A stretch of DNA of 51,565 nucleotides, taken from positions 438,471 through 490,035 of the forward strand of contig CP070678.1 of assembly GCA_020352515.1 (NCBI GenBank). Reading direction: 5' to 3'. Below, in pieces: positions 1 to 51,565 of the stretch. Each line of letters begins with the position of its first letter. Position 1 is the first letter of the stretch. The position numbers were made by a program, and so were the translations under genes. The notes under the pieces were generated by a model, which saw nothing but the letters and a program-made list of their open reading frames with translations, ran no database searches and was not told the DNA's origin. Origin of the DNA: Phycisphaerales bacterium. GTDB taxonomy: Bacteria > Planctomycetota > Phycisphaerae > Sedimentisphaerales > Anaerobacaceae.

Positions 1-1
1 A

Positions 2-574
2 GATGAGAAGTCGTTCGGTCCTGAGCATCCGAATGTTGCGATTCTGCTTAATAACTTAGCGCAGTTGTTAAAGGCTACGAACCGTCTTGTTGAGGCGGAG
101 CCGTTGATGCGGCGGGCGCTGGAGATATGGGAAAAGAGCTTAGGGGCCGAGCACCCGCAGGTTGCGGCGGGGCTCGATAACTTAGCGCAGTTGCTAAAGG
201 CTACGAACCGGCTTTCTGAGGCGGAGCCGTTGATGCGGCGGGCGCTGGAGATAGATGAGAAGTCGTTCGGTCCAGGGCATCCGGATGTTGCGATAGACCT
301 CAATAACTTAGCGGCGTTGTTGAAAGAGACGGACCGTCTTGATGAGGCGGAGCCGCTTTATCGGCGGGCGCTGGAGATATTTGAGAAGAGCTTGGGGGCG
401 GGGCATCCTTTAACAGAGACGGTGCGGGGGAATCTCGAAAGGCTGGAGAAGGAAAAAGGTGCGAGCCCGGAGGGGGCGAAGGTAGAAGTAAGAAGTGAGA
501 AGGTAAAAGGTGCGGGCCCGAAGGGAAAAGTGACAAGTGAGTATACTGCCCCTCTTAGGGTGTGGGACGGTTGA
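2..574 (+). CDS. TPR-repeat protein, kinesin light chain type (5' partial)
   Basis: The reading frame is open from the first bases of the window, so the true start lies upstream. The protein is built of 42-residue tetratricopeptide units of the kinesin-light-chain type, each carrying variants of NNLAQLLKATNR, EAEPLMRRALEI and EKSFGPGHPDVA. About three and a half units are visible, followed by a charged, unstructured-looking tail of about 45 residues. TPR superhelices are protein-interaction scaffolds; in planctomycetes this subtype often sits in large multi-domain proteins (for example behind kinases or NB-ARC-like domains), but the N-terminal partner is not visible here. The next gene is convergent, so this one stands alone at its 3' end. 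Repeat units are nearly identical at the DNA level, which suggests recent duplication or gene conversion. Identification as a TPR protein is secure; function is unknown. Confidence 0.85.
   Translation, partial: DEKSFGPEHPNVAILLNNLAQLLKATNRLVEAEPLMRRALEIWEKSLGAEHPQVAAGLDNLAQLLKATNRLSEAEPLMRRALEIDEKSFGPGHPDVAIDLNNLAALLKETDRLDEAEPLYRRALEIFEKSLGAGHPLTETVRGNLERLEKEKGASPEGAKVEVRSEKVKGAGPKGKVTSEYTAPLRVWDG
49..426 (+). repeat. Tandem 126-bp coding repeat (TPR units)
   Basis: Three consecutive 126-bp copies begin at 49, 175 and 301, each opening with a variant of aataacttagcg. The first ~75 bp of copies 1 and 2 are almost identical in DNA sequence. The second halves alternate: bases 1-48 of the window closely match the second half of copy 2, hinting at a 252-bp higher-order unit that continues upstream. 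Each copy encodes one 42-aa TPR. Confidence 0.85.
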
Positions 575-709
575 TAGGGTATGGTATTATGTTCGACGTG
601 TAACAGGGTAAAGGGAACCGGCGGGGACGAGCGGGTTTGGGTTTTGGCGTTTGCTTTTGAGTTGTGGAGAAGAGGAGCATGCGTGTTTTTAGGGTGTCAG
701 AATGCGGCA

Positions 710-1669
710 CTATGGCGTATCAGGGGAGTTTACGGGGGGAATGGAGGGGCTGTGATATTGAAGGTCTGCCGGGGCGGGGCTTGAGGAGGCGTGCTTTTTG
801 AGGTAGAGTTTCTTTCTCGAAAAGTCGAAGGTGACCAGGCTGTGTTTTCGCAAGAAGTCCATGCCGAGAAAGGAGCGCGGGTATTCGGTTATGCGCAGCC
901 GCTCATAGGTGAGGGGGCCCAGGCGAAAGTCTTTGAGAACAACGCCGGAGACGACTTTTGTGTCGGCGGTGATCTCTCTCTTTACGTAGGGCCTGTCAGG
1001 ACGAAGTTCATGGAGGAGCCGTTCGAATTTGCCCTGTATCAAGTAGGTTCGACGAGAGGCCGTGTCGATCATAAACAGCTCGGAGACGGTTTCGGTAAGG
1101 CGGACCTGTAGATGGGGAGTGCCCCCGTCGAACTGCAGGTCAAAGGGCGCGCCCCATTCGGGGGCCGGCTCGGTGTCGCCCTTGACCAAGAGAAGCAGGT
1201 TATCCTCGAAATCGAGCTGGACGATGAATGGCTTCATGAAGTCTATGCCGAGCAGGCCGTCGTATTCGTCGACCCAGGCCCCGAAGTTGGCGTAGTCCGT
1301 CACTCCCACCTTTCCGACGAGTTTGAATGGGCCAACTATGAGGCCGGGATTCCTCGGAATCTCGTAGATGTCGATCGCAACTTTCTGCCACATTGAGCCC
1401 GAGCTTGTCTGGGTCTCGATGTACTTTCCGAGCCTGTCTTTGAACGTGTCGTTGAAGGAGGTGACCGAGCAGCCGGTATCCAGAATGAAGCGGCATTCGG
1501 TTTTGTCAAGCTGTGCCGGCAGGACGATCGGGAACTCCTCTGCGATTGGAAACTCGGCCCGAACGGTCGGGACCTCATCATCGGCCGGGACAGGGGCTTG
1601 TCTTTCTTTGCAACTTGGCATCCAAATGACCAGGCAGAGAAGAACAAGAATTCTGCAGATATTGTGCAT
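710..1669 (-). CDS. Two-lobed retropepsin-like aspartyl protease domain lipoprotein
   Basis: A 319-aa protein whose N-terminus has a hydrophobic stretch ending in MPSC, a lipobox-like site that predicts a lipid-anchored envelope protein. Two tandem retropepsin/pepsin-like lobes follow. The first has FILDTGCSVTSF (about residues 61-72), matching the catalytic DTG loop, and later LLGIDFM. The second has FMIDTASRRTYL (about 198-209) and ends with FLGMDFL. Bacterial aspartyl proteases of this class usually have one lobe and dimerise; here both lobes are in one chain, as in pepsin, but the second loop reads DTA rather than DTG. DTA still occurs in active aspartic proteases, so activity is possible but unproven. 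It lies 52 bp downstream of the MipA-like gene on the same strand and may be cotranscribed with it. Confidence 0.75.
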   Translation of the reverse strand: MHNICRILVLLCLVIWMPSCKERQAPVPADDEVPTVRAEFPIAEEFPIVLPAQLDKTECRFILDTGCSVTSFNDTFKDRLGKYIETQTSSGSMWQKVAIDIYEIPRNPGLIVGPFKLVGKVGVTDYANFGAWVDEYDGLLGIDFMKPFIVQLDFEDNLLLLVKGDTEPAPEWGAPFDLQFDGGTPHLQVRLTETVSELFMIDTASRRTYLIQGKFERLLHELRPDRPYVKREITADTKVVSGVVLKDFRLGPLTYERLRITEYPRSFLGMDFLRKHSLVTFDFSRKKLYLKKHASSSPAPADLQYHSPSIPPVNSPDTP

Positions 1670-1721
1670 CTGTCGTGTCTCCGTCGGCGCGCCGGCGTGC
1701 AGGCCACCGGGGGGTGAAATC

Positions 1722-2498
1722 TCAGAAACGATAGAGCAAACCGGCGACGATTGAGCTTACATGATGTCGGTCCACGATGGGGCTTTCAGTAATCTCGTCG
1801 CCGAGCCACAGGTTTTGAAACAGCACGAAGAAATTCCATCTTTCGTTGATTCTGCGATCCAGCCGCAAGCCGGCAAATATATTCGTGTCGTCCCCCGCGT
1901 CGTAGGCGGGCCTTACCGCGCTGCTTTCTCCCGGGCGAACGCCGTAATAGTAATCATTCAATCCGCTGCTTCGCCAGCTCAGCCCCGCAAAAGGGCTGAT
2001 TCTCATATCCGCAAGCCCGAAAGGCTGCTCGAAAGGCTTCGAGTAACCCAGCCTGAGCTCCCGGCCGTCGTGCTTACCCAATAAGTCCGTCAACAGCTCA
2101 AGACTGACCTGCCCCCAGTCACCACGCAGCGACGCCCCGACGCCCCCATCCAGTGAGAAATCGCGGTCGCTCATTCCGTTGAGATACGAGCTGTCGTGCT
2201 CGTCGAAGCCCTCGGCCCGGAGCTTGACAAGGGCGTCGAAAGACCAGCTTTCGTCTCCGAGGACTTGATAGTCGAACCGGGAGCCCTTGAGAGACCATTT
2301 CTTGCCTTCGTATAGAAAGAAGGGAAGCGGATAGACCCTCTCATCGGCCCCTTTGTATGGCTCGGTCTTGAGCAGGACTCCGAGACCGGCAAGCATCCTG
2401 CCGCTGCGCCGCCCATCCGTTGCCCTCGGGTCCCCGCCGGCGACGGCGGCGGTCACAATGCAAAAAGACAATATGCAACAACAAGTTCTGCCTTTCAT
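1722..2498 (-). CDS. MipA/OmpV family outer-membrane beta-barrel protein
   Basis: The frame is open from 2600, but I place the start at the ATG at 2498, which gives MKGRTCCC and a typical signal peptide ending near VAGGDP, with a modest purine-rich (GAAGGGC) ribosome site upstream. The mature ~235-aa part shows features of the MipA/OmpV family: an early GLGVLLKTEPYKGADERVYP segment (the 'pxYeGsd...P' pattern), alternating beta-strand sequence, a conserved central LLTDLLGKHDG segment, and a terminal strand ending LLYRF with the C-terminal phenylalanine typical of BAM-inserted barrels. The family comprises outer-membrane proteins; E. coli MipA was linked to peptidoglycan enzymes. Substrate or partner here is unknown. 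It lies just downstream of the 866-codon glycosidase-like frame and upstream of the aspartyl-protease-like lipoprotein. Confidence 0.7.
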   Translation of the reverse strand: MKGRTCCCILSFCIVTAAVAGGDPRATDGRRSGRMLAGLGVLLKTEPYKGADERVYPLPFFLYEGKKWSLKGSRFDYQVLGDESWSFDALVKLRAEGFDEHDSSYLNGMSDRDFSLDGGVGASLRGDWGQVSLELLTDLLGKHDGRELRLGYSKPFEQPFGLADMRISPFAGLSWRSSGLNDYYYGVRPGESSAVRPAYDAGDDTNIFAGLRLDRRINERWNFFVLFQNLWLGDEITESPIVDRHHVSSIVAGLLYRF

Positions 2499-2596
2499 GA
2501 CGTTTTGCCCTTCATTGTCAAATCCTTTTCTTGCACACGCGCCCCCGTCGGCAGCACGATGACCTTTGTTACCATGTGCTTCGGCGCCTGGAAAGC

Positions 2597-5137
2597 TCAA
2601 TCTTGCAGAACGTGCAGAATCCAGTCGTCCGAATCGGGCTTCGTGAAGCCTTCGGAACCGGCGCCGCCGGTGCGCTGGAAGGTCGGCTCAAAGTGTCCGT
2701 CCCTGGGGTTGTAGAAACGGCAGTTGACGGTCTGGCCCGCGGCTGCAGTGAGGTCGAGAGTGAAAGCCGTCGGCGAGCCGATCCTGGAATAGACCACGTA
2801 TTCGCGGCCCGGATCGGCGAGGCAATAGGTTCCTGCAGAGCTCAGGCCGTTATGCGGCTCCAGCGCATCGAGGCCAGCCACGTGCTCGTTAAAGAAGCGG
2901 CTGGCGTGCCCGAGCCAGTCCCTCTTGTACATGCCCTTGTTGCCGCCCGGCACGTGGGGATCGTAGCCCATAATGCCTGTGGTCACAGTCTCCTGGCCCT
3001 GGTCGCCGTGAAACAGGTAGTGCCCGCCTCCGGCGGCAAAGGTCCAGATTGAGGTGCGCACCGCATCGCCCATGTAGGGCTCGCCCTCGAGATTGATGTA
3101 GGGCCTGGGAGGCTTTCCGTTGAATCCGGAGACGGCGTCGGAGTTTTTGTCCGTGCTGTGGAGAGTGGAGCTCATTACGCAGGCGACATCGGGCCTGCGG
3201 CTGTTCCAATCCACCCACACCTGGCCGCGACTCTTGAAGAAGTTCAGGAAGTGGTCGCCCATATTGCCTTCGGAATAGGAATGTTCGTCGAAGAAGACAA
3301 AGAAGACGTTTCCTATCGAGCCAAGCTCGTTGATGAGCTTTATGCTCAACTGCTCCCACACCCATTGGGTTTTCCGAGCGTCTGGCCAGGCATCCGACCA
3401 GGCTTGCTGCCAGATCTCGGTTCCAGGAGAGGCTATAGTCACGGCATCGGCCTTGTCGGAGAGATGTCCGCCGTTGCTGACGTTCAGGGGGTGGAACACC
3501 CAGGAGTAGTCGTGCTTCGACCAGCCGGTAAAGACGGTAATGCCGACGAGGATATTCTTACTCGCGGCGTAAGAGCACATATCTCGCATCCTCGGCCAGT
3601 AATGTGTCATATCTCCGTCCGGGCCTTCATCGAATGCACGCAGATCCCATTGATACCTTTGATCGTGGGCCAAAGGACCCGAGGTCTTTCTCGCCCAAGG
3701 CATGACATCAGGAATGACGTAGCCCCAGCGTTCTTCGACTTGAGAGCCGTCCTGCTTCTGCCGGACCGGCACGAAAGCCCAGAGATGAATTGCACGAATA
3801 CCACGGTCGCTGCAGTCGTCGATCCATTGGCGATGGTTGAGATTGCTGTTTTGGGCGGCGCACTGGGTGCCGCTGTCGCCGATAAGCCTCAAGACCTGGC
3901 CCTTGTAAGTAATATTGTGGCCGCCGGGACTTAGAGCGATATCGCCGTACTCGGCGACCGTGAGTTTTGCGCCGTCCGAAAGAGCCGTGCTGTAATTGTT
4001 TGTCACCACGCAACGATAGTCGCCGGCGTCGAGAGTACTGGCACCTGTTATCTCGAGCGTATCGGTTGTCGCGCCGGAGACACGTCCGCCGTCGTTTATG
4101 TCAATATCGTCTTTGCGCCACTGGTATGTGATAGGCTCCGGGCCTGTCGCGGCCACGTTGAAGCCGGCCGTTTGACCTTCATAGACAACACGGCTTGTGG
4201 GTTGCAGGGTGATTACGACCTCGGCCCCAATCAGCCACTCGCTGCCCAGCAGTGCAAAATCGACAAAGTCCACAAGGCCGCTCCGGTCCAGGTTCCCTTC
4301 TGAGATACCGAGCTCACCAACCAGCCAGTTGGCGGTCATCATGTTTACATCCTGAAAGTACACGGTGCCGTCGGCGTTGAGGTCGCCGAGCGGCCCCTGG
4401 CCGCCGGCATCGAGCTCGGCAGGCGTGTAGAAGCCGTTGTAGACGCGCACGTTGTCCACCCATTCTCCGCTCTGCAGCTCACCTTGGAAAATGGCGCGCC
4501 TGGCCACATTCATCTCGCGCGGTATGCCCCCTCCGGCGGCGACGAACGGACAGGTGTATCCTGCGGGCAGGTCGCCGGCGGTGAATACCAGGGCGGTGTC
4601 CAGAAACACCTCGAATGCCCCGGAGTACTGGCGCATGGTCAGCCTGTGCGTTTTGCCGTCGATGAGCGGGACGCCTGTCAGGTGGTATTTGTGCTGGGTA
4701 TGTTCCCCGCTTGCATCACGGAACAAAAGGCGCAGGCTCCCATTCTGGACGGATGCAATTATGAAAGCGTCGCTGTAGCGTCTGGCAACCGACCAGAATC
4801 CCGAGTCGCCGGAATGACTGCTCCAGTGGTCGCCCTGGAAGTACAGGTCAACGGTCCACCCGGCGCTGTTGTCCCAGCCGCTGAAGATGGCGCCGACGTC
4901 GGTGTCGTCCCAAGCGGCATAGGTGCTGCCGTTCCCGGCCAGCGCGTTGCCGACGGCGCCGGGGACGAACTTCGCCGGACCCGCCACAATCCGACCTCCG
5001 TCGACCGTGATAGAGGATACGCCGTCCAGAGTGGTATGCCAGAAAGGCTCCGGAGCTTCCCGGGCTCCTGCAACCTCGAGCCGGACAAAATTCAGCAGCG
5101 ACAGAAATGAAACGGAGAACAGCAGTTTTCTAGACAT
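2597..5137 (-). CDS. Secreted LamG-dockerin-like-Ig-glycosidase-like protein
   Basis: Start chosen at the ATG at 5137 (MSRKLLFSV...), preceded by AAGGATAAGGAT; an upstream in-frame ATG at 5197 lacks a signal peptide and a good ribosome site. About 846 aa. Order of parts: signal peptide; a LamG/concanavalin-like beta-sandwich (about 30-235) closely resembling the neighbouring PEP-CTERM protein (both contain IFSGWD..., VDLYF and DNVRV.NG.Y.P.EL); a dockerin-like pair of calcium loops GDLNADGTVYFQDVN and GNLDRSGLVDFVDF (about 250-300); an Ig-like domain with YQWRKDD and DAGDYRCVV (about 310-395); then a ~450-aa domain with TIM-barrel glycosidase features resembling DUF4038/GH5-like proteins (YKGQVLRLIGDSG; FFDEHSYSEGN as a possible catalytic Glu region). 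Likely an extracellular polysaccharide-active enzyme. Substrate is not deducible. Confidence 0.7.
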   Translation of the reverse strand: MSRKLLFSVSFLSLLNFVRLEVAGAREAPEPFWHTTLDGVSSITVDGGRIVAGPAKFVPGAVGNALAGNGSTYAAWDDTDVGAIFSGWDNSAGWTVDLYFQGDHWSSHSGDSGFWSVARRYSDAFIIASVQNGSLRLLFRDASGEHTQHKYHLTGVPLIDGKTHRLTMRQYSGAFEVFLDTALVFTAGDLPAGYTCPFVAAGGGIPREMNVARRAIFQGELQSGEWVDNVRVYNGFYTPAELDAGGQGPLGDLNADGTVYFQDVNMMTANWLVGELGISEGNLDRSGLVDFVDFALLGSEWLIGAEVVITLQPTSRVVYEGQTAGFNVAATGPEPITYQWRKDDIDINDGGRVSGATTDTLEITGASTLDAGDYRCVVTNNYSTALSDGAKLTVAEYGDIALSPGGHNITYKGQVLRLIGDSGTQCAAQNSNLNHRQWIDDCSDRGIRAIHLWAFVPVRQKQDGSQVEERWGYVIPDVMPWARKTSGPLAHDQRYQWDLRAFDEGPDGDMTHYWPRMRDMCSYAASKNILVGITVFTGWSKHDYSWVFHPLNVSNGGHLSDKADAVTIASPGTEIWQQAWSDAWPDARKTQWVWEQLSIKLINELGSIGNVFFVFFDEHSYSEGNMGDHFLNFFKSRGQVWVDWNSRRPDVACVMSSTLHSTDKNSDAVSGFNGKPPRPYINLEGEPYMGDAVRTSIWTFAAGGGHYLFHGDQGQETVTTGIMGYDPHVPGGNKGMYKRDWLGHASRFFNEHVAGLDALEPHNGLSSAGTYCLADPGREYVVYSRIGSPTAFTLDLTAAAGQTVNCRFYNPRDGHFEPTFQRTGGAGSEGFTKPDSDDWILHVLQD

Positions 5138-5396
5138 ATCCTTATCCTTAAACACAGGTGCTTCGAGCCTTGGCAATGGTCCGATTGGGCCAGACAACGG
5201 CTCACACCTTCAGATATCGGCGAAGATTGCCGCACGCATTATGACAGATGCGCGGCTGCCCGGTCAACGCTGCAAAGCGTCAAGCGTGCATGCGGCGTCA
5301 ATTGTGGGTTCATCCGCCGTGTTGCTGTTAAAGTATTGCCGGCCGTTCTCCAAACAAACACATTCCTTGGCAAAGTGACAAAGCCTGAGGCACAAA

Positions 5397-5422
5397 GGCC
5401 CCTCCGGGGTGACCGAGGGGCC
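5397..5422 (-). terminator. Probable terminator hairpin
   Basis: A perfect 8-bp stem GGCCCCTC/GAGGGGCC with a 10-nt loop, followed on the minus strand by TTTGTG. It lies 57 bp past the stop of the PEP-CTERM gene and so probably ends that transcript. The rest of the 340-bp gap 5138-5478 holds only the ribosome-binding site of the next gene and no credible coding frame. Confidence 0.6.
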
Positions 5423-5478
5423 GTTTAGTCTGTGTCCTATTCGCCGGTAACGTATTAATCTCGTGCGACTATGCCCGA

Positions 5479-6348
5479 TCAAGGGCGCCTGCGCCGAACC
5501 AGCGGCAACGCGCCTGCCGAGAGCAGCAGCAAGGTGCAAGGCTCCGGAATTGTCCCGAGTTCTGAAGGCAGGTAAACGCCGTTGAATACACGTACGTTGT
5601 CAACCGCGTCTCCGTCCCGAAGCTCGAAACCTGAGCCGCCGAAATGCGGGTACTTATCACCGGCCCGCATACCAAGCGGCTCGCCCGAACCGCCGTCATA
5701 GCTGGGAAAATCGAAGTTGCCCGCCGGCAAATCGAGTGTTCTAATCGGCGAATCGGCGCCGGGATATTGCGCGCCGGCGTCGCTGACGCTTTCAAGGAAT
5801 ATTTCGAGATCTCCTCCGTTGCCGAGACTCGAATGCTGCCTGACCGTAAGACGGTACGTAATCGCAGGATTCAAGTCGACCCCGGATGTTAGGATCGTGT
5901 GTGTTCCGCCGCCGATATCTCCTGCGCCGCCTTCGTCGCGGATGTTGAACCTGAACTCATCGTCGCGGGCCACCAGGATCAGGAAGTTGTCCCCACCCTG
6001 GCGTTTGCCCACGCTCCAGAGCCCAACATCTCCGGCAGCCTCACCAATTCCCGAGAAATAGAGATCGACAGTAATTCCGCGGGTCTTGTCCCATCCGCTG
6101 AAGATTGTATCGGTCTCGGTGGTGCCCCAATTGGCTGTGGAGCCGCCGGTACTTTGAAACTTTGCGACGGAGCCGGGGGGAACGGCCGCGGGCACGAACG
6201 CCCCTCCGATTACGACACCGCCGGTGCTCGTAACCGACGCAGTGTCGTTTAGCGTGCTGTGGAAGACCGGAACGGGTGCAGCATTTACACCGCCGGCCAG
6301 AGACAGCAGCACAACGACAGAGAATGAACAGATCAGCTTCTTGTACAT
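5479..6348 (-). CDS. LamG-like PEP-CTERM sorted exported protein
   Basis: Start at the ATG at 6348, five bases after a strong AGGAGGAG; the longer frame from 6366 ignores this site. A 289-aa protein with signal peptide (MYKKLICSFSVVVLLSLAGG), a LamG/concanavalin-like beta-sandwich (IFSGWDKTRGITVDLYFSG, DNVRVFNGVYLPSELG) and a C-terminal PEP-CTERM signal: IPEP, a hydrophobic helix (CTLLLLSAGALPL), then VRRRR. In known PEP-CTERM systems an exosortase (XrtA type) cleaves or attaches such proteins at the envelope; no exosortase is in the window. The LamG part is a paralogue of the N-terminal domain of the neighbouring glycosidase-like protein, so it may bind the same kind of glycan. A hairpin terminator lies downstream. 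Confidence 0.85.
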   Translation of the reverse strand: MYKKLICSFSVVVLLSLAGGVNAAPVPVFHSTLNDTASVTSTGGVVIGGAFVPAAVPPGSVAKFQSTGGSTANWGTTETDTIFSGWDKTRGITVDLYFSGIGEAAGDVGLWSVGKRQGGDNFLILVARDDEFRFNIRDEGGAGDIGGGTHTILTSGVDLNPAITYRLTVRQHSSLGNGGDLEIFLESVSDAGAQYPGADSPIRTLDLPAGNFDFPSYDGGSGEPLGMRAGDKYPHFGGSGFELRDGDAVDNVRVFNGVYLPSELGTIPEPCTLLLLSAGALPLVRRRRP

Positions 6349-7278
6349 CGCACTCCTCCTATCCAAAAGACATCCATACGGTCGCTACGCGCCAGCGTGC
6401 ATTCTGTTCCGGGAAAGGACCCAATACATACGCCCATGTCCGTCGCGTGCCTCAACCGATTGTCGAACCACCCCGCAGTCAGACGTCCGGCTGCAGGGGC
6501 AAAATTGAACTCCAAGGTGGGATTTTGGCATGTTTCACCACCTTCACTCCTGAAGCCAATGCCGGTTTTTTCCGGGCTTCCTTCTTATACCGGAGTAGCC
6601 ACACTATCGTCAAGCGGATTTCTGTGGGGATTTCGCAATTCAGTTTATAAACACTGCAGGTGCGGGCCATTGCATCGACAAGCAGTGCGGCATCGAAATC
6701 AGTGTATCCTCACTGGCCGCCCAGAAAATCCGGGCTTGAGGACCGGATCGATGGGCATCGTGCCGCCGCTTTTCGGCTTTCGCGGCGCCCGGGCCGGTGT
6801 TTTGCCGGCGGGCTTCGGCTGCCGCCGACCCACGCGAATTTTTTGTTGACAAAGGTCGGCCGATGTGGCAAACTTGCCCGACTTTTGAACAAGTACGGCG
6901 GTATCTTAAAGGGTGCTCGACGTGAGAATATTCGCCAGGCCAGCTTCCGGTCTGACTTATACAGGGTTTGAACCGTATTGCCACATCCGTGCATTCCCCT
7001 GATATATGCGTAGCTCGGAGGCGTAAAGGCAGGAAAAGAGCTGCTGAGCAAATACGACAGGAGAGCTACTCGCATATAATTCCAAGCGAACAAATTTGCA
7101 ATAAGAACAAAGCAATTCTTGCGAGCCCGACGCCCGGCGCGGCGGTCACCGCCGGATTTTAAGGCCGGTACCGGTGTTGGGCGGCCGAAAGCCGCAATCT
7201 CGGGCGATAATCAAACCCATGGTCGGACTCGACAACGGCGAATTGAAAAAGGACAGATAAGAAAAGGAGACACTTGGA
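6349..7278. other. 930-bp intergenic gap, no supported gene
   Basis: Several overlapping frames of 60-150 codons occur on both strands, but none has a ribosome-binding site, signal peptide or recognisable sequence; they look like chance frames in GC-rich DNA. Visible features: a small CGGCGG-TCA-CCGCCG inverted repeat at 7140-7154 followed by ATTTT (weak terminator-like), and a TTGACA at about 6845 with no convincing -10 partner. The right end carries AAGGAGA, the ribosome site of the enolase-fusion gene. The length suggests divergent promoters for the PEP-CTERM and enolase-fusion genes. Confidence 0.5.
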
Positions 7279-9987
7279 ATGGCCGAAAAGACCGAAGCAA
7301 AGACGAAGAAACGCATATTCATGTATAGGCGGGCGGGCTCCGGCGCGGCCGCGGGCTACCTGGAGCGAGGATGGGTCATTGCCAACCACAAGCTCGTATC
7401 ATTCCACGCCGCCTTCATCTCTTCCGTGCTCAGCCTTCCGGCGGCGGCCCTGGCGACAGCGGCAGCCGACGCCGACGCCAATATCAAGCTCGAGGTGCTC
7501 AAGTTCATGTTCCTCAGTTGGGAAACTGTGGTTTCCGTGGCTATTCTTTATCTATCGTGGCACATCGGCATCGCCATCCACGAGATGGGCCACTTCCTCA
7601 AGGCCGTTAAGCTGACCGCCCTGAACAAGGACTCCCAGGAAAAGGCCGAGGCGGTCCTTGAGAGCGGGGCGAAATTCGGCTGGTATATCCAGATGTTTCT
7701 CCAGATTCCCTGGGGCAAGTTCTACGGCGTCAAGAAGGAAAACGGCAACTACGCCCCCGACGCCCCTTACAACCTGGCGGTTGCCGCCGCCGCCCCGGTC
7801 TGGAGCGGCTATCTGGCGACGATATTCCTGCCCGTTGCGGCGATTTGCATCGGTCTCGGACTGTTCGTGGGAAATGAGATTCTTATCTACATCGGTCGAT
7901 TCTTCCTCGCGCCCGGCTGCGTCGGACTGCTCGACCGCTTCCTGGCCGATCCGGGCAAGCTACGGGAATTCCGCACGAGAGAGAAGCTGGCCGCCGAGGC
8001 CGCGGCAAGGGCCGCAGAGGCGGCTGCCTCGGGCGAAAGCTGGTTCGTCCGCGTCGCCGAGGTCAAGAAGACGCTGCTGACCTCGAGGATACAGTCGGTG
8101 AACCTCAGCGACGGCACGCGGGTTACCGCGCCGTGGCAGTACCGCAACTGCGCGATGGGCGGCCGCCACACCGAGAAGGAATACCCCGAAAGCAACATCT
8201 CCATGCAGGAGAGCATGTTCATCCCGCTCTCGGCCAAGACATACGAGGACGCCCAGGAGATGACGGTGCGACTGCAGTACCGTCTCAAGGAAATCATCGA
8301 GTCGGCGCCGGGCGCAAAGGTGATGGGTATCGGCCTTGAAGGCGGCCTGGCGCCTTATATCGACAAGGAAGCCGGCGACAAGGTGCCCGAGCAGAGGATG
8401 TGGCGTATGATGAGGCAGGCGATTCTCGACTGCGAGTACGTCCCCGGCGTGGATGTGGCAATCGCGCTGGATCCTGCGGCGTCGGAACTGGAGAACGCCT
8501 ACCGGGAGGAGACCGGGCAGAAGGACGCAGTGGGAATGTACCGCTTCTGGCGCGACAAGAGCAAGCTGGACATGAGCCGCGACCAAATCCTCGAGCTTTA
8601 CAAGGAGGCAATGGAAGCCGACGTGCCGGTGCTGTCCATCGAGGACGGCTTCGGCGAGCTGGACCATACCGGCTGGAAGAACCTGATGAAAGAGCTGGGC
8701 GACAAAATCTTCATCATCGGCGACGACCTGGTTACGACCAAGGATGAGAACATCGAGAACTGCGCCCGAAACGGCGAGATCAACGCGACGCTTATCAAGG
8801 CCAACCAGATCGGCACGCTCTCCGAGACCGTGCTGGCAATGCTGACCTCTCTGGGATATGGAGCGGAGCTGGTCGTCTCGCACCGTTCGAAGAGCCCCAA
8901 CGACCCGTTCGAGGCGGAAATAGCCACAGCTATGAACTCACTCGGGCTCAAGGCCGGTGGCGGCGCCAATACCGAGAGACTGCAAAAGTACGGCCGGGTA
9001 ATGGAGATTCTCGCCCTGGCCAAAGCCGGCAAGAGAGAGATTACCGACAACGAGCGCAAGGAGATCGAGAAGAACGTCAAGGAGCTGGTGAAGATTCTCA
9101 CCGGCAAGGAGGATGTGAGCATCATGCCGGATGCGGGCGAAATCGACATCGCGGGCCTGCTTATCAAGATGCTGGCCATCGAAGCGGTCAGCGGTACCGA
9201 GGAAGCCACCAACGCCGGTATTCCGACGGCCGCCGCCACGCTTTTCCTTGGCCGCACCGGAACCATCCGCTTCAAGGGCTCGACCCCTCTGGGAACCTCG
9301 GCCGGCATCGACGAGGCCATTCACTACGTCGACAGCATCATCGAACCTTCGGATACAACCAAAAAGCATGCGGACCTGTTCAAGGACGCCGGCGACGGGA
9401 CCCTCAGGTTCAAGAAAGACGTGGAATTCCAGACGGTCAAAGGCAAGAACGACGAAAAGCTCACGGACCTCTGGAAAAAATCGAGACGCTACGACGGCAA
9501 GGGCTGCATGGACGCCGTCAGGCACGTCGAGAGCGTTCTGGCGGAGGCCTTTGTCGGGCACAGGCTGGGAGGGCTGGGGACGCTTCTTGAAACGGACAGG
9601 AGACTGCTGGCTCTGGAGCTGGAGCAGGCGATCAAAGTGGGCCGGATTTCAAAGAGCGCCTCGGATGCCGATAAGATTTTGGTCATGCAGCGCAAGGGCG
9701 TCCTGGGCATGAACGCGATCCTGTCAATGTCACTTGCCCTGGGCCGCGCGATTGCAGCCAGTGACGGCAAGGAGCTGTGGCAGCTTATCCGCGAAATGGC
9801 CGCCGAGACCATGGCGAAATTCGTCGCGGCCAACGGCAAGGAGAAGAAGGAGGCGGCAAGTCTGAAGGCGATGGACTTCGACGCCCTCACCGAGCAGTTC
9901 AAGAAGACCGCCAGGGAGGCCATCAACGAAAACAAGACGATCTACGAGCTAATAAGAAAAGAGCTTGTGGTTTACCCGCTCAATTGA
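7279..9987 (+). CDS. M50-like membrane domain fused to circularly permuted enolase-like protein
   Basis: A 902-aa protein starting at an ATG behind AAGGAGA. Residues 1-230 are membrane-associated: hydrophobic segments near 75-105, 165-195 and 196-215, with HEMGH at 101-105, the HExxH zinc motif of site-2-protease-like (M50) enzymes, and LLDRFLADPG at 217-226 as a possible second-motif aspartate. An Ala-rich linker (235-250) follows. Residues ~290-585 match the C-terminal barrel of enolase: GGRH (H297), SMQES (E311), LEGG (E354), ALDPAAS (D398), SIEDG (E455), GDDL (482-483), LIKANQIG (K507), SHRS (534-537) and LKAG (K558), in canonical order. Residues ~635-840 match the N-terminal enolase domain: GIPTAAATLFL, STPLGTSAG..EA, then GVLGMNAILSMSLALGRA. 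Thus the usual N- then C-domain order is reversed. Most catalytic residues persist; the first Ser of the mobile PSGASTG loop is Leu. Enolase converts 2-phosphoglycerate to phosphoenolpyruvate; whether this protein does is unknown. It stands alone, ended by a hairpin. Confidence 0.85.
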   Translation: MAEKTEAKTKKRIFMYRRAGSGAAAGYLERGWVIANHKLVSFHAAFISSVLSLPAAALATAAADADANIKLEVLKFMFLSWETVVSVAILYLSWHIGIAIHEMGHFLKAVKLTALNKDSQEKAEAVLESGAKFGWYIQMFLQIPWGKFYGVKKENGNYAPDAPYNLAVAAAAPVWSGYLATIFLPVAAICIGLGLFVGNEILIYIGRFFLAPGCVGLLDRFLADPGKLREFRTREKLAAEAAARAAEAAASGESWFVRVAEVKKTLLTSRIQSVNLSDGTRVTAPWQYRNCAMGGRHTEKEYPESNISMQESMFIPLSAKTYEDAQEMTVRLQYRLKEIIESAPGAKVMGIGLEGGLAPYIDKEAGDKVPEQRMWRMMRQAILDCEYVPGVDVAIALDPAASELENAYREETGQKDAVGMYRFWRDKSKLDMSRDQILELYKEAMEADVPVLSIEDGFGELDHTGWKNLMKELGDKIFIIGDDLVTTKDENIENCARNGEINATLIKANQIGTLSETVLAMLTSLGYGAELVVSHRSKSPNDPFEAEIATAMNSLGLKAGGGANTERLQKYGRVMEILALAKAGKREITDNERKEIEKNVKELVKILTGKEDVSIMPDAGEIDIAGLLIKMLAIEAVSGTEEATNAGIPTAAATLFLGRTGTIRFKGSTPLGTSAGIDEAIHYVDSIIEPSDTTKKHADLFKDAGDGTLRFKKDVEFQTVKGKNDEKLTDLWKKSRRYDGKGCMDAVRHVESVLAEAFVGHRLGGLGTLLETDRRLLALELEQAIKVGRISKSASDADKILVMQRKGVLGMNAILSMSLALGRAIAASDGKELWQLIREMAAETMAKFVAANGKEKKEAASLKAMDFDALTEQFKKTAREAINENKTIYELIRKELVVYPLN

Positions 9988-10027
9988 CAGGCTTGCTTTA
10001 GCAGACAATTTGATTGGTGGTTTTGAC

Positions 10028-10061
10028 ACTGTCCCGGCGCCCCGCGAGGAGCCGGGACAGT
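10028..10061 (+). terminator. Probable rho-independent terminator of the enolase-fusion gene
   Basis: A perfect 11-bp stem ACTGTCCCGGC/GCCGGGACAGT with a 12-nt loop, 40 bp past the stop at 9987, followed by TCATTT (a weak U-tract). It separates the enolase-fusion gene from the lyase-like gene downstream. Confidence 0.7.
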
Positions 10062-10174
10062 TCATTTCGGACAACATCAGAGTTTCCCGACGACGGCGTC
10101 AGAACTCACTCGGCCGACAGGTCTTGAAATGCTCCGGCCGGGGGGCTACATTGGAGCACTGAAAGGAAACCGCC

Positions 10175-13100
10175 ATGGCCGCAGTCAAAGCAGCAGTGAC
10201 ACGCACAGCCCTGTTTCTCACAGTTCTATCGCCGTATATCTGCGCGGCGGGCGAAATCGGACGCTTCGAGGTCAAAGAGCCGCTTGGCAAGAACTGGTCC
10301 GGCGAGTGGGTCACGCGGGATGTGACGGTCGATACGGGTGGTGCGAGGATCCCGGTCAACCGCCTGCACGTGCCGGCGAGTTTGCAGGGCGAGAGCAGCA
10401 TGGAAAAGGAGTGGCTCCCTGCGCAGTTTTATCGGGGCGGAAAGCTCCTCGGCAGTGGCGATTACGTGCAGGGGGCCGAACGCTTGAAGGTCTTTTGTCG
10501 TGTTCGCCTCAAGAAGGACGGAGTTCTTGTTGCGAGGATAACGGATGAGTCGCCGCCGTGGGGCACAGTGCCTAAGATAAACAGCGGCTGGACCGAAGTA
10601 TTGTATGCCGGCAGGCCGGGCCGGCCGAGTGAGAGGGGTATGTGGGGAAGGAACTGGTGGGACGTCAGGACGGACCACTACATGATGCGTTTCGACGAAA
10701 GAGGTTTGCGCCCGTTCGATGATCTGCTGGTCCTGCCACGGGGCGATGTCAGCCGTGCTTCGTGGGGCGGCGTCTATGTGAAGGGGCCGATGTGGCCGGA
10801 AAACATCCGCCCGACCGACCGCAAGATGGTAATCATCGAGCAAGGGCAGGCGCGTACGCTAGTCAAGCAGGTATTCGAATTCGAGGATTCGAGCCGGACG
10901 TACGAGATTACGTTCGATTTTCGCGCCGGCGATCCGTGGATCGGCGTGCACGAAAAGTATGACCTCGGCCCGGGCTCTTTCATGAGGCTCGACTTGTCGG
11001 GGCTCGGGGCGGACGTTGTGTATCATGCTCACACCTACAGTGCCCGCACGTTCAAGGCGGGCGGCAAGGCCGAGGACAGCACCATCCAGCCGCCCCAGCA
11101 TCCGATTGCGACGCTCGGGCCGATCTGGCGCGATATCTGGTTCGGCGGCGGCTCGCACGCCTTCGTGTACAATTCGCACGCCACAGTCGGCATCGGCTTT
11201 GCGGCGGTCAAGGGCTCGCAGTGGAAGGCCAGCAAAGGGGTGAGCCTGGTCTCGCAGAACCTCAGCATCCACGGTGACAAGAACGAGCCCGGTAAGGTCT
11301 GGCTGAAGCTGCCCACGGATGGAGGCGAGAGGCACTGGGTGATCATCGCAGGTCCAATCGAGATTCGCAAGCGGATAGGCGCGATGATCCGCTCCCACGC
11401 GGATATCCCGCTGCAGGCGGTCCTCGACGGATGGGTGCTCGATTGGGATTCGGAACATCAACCGCACGGTTTTGGCCTGGCGGGTGCATGGTTCGGGTCG
11501 TTCAATCAGCATCAATTGAACCCGACGACTTTCCCGCGCCGGGTGCGGTCGCATCTGGGGGAACTGCTGGAGAAGGGGGCGAAGGTCAAGAGTCGAGACT
11601 TAGCCTTCCTCGCCTATGTGTTCATGGACCCGAATTACTGGCCGGGGCCCGAGTACCGATGGGGCAACGTCGGCAATCCGAACTTCCACACGGACATGTA
11701 CAATGTGCCCCTTCAAATCGGGCTGGTCATGCCGGACCATCCCCACGCCGGCAGGTGGGTCGATTACGGAGTCAGGGAGCTGCGCGCCAACGTGATGCGC
11801 GACAGCTTTGCCGGCGGGGCCTGGGCCGAGAGCCTCAGCTATTCGGCGTTCTTCTTCCATATCGCCGACTACGCCGCGAGGGTCCACGACGCCGGAGCCG
11901 CAGACCCGTTCAGGCAGTGGCCCCGCATCAAGGAGGTAGCCACGTACTTGGCCTGTATGCATGGGCCGGTGGACCGGCGCTACGGCTCGCGACAGAGGGC
12001 CCCTATCGGCGACACCCACCCCGGCAACTACATAGAGCAACTGCGCAAGATGGCCCCCATGTACCGGGGAGTCGACGACGCGTTCGCGGCCCAGCTCGAG
12101 CGCTTCGACGAGAAATGGGAAAGGGCGCTGGATATTTCCAGCCGCGAGTTCTACGGCTTCGGTGCGATGCTGCGCGGCAGCCCGTACGACCGGCGAAACG
12201 AATCCTTTGTTACCATTAAGGCCGGCCCCGCGAGGAACCACTACCAGGGCGACGAAATGTCGTTCTACTTTTGCTCGCTGGGGACGCCCCTCGCCATCGA
12301 CTATGCCTGTCACTACTCCCCGCGGCCGTGGTCCGCCTCGATGCACAACCGGCCTGACATGGATGGGCTGCGGCCGGTCGCCGTGGCGGTCCGCCGCGCG
12401 TTCGCCCGGTCAAGCGCCGCCGACGTCTTCGTGGCCGACGAGCGGACAACGCGGATAAACCACGCGCCGATGGAGCCGCACCGAACGACAAAACCGGGCT
12501 GGGAATACCCGACGACCTTCCTGCCCAAGGAAAGTCCCTGGATCATGCGCCGATACGCGATGCTCGTAAAGCACGACCCGGGCGTTAGCAGGATCGCCGA
12601 CTACTTCGTCGTCCGAGATGAGATATCATCTCCGAAAACCATCTGGTGGAACGTGCACATGCTTGCCCGTGACATCGAGCACAACGACCAAGTGATTTCA
12701 TTTGGCGGCCAGCTCGACGTCGATGTCGATGTGCACTTTATCACGCCGGAAATCGGCCAAATCGAGAAACGCCGGTGGGGCTGGAGCCGCGAGCGCAACC
12801 GCGGCAGCCTCAAGAACTACAAGGACCGTCAGTACGAAACCGAACACTTCGGGCGCTACATACCCGAGGATTTCGAGCCGGGCACGTGGGGTAAGGACTA
12901 CGAGCGCAGCGGCGAGATGGGCCAATGGCTCCGCGTAAAGGGCCGCAGCGGGCGGGTGGACTGGCTCGTTGTCATAATGCCACACCTGCGGGGCCGCGAG
13001 GCGCCGAAAGTGGAAAAGCTCTCGCCTACCAGCGCCCGCATAACGCTCGGCTCGGAAAGCGAGACAATCCATCTCGGCACCGGCGCAACACACCAGGCTG

Positions 13101-13204
13101 CCGTGGAACGCGGCAACGAGAAGACTGTTCTGCTCGAAGCCGGAGCTGTCAAGGACTGGTCAGAGCTTGCGTTCGAACCGGCTCGGCCGAGCAGCCGCCG
13201 GTGA
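10175..13204 (+). CDS. Secreted heparinase II/III-like polysaccharide lyase candidate
   Basis: A 1009-aa protein with an N-terminal signal peptide (hydrophobic residues 10-24, ending near CAAG), started by an ATG behind AAAGGA. The first ~420 residues are beta-rich (an N-terminal sandwich of the type found in large polysaccharide lyases). The middle (about 430-670) is helical with WAESLSYSAFFFHIADYA and HPGNYIEQL, which suits an alpha/alpha-toroid. The C-terminal half holds FVTIKAGPARNHYQGDEMSF and a sandwich domain, a pattern typical of heparinase II/III-type proteins (PL8/12/15/21-like). I do not recognise the exact family. Such enzymes cleave uronate-containing, often sulfated, polysaccharides by beta-elimination outside the cytoplasm. 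The neighbouring sulfatase and glycosidases are consistent with this. The next gene is convergent, 35 bp away. Confidence 0.55.
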   Translation: MAAVKAAVTRTALFLTVLSPYICAAGEIGRFEVKEPLGKNWSGEWVTRDVTVDTGGARIPVNRLHVPASLQGESSMEKEWLPAQFYRGGKLLGSGDYVQGAERLKVFCRVRLKKDGVLVARITDESPPWGTVPKINSGWTEVLYAGRPGRPSERGMWGRNWWDVRTDHYMMRFDERGLRPFDDLLVLPRGDVSRASWGGVYVKGPMWPENIRPTDRKMVIIEQGQARTLVKQVFEFEDSSRTYEITFDFRAGDPWIGVHEKYDLGPGSFMRLDLSGLGADVVYHAHTYSARTFKAGGKAEDSTIQPPQHPIATLGPIWRDIWFGGGSHAFVYNSHATVGIGFAAVKGSQWKASKGVSLVSQNLSIHGDKNEPGKVWLKLPTDGGERHWVIIAGPIEIRKRIGAMIRSHADIPLQAVLDGWVLDWDSEHQPHGFGLAGAWFGSFNQHQLNPTTFPRRVRSHLGELLEKGAKVKSRDLAFLAYVFMDPNYWPGPEYRWGNVGNPNFHTDMYNVPLQIGLVMPDHPHAGRWVDYGVRELRANVMRDSFAGGAWAESLSYSAFFFHIADYAARVHDAGAADPFRQWPRIKEVATYLACMHGPVDRRYGSRQRAPIGDTHPGNYIEQLRKMAPMYRGVDDAFAAQLERFDEKWERALDISSREFYGFGAMLRGSPYDRRNESFVTIKAGPARNHYQGDEMSFYFCSLGTPLAIDYACHYSPRPWSASMHNRPDMDGLRPVAVAVRRAFARSSAADVFVADERTTRINHAPMEPHRTTKPGWEYPTTFLPKESPWIMRRYAMLVKHDPGVSRIADYFVVRDEISSPKTIWWNVHMLARDIEHNDQVISFGGQLDVDVDVHFITPEIGQIEKRRWGWSRERNRGSLKNYKDRQYETEHFGRYIPEDFEPGTWGKDYERSGEMGQWLRVKGRSGRVDWLVVIMPHLRGREAPKVEKLSPTSARITLGSESETIHLGTGATHQAAVERGNEKTVLLEAGAVKDWSELAFEPARPSSRR

Positions 13205-13239
13205 GCAACAGACCGCAACAGATAGCGCTTATATATCGC

Positions 13240-14421
13240 TCAGGGATTCTTGCCGTCGGCGGGTTTTTCTTCGGGCGGCTCGGCAATCGGGCGGCTGGTC
13301 AACAATCCTATGCCGCGGCCTTTGTCACCGACCGCGCAGTAGAACATGTAATACGTATCGTTCTTTGGGTTATACACTAACGATATCTTGTGGGCATATT
13401 TGCGGTCAAGGCCGTCGGGGTGTCCGGCGGCCTTGTAGAGCGGCTCGGGATTGACGGTCCAGCGCCGCAGGTCCCGTGAGAAAGCCGCCATAATGTGAGC
13501 CCCTCCCCTGCCGACGCCGAAATAGAACATCACCCAGTGGTCCCCGTCGCGGAACACCTTGCCGTCCGAGCAGAAACGCTCGTCATAGCCGCCCCGGGTA
13601 TTCCGCACGACCGGATTGCCGCCGTAGCGCTTCCACGCGAACAGATCCGAGGACAGGGCCAGCCCAAGCTGCTCGATGCTCCCGTTGGCGGCGTTGTAGA
13701 AGTTGTAGAACTCTCCCTCGTGCTCGACGAGCCAGGGCTGGTAGATACAGTCCTTCTCCCACTGGCCGCGGTCGGGCTCGTGCACGGAGAGTATGTACTT
13801 GTCGGTGCCACGCTTCCATTTGAGCCCGTCTGTGCTGCACGCCAGGCCCTCGTAACCCGGCCGCAGCTCGTAGCCGCCCTGCCGCGGATACGCGCCGTAT
13901 AGCGACCAGAACTTGCCGTGGCGCCTCTTGAGGACCCGGGGCGCCTTGATATCGTATGATTCGTAAAGATACGCCCCGAGGACGCACCCGCCGTGGTCGA
14001 ACTCGCCAGCGGGCCCGAAGCCCATCGCCAGGCCCCTGCGGCGCCAGTTGACCAGGTCGTCGCTCTCGGCCAGGAACGAGTTGTATCCCTTGCCGTTGAA
14101 AGCGATAAAGGTCATGTAGTACTTGTCGTCGCCGGGAAGCTGAAAGACGGTGGGGACATCGGTCGAGTGAAAATCCTCGAATCCCTTTATCCGGGGCCGG
14201 GCCGGTATCACGTGGTCACCATAGTAATGCCAGTTGCGGAACCGCTGCGACCACTTGTCAACCGTCGCGCGGTCAATAAGCCCGTCGCCGGGCTTCGCGG
14301 ACCCGCCGGCCCGGACCGCCGAAATAATCGACGTCACGGGCATGACCAGACAGACGGCCATCAACACCCCAACAATACCGCCTCGCCCGTTGGCGCCCCT
14401 GGTATATTCACTTGCATACAT
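13240..14421 (-). CDS. Five-bladed beta-propeller glycosidase-like protein (GH43/GH32 superfamily)
   Basis: A 393-aa protein; the ATG at 14421 follows AAAGGAGCG. A transmembrane-type signal (VLMAVCLVMPVTSIISAV) suggests export or anchoring. The body shows repeated blade patterns of the furanosidase superfamily: FHSTDVPTVFQLPGDDKYYM, SDDLVNWRRRG, FWSLYGAYP, STDGLKWKRG, YQPWLVEHEGEFYNFYNAA, SSDLFAWKRYG, SDGKVFRDGDHWVMFYFG, FSRDLRRW and VYNPKNDTYYMFYCA. Propellers of this type belong to GH43, GH32, GH62, GH68 or GH130; I cannot assign a family because the catalytic acids are not certain from reading alone. It is the last gene of a minus-strand run that includes a ceramidase-family enzyme and a sulfatase. 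Probably releases a sugar from an oligosaccharide in the periplasm. Confidence 0.65.
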   Translation of the reverse strand: MYASEYTRGANGRGGIVGVLMAVCLVMPVTSIISAVRAGGSAKPGDGLIDRATVDKWSQRFRNWHYYGDHVIPARPRIKGFEDFHSTDVPTVFQLPGDDKYYMTFIAFNGKGYNSFLAESDDLVNWRRRGLAMGFGPAGEFDHGGCVLGAYLYESYDIKAPRVLKRRHGKFWSLYGAYPRQGGYELRPGYEGLACSTDGLKWKRGTDKYILSVHEPDRGQWEKDCIYQPWLVEHEGEFYNFYNAANGSIEQLGLALSSDLFAWKRYGGNPVVRNTRGGYDERFCSDGKVFRDGDHWVMFYFGVGRGGAHIMAAFSRDLRRWTVNPEPLYKAAGHPDGLDRKYAHKISLVYNPKNDTYYMFYCAVGDKGRGIGLLTSRPIAEPPEEKPADGKNP

Positions 14422-14475
14422 ATCGTTCGCTCCTTTGCATAATCGAAGCCTTGCAGCCGATCATCGGCCACCGTG

Positions 14476-15852
14476 CTAATCCCACATCCGCGCGATCAGG
14501 GCCAGCGTCTCGTTCACCAGAACCTGCCCGCCCTGGGGCCCTACAATGAACTTATCCGCGCTGTAACCTCCGCCCTTAACGGCCTTCCCGGTGGGCAGGT
14601 AGCCGCTTTGCTGCGATGAAAGCTGAACCACAAACGTCAACAGCGCCGGGCTTCTCGCCTTCATCCGGATGCCGTAATCGAGATACAGCTCGAATGGATT
14701 AGTCGCCAGCGCAACGTCCCCCAGACGCAGCACATGCACCTCCGCCGCCTCGACCGAATCGGTCTGGTAGAACGGCAGGGCCTCAGGCTCGTGTTCGGGC
14801 AGGTTGATCTTTGCCGCCGCGTGTTTGAACACCACCGTTTCGGCTATTGCGGTCCGGGCCAGCGGCAGGACCTCCTCGACCGCCCCGGCGATGCGCCGGG
14901 CAATCTCCTGCCGCCGCGACAATCCCCTCGATTCGCGCATAGCATCCTCGGCGCGCCTCCTGAAAAGCAGATGTGGCGACTGGTCCCCGGCCGCCCCACA
15001 CTGGGCAAAGACGAAAAGGTCGCTCGACAGTCTCTTGCGAAGCTCCACGCGCACGTCATGCCAGAAGTCCGCGGATATCTCGCTCAGTTGCTCGGTTTCC
15101 TGCGCCGTGCAAGCCACGTTGATTACAACCCCTGTCAGCTTGCGGTCCTGTCCCCAAAAGAACAGCATCTCCACGGCGTGGTCCTCATATCCCTCGATGT
15201 TGGAAAAGTTGTCGCGGTTCGTTTGGCCGTACATTGCCGTAGAGCCGTCGAAATAATGTGCTCTGCGGTTCATCCCCACCACGGCATGGCCCAGGCCCCA
15301 GCTCATCCCCGCCGGCTTGCGGCTCCGCCATGCCTCGGCCACGGCCCCGGCAAGCCGGCCCACAAAGAACTCGCCATACTCGGAGGCCCTCATGACCCCC
15401 TCATCGCCGCTGACGTCGTAAAGGCCCTTGAATGTCCCGTCCACGAAGCCGGGAGCCGTATGCGTGTGCGTGGCGTTCAGAAACAGCTTCTCGACGTCGA
15501 AATCCGGTATCTGCGGTTTCACGACCTCTCTGAGGCGCTTCTGCATGGCCTTCCTGATGTAAATGACATCGCACGAGACCATCACAGCCTGCTCGCAAGA
15601 GTCGTCCGCCGTCCGCGTCTCGAGCGCCAGCGCGGTTGCGGTCAAACGGTCCCGCACACCCTTCGAAATCCGCTTGTGCAACTGTCCGACCAGCGCTACG
15701 GGCCTTTCCGGCGTAATGTCAACCTGCGCCCAGCCTGCATACAGAGGTTTCCTCGCGTCCGTTTCCTTCAGGGGCTTCTGTCCCTCGGCCCGCACCCCCG
15801 CCGCCGGACCCACCGCCGCCAAAATCATCCAGAGTCCTATCACACATCTCAT
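14476..15852 (-). CDS. Neutral/alkaline non-lysosomal ceramidase-family exported hydrolase
   Basis: A 458-aa protein with signal peptide (MRCVIGLWMILAAVGPAAGVRAEG), start ATG behind GAGGGTG. The N-terminal pattern LYAGWAQVDITPERPVALVGQ is the hallmark 'G..ka.iTP' opening of neutral ceramidases, and FLNATHTHTAPGF contains the His pair that binds zinc in this family. VMVSCDVIYI and a later AQCGAAGDQSPH segment also fit. Its length matches short bacterial relatives that keep only the zinc catalytic domain and lack the C-terminal Ig-like domain of true ceramidases. Many such planctomycete paralogues sit in polysaccharide or sulfatase loci, so the substrate may be an ester or amide other than ceramide. 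It is followed 54 bp downstream by the propeller glycosidase and preceded by the Gfo/Idh oxidoreductase on the same strand. Confidence 0.8.
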   Translation of the reverse strand: MRCVIGLWMILAAVGPAAGVRAEGQKPLKETDARKPLYAGWAQVDITPERPVALVGQLHKRISKGVRDRLTATALALETRTADDSCEQAVMVSCDVIYIRKAMQKRLREVVKPQIPDFDVEKLFLNATHTHTAPGFVDGTFKGLYDVSGDEGVMRASEYGEFFVGRLAGAVAEAWRSRKPAGMSWGLGHAVVGMNRRAHYFDGSTAMYGQTNRDNFSNIEGYEDHAVEMLFFWGQDRKLTGVVINVACTAQETEQLSEISADFWHDVRVELRKRLSSDLFVFAQCGAAGDQSPHLLFRRRAEDAMRESRGLSRRQEIARRIAGAVEEVLPLARTAIAETVVFKHAAAKINLPEHEPEALPFYQTDSVEAAEVHVLRLGDVALATNPFELYLDYGIRMKARSPALLTFVVQLSSQQSGYLPTGKAVKGGGYSADKFIVGPQGGQVLVNETLALIARMWD

Positions 15853-15905
15853 AGCCGCACCCTCGATAAAATCCGTCCCATCCGAAACCTCTCACGCCCC
15901 TTCCT

Positions 15906-17276
15906 CTACAGGCGCCACGGCCTTCGCATCGGCCGACTCAGCATCTGGTTCGCCTCGGGGTCATCAATGAATTGCTCGGCCTTCGGGTCCCAGCGCAGCC
16001 TGCGCTTGAGCCTGACGGCGATGTCGTCGATCCGGCAGATTGTGTTCGACCGAACAGCTACATCGACCGGACAGGCCGCCTGCCGGCGCATCCTGATTGC
16101 GTCAAGAAAGTCCCTGTGGTGACTGCGGCTCTCGGCTAAGTGAATCTCGTTCGGGCCGATCACCGATCTCAAGAGCGACCGCGGATTGGCGTCCAGCTTG
16201 CCCCGGTTCACAAAGACCCACCCTTCGCTGCCGCGAAACAGAACGCCCTGGCTAAAGCCCTGAACCTGGGCCGGATGCCTCGCACTGGATGAGTTGTCCA
16301 TGTGAACCAGCGTGACGCCGTTCTCGAATTTGTTCTGGACCTGCCAGCTCAAGGCACAATCCGCCATCCCTTCCTTTGGGAACACGCCGGCGCCCTCTAT
16401 CTCGACCGGCCCGGTATCCTCCGTGCCGCCGCCCCACTGGGCGATATCCACGTGGTGAATGCCCCAGTTGCCGATGAACCCGATACAGTAATCCGAAATG
16501 TGGTACCAGATGCTGTAGTTCTGCGTCCAGTCGGCGTTGGGGCGCGAGGTGTAGGGCCTGCATCGCTCGAAGCTGTACGGCGCCCACGGCGCAGGGCCCA
16601 GCCACATCTCGTAATCGAAGCCATCGGGAACGGGCTCGACCGGCTGATTGGGGAAAGGTATGCTGCCGGGAACGCCCACGAGGATCGTATCGAGCTTGCC
16701 GATCCTGCCGTTGCGGACAAGCTCGCAGGCATAGCGGAAGTTCCTCGCCGACCGCTGCTGCGTGCCGAACTGGAACACAACCCCGTACCGCCGGATCGCC
16801 TCGCGAAGCACCTTGCCCGCCTCGAAGCTCCAGCCTATGGGCTTCTCGTAGTACATGTGCTTGCCTTTTCGCGCCGCCTCCAGGCCGATGAGCGCATGCC
16901 AGTGGTCCGGAGCCGCAATCATAACGGCATCGATCTTCTCCGATCCGGTAATCTCCCGAAAGTCGCCGTGCGTCGTGCAGTCCTTGTTCCCGTAGTGCCG
17001 ATCCACTATCTCCTTGGCCTTTCGACGCTGGCTCTCGCGGACGTCACACACCGCCGCAACTTGTACATCCGGCTGCCTCAGAAACTGCCGCATGTTCCCC
17101 GTTCCCTGAATCCCCAGCCCGATGCAGCCCATCACTATCCGATTGCTCGGCGCCGCCGTGCCTGACCTTCCCAGTGCCGCAGAAGGGACTACCTGGGGAA
17201 AAGAAAGCACACCGGCCGCAAGCCTCGAAGCACGCGCGACAAACTCCCGTCGATTCATCCGATGTTCTTTGCCCAT
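15906..17276 (-). CDS. Gfo/Idh/MocA family oxidoreductase with Tat signal
   Basis: A 456-aa NAD(P)-dependent sugar-oxidoreductase-type protein. The ATG at 17276 has AGAGGTGG upstream and gives MGKEHRMNRREFVARAS, a twin-arginine signal (RREFV) followed by a hydrophobic stretch; an internal ATG at 17258 is possible. The Rossmann fold opens with GCIGLGIQGTGNMRQFL and continues with VAAVCDVRES, MIAAPDHWHALIGLEAARKGKHM and YYEKPIG, the EKP lysine motif of the family. The C-terminal part (NWGIHHVDIAQWGGG) carries the conserved HxxD-type element. Planctomycetes contain many Tat-exported Gfo/Idh/MocA proteins next to sulfatases and glycosidases; they may act as oxidative glycosidases or sugar epimerases in the periplasm. 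The specific substrate is unknown. Confidence 0.9.
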   Translation of the reverse strand: MGKEHRMNRREFVARASRLAAGVLSFPQVVPSAALGRSGTAAPSNRIVMGCIGLGIQGTGNMRQFLRQPDVQVAAVCDVRESQRRKAKEIVDRHYGNKDCTTHGDFREITGSEKIDAVMIAAPDHWHALIGLEAARKGKHMYYEKPIGWSFEAGKVLREAIRRYGVVFQFGTQQRSARNFRYACELVRNGRIGKLDTILVGVPGSIPFPNQPVEPVPDGFDYEMWLGPAPWAPYSFERCRPYTSRPNADWTQNYSIWYHISDYCIGFIGNWGIHHVDIAQWGGGTEDTGPVEIEGAGVFPKEGMADCALSWQVQNKFENGVTLVHMDNSSSARHPAQVQGFSQGVLFRGSEGWVFVNRGKLDANPRSLLRSVIGPNEIHLAESRSHHRDFLDAIRMRRQAACPVDVAVRSNTICRIDDIAVRLKRRLRWDPKAEQFIDDPEANQMLSRPMRRPWRL

Positions 17277-17448
17277 AAGATGCCCACCTCTTTAGTAGCC
17301 ACCGAATCGCCTGCCAACCGGAAGGATTGTACCCCCCCACAGACCGTATGCAAAGGGATTCGACATAGAGCCAGGGCGCGGCGAACCGACAGCCCTTTGC
17401 CCGGCCCCGAGACTTCGATAGCGCGGCAAAATGCTCCCTGAGTTAGTC

Positions 17449-18984
17449 TCACACACGCACCGTATCGCCCACCGACTCCTGCCAGCGCCGCAACTCCGCC
17501 CGCAGGCGACGGATGACATCGCTGTGCCGGCCGGCATAGAAGAGATTTCGCGTTTCGCCGGGGTCCTTATTAAGATCGAATAACTGGCACAGGTCCGTGT
17601 CACTGAGGCACATCTTCCAGCCGTCCGGTGAAATAACGGCGCGCGAACGGTCGTTCTTAAGCCGCCCCAGCTCCTCCTTCGTCGCCAGCTGTGTGCCGCC
17701 CCGCTTGACCTTCACGGCCCCGCTGTTCGGATTCCACTCAACAAATACATGCCCCTCTTTGACCCGGCCGCCGGTCATCAGCCCGGCAAGGCTTTGACCC
17801 GGCAGATGCTCCGCCCGGCGCCCCGCCATAAGCTCGATAAGCGTCGGCATCATGTCGATATGACTTACACGCTCCTTCATGATCCGACGGCCCCCTTGCA
17901 TCTGCGGAATACGCATCAGCCACGGCACCCTGACCGCCTCCTCGTACATCACGCTCTTTTCCACCATGTGGTGCGAGCCCATCATGTCACCATGGTCGCT
18001 CGTGTACACGACAATCGTATCCTCAGCGAGCCCCAGCTCATCCAGAGTCCTGAGCATCCCGCCGAGGCTCCGGTCCACCTGGGTGACCAGCCCCCAGTAG
18101 CGCGCGATCAGGGCCCTTATGTCCTTCTCCCGCCCGCCGTATCTGGCCCGACAACACTCCCGGATGATACGGTACCGAAGCGGCTCGTTCTCCTCGAGAG
18201 GGTCGCCGAAGTTCGCCGGCAAATCCACCTGCTCCGGGTCGTGCTCGTCATCCAGCGGACCGAAGAAGGGCATGTGCGGTTCGAGAAAATTCACGTACAG
18301 AATAAACGGCTCTTTCCGGTGCCGCCGCAAAAAATCACACGCCTTCATTTCAAGGAATGCCGGCTTGCAGTGCTCGATGGGGCGCCGCGCGGCAAAGGAG
18401 CGGCTGAACTTTGTTCCGCTGTCCGGCTTGCAGCCGCGCTCGATGAGAAAATGGTGGTAGTCGCTGCGCTCGCTCCGGTCCCGCCCGGTGCGATAGTGGG
18501 CGCTGTACCCGTCCTCGATAGATGCCCACTCTTCGAAGCCGTGCTGCGCGAAGATTTCATCGCCAAGATGCCACTTGCCCATGTACGCCGTGCGATAGTC
18601 CTTATCATCGAGCAGCTCCGGCAGGCACTTGACGTCATCCGGCAGAGGGACGTTGTTCTTGATGCAGCCGGTCGTGTGCGGCCAAAGTCCCGTCATCACC
18701 GCCGAGCGGTTCGGCGTACAGACCGGCTGCGTTACGTACGCATTACTGAACACAAAGCTCTCGGCCGCGAGCTTGTTGAGGTTTGGCGCGTGAATCTTGC
18801 TGTTGCCGTATGCCGCCATCGTGTCCGCACGCTGTTCGTCCGTCCAGATAAAGAGCAAATTCGGCTTGCGGCGAACCCTGTAACCGGCGCTTCCGAACGC
18901 CCGCGGGCCGCCCGCCAGAACGCCCGCGGCGGTCACACCCGCCGCCTTCATAAAATCACGACGTGAACTAACGTGGTTTGCCAT
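17449..18984 (-). CDS. Arylsulfatase-type sulfatase with Tat signal (S1 family)
   Basis: Start set to the ATG at 18984 behind AAAAGGGG; it yields MANHVSSRRDFMKAAGVTAAG, a Tat signal (SRRDFMK). The longer frame from 19041 lacks a ribosome site. About 511 aa. Type I sulfatase features: metal-binding IWTDEQRAD near the N-terminus, PVCTPNRSAVMTG with the CxPxR motif whose Cys becomes formylglycine, YMGKWHLGD, and VVYTSDHGDMMGSHHM supplying metal ligands. It hydrolyses sulfate esters, probably on a sulfated polysaccharide or its oligosaccharides. No formylglycine-generating enzyme is in the window. It sits between the Gfo/Idh oxidoreductase and the GH32-like gene on the same strand and probably shares their operon. 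Confidence 0.92.
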   Translation of the reverse strand: MANHVSSRRDFMKAAGVTAAGVLAGGPRAFGSAGYRVRRKPNLLFIWTDEQRADTMAAYGNSKIHAPNLNKLAAESFVFSNAYVTQPVCTPNRSAVMTGLWPHTTGCIKNNVPLPDDVKCLPELLDDKDYRTAYMGKWHLGDEIFAQHGFEEWASIEDGYSAHYRTGRDRSERSDYHHFLIERGCKPDSGTKFSRSFAARRPIEHCKPAFLEMKACDFLRRHRKEPFILYVNFLEPHMPFFGPLDDEHDPEQVDLPANFGDPLEENEPLRYRIIRECCRARYGGREKDIRALIARYWGLVTQVDRSLGGMLRTLDELGLAEDTIVVYTSDHGDMMGSHHMVEKSVMYEEAVRVPWLMRIPQMQGGRRIMKERVSHIDMMPTLIELMAGRRAEHLPGQSLAGLMTGGRVKEGHVFVEWNPNSGAVKVKRGGTQLATKEELGRLKNDRSRAVISPDGWKMCLSDTDLCQLFDLNKDPGETRNLFYAGRHSDVIRRLRAELRRWQESVGDTVRV

Positions 18985-19044
18985 CTTAACCCCTTTTAGT
19001 TGGTTCTTTGCCAACACCATCAGTGCATTAAAAACAGACATAGC

Positions 19045-21111
19045 TCAAGGACCCGCATAGATTGATTTCATCTTCCAGCCTCTGACACTGGCCGTCATAT
19101 CGCCGCCTCTGGTGAAAAGGCTTATCCCTACATTTTCCTTATCGTGTTTTTGCATATATACGGCCGCCTGGCGATCATTAGCGAATACCTCCACCATGCC
19201 CTTGTCCAGAAAGATGCGAAGCTTCAAATCTTCACCCTCCTTCAGTTCGAACGGAGGCTCAATCCCACCCATCGCCAGAACCTTGCTCTGAGGCTTGATG
19301 GTGATAGGAAAGCCCCTGCCCTCTTCATCGCAGAATACACTCACGCCATATTCTCTGGCCCCGGTTGGTTTGATTGTAACGCTCAGTTCCAGAGTATCAC
19401 CGGAAATATCCTTGAGCATGTGGCTGCTGTTGCTCTTGACGGTGATCTCGGCTTCTTCCTTCCAGTCATAGCGGAGCTTCTCAAGCTCCCGCAGCGGCTT
19501 GATGCGCAGCACGCCGTCGGCCGGCAGGCTAAGCTCTCGAGGAAGTGACTGAATGGCGGTCTGCGGGCCCTCAAGCCTGCACCAGGCCCACATCACGCGC
19601 CGGCCGTCCGGGGCCAGCAGCGACTCCGGCGCGAAGAAATTCCAGTCCTTCCAGTTCATCATGGCGTGAGACTCGGGAAGATACTTTTCGTCCTTGAACT
19701 CGCCCAGGTAGTAACGGCACCCCATCCTGTGACTGATGCAAAGAAGCATCCACTTGCCGCCTATCTTGAACATATTCGGACAGGAGACGTCTTCATTCCT
19801 GCTTACACCCAGATCCGGCATCTCTTCGTGTAGCAGCAGGCCCACATACTCCCACTCTTCAAGATTCTGGGATTTCATCAGGTGGGGCGGGGCCCCGCCG
19901 GATATCGCATAATAGGTGTCGCCATTCAGCCAGCAGTCGGGATCCCACATGCGTATCTTGGCCACCTGGCCGGATTCGGTCCTGGGCTTAACAGCGACCG
20001 GCTTGGTCCATTCATCCAGGTTATCATCCATCGCAAAGGCCAGGTGATTATTCCCGGAACCCTGCCCGTGATATATCATTGCCGGCCGACCCTCTTTGGT
20101 AAAGAATCCCGTGCCGCTGAACATGCCGTGACCCGTATTCGGACCGACAAGCACGGTCGGATGCCATCGCCACCTGACCATATCCCTGCTGGATACGTGG
20201 GCGAATGCAAAACCGTGTTTGTTCTTGTAAATATAGTGCAGATGATACCGGCCCTTGTAGTAGTAGGCCGGGTTCGGATCGCCCGGCATACCCACCCCGG
20301 GCCCCGGGTGGGCAAGATGGTACGTTAACCAGTCGGCCGGCACATCTTTCGGCATGGCCGGCGTCTCCGGAACATACGGCGGCCCCGGCGCCCGAGCGCC
20401 GCCATCACGGGTGGCCGTCTCAACATCCTCCTCGCTAACGCCCGCCACCAGAACGGAATCTTCGTCCAGAACCAGCTTGCCGCCCGCCAGCTTCGCCCCC
20501 TTCTTCATCCTGCTGTGTCCGAATCGACCCGCACGATCCTCGACCTTCTCGCCCTCGAAGTCCCACCAAGCGTAGGGCTCGATCTCCGATTTCCTGTTCG
20601 GCCGAAGCGATCTAATCTCTGCCACGCTCAGCGCCCTGCTATAGATACGGGCGTCCTCTATTGACCCGGATATCTGCCCCCCTCCCGCCCCCACATGCCG
20701 CAAACCGAACACCGCAATATTATTCTCAGGACTCAACAGGTCAATGTTCTTGGCCTTGTACGATGCATAGCTCTCGCCGTTGCGGTAAATCAGTATCTCC
20801 TCGCCCCTGTAAACGATAGCCATCTGCACCATCGTCTTGTTGTCGGCGGTCTCCCGGGCATACTTGTCCTGGGCTCTCTCCGTGCGCTTATGATAGTCGC
20901 TGCCGGCCATCCATTTGCCTTGCTGAAGCTCGCCAAAGACTATCGCGTCGAACTGATCTCCGCTCTGGATCGTAAGCGCACTGCCGCCGCGCAGCGTCAG
21001 ATCGCCCAAGGCAATCCAGGCCACCAGCGTCTTGGCAGACCTCTCTGTGCCCGCACCGCAAAGAGAAAGTGCCGCCAAAACCGTCATGAAGCTTACCATT
21101 ATCGTCTTCAT
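19045..21111 (-). CDS. GH32-like (fructosidase-family) protein with LamG domain
   Basis: A 688-aa exported protein; ATG at 21111 follows GGGGAG, with signal peptide MKTIMVSFMTVLAALSLCGA. Residues ~30-170 are a LamG/concanavalin-like domain (VYRGEEILIYRNGE, GSIEDARIYSRALSVAEI). Residues ~245-510 form a five-bladed propeller with GH32-type motifs: DPNPAYYYKGRYHLHYIY (the NDPN-like nucleophile block), RMWDPDCW (RDP-like block) and EDVSCPNMF (EC-type acid/base block). The rest is a GH32-type C-terminal beta-sandwich (SLPRELSL, LELSVTIKP, LRIFLDKGMVEVFAND). GH32 enzymes act on beta-fructosides, though planctomycete relatives may have other substrates. It is the first gene of the minus-strand carbohydrate operon; its stop lies about 60 bp upstream of the sulfatase start. 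Confidence 0.8.
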   Translation of the reverse strand: MKTIMVSFMTVLAALSLCGAGTERSAKTLVAWIALGDLTLRGGSALTIQSGDQFDAIVFGELQQGKWMAGSDYHKRTERAQDKYARETADNKTMVQMAIVYRGEEILIYRNGESYASYKAKNIDLLSPENNIAVFGLRHVGAGGGQISGSIEDARIYSRALSVAEIRSLRPNRKSEIEPYAWWDFEGEKVEDRAGRFGHSRMKKGAKLAGGKLVLDEDSVLVAGVSEEDVETATRDGGARAPGPPYVPETPAMPKDVPADWLTYHLAHPGPGVGMPGDPNPAYYYKGRYHLHYIYKNKHGFAFAHVSSRDMVRWRWHPTVLVGPNTGHGMFSGTGFFTKEGRPAMIYHGQGSGNNHLAFAMDDNLDEWTKPVAVKPRTESGQVAKIRMWDPDCWLNGDTYYAISGGAPPHLMKSQNLEEWEYVGLLLHEEMPDLGVSRNEDVSCPNMFKIGGKWMLLCISHRMGCRYYLGEFKDEKYLPESHAMMNWKDWNFFAPESLLAPDGRRVMWAWCRLEGPQTAIQSLPRELSLPADGVLRIKPLRELEKLRYDWKEEAEITVKSNSSHMLKDISGDTLELSVTIKPTGAREYGVSVFCDEEGRGFPITIKPQSKVLAMGGIEPPFELKEGEDLKLRIFLDKGMVEVFANDRQAAVYMQKHDKENVGISLFTRGGDMTASVRGWKMKSIYAGP

Positions 21112-22068
21112 AGTCTCCCCTTACCGATTAATCCTATATTCTTTTGGTCAGCCATACATCAACACAGTCCATATCCACGCTCCCATCATAACAGAATAGA
21201 GGCGGCCTGAATACCCGCCTGCTGTCACATCCCCTTTTTTATAGATGGGAACGCTGGAGACCGTCAGGGCCGCGATTCCGCTCTCTCCATAGCGCACGCT
21301 TTAAGCCGAATCCAAAAAATGCAATAGGGCCTGACATCCGCATAACTCACTTTTTAAGTTACTGCCGACGCGTCTGCCGGCCATAAAAACTCGTTGTCAA
21401 CAGGGTTTTCAGCAATTTCCGCTGTTGGCCGGATCCGCCCGTACGGCTTGATAGGCCTGCCAACGTTCCGGGAGCATCCGGATTCGGTGGTCGTGGAGGC
21501 AAGGTTGCCACACCGCAAACCGGATTTGCCGGCGAGAAAAGACGCTGCCAGCACTATTCAGCCAATCTAACCTTGAAGCACAAATTGCTGCTCAGTTCTT
21601 GTGGCCTGAAGGCGGCACTGACCGTACCGCAGAAGACAACTTCAGTAGAAAACCCGTATTTACCACGATAAACAGTCTCGCCGATGCACGGTTATATGGC
21701 CCCGAAATCAAAGGCACTGCTGGGGCGTTACCGGTTGCACAAGGGCCGCAGAAGCGCCGTTCTCAAGGTCAAATGAGAAATATCGGGTCCTATACTGAGA
21801 ACATGGTCCGGTTTTATGCGTAGTACCGGTGTCTGTGGATAGGCAGAGGCGTATTAGGCTGTGTCTGAAAACCGATTGCCTGGTTTCGAGCGGCTTGTTC
21901 GACCTGTGGCGGCGTCCGTCTCCATCGCCGTATCGCCGGGGATACACCTGCTTCGGCGTCCTTGCCAGTGGCCGAACCGCTCGCTCTCGGGCCAACGGCA
22001 GCGTTTTCAGACAAAGTCCAGTCCAAGACCCGGCAGCCTAAAAGGCCGGAAAGTCCGGTGACAGAATA
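21112..22068. other. 957-bp intergenic gap between divergent genes, holding a foldback element
   Basis: No frame here has a ribosome site or recognisable protein. The notable content is the 152-bp foldback repeat at 21862-22013. The left part should hold the promoter of the GH32-led operon and the right part that of the spermidine-synthase-like gene, but I see no clear -35/-10 pair. Confidence 0.5.
21862..22013. repeat. 152-bp foldback (MITE-like) element
   Basis: Perfect 11-bp terminal inverted repeats TGTCTGAAAAC (21862-21872) and GTTTTCAGACA (22003-22013) enclose further nested inverted repeats: CGAGCGG (21887-21893) with CCGCTCG (21977-21983), and GTATC (21930-21934) with GATAC (21941-21945) around the exact centre. 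The outer and inner pairs share the same midpoint (about 21937.5), so the whole unit folds into one long imperfect hairpin. No transposase is encoded. It could be a miniature inverted-repeat transposable element or a structured RNA/regulatory element about 55 bp upstream of the next gene. Confidence 0.65.
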
Positions 22069-25000
22069 ATGAGATTAGGGACAGAATCGGACTTCGGGTG
22101 GTGGCAGGTGGGGCGTAGAACATCCAATACGAGGACGCAGGACCGGCCCAGGGCGGCAGTTGCCCTGATTACGATGATTTACTTCTTCTCGGGGATCTGC
22201 TCGCTCATCGACGAGGTTGTATGGGTGCGCCTGCTCAAGCTGACGCTCGGCAACACTGTCTATGCATCGAGCGTCGTTGTCTCCACGTTCATGGGAGGAC
22301 TGGCCCTCGGCGCTCTGGTCATGGGCCGCTATGCAGATCGAATAAAGCGGCGTCTGCGGGCTTATGCGGCCCTGGAAATGTGCATAACTCTCTCAGCCCT
22401 GCTGATGCCGGTCGGCCTGACACTCACAGGGGGGCTTTACCGCTGGTATTTCGTCAGATTCGATGCATCCCCGGCCGGGTTGATGTTTCTGCAGGTATTC
22501 ATCTCGGGCGTGTTGCTGCTCGTGCCAACAATGCTGATGGGAAGCACCCTGCCGTTGCTGGGCAGGTATGTTACCGGACTGGAGGAACGGGTCGGGCATC
22601 TTGTGGGAAGATTGTACGCTCTCAATACTCTGGGGGCGGCCACCGGTTGTTTTCTTGCCGGATTCGTCTTTATAAGAGTCGCCGGTGTTATGGGCTCTTT
22701 GTACATTGCGGCCTGCCTGAATGTGGCCGTCGCTTTAGGGGGCTGGTGGCTGTCACGCTGCTGGGATGCGTCGGGCCGGGCCAAGGTTACACAGGCGCCG
22801 AGGCCGGGCCCCGCCGAAGCAATGCGCGTCTCTGTCCCGGGCAGGCAGGCAACACTTATAGCGGCTTGTTTTCTGAGCGGATTCATCAGCATAGGCTATG
22901 AGCTTCTATGGATGCGAAGCATTGTCGTTCCATTGGGCGGTTTCACCTATGTCTTCTCGGCGGTGCTAACCGTATATCTGTTCGGCAATGTGATAGGGGC
23001 CTGGATCGGCAGCAGACTCTCGCGTCGGCTCGCGTGTCCCGGCGCAGTATTCGGTGTCACTCTGGCGCTTCTTGGGGCACTCGGGATTCTGTACATTCCG
23101 TGGTTCCGCGCCTGGTTCGCGTTTCTTGACCGGCTGCCCGCTTTGAAGTCCGCATTCGAGGCCACTCTGGGCGCCGCCGGCATCAGAAAGGCGAGCCTGC
23201 CGATCTTCCACGGGACCGCTTTGTTTCTGGTACCCTCGATCGCGATGGGGATCGGATTTCCGCTCGCCATGCAGGCCTGGGGCAAGCTCCATCAGAAGGT
23301 CGGGCGTACTACCGCAACCGTTTATGCAGTCAATACCATCGGCGCCGTGCTGGGGGGTCTTATCACCGGCTTTCTCCTGATCCCAGGGCTGGGCGTACAG
23401 GGCTCAATGCTGCTTCTGTCTCTCGGCGGCATATGGCTCGGAGGTTTGATGATAACGAGGTTTTATCCAACCTCGGCCCGGATCGCCTCGGTCGGCGCAG
23501 TCCTCGCGACCCTTGCGCTTTCGATGGCGGCACTGGGCGTGCCCGCCAACCTGTTCAAGCAAACCCTTGGTGAGGTCTACGGGGGAAATATCCTCGAAAT
23601 CCGTGAGGGAGTGACAACCACTGTCGCGGTCACGAAAAAGAAGAGCCGCCATCTCGCGATGGTAATAGACAATATCGAGATGGCCGGTGACGGCGTCAGG
23701 AGATCCGCACAGAAGACACTCGGGCACCTGCCCGTACTGCTGCACGGCGACCCCAAAGACGTGCTTTCATTCGGCTTCGGCACCGGTGAGACATCCTATT
23801 GCCTTGCACGGCACGACCTTAGGAGAATCGACTGCGTGGAAATCTCGCCGGAAGTAACGGATATGGCGCTAAAGCACTTCGCACACATAAACCTCGGAGA
23901 GGACCTCGCCCGGAAGGTCAATATGATATATATGGACGGCAAAAACTTCCTCGGCATGACCGGCCGAAGGTACGATATCATTATAAACGATTCGAACGTT
24001 CACTCCACGTCCGGCAGCGCTCCGCTCTTCACAAAAGAGCACTTTCAAAATGCGCTCGCTCATCTCAGGAACGGCGGGCTTTTTGTGACAAAGCTGCATC
24101 TTGAGGGCTATCCGAAGTCGCACTTCGAAAGCATACTCGGAACGTTTAGCCAGGTCTTTCCTCACTTGACGGTATGGTTTCCAGTAACCCGGCCGTTCGT
24201 CTTCTTCTACCTTGTCGGCTCCCGAGAACCACAGCTTTTTTCACCGGAAAAGATCGACAAAGAGCTGGCCAAAGAGCGCGTCCGCAAAAGCGTACAGTAT
24301 TTGCGGTATGGCGAAAGTGCCGATGTCTTGAGCTGCTATGTGTGCGACAAGGCGGATATTGGGCGCTACCTTTCCCGATACACCGCCAACAGCGACTACA
24401 GGCCCTTCATAGAGTTCAGCCTGCACGCGGATAGAATGGTCATCGAGCACTATCTCTCGGAATTGCTTCGGACGGTGCGCCGTGGCTCAATCACCGATCA
24501 CATCAACTGGGGCGGACTCTCTACACAGCAGCGCACGAACTGGCAGCGGGGCTTTATGCTGCGCTACGAGGTTGCGGGCCTGATTCTCCAGGCGCACGCC
24601 AATCAAACATTTCTCAGCAGGCTGATCGCCGGCTACCGGGGCCTGAAGCTGATGCCCGGTCACCCGACTCTAATTTCGATGCGAGACAGATCCCTGTCGG
24701 AGATCGAAATAGCCCTCTATGCCGGTATAGTCTCGCCGGTGGCCGTGGCCAAGGACATGGACAACCTCTTGCTCGGGCGCCCCGATATGGGCTCTGCATG
24801 GCTTGTCAAATCAATGGCGCTCCGCAAAAGCAGCGATCTTGAAGGGGCCTTTCTTGCCGGCGGCAAGGCGGTGGAAAACTCGCCGGACAACCCGAAGGCG
24901 CACATCAATATGGGTGTCATTCTGGCACAAAAAGGCAGATCGGAGGATGCGGCCGACTGCCTGTCGAAGGCCCTTGAGCTCAACAGCCACGACGCGCAGG

Positions 25001-25317
25001 CACACTATACGATGGCTAAAATCCTTGCCGAACAGGGCAAGATCGAACAGACACTTGTCCATTATGACGAGGCGGTCAAGCTTCGGCCGGAAATTGACAT
25101 AGCCCCCGGCCTTCATCAGCTTCTGGCGGCCAACTATGCCAGGGCAGGCCAGTTTACCAAGGCTCTGACCTGTGCGAAAAAGGCTCTTGAGCTTGCCCGT
25201 TCCACACGCAACACGGACCAGATACGTCGAATTGAACAGTCTTTGGAGGAGTATGCCAAATACGCCGACCGCCCGGCCGGCTCCCGGCACGGGCGGCCGC
25301 CACGGCCCCGGTTGTGA
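22069..25317 (+). CDS. Membrane spermidine synthase-like methyltransferase-fold protein with TPR tail
   Basis: A 1082-aa fusion. Residues ~30-510 form an MFS-like membrane domain of about 12-14 helices, opening with FFSGICSLIDEVVWVRLLKL, the signature of fused 'MFS/spermidine synthase' proteins. Residues ~530-780 are a spermidine-synthase-type Rossmann domain: VLSFGFGTGETSY (SAM/dcSAM-binding glycine loop), DCVEISPEV, YDIIINDSNVHST and LFTKEHFQNAL. Residues ~890-1060 are TPR repeats (NPKAHINMGVILAQKGRSEDAADCLSKAL type pattern). True aminopropyl transfer is not assured; many such membrane fusions have unknown substrates. The start is the first ATG in frame, without a strong ribosome site, so it may be a few codons off. 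It reads away from the carbohydrate operon; no partner genes are adjacent. Confidence 0.85.
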   Translation: MRLGTESDFGWWQVGRRTSNTRTQDRPRAAVALITMIYFFSGICSLIDEVVWVRLLKLTLGNTVYASSVVVSTFMGGLALGALVMGRYADRIKRRLRAYAALEMCITLSALLMPVGLTLTGGLYRWYFVRFDASPAGLMFLQVFISGVLLLVPTMLMGSTLPLLGRYVTGLEERVGHLVGRLYALNTLGAATGCFLAGFVFIRVAGVMGSLYIAACLNVAVALGGWWLSRCWDASGRAKVTQAPRPGPAEAMRVSVPGRQATLIAACFLSGFISIGYELLWMRSIVVPLGGFTYVFSAVLTVYLFGNVIGAWIGSRLSRRLACPGAVFGVTLALLGALGILYIPWFRAWFAFLDRLPALKSAFEATLGAAGIRKASLPIFHGTALFLVPSIAMGIGFPLAMQAWGKLHQKVGRTTATVYAVNTIGAVLGGLITGFLLIPGLGVQGSMLLLSLGGIWLGGLMITRFYPTSARIASVGAVLATLALSMAALGVPANLFKQTLGEVYGGNILEIREGVTTTVAVTKKKSRHLAMVIDNIEMAGDGVRRSAQKTLGHLPVLLHGDPKDVLSFGFGTGETSYCLARHDLRRIDCVEISPEVTDMALKHFAHINLGEDLARKVNMIYMDGKNFLGMTGRRYDIIINDSNVHSTSGSAPLFTKEHFQNALAHLRNGGLFVTKLHLEGYPKSHFESILGTFSQVFPHLTVWFPVTRPFVFFYLVGSREPQLFSPEKIDKELAKERVRKSVQYLRYGESADVLSCYVCDKADIGRYLSRYTANSDYRPFIEFSLHADRMVIEHYLSELLRTVRRGSITDHINWGGLSTQQRTNWQRGFMLRYEVAGLILQAHANQTFLSRLIAGYRGLKLMPGHPTLISMRDRSLSEIEIALYAGIVSPVAVAKDMDNLLLGRPDMGSAWLVKSMALRKSSDLEGAFLAGGKAVENSPDNPKAHINMGVILAQKGRSEDAADCLSKALELNSHDAQAHYTMAKILAEQGKIEQTLVHYDEAVKLRPEIDIAPGLHQLLAANYARAGQFTKALTCAKKALELARSTRNTDQIRRIEQSLEEYAKYADRPAGSRHGRPPRPRL

Positions 25318-25399
25318 GCTGACATGACTGCCGCGCGCCCGGGACTCTTCAACCACCCATGTTAAAGTATGATTCCAATCGACGATTCTAAATCCGGGC

Positions 25400-25588
25400 A
25401 TGATTATGTACGTGTATATCGAAGCCGGACTGTCGTCCCATGGCGGGCCGGCGACCGGCAAGGTCGAGACCGGCCCGGCCGGCAGGCGCCTCTTCTGGCT
25501 CGGCATGGCCGCGACCGTGGTGATAACCGCATTAATCACGAGACTGGCGACCAACGCCCTGCGGGAAAACGTACCAATCGCCAAATAG
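25400..25588 (+). CDS. Possible small membrane protein, unsupported start
   Basis: A 62-codon frame with one convincing hydrophobic helix (LFWLGMAATVVITALI) preceded by basic residues and followed by a short tail. There is no ribosome-binding site ahead of either ATG. It occupies the 350-bp gap 25318-25667 between two convergent genes, which otherwise holds nothing I can identify. It may be real, or a chance hydrophobic frame. Confidence 0.25.
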   Translation: MIMYVYIEAGLSSHGGPATGKVETGPAGRRLFWLGMAATVVITALITRLATNALRENVPIAK

Positions 25589-25667
25589 CGTTTCCGCACA
25601 GGAAGGTGAATGGGCCCGAGGCGTGACCGTTCCATCCATCCAATCCCCCCCACCGCTGTTTAGCCCT

Positions 25668-26939
25668 TCACGCCCTGAAGTGCCGGCGTGCGACCAAGAA
25701 TATGATTGCCACGCCCGCCACCGCACCCAGAACGTATATTATTGCCCGGCTCGAGCCCTTTTGGTCCGTGTCCCCCACGGCAACAACATCGCTGACGGGT
25801 TCATCCTTCTCTAAATCCGGCCCGGCCTGTTCTGAGGAATCAACCGAATTCCCCGTGTCCTGAAGATCGCTCCGTTCCGGTTCGCCCGAATTGTTCGCAT
25901 CCGGTTCACTTGCAATCGTGTTGGCATCTTCCGTGCTCGTCAGACCGCTGTCAATGATTGCCCTGCCGTCCGCCCAAATGTGGGGAAGATCGGGGAAGTC
26001 GAAGTTCAGGACTTTTGCCCCCTCCGGTATCCCGTCTATCACGAATGCGCCCATCTTCTCAAAATCAGGGTTCCATTCGATATTCTCCCTTTTCACATCG
26101 AGCGTCTGAGACTCTATGAGCCTCTCACGAAACAGCACCCTCTCGTTTACCGTGGACTTGGTCACGACGTAGTGACCGCCGACCTTCTCGATTTGGACCC
26201 CGCTTATTTCTATCTCAACCGTCCCGCCTCTCAGCGGTCCGTCCCTGTGCAGGTCGTTCTTCTCGCGTCTGACGGTAATCTTCCTCGGAACGAAACCGTT
26301 TTCCGGGTCCACCCAGACCCTGTAGAGCCCCCGTTTGTTCCTCGATTCCAGAACGTATGTGGCGAATCCGTCGATGTTCTCCATTTTGGGCGCCAGGACG
26401 GCATTGGCCGAGGAGGCGAGCAGTTGCGCAACCGACACGTAGTCGCCGATCGGTATGGCGTCGGCCCAGGGGGCCGCCCATTTGTTCTGCCGAATGGGCG
26501 GAACCTTGCCGTACTTGCCCGTGCCCGCGACATAAGTCGATACTCCCAGAATCGTGCTGTTCTCCCGGCTGGCATACATCTGTCCGTCCCAAACCGCGCG
26601 TTTGTTCATCACCAGGGTCTCTTTGGAGGCTCCCAGATCATACTCGTGCTGCTCAACGGTGACATCGAACCTGGTCCCGTCGGTTATGTATTTCGAGCTG
26701 TAGCGGTGCACGACCCCACACGGGTCGCGCGGAGTATGGCGTTGGATGTTCAAATCCATGGCAACCGGAGGTCTTTCGCTTTCCGCTCTCAGCATCGCCT
26801 CCAGAAGGCTCTTGACGGTGAACGCCGGATCCGTCATCTGCCCGACACATACTGAGCCGGCATACATCGGCAGCGCGGCGCCCCACAGCACACCGGCTAA
26901 AATCCAATTCAGACTCTGCTTTTTTTCGGTTCTTCTCAT
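25668..26939 (-). CDS. LolA-like exported protein with C-terminal membrane anchor
   Basis: A 423-aa protein; ATG at 26939 has GGAGGG upstream. Signal peptide (LNWILAGVLWGAALPMYAG). Residues ~35-320 look like a LolA/LolB-type open beta-barrel as in 'outer membrane lipoprotein-sorting protein' homologues: alternating strands with YRVWVDPENGFVPRKITV, the typical 'w.D...g.p.k' element. A ~75-residue acidic, Ser/Asp-rich linker follows, then a C-terminal transmembrane helix (AIIYVLGAVAGVAIIFLVA) and a basic tail (RRHFRA). Other LolA-fold proteins bind lipids or act as sigma/anti-sigma-linked envelope sensors. It starts 75 bp after the last radical SAM gene on the same strand, so it may belong to the peptide cluster, for instance in export, or may be an unrelated neighbour. 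Confidence 0.6.
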   Translation of the reverse strand: MRRTEKKQSLNWILAGVLWGAALPMYAGSVCVGQMTDPAFTVKSLLEAMLRAESERPPVAMDLNIQRHTPRDPCGVVHRYSSKYITDGTRFDVTVEQHEYDLGASKETLVMNKRAVWDGQMYASRENSTILGVSTYVAGTGKYGKVPPIRQNKWAAPWADAIPIGDYVSVAQLLASSANAVLAPKMENIDGFATYVLESRNKRGLYRVWVDPENGFVPRKITVRREKNDLHRDGPLRGGTVEIEISGVQIEKVGGHYVVTKSTVNERVLFRERLIESQTLDVKRENIEWNPDFEKMGAFVIDGIPEGAKVLNFDFPDLPHIWADGRAIIDSGLTSTEDANTIASEPDANNSGEPERSDLQDTGNSVDSSEQAGPDLEKDEPVSDVVAVGDTDQKGSSRAIIYVLGAVAGVAIIFLVARRHFRA

Positions 26940-27014
26940 GGTGTTGCCCTCCGGCTAAACGGATATTAGCTGCTGTGACAAAACGCATCGCACAGCATGC
27001 ATCTTTGCCCTGCC

Positions 27015-28697
27015 TTATCCGGCGACGGGGCGCCCGTCGCCTGACAGATCGTGTTTCGAGTAGATACTTATCATTGAAGCCCGGAGCGAGTGAAGCTGTT
27101 TCTCGCACTGCGCCGTCTTTCCTCCGTCACCGCTCAGAAGCCGTTCGATATGCACTATTGTCAGCATCTTGACCAGCCAGCCGATCCGGTTGTATTCGCG
27201 CACGTTCGAGGCCTCCTCAGTGCTCGACGAAGCCCCGGTAACCCTGATGCGCGGGGAATTCAGAATTAATGATTGGACCCTCCGGCAAAACGGCATGTGC
27301 CTGCGGAATAAGTTATGCGCCCGCGGGTCCCTGAGACGATACTCGTATCCTCTGTAATCGCCCCAAACACCACACTCGGCATAAGCCCGGTCCAGCACTC
27401 CGGTCTGCGGCACGAGCTGGAGGGGCCTGAATACGGGAAACAGTCTTATACGCGGATTTCCACAGAAATCCTTCAGAATCGGCAGGTCCCTTTTCATCAT
27501 TTCAAGCGTTGTCCACGGCGTGTAGAAGATGTAATCCATCGTCACGTCCAGACCCAGCCGGCAAAGGCAGCTAAGCGCCGAGATATTCTGCTGCTTGCTC
27601 ACCTTCTTGTTCAATATCCCCAGGATTTCGTCGTCAAAAGACTCCACACCGATCTCAACACTGTAAAGACCTGCTTCCTTCAGAACTGACATCGTCTCCA
27701 ATTCCACACTGTCGGCGCGACAGTCTATCTTGAAACGAATGTCAAGCTCTCGGCGGCGCAGCTCGTCGGCGAGTCCGAGCGCCCTGTCCCGGCCGCGCCT
27801 TCCCGAACCAATGAATTCAGGATCCACAAAAACGAATTGATTTATCCCATATACGTCGCGCAGATGCTCTATCTCATCCACAATGTTGCATGCGCTTCGC
27901 ACGCGGAGAGACGAAGCACACGACACGCGGTTGAAGGCGCTAATGCTACAAAACGAGCATCCGCCGCTGCATCCGCGCGAGGACGATATTCGAATCTTGG
28001 CGTTGTTTCTGTCACTGATTTCCTGCAGGTCATCTTCAGCCGGAAAGGGGAGATTGTCGAGATCTGCCTCTACTGCGGCAGCAGGGTTGATGACCACCGC
28101 GCCGTCCGGGGCCCGCCGTCCAAGACCCGCAACGTCTCCGAGACCGCCGCCTCCGGCAAGAGCATTTACGTAGGGGACAATACTGTGCTCCGCTTCGCCG
28201 TAGAGTATGTGATCAATCTGTGGATTTTCCGCCAACAGCTCCCTCGCGCATAGACTCGCATGCACCCCGCCGAGCAGCACGACCGCATCCGGATAATTGC
28301 TCTTGATAACGCCGGCGACTTCTTGAACAAGCTCCGCATTGCGGCAAGTCACCGAGAAGCCAACGATATTCGGTTGAACGCCGAGGCCATGCACGGCGGC
28401 AATCGTCTTGCGGACGATGATATCGGAAAGATGCCGCTCGACGTACGGCGAATCCATTGAGAACAGCACGTCCTGGAGTTCGCTTTCATCCAGATAAACG
28501 TTCAATATCCGGGCCTCGTATCCGTGCTTTCTCAATATGGCCGCGAGGTATCGGTACCCGATGTGCTGAGGATGCACGAGGGCATCCGCATACGATTCGT
28601 TGCTCGGCAGCGCGACAAAAAAAACGCGAGGTTTGTTTCGGAAAGGTCGCTCTCCGGCCTGCTTCTTGGCGGGCTCTGTCACACAGTGGACTTTCAA
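27015..28697 (-). CDS. B12-binding-type radical SAM protein
   Basis: A 560-aa protein. The N-terminal ~220 residues resemble a cobalamin-binding domain: VFFVALPSN, HIGYRYLAAILRKHGYEARILNV, IVGFSVTCRNAELV, VVLLGGVHASLCARELL and DHILYGEAEHSIV. The radical SAM barrel follows, with SSSRGCSGGCSFCSI (C243, C247, C250) binding the 4Fe-4S cluster, and FVDPEFIGSG and VEIGVESFDDEIL strands typical of this class. The DxHxxG lower-ligand motif of methionine synthase is absent, as is usual in this class. Such enzymes methylate unactivated carbons or make C-C/C-S bonds. The frame can only begin at a TTG (28697) or a GTG five codons in; neither has a good ribosome site, so expression may be weak or translationally coupled. 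It is near the distal end of the cluster. Confidence 0.85.
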   Translation of the reverse strand: MKVHCVTEPAKKQAGERPFRNKPRVFFVALPSNESYADALVHPQHIGYRYLAAILRKHGYEARILNVYLDESELQDVLFSMDSPYVERHLSDIIVRKTIAAVHGLGVQPNIVGFSVTCRNAELVQEVAGVIKSNYPDAVVLLGGVHASLCARELLAENPQIDHILYGEAEHSIVPYVNALAGGGGLGDVAGLGRRAPDGAVVINPAAAVEADLDNLPFPAEDDLQEISDRNNAKIRISSSRGCSGGCSFCSISAFNRVSCASSLRVRSACNIVDEIEHLRDVYGINQFVFVDPEFIGSGRRGRDRALGLADELRRRELDIRFKIDCRADSVELETMSVLKEAGLYSVEIGVESFDDEILGILNKKVSKQQNISALSCLCRLGLDVTMDYIFYTPWTTLEMMKRDLPILKDFCGNPRIRLFPVFRPLQLVPQTGVLDRAYAECGVWGDYRGYEYRLRDPRAHNLFRRHMPFCRRVQSLILNSPRIRVTGASSSTEEASNVREYNRIGWLVKMLTIVHIERLLSGDGGKTAQCEKQLHSLRASMISIYSKHDLSGDGRPVAG

Positions 28698-28788
28698 AAA
28701 AATTGATTATGCGGCTTTTATCGCTTCGACTCACGCTCTTAGTCGGAATGTGGCGAGCGTCCCTTTCCCGAAATCTGTCCCACGGACG

Positions 28789-29637
28789 CTATGAAGCACT
28801 GGCGTCCTCCAAAACGGACGACAGACGCCTCCAATATTGCTCCAGCAGAACAAAATTCGGCCGCGTTGTCCGGTCGAGAAACTTGAAACGCCTGAATCCT
28901 GACCTCGCCAGAGATGCAAGCTTCACCGGAGAAATAAGCTGTGCATTGTCAATCTCCTCCGGCCTGCCGGCCCTCCTGCGACAGGGAAGCCGCCACGGCC
29001 GCGGAGGCAGCTTTCTTCTAATTCTCACATTCTCTTCCTGGATGAATCGAAGATGTTCCTGCCGATTGGGGCACTTGTACATGCACGTGCAGTTGAGAAT
29101 AATCTCGGTCCTTTCGGGATATTCCAGCGACTCCAAAAACTCTGTCTCGGCGTTAAGGTCGTCCGGCAGAACGACCACGTCGTATTCGTCGTACAGTTGA
29201 TCGAGTTCATTGAGCCTCTGATAGCCGAGGATACTCGAAGCATGAAGAACGTATTCCGGGTAGCTTGCCCGAATGTAGTCTCTCAACAGCTCGTTGGCGA
29301 CAATAACGCCGTTCAATGGAGAGCGGCATCTGCTCAAGACGGCATTGCATGGCCCGTCGCTTAGACTCTCCCGGTCGATCAACGTGTTATTACAAACAAA
29401 CGCGAACCCTATATTTTGCTCGTTCAGGGCCAAGACGTTTCTGATAAGGCTGTCCGTCGAAACAGGGGGAATCATGTAATCCGCTCTTCCGCCGTTCCAG
29501 CGCAATCCGGATGCCGAGCCGAAGAATGTCACGCATATCCTCGTTTGGTCGAATGTCAAATACCTGTCATAGGCACCGGAGTTTATCAGTTCGAATACCA
29601 GACTGTTGCAGGCGAGATTCACATAAAAGGTCGCCAC
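28789..29637 (-). CDS. U32 peptidase/collagenase-like TIM-barrel protein (tentative)
   Basis: A 282-aa protein starting at GTG 29637, five bases after AAAGGAGG; an overlapping ATG two bases earlier is out of frame. The pattern of short beta-alpha units (FAFVCNNTLI, GVIVANELLRDYIRASYP, SSILGYQRLNELDQL, DVVVLPDDLNAETEFLESL) followed by a Cys cluster (LNCTCMYKCPNRQEH) resembles U32-family proteins, in which conserved Cys hold a 4Fe-4S cluster and which serve in RNA or ubiquinone hydroxylation (RlhA, UbiU/UbiV), or act as proteases. The resemblance is by pattern only. Within the cluster it could be a non-classical peptide-modifying or proteolytic enzyme. About 90 bp separate its stop from the next radical SAM gene. 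Confidence 0.45.
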   Translation of the reverse strand: MATFYVNLACNSLVFELINSGAYDRYLTFDQTRICVTFFGSASGLRWNGGRADYMIPPVSTDSLIRNVLALNEQNIGFAFVCNNTLIDRESLSDGPCNAVLSRCRSPLNGVIVANELLRDYIRASYPEYVLHASSILGYQRLNELDQLYDEYDVVVLPDDLNAETEFLESLEYPERTEIILNCTCMYKCPNRQEHLRFIQEENVRIRRKLPPRPWRLPCRRRAGRPEEIDNAQLISPVKLASLARSGFRRFKFLDRTTRPNFVLLEQYWRRLSSVLEDASAS

Positions 29638-29810
29638 ATTGTCCTCCTTTGACTACGCGTGTCTGATTGGACACTACCCGGGGCTAATTCTCTCGAAGTC
29701 GGTGAAGGCCGACCCGACAAGGCGCCCCGATACTGTATCTCGCCAGTATGGCCGCAGCCCGGCTCTGCACGACCCCCGCAACCAAGCTATCGCCGTGCTC
29801 GATTCTGACG

Positions 29811-30353
29811 TCATTCTGCCGCGGGCGCCCGGCCCTCTTCTGCGGCGCGACGAAGCTGCATCCGCGCCGCCGAAAACCTCATGCTCTGTTTACCGTTGTG
29901 CTTTGCCCCGCTCGTGCTGACGCCCCCGCAAATGACTCCTTCCCTGAGATTGAACGGCATGTATAGCCGATGCCGGCGGATGTTCTCCTTCTCAACGATA
30001 CAACCATCCAGTTCGGCGGTTATCAAGTAGTCCGTCGCCAGGTTCATCTTTCTGCCTATGGGTCCCCGATTACGGCGAAGCCGTCCGCCCAGCAAAGTGG
30101 AATCACCAACCGTGCCGTCGACGCCGCCGTCAGGGCCAATTGAAACGGAGATGCTAAGCTCTCTCTCGCTACACCAGGCTACGACTATGCACGCAGCACC
30201 CATCCAGTGGCCCACAAGCTCTGCAGGAAAACGCCTGCGCGCATCCGGCAAAGGCAGCGACCTGAGCACCCGGCGTGGCAACTTCCGGAGCCAACCTGAT
30301 ATCCTCCGACTTATTGAAGCTGCGAGTCGCCGGCCCATCTTCGTCCTTGTCAC
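29811..30353 (-). CDS. Conserved-looking protein of unknown function in the radical SAM cluster
   Basis: A 180-aa frame starting at GTG 30353, with an ATG five codons in (30338); neither has an obvious ribosome site. I do not recognise a named family. The middle has a coherent beta-rich pattern: FPAELVGHWMGAACIVVAWC, LSISVSIGPDGGVDGTVGD, RRNRGPIGRKMNLATDYLI, LYMPFNLREGVICGG. The 'GPDG.V.GTVGD' block looks like a small lipocalin-like or beta-sandwich domain, and codon usage is coherent, so I regard it as real. No signal peptide or membrane helix is visible. It is flanked by a radical SAM gene upstream and the U32-like gene downstream, with 180-bp spacers on each side, unusually loose for this cluster. 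Confidence 0.45.
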   Translation of the reverse strand: MTRTKMGRRLAASISRRISGWLRKLPRRVLRSLPLPDARRRFPAELVGHWMGAACIVVAWCSERELSISVSIGPDGGVDGTVGDSTLLGGRLRRNRGPIGRKMNLATDYLITAELDGCIVEKENIRRHRLYMPFNLREGVICGGVSTSGAKHNGKQSMRFSAARMQLRRAAEEGRAPAAE

Positions 30354-30532
30354 CTGTGCCAGATATATTCGCCGGATTTGTTGACCTTTCGCCGACTTGA
30401 TTGGATAGCCCTATATCACGGACATGGGAAGATTCCCCGGCTGCCCCCAATAATCCGGCCGAACCACCGTGTCACGCTACAGTGAGAGCGTCCGCGGCAA
30501 TTTTCCCGGAGAGTCCGTTGACGCTGAAACGC

Positions 30533-31969
30533 CTAATCGAATTCCGAACGAATATTCGGCAGGCCGCTCAGCGATTCCGCAACGTACGCTTGCAGCTCCC
30601 ACGGCGGAAACGGTTCGCTGTAGAGCGAGATTTCCACAAAATCGCCGTTCTTCTGCCCGTACACGCGCCTCGAGCCGCTGTTGAGCACCCAGCGATGCAG
30701 CAAAGTGTTGGGATACACCCGGACACCACAAACATAGTTGAACATGACCTTCTGATGTCTTCTGACGAAGCGAACCGTCTCTTGTATTGTCTCACGGGTT
30801 TCGCCCGGCAGGCCGAACAGCAGCGTGGCCTGCACGTTGATCCCCGCGCCCAGGAGCCTGTCGATGCTCCGTTCAATTTCGTGGGGCGGGAACCGCCGGC
30901 CAATCCCCTCCAGTATTCTCTCAGAAGGGCTGTCTATGGTCAGGCAGACACCCTCACATGCCGAGCTGCCTACCAAATCCGCCGAGCCGTCTGAAAACAC
31001 CGGCAGGCAGTAGGCGCGCCAGTTCATCGCGTACTTGCACAGAAGGCCCACCACCTGCTCGAAGTGTTCTGTTGAAACGGCGTTAAACTCCCCGTCGGCT
31101 ATGAAGACGCGAGACAGACCGCAGGCCCTGATTGCCGAGAGCTCGGCCTCGATGCTCTTGAGACTCCGCAGGCGAACGGGCCTGGGCTGTGTGACTGCCT
31201 CACAGCAGTAACTGCAATTGTAACCGCAACCGCTCTTCGTACGGAGAGGCACAAGCTCGTTTTTCAACAGCGCGATTTTCCGGTGAATACTGTCCTGCTG
31301 AGGGACGTAGTCCAGGTCGATATGATCGGGCTCTGCCGCCGGGCTTTTTGAGAATGCCGTCCGGGCGCGGTCCGCGCAAACCAAACCCGAAATCTGTTGA
31401 ACGCGCCGCCCTTCTACCAGTGCGGCCACAAGCAGCGGAAAGGTGCACTCTCCGGGCCCCCTTATTCCGTAGACAAGGCCAAGGCGTCGCAGAATCTCGA
31501 GCGGCGCTATGGAGAATGCGGCCCCTCCAAGTACAATCCGCTCTGCGGGCAACCCAAGACTGCGAAGCCTTTCAACAAGACTTTTGACATCCTCGATGAA
31601 GCTTTTGCCCACGATGCCGGCTTCATGCGAGACCGGCTTGAACCACGAATCGAGGTTGCGGATGCCGACGCCAACGACCTGCGGCTCAAAACCACCGACA
31701 ACCGCCTCCAGCGACGGAGTAAAGGGCCGTTTAAGGAACGGATCTATAATCTTCACCCTCGAATGGATCGTGCGCCTCAAGGCCTCTGCAATCAGTTCCA
31801 GCCCGTACGGCGGAACGAAGCTCTGCACATTGGGGTTCCCGGATACGAGAAGGACCCGGGTTTCATTTTGCGCCTCCTTCTGTCCGGCAGATTCGCAACG
31901 GGCGCGCTTGTCACCGACGCCCGCCAGCGGCCTGCCGCGTGGTTTACCCGGCATCGTGTCTCCCGCCAT
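30533..31969 (-). CDS. B12-binding-type radical SAM protein
   Basis: A 478-aa protein. Residues ~35-200 resemble a cobalamin-binding domain (VLLVSGNPNVQSFVPPYGLE, VVGVGIRNLDSW, IVLGGAAFSIAPLEILR, YGIRGPGECTFPLLV). The radical SAM core has TKSGCGYNCSYCCEA (C248, C252, C255), VFIADGEFNAVS and LLFGLPGETRETIQETVRFV, the last typical of B12-type and related radical SAM enzymes. The start is either the ATG at 31969 or, better spaced behind GGGAG, the ATG at 31954; the frame overlaps the end of the upstream gene either way. Within the cluster it probably methylates or cross-links the precursor core. Assignment to the superfamily is secure, the reaction is inferred. Confidence 0.88.
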   Translation of the reverse strand: MAGDTMPGKPRGRPLAGVGDKRARCESAGQKEAQNETRVLLVSGNPNVQSFVPPYGLELIAEALRRTIHSRVKIIDPFLKRPFTPSLEAVVGGFEPQVVGVGIRNLDSWFKPVSHEAGIVGKSFIEDVKSLVERLRSLGLPAERIVLGGAAFSIAPLEILRRLGLVYGIRGPGECTFPLLVAALVEGRRVQQISGLVCADRARTAFSKSPAAEPDHIDLDYVPQQDSIHRKIALLKNELVPLRTKSGCGYNCSYCCEAVTQPRPVRLRSLKSIEAELSAIRACGLSRVFIADGEFNAVSTEHFEQVVGLLCKYAMNWRAYCLPVFSDGSADLVGSSACEGVCLTIDSPSERILEGIGRRFPPHEIERSIDRLLGAGINVQATLLFGLPGETRETIQETVRFVRRHQKVMFNYVCGVRVYPNTLLHRWVLNSGSRRVYGQKNGDFVEISLYSEPFPPWELQAYVAESLSGLPNIRSEFD

Positions 31970-33392
31970 ATTTCATCCATTTGCGCGCCAGCCCGCCAAG
32001 ACCACCACCAACTTCCTCACCTTGAAGATGCGGCCGGGCAATCAGCGCACGGTGCTCCTTGAGCCAGTTGCCCAGAGCTGGGCCCCAGAGTTCTCTCCAG
32101 GTCTCCATCGAAACAAAAAAACCGCGAAAATCGTAGTAGGCCCCCGGAAGTGACAATATCCTCTTGATCACGTCCGCGTGATCCAGCAAGACTTCATCAT
32201 GCGCAATCCACCGCCCGGATGCTTCGTCCCACGTATCGAAGATTTGAAAAGCCGTCTTAATCTCCGGAAGCTCGTCAATGTTGCCGAAATAGTCACTGAG
32301 GCAGTAGCAGCCCCTCGTTCTGAATTTGACGCCCATCTCGGCCATGCGACCCATCACCGGTGGGCTCAGGACAAACCAGTGAACGATGGCCCGATTAATG
32401 ATACGGCTCTTGACCATATTCTCGTACAGGAATTCATACGTCATCTCATAATCCTCATCCGAACATCCGGGCAGACCCAGCAATATGTGCACGTGCGACG
32501 TGACCCCAGCCTCTGCAAACCCGCTTAGAATAGGCGCCATGTCTTCTACGCGGATACCTTTTCGGTAAAGATTAAGAATCCTCTGAGAGTACATCTCCAG
32601 ACCCCAGCCCACATCCCGAACGATACGGGCCGTTGCGAGACTCTTCGACAAGTCAACGGCTTGCCTGACCATGCGCATGCCGAAGATATCAAGCAGCGGC
32701 CTGACCTTTTCCGACTCCAGCTTCTCCAGGATAAAACGCAGCTCGTGCGATTCCAGGTGATTGTCCGTAATGTAGAAGAGCCTCCATTTGAACTGACGAT
32801 AGTAGCGAACGAGCCTCGAGCAGAATTCCTCAATAGTGATTTGCCTGCTGTTGCGGTCGGGCCTGTGGTGACAGAACCTGCACTTGCCCCACCCGCAGAC
32901 GAAATCCCCCCGGCTTACCGCAATCGGGCGCTCGCGAGGCCATGGCAGCGCCGGGCCAAGCAGAAAGTCGTCCGGGGCGCGGAAGTCCTCTGCGCGCAGT
33001 ATTCTGTCTCCCTCCGGCGATTCACATTCGAGTGCGTGAAGAATCGCGGATTCCCCTTTTCCAACGACTATGTACGACGTTTCGGGAAAGTATCTCAAGA
33101 ACGCCGTGCAGTCAGAATACGAGAAAAAAGCTCCCCCCAGCAGGAACTTCGGCCACCCCACCGGTGTGAGGCCGGTCTTTCTGACCTCGAGAAAAAACGC
33201 CTCGGTGAGTCTGACATCCCCCAGGGACCCTATAGACAGACAGAAGATCGATTCCGGATCTTCCAGGCCTCTGAGCAACTCTCCGCGGTCGACAGGCAGC
33301 GTCCTGAACCTGTAGGCATTCGGCCTCTGTCTCGAAATGTAGCTGCACAGGCTGAACGCACCGTAGGTCTGGTTGAAATACAAGGTCTTCAT
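31944..33392 (-). CDS. B12-binding-type radical SAM protein with Cx4CxxC cluster motif
   Basis: A 482-aa protein whose ATG overlaps the stop of the upstream gene (ATGA), implying translational coupling. The N-terminal ~150 residues resemble a degenerate cobalamin-binding domain (FCLSIGSLGD, FLLGGAFFSYSD, YIVVGKGESAIL). The cluster motif is VSRGDFVCGWGKCRFCHH (C166, C171, C174), a four-residue first gap rather than the canonical three. The same 'C.WGKC.FC' pattern is known from RiPP-maturation radical SAM proteins, which supports a peptide substrate. Later HVHILLGLPGCSDEDYEMTY is a typical SAM-barrel strand. Probably a radical methyltransferase or related enzyme acting on the precursor core. 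Confidence 0.85.
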   Translation of the reverse strand: MKTLYFNQTYGAFSLCSYISRQRPNAYRFRTLPVDRGELLRGLEDPESIFCLSIGSLGDVRLTEAFFLEVRKTGLTPVGWPKFLLGGAFFSYSDCTAFLRYFPETSYIVVGKGESAILHALECESPEGDRILRAEDFRAPDDFLLGPALPWPRERPIAVSRGDFVCGWGKCRFCHHRPDRNSRQITIEEFCSRLVRYYRQFKWRLFYITDNHLESHELRFILEKLESEKVRPLLDIFGMRMVRQAVDLSKSLATARIVRDVGWGLEMYSQRILNLYRKGIRVEDMAPILSGFAEAGVTSHVHILLGLPGCSDEDYEMTYEFLYENMVKSRIINRAIVHWFVLSPPVMGRMAEMGVKFRTRGCYCLSDYFGNIDELPEIKTAFQIFDTWDEASGRWIAHDEVLLDHADVIKRILSLPGAYYDFRGFFVSMETWRELWGPALGNWLKEHRALIARPHLQGEEVGGGLGGLARKWMKYGGRHDAG

Positions 33393-34318
33393 GGCGCCTG
33401 CCCAAGCTCCGACAGAATCCGGCTGCAGAAGTCACAGTTGTTCCGGGTCGTCGCCTTCCCCTGCGCCAATGCCTCAATACGTCTGCTCAGAATTTGTCCG
33501 AGCTTTCGCCCGAAACGCGGGATAATCTCATCAATTCTCTCCCGCCTGACATCGCCGAGCACGGGCCCCGGACCCTCTATGGGCGAATCGCAGCAAAACA
33601 CAACCTTGCCGTCGAACCTCAGCGTAATGTCCTCCATCGTCAAAAAGTTCGTGCAGAACAGAAGCTCGTGACTCATGCCTATCGAGGAGGTCGGGAAGAT
33701 CATCCCTTTGTACATCCGAAACAGCATCACTATTTTTGCATGAAGAGTTGATTCTTGTTCGCCAGTGAGCTGGACGCTGCCGTTTGCCTCGGTCTTGATG
33801 ACGCGCCCGAGGCACACAACGGGCTTATGAGGCGCCACGAACTTGCAGAAGTCCGTCAGATACGGGTAGTTGTGGCGGTTGAGAATGTGGCCAATATGAA
33901 GCTTGTAGCCCCTGTCTCGAAAAACCTCCATGGCCCGAACCACCCGGTCGAAGCTGCCCTTCCTGCGAACCGCATCGTGCACCTCGGCCGTGTGGCCGTC
34001 CAAACTCAGGGCTATGTAGTGAACGTCTTTCCGGTACCTCTCCAGGAGCGAGACGTAATCATCGTGGAACCAGCCGTTGGTCACAACTCCGACACCGAAC
34101 CCATGCTTGACCGTCAGTTCAAGCACCTCCTCGAACCGCGGAGACAAAATCGGCTCTCCACCCGTGAGCGCGATGGTCTTGACGCCCACCCGTTTCAACA
34201 GCCCAAAGACCTTCTCTACATCTTCGCACGTCAAGTCAGCAGGGGCAGCCTTGCCCCGAAAGCACATCTTGCACTTGAAGTTGCAGCGATTGGTTATGTT
34301 GAAAACGAATCGTTCCAA
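33389..34318 (-). CDS. Short radical SAM protein with SPASM/twitch-like C-terminus
   Basis: A 309-aa protein. The cluster motif NRCNFKCKMCF (C12, C16, C19) begins almost at the N-terminus and LTGGEPILS (53-56) binds SAM, so it lacks the N-terminal domain of the larger paralogues in the cluster. Near the C-terminus lie LLFCTNFLTME, GKVVFCCDS and NNCDFCSRI, an incomplete SPASM or twitch-type set of Cys for an auxiliary cluster. The only in-frame start is TTG at 34318, ten bases after the stop of the upstream gene. Such short radical SAM proteins include MoaA-, PqqE- and AlbA-like enzymes; within this cluster it may install a further modification or cross-link. Its stop overlaps the next gene by four bases. 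Confidence 0.88.
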   Translation of the reverse strand: MERFVFNITNRCNFKCKMCFRGKAAPADLTCEDVEKVFGLLKRVGVKTIALTGGEPILSPRFEEVLELTVKHGFGVGVVTNGWFHDDYVSLLERYRKDVHYIALSLDGHTAEVHDAVRRKGSFDRVVRAMEVFRDRGYKLHIGHILNRHNYPYLTDFCKFVAPHKPVVCLGRVIKTEANGSVQLTGEQESTLHAKIVMLFRMYKGMIFPTSSIGMSHELLFCTNFLTMEDITLRFDGKVVFCCDSPIEGPGPVLGDVRRERIDEIIPRFGRKLGQILSRRIEALAQGKATTRNNCDFCSRILSELGQAP

Positions 34319-34328
34319 GAGGTACGGC

Positions 34329-35636
34329 TCACGAATCTGTTGGCATCAGTGTATATCCGAACCTGTCGTAAGACCTGCCCAACGACCGAAGTCTGCATCT
34401 TCGCAGATAATCGTCGAATGAGTTCAGGGTTCTGAGAATCCCGTAACGTTTCGGGCGCCGGTGCATCGGCGAGCCCGGGTCCAGCGTCAACGACGTTCTG
34501 AATACGAACTCACAGCCCGTAGCCTTTTGAATCTCTCTTATGAACTCGGTCTGTCTTTGCTGTTCGGCCCGGTCCTCGAATGGAATCCCGGAACAGAAAT
34601 AGAGCACATGCTCAACGCCGCATCTTTTCAGATCGGCCAGGCATTCCCACAATTGCTCGTTTCCAAACCGTCTTCCGTTCCGGAGCCTGACCGTTTCGCT
34701 TTCGCAGAGCGGCGTAAGGACAATAACCGAACGGCGCAGGTCAAACGTCCGGCTGAAACTCTCGATGTACGCCCTTGACGGCAGCCGGTTGGCCTCAAAG
34801 TACAGGCCTATTGATTCGCCGGAATCGCGAATCAGCCGGTGAAGCCCCTGCCAGTACGAGCCGCGGCTTTCGCTTATATCATGCGTCAGCGCAATCCTTG
34901 CAACCCCGCGCCGGGATAGCTTTATCATGTCACGGGCAACCAGTTGCACAGACCGCCGAACCACGCGGCGATTACCGAATATCCTCTCCTGCGCACCCTG
35001 CACTCCCCCGCAGAAAGAGCAGTTGCCGCGGCATCCCTGCCCGTTCTTGAGCCAAAACGTGTTCACATCCCTTTCGCGGCGCCAGTTGTGTATCGAGCAC
35101 TGCGTGTACTCATCCGCGTGAAGGAGGAAATCATCCGTCACGAAATCCTGCGAGTCAATGTCACCATCCGGCCCCTTATTGGTGATAAGCACGCGACGCC
35201 CCTTGAATCTGCTTTGCCGAGCGCCCGCTACTATCTCGAGAAGCTGATGTTCGCCGTAGCCGATGACGACTATGTCGATGGCCGGACAAGAAGACAACAA
35301 CTCCGAACCGAACAGACTCGCGGTCATGCCCCCCACGATAACCAAGCTCTCCGGGTACAAACGCTTGATGGCGCTTGCCACCTCCACCCCACCGTAAAGA
35401 TGCTCGTGCCAGTGGATGTCTATCGAGTAGCACGCAGCCCGGTAATCCGCGAGCAGCCGTTCGAGCTTGAAGGACGGATCCACTGCCATCTCCAACGGCT
35501 CGTTTATGGCCGCAACAGAGTAACCGTGCGCCCTAAGCTCGTTCAGCAGGCCCAGGACTCCCGCCGGCAGATAGAAGAAGCTCGGTGTCCCCTTTGTCGC
35601 CGAAGGATGAATATGCACCAGATCAAAAATTCTCAC
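34329..35636 (-). CDS. B12-binding-type radical SAM protein
   Basis: Frame open from TTG 35657; I prefer GTG 35636, behind GGGAG, giving VRIFDLVHIHPSATKG. About 435 aa. A cobalamin-binding-like N-terminal domain (FYLPAGVLGLLNELRAHGYS, SLVIVGGMTASLFGSELL, DIVVIGYGEHQLLEIV) precedes the radical SAM core with NGQGCRGNCSFCGG (C202, C206, C209 from GTG) and IALTHDISESRGSYW. The C-terminal part (VLYFCSGIPFEDRAEQQRQT) fits the B12-type class. Its start overlaps the stop of the catalytically dead SPASM paralogue upstream. The family acts on unactivated carbon centres; here the precursor peptide is the likely target. Confidence 0.87.
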   Translation of the reverse strand: MRIFDLVHIHPSATKGTPSFFYLPAGVLGLLNELRAHGYSVAAINEPLEMAVDPSFKLERLLADYRAACYSIDIHWHEHLYGGVEVASAIKRLYPESLVIVGGMTASLFGSELLSSCPAIDIVVIGYGEHQLLEIVAGARQSRFKGRRVLITNKGPDGDIDSQDFVTDDFLLHADEYTQCSIHNWRRERDVNTFWLKNGQGCRGNCSFCGGVQGAQERIFGNRRVVRRSVQLVARDMIKLSRRGVARIALTHDISESRGSYWQGLHRLIRDSGESIGLYFEANRLPSRAYIESFSRTFDLRRSVIVLTPLCESETVRLRNGRRFGNEQLWECLADLKRCGVEHVLYFCSGIPFEDRAEQQRQTEFIREIQKATGCEFVFRTSLTLDPGSPMHRRPKRYGILRTLNSFDDYLRRCRLRSLGRSYDRFGYTLMPTDS

Positions 35637-36831
35637 CGTCACTCCCGGACCGCCCAAGCAGCCACCGGCTCAGCAGCCGGCTATAGTCGGGGCACACACC
35701 GACGCGCCCTTTTCGAGGACACCCATTACTGCATATCGGAAGCATGGGACATGAACGACATTGCGCATCGGAAAACACCAACGGTTCCAAAGGCCACTCA
35801 GAACACGCGCATTCGGAGACAGCGTCCCCGCCCGGGCCCGCGGCCGCATCCGCATCCTCCAGACATCGAAAAACCCCTCCCCGCCAGTCGAAAACCTGTG
35901 CCCTCGGGTTTCTATAAGGGCAATTGCTGTGGAGATTAAGGCCGTTCAAAGCAATCTTGACAGGAATTCCCATATCCCGGATAGAGCAGGCCGCCTCCAC
36001 TTTCGCAGAATTCAGCAAACCGCCCGGCCCCAAACATGAATCCGGCCTGCAGTAAAGCCCTTGTGCGCTTGTACGCAAGTGCAGGCCCCATTGGACTGAG
36101 CCTGTGGTCCCCTGCATGGACGACTTGACCGCCCATCGCAGCCTCATCAGCCGGCGCTCAATGTCCAGGGCATTGTCTGTCACGATGCCTATGTATGCCC
36201 CCCTGCTTCTTGTCGCAATCGCTGTGACCCGCCGGCACGCTGCCAGCACCGTCTCAAATGAATTCTCCCTACGGCTCAGGTCGAACAGAAAGGAAAACGC
36301 GTCCGCAGGCGCATCGTTCAGTTTTGCCGCTTCCGACAGGTCATCCGACATCCACATTACCAGAACCGGCAGCCCGGCAGCGCTCTTTATGCGCAGCATG
36401 GCGCCCAGCAGCTCGATCCGCTCCTCCACCGGGCGACTGCTCCGGCCCAGCAACCTCAGCTTCACCACATCAACAGAACCGCTCGCCGCAAGTTCTCCCA
36501 CATGGCTTTCAATGCGTTTCAGCGCCCTTTTCTCCATGTCGTCCCGGAGGCTTTGAGCAGAGGAAACGAACACTATGTCCGCCCATCGTTCGGATTGTTC
36601 GCGCCGCCGCACCGAATCAAGAAAATGACCATGCTCGTCTCTCGACCTCGGCACAAGCAGCCCGCATTCGGTGAGCAAGCGCCGATTTGTTTCGCTCAGG
36701 CGCTCCAGGTCGGACTTCTTGACGGCGGCAACCACATCTTGCGGCAGCACAACAACCCGCCCCGTAAAGGAATTGTAAATGCCTGTCGAGATTCCGTTGC
36801 CCAGGAATATGTTAAATTGTGACGCCTTCAT
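35623..36831 (-). CDS. Radical SAM/SPASM pseudo-enzyme: SPASM kept, cluster and SAM motifs lost
   Basis: Start set to the ATG at 36831, behind GGAG, where the sequence begins MKASQFNIFLGNG like its five paralogues (a GTG-started frame from 36987 adds 52 unlike residues). 402 aa. Where paralogues have CNxxCPYC this one has SSAQSLRDDMEKRAL, with no Cys, and where they have YGGEP it has LGRSSRP. Thus neither the radical cluster nor the SAM-binding loop remains. The C-terminal SPASM-like Cys are retained: HSNCPYRNP, FRCLED, SECACSEW, CRSCPMLPICSNGC and GVCPDY. This suggests a non-catalytic partner that still binds auxiliary iron-sulfur clusters, perhaps a scaffold or substrate-presenting subunit. 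I see no stop codons or frameshift, so it is not simple decay. Confidence 0.8.
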   Translation of the reverse strand: MKASQFNIFLGNGISTGIYNSFTGRVVVLPQDVVAAVKKSDLERLSETNRRLLTECGLLVPRSRDEHGHFLDSVRRREQSERWADIVFVSSAQSLRDDMEKRALKRIESHVGELAASGSVDVVKLRLLGRSSRPVEERIELLGAMLRIKSAAGLPVLVMWMSDDLSEAAKLNDAPADAFSFLFDLSRRENSFETVLAACRRVTAIATRSRGAYIGIVTDNALDIERRLMRLRWAVKSSMQGTTGSVQWGLHLRTSAQGLYCRPDSCLGPGGLLNSAKVEAACSIRDMGIPVKIALNGLNLHSNCPYRNPRAQVFDWRGGVFRCLEDADAAAGPGGDAVSECACSEWPLEPLVFSDAQCRSCPMLPICSNGCPRKGRVGVCPDYSRLLSRWLLGRSGSDGENF

Positions 36832-36990
36832 CGCGACTCCGGCCGCGTTCATGATGTGAATCTCTGATGTCTCAAACCGGCTGCATTCGCGGAGGCTCCT
36901 GCGCCAACGCACAGTTGGCGGCAATCGCAGCGGCCTCACACGCCTCCCAGAGTTACTTCTTGACTCGCCCGGAATCCCTTCAAGCACACA

Positions 36991-38337
36991 TCAAACGTTC
37001 CGGACACTCGTCGCGGAACGTTCTGAATCGTGCAGCCATCTTATCTTGTCGCAAACAACCTGCCGATGCATGTGGCACGAGGGCTTGTCAGATGCGTCCG
37101 AGAACTTAGCCGCCATGTGAGCACAGCCTCCGTCGCACAGCGGCAGATACCTGCATTCTCTACATTCCGGTATGTGCGCGCCGGACCGGGCCACAAATGC
37201 CTCCGCACGCTCCTTGTAAACCGCCAGACTATCCGGGTCGCTTTCGGGAAAAATCGTCCCCGTCGCTTCGTTCTTGTGACCTATCACGGAAACACACTTG
37301 TACCTGTACCCACGCGGATCGATGATCCACGCATTCTCGTTCACAAAAGAACAGTAGGGACTCACCCAAACCGGCCCCGGAATACCCAGCAAATCCACAC
37401 AACGACGCCGGGCAACAGCCCAAACGCGACGGAACATGTCCCTGTCGTAGTACTCCTCGCAGCACTTGAAGGAACGCGCGCTGCATACCGAGTGGACGTC
37501 CAGAATGGGAAAAAAGTAGAAACGAACCTCTGGCCTCGCGAGAAGGCCGCTCTCTGCAAGCTCGCCAAGGCAATCATCAAGCGAGTCCACGCTTTCGGGC
37601 GATACTTGAATCCTGAACAGGACCCGGATGCCGCGCTCAACCAGTCGGTGGGCGGCCCCCACGATGTCCGCGAATGTGCCCCGGCCGTCGGCATGCCGGC
37701 GAACAGAATCATGGTATCTGCGCCCGCCCTCGAGAGTCAACTGCGCAAAATGCAAATAGGGACCAACACGATCAAGCACTTGCGCGCTGAACAACGTTCC
37801 GTTGCTGATGATCGAGCCGCTGAATTGAATCCCGTTACCGTCACAATACTCTTTCAACGAGTCAAGAGCGAATAAGCCGATATCAAGATTCAACAGGGGC
37901 TCGCCGCCATAGAGAGTAAGCGCGAGCTTCGCCGCCTTCGTGCGGGCGAGATCGTCCCTGATAACCTCTATCGCGCGCCGGGCCGTCCTGCGGTCCATGT
38001 GTCCCGACCGCTCGCCGATTGCCTGCTCGTAGCAGTACGGGCACCGCAGATTGCACGCATACGTGGTCGTAAGCGTATATATTACGGCATGACGGGCGCA
38101 CCTGTAGCCAGCCAACTTTTCGGCAACGTAATCAAATTCACTCTGCCGCGACTCGACTATGAAGCGGTGCTTGACGAGTTGCGCGTATTCTATCAAGCGG
38201 GGCCGGCTCCTGTCCTGGCCCTTCAAGAACTCGTAAGTGTTCCGGGAGACCTTCAGCAACGTACCCGTAACGCTGTTAAAAACGAGATAGGGCTCTTGCT
38301 CCAGTTCGGCGATCACATTGTACGGTGACAACACCAT
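36991..38337 (-). CDS. Radical SAM/SPASM peptide maturase-like enzyme
   Basis: A 448-aa protein starting at ATG 38337, one base after the stop of the preceding paralogue. It opens with the shared N-terminal domain (MVLSPYNVIA..., LVFNSVTGTLL), then the radical SAM motif TTTYACNLRCPYCYE (C95, C99, C102), YGGEPLLN and IISNGTLF. The C-terminal SPASM region includes SPYCSF, YRYKCVS and CRECRYLPLCDGGC, binding two auxiliary clusters in this superfamily. SPASM enzymes of this type make C-C, C-O or C-S cross-links in peptides (sactionines, ranthipeptides, cyclophanes). The N-terminal domain is probably the precursor-recognition part, by analogy with other maturases; I cannot confirm an RRE fold by eye. 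Confidence 0.9.
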   Translation of the reverse strand: MVLSPYNVIAELEQEPYLVFNSVTGTLLKVSRNTYEFLKGQDRSRPRLIEYAQLVKHRFIVESRQSEFDYVAEKLAGYRCARHAVIYTLTTTYACNLRCPYCYEQAIGERSGHMDRRTARRAIEVIRDDLARTKAAKLALTLYGGEPLLNLDIGLFALDSLKEYCDGNGIQFSGSIISNGTLFSAQVLDRVGPYLHFAQLTLEGGRRYHDSVRRHADGRGTFADIVGAAHRLVERGIRVLFRIQVSPESVDSLDDCLGELAESGLLARPEVRFYFFPILDVHSVCSARSFKCCEEYYDRDMFRRVWAVARRRCVDLLGIPGPVWVSPYCSFVNENAWIIDPRGYRYKCVSVIGHKNEATGTIFPESDPDSLAVYKERAEAFVARSGAHIPECRECRYLPLCDGGCAHMAAKFSDASDKPSCHMHRQVVCDKIRWLHDSERSATSVRNV

Positions 38338-38338
38338 A

Positions 38339-39724
38339 TCATTGGTTACCTGTCCGGGCCGAACAGCTTAAGTGCTCCCCGGCGCTGGATTCCATGTATG
38401 AGAGTATCCCCTGATAGAACAGTTCCCTCAGATTCCTGCAGTCATCGAGAGTCTCGGGAGGGCGCTCGTTGAGCACACAGCCGCCGCCGCAAACCGGAAG
38501 GTAAACACACCGACGGCACACATCTCTCTCCGAGACTTCTCTCGCCATAGTCTCGAAGTATGAGTCAGTCAAGGTCGCCGCCCCCCCGTCGCCCAAAGTG
38601 CCTGTCCGCAGCGTTTCCCCCACAAACCCACAGCACTTGCGCAGGGCGCCGTCGAAATTCACCGCGAAGCTCATCATGCGGTCGAATCCACACGTGTGGG
38701 CCGCAGGCAGCGGCTTGTCCGGCAGCGTATACTCCCAGTTGAACAGCGGCAGCAGATGATGATTCCTGATAGCCTTGGCCAGCTCCCTGACATGCTGCAT
38801 GCGCCGGCCAAGCGTTTGAGGATCGGTTTTATAGCTGCAAGCCTGCGGGCCAAGTTCCGGAACGTCTTCGATATTCATCAGGTATATGCTTACCTTCTTC
38901 GAGCAGTCGACCCCCGCGGCCGCAAGGTCGTCGAGAATCCGAAGCAGGCCCGCCCCGTCTATATTATCGTAGTGAATCCTGATGCCGAGAATCTTGCCCA
39001 GCCTCAGCGCCGCACCCAGTCCGCCCATTATCTTTGAGTATGATGGCTCGCCCGCCCTCGTGCAGCGGAACCGGTCGTGCAAATCCGCCGGACCATCCAG
39101 AACCGTGTTGATGGCCGTGGCCAGACGAATGACCGGCTCGTCCTTCAAAGCCGCCAGGTGGTAACAATTCGTCGTGAGCGAGTATTGCACGAGAATACCC
39201 TTTTCCCTGCAATAGGACGCCATCTCAGACATGATCATGCCTGAAACGCGCGGATTAAGCAACGGCTCGCCCCCGTAAATCCCAACCGTCACCCTCCGGC
39301 ATCCGTTCTCTTCAATCAGCCTCTGCATGAACCGGATGACGCGACGAGCCGTGCTCTCGTCCATCAGCCCTTCCTTCTCACGCCTCGAGGCGGCCTGGTA
39401 GCAGTAAGGGCACTTGAAGTTGCATGCAGTCGCCGTGTAGAGAAGGAACCTTGCATCCTCCGTTGAGTACTTCTCCCGGTTGCGTCGAAATCGATATTCC
39501 TCAAGCTCATCGCGCTCGGCATCGATTAATATTCCGCTCTCACGCAAAGCCGGCAGCGTCCGCCAAACAAGCTCAGGCAGCATTCGGCCGTTATACGCAA
39601 AACGCAAGAGCCGCCTCGCGACCGAATCACTGACGATACAGAGCCCGCCCGAGAACGTGTTGTAGATGGCGGTCACACCTGCCGGCCGCGAAATATAACA
39701 GTTGAATCTGGACAACTTAAGCAT
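38339..39724 (-). CDS. Radical SAM/SPASM peptide maturase-like enzyme
   Basis: A 461-aa protein whose ATG (39724, behind GAGGG) overlaps the end of the previous paralogue by 8 bases. Layout as in its siblings: N-terminal domain MLKLSRFNCYISR...IYNTFSGGL; radical SAM motif TATACNFKCPYCYQ (C101, C105, C108); YGGEPLLNP; LTTNCYHL; SPASM region with CGFDRMMSF, LRKCCGF, and CRRCVYLPVCGGGCVLNE. One distinctive feature is a Cys-containing segment GPQACSYKTDPQ before the SPASM. It shares only modest identity with neighbouring paralogues, so the copies have probably specialised on different residues or steps rather than being recent duplicates. Confidence 0.9.
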   Translation of the reverse strand: MLKLSRFNCYISRPAGVTAIYNTFSGGLCIVSDSVARRLLRFAYNGRMLPELVWRTLPALRESGILIDAERDELEEYRFRRNREKYSTEDARFLLYTATACNFKCPYCYQAASRREKEGLMDESTARRVIRFMQRLIEENGCRRVTVGIYGGEPLLNPRVSGMIMSEMASYCREKGILVQYSLTTNCYHLAALKDEPVIRLATAINTVLDGPADLHDRFRCTRAGEPSYSKIMGGLGAALRLGKILGIRIHYDNIDGAGLLRILDDLAAAGVDCSKKVSIYLMNIEDVPELGPQACSYKTDPQTLGRRMQHVRELAKAIRNHHLLPLFNWEYTLPDKPLPAAHTCGFDRMMSFAVNFDGALRKCCGFVGETLRTGTLGDGGAATLTDSYFETMAREVSERDVCRRCVYLPVCGGGCVLNERPPETLDDCRNLRELFYQGILSYMESSAGEHLSCSARTGNQ

Positions 39725-41042
39725 AAGCGCCCTCGACCAGCGCGGTCCGCATCAGCAGGCCGAGCGTATCCTGAATGCCGTCGCACTCAGGGGCCGAAAA
39801 TGACCCGTGTTTCCCGAACGCTTTTGCAAAGCATCCGCCCCAGCACTGCGGAAGGTACGCACATTCGGAACATTTCTCATGGTCGAAGGGAGATCTCCGC
39901 ATGATTTCGAAATAGCTCTCAGAGAACGATGCCGTGCCGTCTTCCTCGATTACTCCGACCCGGTAATTCTCATCACCCATTTGAAAGGAGCACAGGTAGA
40001 GGTTCCCGGCCGCGTCTATACTGTAATTGCCCGGCCTGGCAAAGTGACACAATCCCCGCTCCGCTCGAAAAAAGGGAAACGACTGATACTTGTCCGTCCA
40101 GCCCTTCTCGGCAATAACCCGACGAATCCCCACGACCGTCTCCATGTGCTCTGCGCTTTCGATCTTGCCCTGGCAACCTGTTCCCTTGATCCACTTCGAG
40201 AATGCCCCGCTCACCTGGCCGTCGTAAAAAGACAGCTCCTCAATCGCCTTGACCCCGTGTTCATCCAGGTCGTCCAGCGCTTCGGCCATCTCACGACCGC
40301 TGTGTGCGTTAACACGCAGGATGATGCGAACGCCGTGTTCGGCCGCCGTATGGATGCCGCGTATGACACGTTCATACGTCGGGTCCTTCCTGTCGTTCGT
40401 GCGCGTGCGATCGTGCTTCTTCTTTGGTCCGTCAACCGTCGCTTCGAGATAGGTTCGTTCGGGAAATGGAGGACAAAATGTCTTTTCGTCGATCAGCGTG
40501 CCGTTCGTCTGTATCCAGAAACTTATTTTCTTACTGTGCGCTTGCATCCACCCCGCGACATCCGAGGCGATTTGCCGGCATGTATCCAGGGCCAGCAAAG
40601 GCTCCCCCCCGTAGAACTTCAGGGCGGCTGTATGCCTTTCCGGGTCGTCCATGTTATTGCAGATAAACTTGACCGTCCGCCCGGCAATCTCGCGGCTCAT
40701 CAGCCCGGCGTCGTCGTCTGTGCTCCTCTCGTAGCAGTACGGGCATGCAAGGTTGCATTTGGAAGTCGGTGATATTACGAAAGTACACTGCGGCCACGGC
40801 GATTTCATGTGCTCGTACAGCTTCCGGAGGCTGTCCTTTTGCGTCTCTATGCATCTGGTCAGTATGCCCTTGCTTTCAAAATCCGCTCGCTCGCCCGGCG
40901 TCAAAAGCTCTATCCTGCCGCTCCTTATTGCCTCCCGCACTCGCGGCTGTATCCTCAAAATAGTGCCCGTCACGCCGTTATAAATGACCCCGGTGTCCCC
41001 GAAAACCTTCTCCACGATAATGTTATACGGCGATACTCGCAT
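39717..41042 (-). CDS. Radical SAM/SPASM peptide maturase-like enzyme
   Basis: Start placed at ATG 41042, one base after the upstream stop and behind GGTGG, where the frame begins MRVSPYNIIVEKV like its paralogues; an upstream start at 41066 would add eight residues. About 441 aa. Radical SAM motif PTSKCNLACPYCYE (C96, C100, C103), FYGGEPLLA, IQTNGTLID; SPASM region CHFARPGNYS, LYLCSF, and CSECAYLPQCWGGC. A 'GPKKKHDRTR' segment matches the 'GP...HD..R' element seen in peptide-maturase siblings. Probably installs cross-links in the precursor core. Its coding end overlaps the next gene. Confidence 0.9.
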   Translation of the reverse strand: MRVSPYNIIVEKVFGDTGVIYNGVTGTILRIQPRVREAIRSGRIELLTPGERADFESKGILTRCIETQKDSLRKLYEHMKSPWPQCTFVISPTSKCNLACPYCYERSTDDDAGLMSREIAGRTVKFICNNMDDPERHTAALKFYGGEPLLALDTCRQIASDVAGWMQAHSKKISFWIQTNGTLIDEKTFCPPFPERTYLEATVDGPKKKHDRTRTNDRKDPTYERVIRGIHTAAEHGVRIILRVNAHSGREMAEALDDLDEHGVKAIEELSFYDGQVSGAFSKWIKGTGCQGKIESAEHMETVVGIRRVIAEKGWTDKYQSFPFFRAERGLCHFARPGNYSIDAAGNLYLCSFQMGDENYRVGVIEEDGTASFSESYFEIMRRSPFDHEKCSECAYLPQCWGGCFAKAFGKHGSFSAPECDGIQDTLGLLMRTALVEGAYA

Positions 41043-41043
41043 C

Positions 41044-42342
41044 TCAGCCACCCGCGCTTGAGACATCTATCAACCTTTCAATTCGAGAGTCCAGTATTGC
41101 CTTGTTGTTTGTGCAGTAAGAATGACCGTAAGTCTTCCACCTGTTCAGGGCCGAGGTCGGACATCCGCCGCCGCAGAGCGGCAGGTACGGACACGCCCGG
41201 CAATCATCGAACGTCAGCGGGTTTCGCGAGGCCCTCGCGCGGTAGTGCTCGGTGAGCTTGAACGCCCCGCTGTCGTCAAGGTAACCCACACGCCTGTCGA
41301 GGTTGGTGATATTCGTTATACACTTGAACAGGTTGCCGGCCGGATCCACGCAAAACAGGTTCTCATCCGCCACGCACGGCAGAATCTGGACCGCCGGCCT
41401 TCGCGCAGGCAGAACTGACTCCGACAGTCTGATGACCTCACGCTCCAGTTCAGAACCGGGCTCGAAGTAGTTCTTCCGATACTCACACGTCGCCCATTTA
41501 GAGAATTCCCGTAGAACCGCCACCGACGCCTGAACCTTCGGCAGCCCGAGAATCCCGTCTTTCTTCAGCCCTTCGAGCAGCTCCATAATCTCAAAGGCGT
41601 TGTCCAGGCTCGCCTGCGTCCTGATATGAACTCCAATCCCCTCTTTGCTGAGCATGCGAACCGAGTCCAGTATTCGGTCAAATGTCCCCCTGCCGGATTG
41701 AGTCCTCCGAATTCTATCGTGCACATGCCTCGGCCCGTCCAGGGTAACCTGGACACTGTCGAGGTAAGGAGAAAGCAGCCGCACCTTCTCTTTTGTGAAA
41801 AGCACCCCGTTGCTTGACATGGTTGCCATGAACGACACGCCTGAATCTGCGCACCATTCGGCAAACTCGCGAAGCAGGAACAATCCGACATCTAATTCGA
41901 GAAGCGGCTCCCCGCCGAACAGCATGATGCACAATCGACGCGTGCCGTCACTAGCACAACGCTGCTTTACCGCCGCCACGAGCCGAGCGGCGAATTCCCG
42001 CGTCATCGGACCGTCCGCAGCCCTTGGCCCCCTCTCGAAACAATACGGGCACCTGAGATTGCAGCTAAATGTCAGCGCACAAACGTACCGCGCGGTCTTC
42101 CGGTCGGTCATGCGCCGCTCATACGCGAGTCGGTACCACCGGTCCTCGTCAAAGCAGTCCTCGACAACCGCGCCGATCGCCGCAGCCTGCCGCAACGTCC
42201 GCTCCGGCAGACCGTCGATCGTGCCCGCCCGCAGGCGCGCCGCGCTCATCAGGCTAAAAGTACACCATTTGCCCGTCGCCGTGTTGAAAACCGCTGTCCC
42301 GCCCTGTTGCTTGTAAAACAGGTTGAACCTTGAAACCTTCAT
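41044..42342 (-). CDS. Radical SAM/SPASM peptide maturase-like enzyme
   Basis: A 432-aa protein starting at ATG 42342 (weak GAGTG upstream). N-terminal domain MKVSRFNLFYKQQGG...VFNTATGKW; radical SAM motif TFSCNLRCPYCFE (C94, C98, C101); LFGGEPLLE; MSSNGVLFT; VTLDGPRHVHDRIRRTQ; SPASM region PCVADENLF, LFKCIT, and CRACPYLPLCGGGCPT. It shows the highest resemblance to named 'radical SAM peptide maturase' proteins of the CxxC-rich or CXXX-repeat type that I recall, but no subfamily can be assigned by eye. It follows the first maturase of the run after a 68-bp spacer. Confidence 0.9.
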   Translation of the reverse strand: MKVSRFNLFYKQQGGTAVFNTATGKWCTFSLMSAARLRAGTIDGLPERTLRQAAAIGAVVEDCFDEDRWYRLAYERRMTDRKTARYVCALTFSCNLRCPYCFERGPRAADGPMTREFAARLVAAVKQRCASDGTRRLCIMLFGGEPLLELDVGLFLLREFAEWCADSGVSFMATMSSNGVLFTKEKVRLLSPYLDSVQVTLDGPRHVHDRIRRTQSGRGTFDRILDSVRMLSKEGIGVHIRTQASLDNAFEIMELLEGLKKDGILGLPKVQASVAVLREFSKWATCEYRKNYFEPGSELEREVIRLSESVLPARRPAVQILPCVADENLFCVDPAGNLFKCITNITNLDRRVGYLDDSGAFKLTEHYRARASRNPLTFDDCRACPYLPLCGGGCPTSALNRWKTYGHSYCTNNKAILDSRIERLIDVSSAGG

Positions 42343-42410
42343 AGCACTCGCGTTGTGGAGAATTGCAGGAGCGCCAGAATCGTATCCTGCAGGAGGTGAC
42401 TATCCGGTGA

Positions 42411-43844
42411 TTAGCAGTCGTCGGCGACAAGGTCGCTTGAAGCACTGACCGGCACGAGGAGAGATTCATCGGCGCCGCGCGACGTGAGCACGTCATTGAT
42501 GTAGCGGTCAACGGTCTCGCGGCACTCCTGACGACAAGCGCCTGTTCGCAGAGTAGGCTCATCCTGGTCAATGGCGCCGAGAGGGCATTTCGACAGACAC
42601 ATCGGAAGGTAGGCGCATTTGCGGCACACAGGATCAGAATAAGGGCTGAAGTTGACTATCCGCAGGTATTGACCGTGCGAAAGAGCCTGCTGCGGGTCGC
42701 TTACGTGCCCGAATATCAGGCCCGGGTCATTCTCTCGCACATGACACATCTGCAGCCTCCCGTCCGGCCTGAAGGCAAACCGATTCCCGCGGACGTACTC
42801 GCAGCAAAGCTCGAAGCCACAACCCCCGATGCCGGGAGTGACGGGAAACGCGGTCCTGAGAAAAACGTGCTTGCCCGGCCTGCTGAAATGCTTGTCCGGC
42901 CAGGGACTATCCTTCTGCGCGTCTCTCACTATTGTCTCCAGGCTGTGGTGCTTGCGGCTCATCTGTTCCTGCACTTCCGGGCTCGACCTGTCAATGTCCG
43001 GCGGCCGCAGAATCTTGAACGTAAAAGCGATCTTCTCGTAAAGCTCCCCTCCGAAGGCGCTCAGAATGTCGTTCAAAACTACCGGCATGTCCAGCGGAAT
43101 CCTCTCCGGCTGCGACACGTTGAAGCGCACTTTGATCTGCTTGCCCAGCTTCGCCGCCAGAGCCATGCCTTCCAAGACAGCGTCGTAACTGTTGCGCCCG
43201 TCCAGATAAGGACGCTCACGCCCCTGAGCCTCGCGAGATTGCGCCATGCCCGTGTAGAAATAGTCCATCCCGTCAACCATGCCGCGGGAGGCTTTGGCGG
43301 TCAGAAGTGTCCCGTTGGTCGTGACCGCGAAATATGATCCCACGTCGCGCTGCGAACATATACGCTTGAGCCCCTCGATAACCTTCTGGCATTGCCCGGG
43401 ACACATGAACGGTTCCCCCCCATAAAACCACGCCCAAATGCCGGTGGTCCCCCTCTCGTCCAGCAGGTGCCGCGTAAACGTCACCACCGATTCGACCGTC
43501 TCGTACGTCATCTTCTCGGTCTTGTCGAAATCATACTGCACGCAATGCGTACAGCCAAGATTACACGCATACGTGGGCGTTACGGTCAGGACCCACAGAG
43601 GATACTTCTGCCGTTCCTTCATGTACCTGAGGTAGTACTCTTGTGCCTCACGCTCCGGCGATGGAACCAGCATCCCCTGCTTGATCAAATCCAGCCGCTG
43701 CGGCAGCGTCAGCCCCGACAGGCTTCTCTCAGACAATGACTGATACGCTGACCCCGGCAGCAATACGATGTTAGAGGTCCTCGTATTGAAAAGACATGTC
43801 TTGTCTGACCGTCTGGAAACAATGGTATACTGGGAGAATCTCAT
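42411..43844 (-). CDS. Radical SAM/SPASM enzyme, first maturase after the precursor
   Basis: A 477-aa protein; ATG at 43844 follows GGAGGGTAGGA, the strongest ribosome site in the cluster, which suits the first enzyme of the run. N-terminal domain MRFSQYTIVSRRSDKTCLFN...; radical SAM motif TYACNLGCTHCVQYDFD (C94, C98, C101), FYGGEPFM, VTTNGTLLT; SPASM region FELCCEY, LQMCHV, and CRKCAYLPMCLSKCPLGA. It diverges most from the other four: its motif is CTHC rather than CPYC, and a larger middle insert is present. 259 bp separate its start from the precursor stop; that spacer holds no credible small gene. Confidence 0.9.
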   Translation of the reverse strand: MRFSQYTIVSRRSDKTCLFNTRTSNIVLLPGSAYQSLSERSLSGLTLPQRLDLIKQGMLVPSPEREAQEYYLRYMKERQKYPLWVLTVTPTYACNLGCTHCVQYDFDKTEKMTYETVESVVTFTRHLLDERGTTGIWAWFYGGEPFMCPGQCQKVIEGLKRICSQRDVGSYFAVTTNGTLLTAKASRGMVDGMDYFYTGMAQSREAQGRERPYLDGRNSYDAVLEGMALAAKLGKQIKVRFNVSQPERIPLDMPVVLNDILSAFGGELYEKIAFTFKILRPPDIDRSSPEVQEQMSRKHHSLETIVRDAQKDSPWPDKHFSRPGKHVFLRTAFPVTPGIGGCGFELCCEYVRGNRFAFRPDGRLQMCHVRENDPGLIFGHVSDPQQALSHGQYLRIVNFSPYSDPVCRKCAYLPMCLSKCPLGAIDQDEPTLRTGACRQECRETVDRYINDVLTSRGADESLLVPVSASSDLVADDC

Positions 43845-44103
43845 GGAATCCTACCCTCCAATCGCAAACCCCCCGCTACCTGAAAACTATCTGCCGACCG
43901 GCCGCCGAGATGGCGCTACTGAACCCCAAGCTACACACCACCCCAATACGTCGCCGACTTGTCCATCCGCAAACGAACGACAGACCGCCCACTACCTCAC
44001 TATCACCCATACCAAGTCAACAGCGCCGCAGGCTCAAAGCCGGGACAGCGCCCGGCCGACGCACTCTTCAATGATCCTCTGTTCTGAACTGCCGAAAGGA
44101 CCG

Positions 44104-44826
44104 CTACGTGTCCATCCGGTTCTCCTGGTCCCGAGGACTCTCGCCCGGACAGCACGCGCGCGCCGCACATGGACTGCACGAGCCCCCGCAAATCCAGCCC
44201 CAGTAGTGGAATACGCAACAACCGTAATCCGTGGCCCCGCCCGGAGCACAACTGCTGCTGCTACTGCTGCTGGCGGGCGTCGCTGATGACTGCACTCCGC
44301 TCGAGAACACTATTGCCTCTTCCGAACCGGATTCGTAACCCATCCTGTCAAAACCACTAACGTTCTCAAACAGCTCTGAAGCGTGCAGAATCTTGCGGTA
44401 GCGCCCCTCGACTGTCCGCCCGTCCATCCGGCCCAGGACCGGCTCCAGCACCCCACGATTCTCGTTGAACAGGTTGATCAGCATCACGCTGTCAACACCC
44501 TCAAGAACCGCCGAACCGAACTTCGCGTCCGAAACCATCGCCTTGACCACCTCTTCCACCGCCGTAACATACTCCATACAGGCTTTAGGATTCTCCGCGA
44601 TGTGCTTGAATTTGGACGCATTCAGAGCGAACTTCTCAGGCTGCTCCTGCCACGGCGTTGCGCCTTGCGCGGATTCACCCTTGAGTCCGCCCAGAGCGCC
44701 GGCGGCAGTCCCCGCAGCAATCGCCTTCAAGACGTCCCTTCGTCGCCTCTTGGATTTGGAAATCCCCTTTGACGCCCCGCTATTCTTGTTCGTTCCGGGG
44801 CCTTTTGGTGTCCCACTTGTCCCCAT
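44104..44826 (-). CDS. Tat-targeted Ser/Cys-rich RiPP precursor-like protein
   Basis: Start at ATG 44826, 8 bases after AAGGAG (a GTG three codons upstream would overlap the ribosome site). 240 aa. Residues 1-30 are Gly/Ser/Lys-rich, ending in RRRRDVLKAIAAG, a twin-arginine signal with hydrophobic stretch to ~55. Residues ~60-165 form a helical leader-like domain (FKHIAENPKACMEYV, VLEGVDSVMLINLF, YRKILHASELF). The C-terminus (about 183-226) is a putative core: seven Ser in a row (186-192) encoded by AGC/AGT triplets, then a Gly-, Cys- and aromatic-rich stretch with Cys at 193, 203, 204, 213, 217, 220, 225 and 226 around YWGW. Surrounding maturase genes make this the probable substrate: modified in the cytoplasm, then exported folded by Tat. 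No known leader family (Nif11, nitrile-hydratase type) is evident. Precursor role is inferred. Confidence 0.7.
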   Translation of the reverse strand: MGTSGTPKGPGTNKNSGASKGISKSKRRRRDVLKAIAAGTAAGALGGLKGESAQGATPWQEQPEKFALNASKFKHIAENPKACMEYVTAVEEVVKAMVSDAKFGSAVLEGVDSVMLINLFNENRGVLEPVLGRMDGRTVEGRYRKILHASELFENVSGFDRMGYESGSEEAIVFSSGVQSSATPASSSSSSSCAPGGATDYGCCVFHYWGWICGGSCSPCAARACCPGESPRDQENRMDT

Positions 44827-45113
44827 GTGCGTCACTCCTTACAAAAAGACAATAATCCTTCAATTTCGGCAGAACGCCCCCCTTACATATTCTTGGAAAG
44901 GCATCTCCATGCCCGCCACAGCATCACAAAGACCGGCCCCTCTGGGCCGCCCTGATCCTCACCCTGCATTCGCCGGGCAGTCTGAATGCCTGTCTATTAG
45001 GTAGTTGCCATAAAGACCAAGAATTAAAGAAAGAAAATTGGCGGAATCCCGGATTTTTTCCAACCCGCCCGGTGACAAGCAGTTGGGGCGGAAAACTGCC
45101 ACGCTGATACCGC

Positions 45114-45695
45114 TCAAGGTCCCGCCTCAACGCGCGACACAAGAGATCCCTTTTGCCTGCCCAGCTTGTCCATCGCGTAGTACAGACGTTCGTAGAACGC
45201 GGATGTCGAGCAGCCTGCTCTTTGGGCGGCCTCTTTTACGCTAAGGCCGTGCACAAACCGCAGAACCAGCGCCTCATCCGCCTTCGTTGACGGCCGGTCC
45301 CCTATCTCCGCAAGCACCTTGCCCAGCTCATCCAGAAGAAGCTTGTGCGGGCATTGACTCGGCGCGGCCGGTATGCGACCGGCGAATTCCTCGGCAGAAC
45401 CCAATTGGATAAGGCGCGGCTGTCTCTTCCTGCGGCGAATATGTCGCACTATCAAGTTCTTGGCCACTCCAAGAAGATAGGCCTGCGGATCGCTCTGAGC
45501 ATCGTATTTCATGTTGCCTCTGCATAACTCCACGAAAACACTCTGGGCCAGGTCCTCGGCCTCCTGCTCGCGATGAACCCTGAGCCGGATATAGCTCTTT
45601 ATACGGTTATAGTACTTCACGTGGAGAGCCCCGATGGCCTCCCTGTCTCCTTCATTCGCTGCCTGAGCCAGAAGGACATTATCCGCTTTTTCCAC
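45114..45695 (-). CDS. ECF-type RNA polymerase sigma factor
   Basis: A 193-aa sigma-70-family protein starting at GTG 45695 (no strong ribosome site). Region 2 is DREAIGALHVKYYNRIKSYIRL, EQEAEDLAQSVFVELCRG and DPQAYLLGVAKNLIVRHIRR; region 4 is ADEALVLRFVHGLSVKEAAQRAGCSTSAFYERLYYAM. Regions 1 and 3 are missing, as in extracytoplasmic-function sigma factors. Planctomycetes carry many such factors. It lies 287 bp upstream of the precursor gene on the same strand, and so is the likely activator of the cluster. No anti-sigma gene is adjacent, which suggests control by other means or by a distant partner. Confidence 0.9.
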   Translation of the reverse strand: MEKADNVLLAQAANEGDREAIGALHVKYYNRIKSYIRLRVHREQEAEDLAQSVFVELCRGNMKYDAQSDPQAYLLGVAKNLIVRHIRRRKRQPRLIQLGSAEEFAGRIPAAPSQCPHKLLLDELGKVLAEIGDRPSTKADEALVLRFVHGLSVKEAAQRAGCSTSAFYERLYYAMDKLGRQKGSLVSRVEAGP

Positions 45696-45997
45696 GGTTG
45701 CACCGGCTCTCCCCCAAATACCCCTTCCGGGGCATTTCGCAAGTGGCTGTCTTCAAGGTTAGGGTCCCCCCCCGTCGGTTGCATCCAGGATGTGAATGTA
45801 ACTGCCCGTACTAAAAAGAGTTATGCAGTTGGAGCCCCCCACCGTGATCCTGCGGTCAAGGCACGCAACTTTCGAAGACTGTGGCCGGATGAACCGGTCA
45901 CCTGCAGACTTCCGGTGTTAATGGCGATGACACGGCGTCCGATGTTGATGACGTTTTTCAGAAACCTCCACATTTTTGTGTCCCCAGCCCAAACCGC
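45696..45997. other. 302-bp gap upstream of the sigma factor gene
   Basis: Presumably holds the sigma-factor promoter, but no clear -35/-10 is visible. A 50-codon minus-strand frame at 45821-45973 (MWRFLKNVINIGRRV...) has no ribosome site and is not counted as a gene. A run of eight C lies near 45767. Confidence 0.4.
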
Positions 45998-47758
45998 CTA
46001 TCTCGCCCAGTCTACACTCTTCCGCCAAGAGCGCCTGTAACTCGTTCGCCCCGCCCATACCTTGCCGGCGTGCAGGCAAATGCCCTTTGAGACACAGCCT
46101 GCCGCACTCTGCTGATTGTCAGCCGCCAAGCTCCCCAGCACCACTCGATTCTGCTTGAAATCTACGCCGCTCTTGTGTAAACTAACAGACAATTCGTCCG
46201 AACGGGGCCCGCCCCTATAATTGTTCTCACACAAAAAGGAGCAGTGGCCGAGTGGTTGAAGGCGACGGTCTTGAAAACCGTTGTGCCGAAAGGCACCGGG
46301 GGTTCGAATCCCTCCTGCTCCGTTGATGACAGAGGGGGACATTGTGGTCTTTTCATTGCCTAAATCCCTGCCTGAAAAGTAGTTGGGATCTTCTGTGGCG
46401 TCCGTTGTGTTCTCTGTTAGGTTGCCAACCGTTGCCGACTGATTACATGAAGAGAAAGCCGCAGGTGTCGATTTAGGTGTCAATTTCGGTGTCAACTCTT
46501 TTGGGCGAGCTTGCCCGGTGTCGGCCACCCTGCCCTCCGTACCTGTAGCAGTTTGTTCTTGACTGCTCGGCAGGGACAAATCCGGTAATCCTGCAACCGC
46601 TTCGGCCTCCTGTCCGGCGAGCGTGTGGGTGTACCGTGAAAGCGTCAAGTTAATATCGCTGTGCCTCATAAGCGACTGCGCAACCTTCGGATGGACGCCG
46701 CTTGCCGCCAGCAAGCTCCCGGTAGTATGCCTCAAGCTGTGAAAGTCGGCATAGCGTCCGCCCTCGTCAACATAGGAAATACCGGCGTCCTTTAAGTCTG
46801 CCTTCATCATATCCGATGTTCGTTTCGTCAACTGTTTCCGCGTACCTCCAAAGGCTTTCACTGTGGGCATCTTTCCTTTGAAGAAGGCTCGGAGTAATTC
46901 TGCCGTATTCGCCCGCAAGGGCAGAACGTCCTCTCGCCTGCGCTTGCTGTATCCTGCCTTGATCGTCACATTCAGGCCGTCAAAATCGAAATCGGCCACT
47001 TTAAGGTTGCGTATCTCGTTTGCCCGCAGTCCCGTTTCAGCAGCAAAGCGATACAGCAGGCTTCTCTCGTATCCAGTCATGCCGAAACGCTCCGGGCCTG
47101 CCGTCGTAGTCTCCAGCAGCCGCCTTATCTTGTCCGGCTCAAGCGCTCTGCGAGCGTGCCGTATATCTGTCGTCGGATTTTGGCCTTTGAGGTAGGCTAC
47201 AGGGCTCTCCGCCATCCTGCCGTCGGCAACCAGCCAATTGCAGAACTGCTTGACCGCCTGCAAATAGAAATTGCTGCTGCGTGTGCCCAGGCCGTCTCGT
47301 CTGCGCCCGGCAAGGTACGCTTGCACCTTCGAGGCGGATATGTCGGCGATATACAGGAAGCGGCAGCTTTGAATCACGGCCTTTGCCCTATTGAACACGA
47401 GACGGGCCTGCTTCTCGGTTGTGCCTTTGTCTCGCAGGCTTGCTCCATATTCTTTCAGGTGGTCCATCAGCGGCGTCTTTCGGTGTTTTTTGTAGCGGTC
47501 AACGACGCCTGCCCTTGCCAACTCCGCTTCTCGTTCAAGTGTCGCTGCAAGCTGCTGAGTAGCTGTCTTGTCCTTGTAGCCCTTTACCCGCCGCTCGAAC
47601 CACCCGCATCGCCGCCCGACCTCGACCTTACACACTTCTGCGAAGAGGCAGCCGCCGTAATAGTGGTCGTAATTCGCGCAGCCCGGCATACCGACTTGCG
47701 GATCGCTGTTGCCCTTGAGGAAGGCAATCATGCCGACGCTTCTCCGGCGTTTAGACAT
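45998..47758 (-). CDS. Tyrosine site-specific integrase, reading frame extends through tRNA-Ser
   Basis: Start at ATG 47758 ([17 protein letters not shown]), overlapping the HTH gene stop by 8 bases; the frame is open further upstream. An N-terminal Cys-rich patch ([20 protein letters not shown]) precedes a SAM-like core-binding domain ([18 protein letters not shown]...) and the catalytic domain: ETGLRANEI (R245), FHSLRHTTG (H340, R343), [16 protein letters not shown] (H366, Y376). Residues past ~400 are low-complexity, and the frame then runs antisense across the tRNA gene ([20 protein letters not shown] is the antisense of tRNA-Ser) to 45998. The catalytic part ends near 46600; the tail is probably read-through across the attachment site rather than conserved protein. 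Such integrases insert elements at tRNA 3' ends. The island would lie to the right. Confidence 0.9.
46238..46322 (+). tRNA. tRNA-Ser (anticodon UGA)
   Basis: An 85-nt cloverleaf on the plus strand: acceptor GGAGCAG/CTGCTCC with discriminator G at 46322, D arm GCCGAGTGGTTGAAGGC, anticodon stem acggt/accgt with loop CTTGAAA (anticodon TGA), a long variable arm (gtgccgaaaggcac) that marks it as a class II tRNA (Ser), and T arm GGGGGTTCGAATCCCTC. No CCA is encoded. It decodes UCA. It lies opposite the C-terminal tail of the integrase frame and is the probable insertion site of the element. Confidence 0.95.
46300..46322 (+). other. Putative attachment site at tRNA-Ser 3' end
   Basis: Tyrosine integrases next to a tRNA usually recombine within its T arm and 3' end. 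The integrase catalytic part lies immediately downstream of this tRNA 3' end, so one att site should lie here. I find no second copy of the T-arm/acceptor sequence within the window, so the other end of the island lies beyond 51565 or has decayed. The exact core cannot be fixed. Confidence 0.35.
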
Positions 47759-47999
47759 CTTGCCCACCGTTGCCCTTGATGGCTTCCCACGTCCTTCGGT
47801 CCGGCGCACCGGCCGTAAGCCAGGCAGCGCATTCGTCCGCCCGCCATCGAACAGCCCCCCCAATGTGGAGAGCAGCCGGAATCCTGCCGCAACTGTGCAA
47901 CCTGAAAATTTGGCGTTTAGATAGACTTAATTTCTGTCCGAGAGTTCTTGCGTCCCAGAGCTGCGAAGTCTGAGTTGCTGATTGATGTGTGTCAGTCAT
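47751..47999 (-). CDS. AlpA/excisionase-like helix-turn-helix protein
   Basis: An 82-aa protein with ATG 47999 and AGGAG 12 bases upstream. DARTLGQKLSLSKRQIFRLHSCGRIPAALHIGG, then VRWRADECAAWL, matches the MerR-like winged helix-turn-helix of 'AlpA/excisionase' proteins, which direct excision or regulate integrase genes. It is directly upstream of, and overlaps by 8 bases, the integrase start, so the two are translationally coupled. Probably the recombination directionality factor of the island. Confidence 0.85.
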   Translation of the reverse strand: MTDTHQSATQTSQLWDARTLGQKLSLSKRQIFRLHSCGRIPAALHIGGAVRWRADECAAWLTAGAPDRRTWEAIKGNGGQDV

Positions 48000-48128
48000 T
48001 TCTAATTACTCCTATTAAAGCGTATCACGTTCGTAATAACGATTATGGGAGCAATTCTATGACTGGCGTAGAAAACTGTCTGTCCTGACATTTGTCACTG
48101 ACACGACTGGCAAAGGCGTACGCTGGAT

Positions 48129-49661
48129 TCAGCGCCTTCGATAGTACCCGTTGCCATCATGGCCAAGTATCCCCCGCTTTTTCAGATTGGATAGTATCTG
48201 GCGATAGTGCGAGCTGTTGTCATATCCCGCCACACTGAGTATTCTCACCCCTACCACAGGGCCATTCTTTTCTCTCTGTATCTTGTCTAACGCTTCCAGA
48301 ATATTCGCCTCGGTGTCCGTCAGATCCAACTCGTCCTCATCTCGGCTCTTCTCCAACGTCCCCCCGTTCGAAACTGCTGATGCTTCTTTTGCGACTTCCA
48401 TTTCAGCTTCCAGCTTGGCCCAAGCCACTCTCGCAAGTCTGATCCATGCTTCACGTTTGGCTTCCCCCAACTTTGAAAATGCCGCGTCTACACCCTCATA
48501 CCAGAAGAATCTGTCAGGGCACGCCCGCTGTTCAAATTCGGTAAGCTCAAGGCACGAATTCTGTGCATCAGGGTCGGTAAGCAGCCAAGTGGCTAAACAG
48601 ATTCTCTCGGCTTGTTCAGTGGTGAGGAATCGTCGGCTCTTGAGAAGCATTTCGCATACCACCAAAAACCTATCAACGCTTGCAACTCCGTCTTGCACGT
48701 TTCTCCGCCCTTCAAGCGTGCTCTCCACTTTCTTTTGCAGCTGCTCGTCCGAGAAGAAGCATACCCATTTATGGTTACCATCTGGCCTGACTTCATAACC
48801 ATCCTCCACCTCTATGAGGGCCTCTTCTCCCCCAATCCCGCACAGAGCTTTGATCTGATCCATAGGCACAAACACCTTTGCTCTTACCATTGCCGATAGC
48901 AAAGCTGGCTCCTGCAAAAATGCGTCTGACACATACCCAAGCTCATCATACAGACAATCCATCCTTTTTCTGAGCAGCTCTAATTCCTGCTCTTTCAATT
49001 TCCAAAACACCTTCAAGTCGTTAAACTGGTCTAACCATTTTCCAGCCTTGTGGTATCTCTCGGGATGCTTCTTAATATCGACCCCTATCCGAACGAATAG
49101 GTCTCTGTCCTCGTTAGTAATCCCTCCCCAGTCCGCGTTCTCCCCTGTTCTCGGTCCTTCTCTCTTAACTTCTCCAGATCCAGGAGCTTGTCTCTCATGC
49201 CGCCGAATGAATAGCCTGGTTTCTTCCCGTAAAGCTCGCAGCTCCCTCACTTCCGACCACTCAAATCCATCGCCCGTAGGCATATCACTGTATCCGTAGT
49301 AGACCATCGCCTCGTGTTCGTAGTAAGATCTAGTGAGACTGAATCCATAGGGTCTGTCTCGCACCCCGCACTCCATTGCCAAAACTCTGATTCTCTCCCC
49401 AAGGTTTTTTATTTCCGCCATGCCCAGAATCGGTTCAAACTCTTCCTCTGGGCCTGCCAGCTCAAAAACTCGGTTGATCGCCGCCAAGAGTTCTTTTGCA
49501 ATCTCCACCTTATATGTATCTCTCTCATTCATGCCCGAAATCTTAGCGGATTTAGCCCCGAATGTCCATAATCTTGTAGGATTTTCCTTGATTGGCAGCC
49601 GGCCGTAGTCTACAATTATTTCGTTTTCATCGATCAGGCAACCTCGACAAGAAGAGGACAT
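48129..49661 (-). CDS. Large island protein of unknown function with C-terminal winged helix
   Basis: A 510-aa protein; ATG 49661 follows GGAGGAG with 9-base spacing, so I keep the long start. The body is mostly charged helices (KEQELELLRKRMDCLYDELG), and several Trp/Cys-bearing segments. The last ~65 residues (LDLTDTEANILEALDKIQ, VRILSVAGYDNSSHYRQILS, LKKRGILGHDGNGYYRR) look like a winged helix-turn-helix, so it may bind DNA, for example as a regulator or replication-linked protein of the island. Base composition is clearly poorer in GC than the neighbouring chromosome, consistent with transfer. I do not recognise a family. It is divergent from the beta-helix gene, separated by only ~50 bp. 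Confidence 0.6.
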   Translation of the reverse strand: MSSSCRGCLIDENEIIVDYGRLPIKENPTRLWTFGAKSAKISGMNERDTYKVEIAKELLAAINRVFELAGPEEEFEPILGMAEIKNLGERIRVLAMECGVRDRPYGFSLTRSYYEHEAMVYYGYSDMPTGDGFEWSEVRELRALREETRLFIRRHERQAPGSGEVKREGPRTGENADWGGITNEDRDLFVRIGVDIKKHPERYHKAGKWLDQFNDLKVFWKLKEQELELLRKRMDCLYDELGYVSDAFLQEPALLSAMVRAKVFVPMDQIKALCGIGGEEALIEVEDGYEVRPDGNHKWVCFFSDEQLQKKVESTLEGRRNVQDGVASVDRFLVVCEMLLKSRRFLTTEQAERICLATWLLTDPDAQNSCLELTEFEQRACPDRFFWYEGVDAAFSKLGEAKREAWIRLARVAWAKLEAEMEVAKEASAVSNGGTLEKSRDEDELDLTDTEANILEALDKIQREKNGPVVGVRILSVAGYDNSSHYRQILSNLKKRGILGHDGNGYYRRR

Positions 49662-49714
49662 GTCGTAGCGCTCCTCCGGTTAAGTTCTTTGGCTTATTTT
49701 GGAAGGAGAAGATG

Positions 49715-51565
49715 ATGCGAAGCGGAAAGTCAACAATCCTGGCGGTCGCAGTAACGCTCGTTTTTCTGGTCGGTAGCTCTCATACTGCCTTGGCCACAAT
49801 CGTGTACGATTCCGGGGGTGAACACGACATAGACTTCACAATCAACGATGACCTTGAAGTGAGAGATAACCCCAGCGGAGAACCAACCACAGTGAACCTT
49901 CTTGAGGGTGCTTTGGTATCAGGCGACCTCGGTGTCTTTGGGAATAGCGGCATTTCTGTTGCAGGGGGTATCATATCTCACGATTTGCAGACTTTTGATG
50001 ACAGCGCGGCCACCATGTGCAGCGGCTTCGTTGGTACTTTTAACGTATACGGCAAGAGCACTCTCCGCGTGGATGGAGGGACGATCGGCTCCCTTTTTCC
50101 TACACAGAACAGCCGCACCACTGTAGCTGGTGGTCTGATACATAATGTTTGGGCTCAGCAGAACAGCCAGGTTAGCGTTTCAGGCGCATCGATAGAAGAT
50201 ATGCTACGTGTGTGGGGTGACAGCCAAGTTAATATTTCTGGAGTCCCAATCAGAGAAGTGGAGGTCGCGAATAACGGCCACCTTATTCTGACCGATGTCT
50301 CGGTCGGCAAGAACATCTCCGCCACTGACGATAGCCAGGTCAGTATTTCCGATGCCACGATAAGTAGTAACCTGTCCGCCACCCAGAGGAGCCATATTAC
50401 CCTGTCTGTGGACTCGATTGGAGGTACTCTTTCTGCCGAGGACGAAACCCAAGTCACTGTGCACAGAGGCGCAATAGGTGGGGGCATCAAAACCACTGGC
50501 CATAGTCAGGTCTGTATCTGTAGTGGCCCTATAGGTGGTATCTTGAACGTTAGCGAGAGCAGTGTATTAACGGTGCGAGGGATCGTCTTTAATTACGCGT
50601 TCGGGGAAATAAAGAACACAACCGGCATTCTGACGGGCACACTGCCATATGGTGACCCTATTGATAATCACTTCTTCGTCTCAGGTGACGCCTCTATTGT
50701 TTTGGTCTACGAGGTGGCGGCTAATTACCACGTTGATGCACTCAATGGCAACGATGAAAACGATGGTTTTTCTCACCCGACTGCCTTTGCAACTATCCAG
50801 AAGGGCATCGATGCGGCAGAGCACGGTGATAGGGTTCTTGTCTATTCTGGTGCTTACCATGAGAACATCGACCTCAAAGGCAAGAACATAACCCTCACGT
50901 CCACAGACCCGAACGACCCCGATGTCATTGCAGCCACGATAATTGACGGCAATGACGCGAACTCGGTTGTTATCTTCTCCGGCGCCGAGGACAGCAACTG
51001 CGTTATCACCGGTTTTACAATCACCGACGGCAACGCCCCCAGCGGCGGAGGAATTTGCGGTAACGGAACCAAGGCGACTATCTTCAAGAACATCATCAAG
51101 GACAACCAGTCAACCATGTTCGCCGGCGGCGGCGGGATATTCGACTGTGACGGACTGATTGAAGGCAACGTCATTACCGGCAACCATGCCGGCGGCTGCT
51201 GCGGCGGCGGCAAGGGAGGCGCCCTTAGCGAGTGCGACGGCACTATCCGGGGCAATATCATCCGCGACAATTCCGGCTACTACGGCGCAGGCTTAAGCGC
51301 CTGTAACGGGAGGGTCGTCAGTAATCTGCTGGTCGCCAACGTCGCCGTTCACGGCGGCGCCCTCGCCGACTGCGATGGTCTTATCAGCGGCTGTACCATA
51401 GTCGGCAACTGGGGCTCGACCGGAAGCGCGATTCTCGACTGTAACGGCACCGTAACCAACTGCATTCTCTGGCAGAATGGCGCGGGAGTCAAAGAGCAGA
51501 TAACAGCGTGCTCGGCGCCCACCTATAGCTGCATCGAGGACTGGGTTCAAGGGGGCACCAGCAAC
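49715..51565 (+). CDS. Secreted parallel beta-helix protein (3' partial)
   Basis: The frame is open from ATG 49712/49715 (the latter better spaced from AAGGAG) to the window end, so at least ~617 codons. Signal peptide MRSGKSTILAVAVTLVFLVG. From about residue 100 to 280 run irregular ~20-22-residue repeats of the type SQVSISDATISSNLSA, as in beta-solenoid adhesins. From ~340 a second region starts with YHVDALNGNDENDGFSHPTA and IQKGIDAAEHGDRVLVYSGAYHENI, typical of pectin-lyase-like right-handed beta-helix proteins (DUF1565/NosD-like), then short loops with Gly/Cys (GGGICGNG, CGGGKGG). Such large secreted proteins are common in planctomycetes and may bind or degrade polysaccharides. The C-terminal sorting signal is beyond the window. 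Confidence 0.85.
   Translation, partial: MRSGKSTILAVAVTLVFLVGSSHTALATIVYDSGGEHDIDFTINDDLEVRDNPSGEPTTVNLLEGALVSGDLGVFGNSGISVAGGIISHDLQTFDDSAATMCSGFVGTFNVYGKSTLRVDGGTIGSLFPTQNSRTTVAGGLIHNVWAQQNSQVSVSGASIEDMLRVWGDSQVNISGVPIREVEVANNGHLILTDVSVGKNISATDDSQVSISDATISSNLSATQRSHITLSVDSIGGTLSAEDETQVTVHRGAIGGGIKTTGHSQVCICSGPIGGILNVSESSVLTVRGIVFNYAFGEIKNTTGILTGTLPYGDPIDNHFFVSGDASIVLVYEVAANYHVDALNGNDENDGFSHPTAFATIQKGIDAAEHGDRVLVYSGAYHENIDLKGKNITLTSTDPNDPDVIAATIIDGNDANSVVIFSGAEDSNCVITGFTITDGNAPSGGGICGNGTKATIFKNIIKDNQSTMFAGGGGIFDCDGLIEGNVITGNHAGGCCGGGKGGALSECDGTIRGNIIRDNSGYYGAGLSACNGRVVSNLLVANVAVHGGALADCDGLISGCTIVGNWGSTGSAILDCNGTVTNCILWQNGAGVKEQITACSAPTYSCIEDWVQGGTSN

Follow-up and report, generated by a model that had tools for sequence, protein, structure and literature searches.

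A candidate RiPP-like pathway with an ordered radical SAM/SPASM array and a Cys-rich, Tat-signal-bearing precursor in a Phycisphaerales bacterium

The 51,565-nucleotide stretch of the Phycisphaerales genome analysed here (the window) carries, on its minus strand between 27,015 and 45,695, a gene cluster whose reading as a RiPP-like pathway acting on a Cys-rich substrate has good support from sequence comparison and structure prediction. The cluster comprises an ECF sigma factor, a precursor-like protein, five radical SAM/SPASM enzymes (R1-R5), a related pseudo-enzyme (R6), a short radical SAM enzyme (S1), four further radical SAM enzymes (B1-B4), a U32-like protein and an orphan, X1. All of these open reading frames were found where a preliminary description of this DNA had placed them. 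New here are five separate R clades, the ordered recurrence of R1-R5 in another bacterium, a core match in an archaeon that also carries an R-type array, and a CteB-like model of R5. The last three strengthen the RiPP-like reading that the preliminary description had offered; against it stands the fact that the core peptide was seen in one of three array-bearing relatives. We consider it probable that R1-R5 and B1 form a RiPP-type line in which one C-terminal core is successively crosslinked and methylated and then exported by the Tat route.

The density of radical enzymes in this region is high. Genome-wide (5.84 Mb) there are 44 matches to PF04055, and the packing of 10 of them into 16 kb (465,968-482,050; nine exceed the cut-off) rules out chance clustering. 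Ten radical-SAM genes beside one candidate substrate, the count that had first drawn attention to the locus, is confirmed by Pfam and NCBIfam matches together with motif inspection. Intergenic gaps from R1 to B3 range from -35 to +68 bp, except for 159 bp before the preferred R6 start. Within this run, B1, S1, B2 and B3 follow R6 at spacings of -35 to +10 bp and are therefore probably co-transcribed; downstream of B3 the gaps are wider (179, 173 and 91 bp). The first gene of the cluster encodes the ECF sigma factor (45,114-45,695, minus strand, as for all features below unless stated; PF04542 53.2 bits, PF07638 41.2 bits), its likely regulator. One bipartite string is common to the regions 5' of the precursor and of R1, too weak to claim a shared ECF promoter, and neither a test for structured RNA 5' of R1 (z -1.03) nor one for internal terminators (16 observed, 19.0 in shuffles) gave a signal. 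Pfam and NCBIfam revealed nothing in the cluster that could be recognised as a peptidase, an exporter or an immunity gene. X1 (29,811-30,353; 180 aa) has no match in Pfam at E<=0.01 or in NCBIfam, and a single Pfam match at chance level (E 0.073). X2 (25,668-26,939), a secreted-looking protein encoded 75 bp 3' of B4, has no Pfam or NCBIfam match, and its membership in the cluster is uncertain.

We considered whether the cluster might be mobile. An integrase ORF (45,998-47,863) overlaps a tRNA-Ser gene (46,238-46,322), on the 5' side of which the cluster sits. The 3' end of this tRNA is present once in the window, and carriage as cargo of an integrative element is not supported. Plasmid carriage was rejected: a search of 72,556 plasmid records with R5 returned 74 records, every one below 60% identity (21-27% among the ten listed). 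A phage link fared no better, as multi-enzyme loci occur only at 22-36% identity among the viral loci listed (best 80 of 105), and the core DNA pattern has 0 matches in viral contigs. In one contig of the viral collection (L082) an R-type gene occurs on its own, scoring 210 bits.

The precursor-like protein (44,104-44,826; 240 aa) consists of a Tat signal, a middle domain, a Ser run and a Cys-rich tail. Its start at the ATG at 44,826 is probable, as two homologues (94% and 73% identical) begin at the same ATG. The twin-arginine signal that the preliminary description had recognised is borne out by TIGR01409 (19.0 bits, cut-off 16.7), with the Pfam Tat model PF10518 at 17.8 bits, under its cut-off of 22.7; the protein thus has the signal of a Tat substrate, and its export is predicted. 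In the 73% homologue, 21 of 27 residues are kept in the Tat signal region (RRDVLKAIAAGTAAGALGG..., 44,662-44,742), 75 of 93 in the middle domain (44,326-44,604), which we propose to be a leader-like recognition domain, and 42 of 48 in the C-terminal core, from C196 to the end (44,107-44,250). The Ser run (44,251-44,271) directly precedes this core. Eight of the nine cysteines lie in the tail, at positions 196, 206, 207, 216, 220, 223, 228 and 229 in the pattern SSSSC...GCCVFHYWGW...CSPC...CC, and one lies in the middle domain. At E<=0.01, Pfam and NCBIfam return only Tat-signal models for this protein.

All of R1-R5 match PF04055 (43-57 bits) and carry both CxxxCxxC and the SPASM motif CX2CX5CX3C, in keeping with their earlier description as five intact radical SAM/SPASM enzymes. 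They are only 20-31% identical to each other, and in a tree of 61 hand-chosen rows (23 of 112 database proteins plus window and locus genes) they fall into five separate, well-supported clades, each common to other bacteria. R1 (42,411-43,844; 45.7 bits) groups with Acidobacteriota and Myxococcota cognates (100/99), R2 (41,044-42,342; 56.5 bits) with L002_g2 and L003_g2 (100/100), R3 (39,717-41,066; 43.3 bits) with L002_g3 (100/100), and R4 (38,339-39,724; 44.4 bits) with L002_g4, L003_g3 and P0044 (100/99; 85/71 in a smaller tree). R5 (36,991-38,337) carries a putative N-terminal RRE-like region. Its predicted structure has a CteB-like maturase fold, matching the SCIFF thioether maturase CteB (PDB 5why/5wgg) and TigE (PDB 8vpo) at 16% identity. 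The model aligns to both from its first residues, a range that gives first and last aligned residues only, so that the N-terminal region is covered only in part. R6 (35,623-36,831, from the preferred start at 36,831) resembles R-type enzymes in its N- and C-terminal parts and has no Pfam match at E<=1; it has lost CxxxCxxC and kept the SPASM cysteines, as expected of the one pseudo-enzyme previously proposed.

The remaining enzymes required some revision. Of the four enzymes first described as B12-type, B1, B3 and B4 have a PF02310 domain (37.6, 35.8 and 50.1 bits, cut-off 32.1) and B2 does not. B1 (34,329-35,657) is a predicted B12-binding radical SAM protein with an intact CX3CX2C motif (CRGNCSFC) and a PF04055 score of 24.3 bits, under the cut-off of 29.5. 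B2 (31,944-33,392; PF04055 33.9 bits, weak TIGR03975 34.9 bits) is a radical SAM protein with no detectable B12 domain, and its motif proved to be CX4CX2C rather than the CX3CX2C first assigned. B3 (30,533-31,969; PF04055 56.9 bits) scores 157 bits against TIGR04072, and the ApyD-like B4 (27,015-28,697; PF04055 58.3 bits) 116 bits against NF050148 (ApyD), both under cut-off. S1 (33,389-34,318; PF04055 93.9 bits) is indeed a short radical SAM enzyme, and it additionally has a short SPASM domain (PF13186, 22.8 bits, cut-off 21.5). The U32-like assignment (28,789-29,637) is weak: identity to viral U32-like ORFs is about 30%, and two of these match Peptidase_U32 weakly (E 0.0018 and 0.0047), but the protein itself has no match in Pfam (PF01136, E<=1) or NCBIfam and no relevant PDB match by sequence. 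The best PDB match of its model is a U32 protein (5d88), with other barrel proteins close behind, and at a pLDDT of 61.9 such fold matches give only a hint.

Searches in other genomes point to a smaller shared set. The large searches were limited to scoring 4 or 6 candidates per genome, the protein search to the 7,996 candidates with the most words in common; the scan of genome contigs covered 80 of 387 relatives, and loci were drawn from at most 40 of 161, those with at least two matches. An Acidobacteriota contig (L002) contains all of R1-R5 and preserves their order, four of R1-R5 lie together with B1 on a Myxococcota contig (L003), and a Methanosaeta archaeon (L004) carries B1 and a tandem array of seven R-type genes; the seven are not one-to-one orthologues of R1-R5 in the tree. 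B1 beside these arrays is 41% (Myxococcota) and 33% (Methanosaeta) identical to that of the window. Of the cluster's enzymes, these three array-bearing relatives showed R-type genes and B1 alone; S1, B2-B4, the U32-like protein and X1 were not found there. One Myxococcota R1 lacks CxxxCxxC (its tree position is a long branch, 2.05, of odd composition), which suggests that not every R position needs catalysis. Neither the Acidobacteriota nor the Myxococcota genome yielded a core; the array-bearing contig of the former starts 245 bp ahead of R1 and breaks off within R5 or just past it, and that of the latter ends 358 bp beyond R5. In two Zixiibacteriota contigs (L007, L023) an R-type gene precedes S1-like and B4-like matches at 25-32%. 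R-type genes also occur at Theionarchaea loci. Sampled relatives of the host are without the cluster.

A link between array and substrate comes from Methanosaeta, where a small ORF directly upstream of the R-type array matches the precursor tail (phmmer E=1.5e-5), with an alignment score reached in 0 of 20,000 shuffles. The two share the motif SSSSC...GCC-x-x-H-[YF]-W-x-W. The archaeal core is a separate peptide of about 48 aa with neither middle domain nor Tat signal, which indicates that export by Tat is not general to these loci. A weak leader-like similarity may relate the middle domain to an 86-aa Methanosaeta ORF (local alignment score 55, reached by 3 of 20,000 shuffles; unreported by phmmer at E<=1). 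Pyrrolysine read-through of the TAG between the leader-like and core ORFs was rejected: PylS is not over the cut-off in this genome (1 of 14 control genomes was), so the TAG was treated as a stop. A core profile run against nine genomes recovered Methanosaeta at 2.0e-21, a row that is itself part of the query, and nothing convincing outside it. An Acidobacteriota candidate at E 0.0013 has one internal stop, lacks cysteines in the frame given and is overlapped on the opposite strand by a 360-aa ORF; 15 further listed rows lie at E 0.034-0.97. A search of the protein database with the 48-aa peptide yielded no candidate with sufficient words in common.

Comparison with known systems places the cluster near several maturases and within none of their families. 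CteB and TigE-type systems have one such maturase each, whereas here five to seven related enzymes lie side by side. The best NCBIfam neighbour is CefB (NF038107) for R2, R5, R3 and R4 (223, 203, 176 and 162 bits), far below its cut-off of 600, and the tail cysteines lack the spacing of one Cys every fifth position that the family name, our only source for it, implies for the CefB precursor. R1 is closest to the geopeptide maturase model TIGR04280 at 107 bits, for which R2 has the highest score (155.8 bits, cut-off 400), and R1-R5 are also neighbours of the TIGR04463 radical SAM/SPASM maturases, far under the cut-off of 525. B1 fits TIGR04190 (B12_SAM_Ta0216) best, at 176.8 bits, with 175 and 230 bits for its Myxococcota and Methanosaeta relatives and a cut-off of 500. 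Proteusin precursors have a Nitrile-hydratase-like or Nif11-type leader, neither of which is among the Tat-signal models matched here. The eight tail cysteines and the thioether-type maturase fold recall sactipeptides and ranthipeptides, a likeness that is suggestive only. What the locus shares with RiPP systems in general is a precursor with a conserved core next to a maturase gene, R1. Thuricin CD uses two radical SAM enzymes, TrnC and TrnD, which act as one complex on two precursors and of which only one strictly needs radical activity (PMC12093266), a precedent, by description rather than sequence, for R6 as a partner. Several radical SAM enzymes, including B12-dependent methyltransferases, also act on one RiPP in the polytheonamide and bottromycin pathways, with two and three methyltransferases and, in the passages available, no such SPASM array (PMC5682303). 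Among the open-licence papers listed by our searches there was no mention of 'Cys-every-fifth', TIGR04463 or NF038107 and no account of a cluster of this composition, in agreement with the preliminary description, which knew of none.

The tight packing, the R1-R5 order in Acidobacteriota and the archaeal tail match together make an assembly line likely. As judged from sequence, the conserved kit is the core, the R array and B1, and the other enzymes look like local additions. In the pathway we propose, the ECF sigma factor would switch the operon on, and RRE-like regions at the N termini of the enzymes would recognise and bind the middle domain. Each R enzyme would then serve its own site in the tail, most plausibly making Cys thioether links, or aromatic C-C links, while B1 (and B3 and B4) would add methyl groups or form C-C bonds. 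R6 would be a non-catalytic partner; S1, B2-B4, the U32-like protein and X1 would provide lineage-specific tailoring steps. Once folded, the product would be exported from the cytoplasm through the Tat pathway, presumably because a crosslinked tail would not fit the Sec channel.

The product might instead be a cofactor-bearing protein in which the radical enzymes would install crosslinks or a redox or metal site in the tail and the whole protein, with its middle domain, would act outside the cytoplasm, following the maturation logic of quinohemoprotein amine dehydrogenase. The Tat signal on an entire 240-aa protein, the strongly kept middle domain and the lack of a recognised peptidase or dedicated exporter would suit such a product, and TIGR03906, the QHNDH maturase model, gives the R enzymes 48-85 bits, if far under its cut-off of 453. 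However, the Methanosaeta core is RiPP-looking, and no enzyme subunit genes were seen nearby; we regard this alternative as possible, though not favoured.

Two other readings concern the enzymes. If the precursor is a substrate of R1-R5 and B1 alone, the remainder (S1, B2-B4, the U32-like protein and X1) could belong to a second, co-oriented pathway, as the content of the three array-bearing loci and the widening gaps past B3 would allow. The probable co-transcription of B1, S1, B2 and B3 behind R6 argues against this division, no second substrate candidate was seen, and the Zixiibacteriota loci hint at an older link, so that we think it rather unlikely. The R array might also consist of paralogues amplified locally, without site roles, their number reflecting redundancy or dosage. 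Although R1-R5 share the same best NCBIfam neighbours and the seven Methanosaeta genes do not correspond to them individually, amplification would join R1-R5 in the tree, where they stand apart, and a local tandem origin was rejected on this basis. With the low identity among the five, their clades shared with other bacteria and their common order in Acidobacteriota, we consider this explanation highly improbable.

The assembly-line reading, if true, would mean that no other pathway known to us devotes as many radical enzymes to one substrate, and that the enzyme set has been held together, in order, across distant bacteria. The chances seem to us even that these loci represent a new class, found in bacteria and archaea, in which a fixed, ordered and non-interchangeable SPASM set (five enzymes in bacteria, seven in Methanosaeta) and a B12 enzyme would each install one bond in a core with the shared motif; dead members would be kept as docking partners, and the present bacterium would have added four extra radical enzymes and Tat export of the heavily crosslinked protein. 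It would then become testable how one peptide is shared among several radical enzymes, in what order they act and what role their non-catalytic relatives play. The product, its Cys/Trp/His tail densely modified, might prove to be a novel bioactive peptide or a novel group for redox chemistry or metal binding, and archaea and further bacteria could be mined with the shared core motif.

The cluster occupies 27,015-45,695 on the minus strand of a genome that consists of a single 5.84-Mb contig (87.5% complete; the window covers bases 438,471-490,035), and every open reading frame listed in the preliminary description was recovered in place on that strand. Family scans bear out its ECF sigma factor, the Tat signal of the precursor, the five radical SAM enzymes R1-R5, each with CxxxCxxC and SPASM cysteines, and the pseudo-enzyme R6, which keeps the SPASM cysteines, lacks CxxxCxxC and has no Pfam match. 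The short radical SAM enzyme S1 proved to carry a short SPASM domain as well. B1-B4, all called B12-type, are indeed radical SAM proteins, but that label fails for B2, where no B12 domain is detectable and the motif is CX4CX2C; B1 reaches 24.3 bits against the Pfam radical-SAM cut-off of 29.5 and nonetheless has the motif and a B12 domain. The U32-like identity given to the protein at 28789-29637 is a weak label. Ten of the 44 PF04055 matches in the genome are packed into 16 kb. Intergenic gaps from R1 to B3 range from -35 to +68 bp, except for 159 bp upstream of the preferred R6 start, and internal terminator signal between R1 and B3 does not rise above that of shuffles.

Beside the cluster lies a tyrosine integrase ORF (45998-47863) that overlaps a tRNA-Ser gene (46238-46322) in antisense with its 3' end; no second tRNA end occurs in the window. 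On the other side it adjoins an MFS/spermidine synthase fusion with TPR repeats (22069-25317, plus strand), and a carbohydrate group at 13240-21111 (minus strand) encodes GH32, sulfatase, GFO/IDH oxidoreductase, ceramidase-like and GH130/43-like proteins, the sulfatase having a Tat signal near the cut-off.

As a set, the R array is old. Close relatives of R1 (87% and 78%) and of R5 (89% and 74%) turned up in other assemblies in a profile search with R1-R5, and three informative loci came from a GTDB contig scan with an R5-type alignment, among the matches listed. In the first (L002; Candidatus Sulfotelmatobacter, Acidobacteriota; 6,951 bp) the order R1-R2-R3-R4-R5 is that of the window, with identities to the cognates of 30, 43, 38, 32 and 41%, respectively; the second (L003; a Deltaproteobacteria MAG, labelled Myxococcota in the tree) reads B1-R1-R2-R4-R5. 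In a 61-row maximum-likelihood tree each of R1-R5 falls in a separate clade with its cognates, always with starred support (R1 100/99, R2 100/100, R3 100/100, R4 100/99, R5 100/100), the Myxococcota R1 being a long branch of odd composition. Two database proteins, P0044 in the R4 clade and P0035 in the R5 clade, have 18,561 bases as their longest given contig and probably share it. The five clades recur in a smaller tree that includes R6, which takes no firm position; R4 is weaker there (85/71 with the Myxococcota sequence L003_g3, 96/83 without it).

The precursor (44104-44826, minus strand) likely starts at ATG 44,826, which is preceded by a good ribosome-binding sequence and is the start in both database homologues. 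These two, 94% and 73% identical, were the only homologues among 645 candidates when about 5.8 billion proteins were searched, and their identity levels resemble those of the R1 and R5 relatives. Two overlapping sets, 60 other genomes close to the host and 88 others from its family, gave no match to the precursor. The 73% homologue keeps 42 of 48 residues in the tail and 75 of 93 in the middle domain, against 9 of 28 at the N-terminus and 6 of 19 in the spacer after the Tat region. The string GAGGATCA, 14 bases and GGCCGG occurs upstream of both the precursor (44827-45113) and R1 (43845-44103); it may be a promoter motif or a chance recurrence.

The third locus (L004), from a Methanosaeta MAG, holds seven tandem R-type genes, with B1 on the opposite strand. 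These genes have no one-to-one orthology to R1-R5 in the 61-row tree, where two lean weakly to R2 and R3. Directly upstream, in a common frame, lie an 86-aa ORF (4145-4405), a TAG and a peptide ORF (4433-4594) ending in SSSSCSSCDERGSLLGCCIIHFWCWEAGHGACC. The locus was selected through its enzyme, independently of this peptide. The peptide ORF matches the window's precursor tail (phmmer E 1.5e-5 in a search of 19,584 ORFs from 171 loci); its local alignment score of 92 is reached in 0 of 20,000 shuffles, and the score of 65 with the Ser run removed in 3 of 20,000. The 86-aa ORF resembles the middle domain (score 55, reached in 3 of 20,000 shuffles) but is unreported by phmmer at E<=1, and thus a split leader is only a proposal. 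Since the PylS model stays below its cut-off in this genome, we read the TAG as a stop. Elsewhere in the archaea, a genome of Theionarchaea yields 44 matches to the R-type profile (E<=1e-15), several adjoining short Cys-rich ORFs such as MKAISLNKKLW... (L021 7164-7331 and 13301-13465, minus strand, and 15480-15629, plus strand; L008; L165-L171), which may represent an archaeal radical SAM peptide repertoire.

B1 belongs to the conserved kit: the window protein shares 41% identity with its Myxococcota counterpart and 33% with that of Methanosaeta, and TIGR04190 is the best model for all three, each below its cut-off. S1, B2, B3, B4, the U32-like protein, the 180-aa protein X1 and the sigma factor were not found at the three loci, but two of the three contigs break off at one or both array ends. 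In two Zixiibacteriota contigs (L007, L023), S1-like and B4-like radical SAM matches (25-32% identity) come after an R-type gene. In the Myxococcota locus tatA and tatC (3189-4510) stand immediately upstream of B1 and the array on the same strand; tat genes are common, so this link to Tat export is suggestive only. Several viral contigs (L087, L099, L105, L118, L121 and others) carry three radical SAM ORFs and an S1-like one, some with a U32-like ORF about 30% identical to that of the window, a possible phage-borne modification module; another viral collection contig has a lone R-type gene (L082 6320-8032; 210 bits against the R1-R5 profile).

CxxxCxxC is missing both from R6 and from the Myxococcota R1-clade gene (5199-7331), which keeps its SPASM cysteines. 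The two losses are apparently independent, which suggests that some array positions act as partners. A precedent is thuricin CD, where TrnC and TrnD form one complex in which only the radical activity of TrnC is strictly needed (PMC12093266). We propose that the ECF sigma factor would turn on the precursor and enzyme genes, that RRE-like regions would hold the middle domain, and that R1-R5 would each act at one tail site, likely forming thioethers at Cys or aromatic C-C links. Methylation or rearrangement may be the task of B1 and the other B12 enzymes, R6 may serve in docking, and the folded product would leave via Tat. Methanosaeta has 7 core cysteines and 7 intact R enzymes, whereas the window has 8 cysteines in the core and 5 such enzymes; a scheme of one enzyme per cysteine is therefore unsupported.

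The distribution is very sparse among sampled genomes. With at most four candidates scored per genome, NF038107 at E<=1e-25 matches 6 of 397 class genomes, more than once in the host only. The R5 profile at 1e-60 (centre genome included) finds 2 of 392 genomes in the host's phylum, 1 of 250 in the class of the Acidobacteriota relative and 2 of 282 in the phylum of the Myxococcota relative. The two matching genomes other than the centre genomes, G704 (contig of 5,012 bp) and G1361, have one R-type gene each within the stretch read, adjoined in G1361 by a weak B4-like match. Matches at 1e-40 occur in 4 of 50 genomes of the Methanosaeta order: seven in the genome of the third locus and one to three in each of the others. 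The pattern fits transfer or repeated loss.

No description of such a system appeared among the matches listed in the literature searched, which comprised open-licence papers. By the criteria tested, the cluster falls outside the CefB system, the geopeptide system and the proteusins. It probably works like a RiPP pathway, and there is a fair chance that it constitutes a new class.
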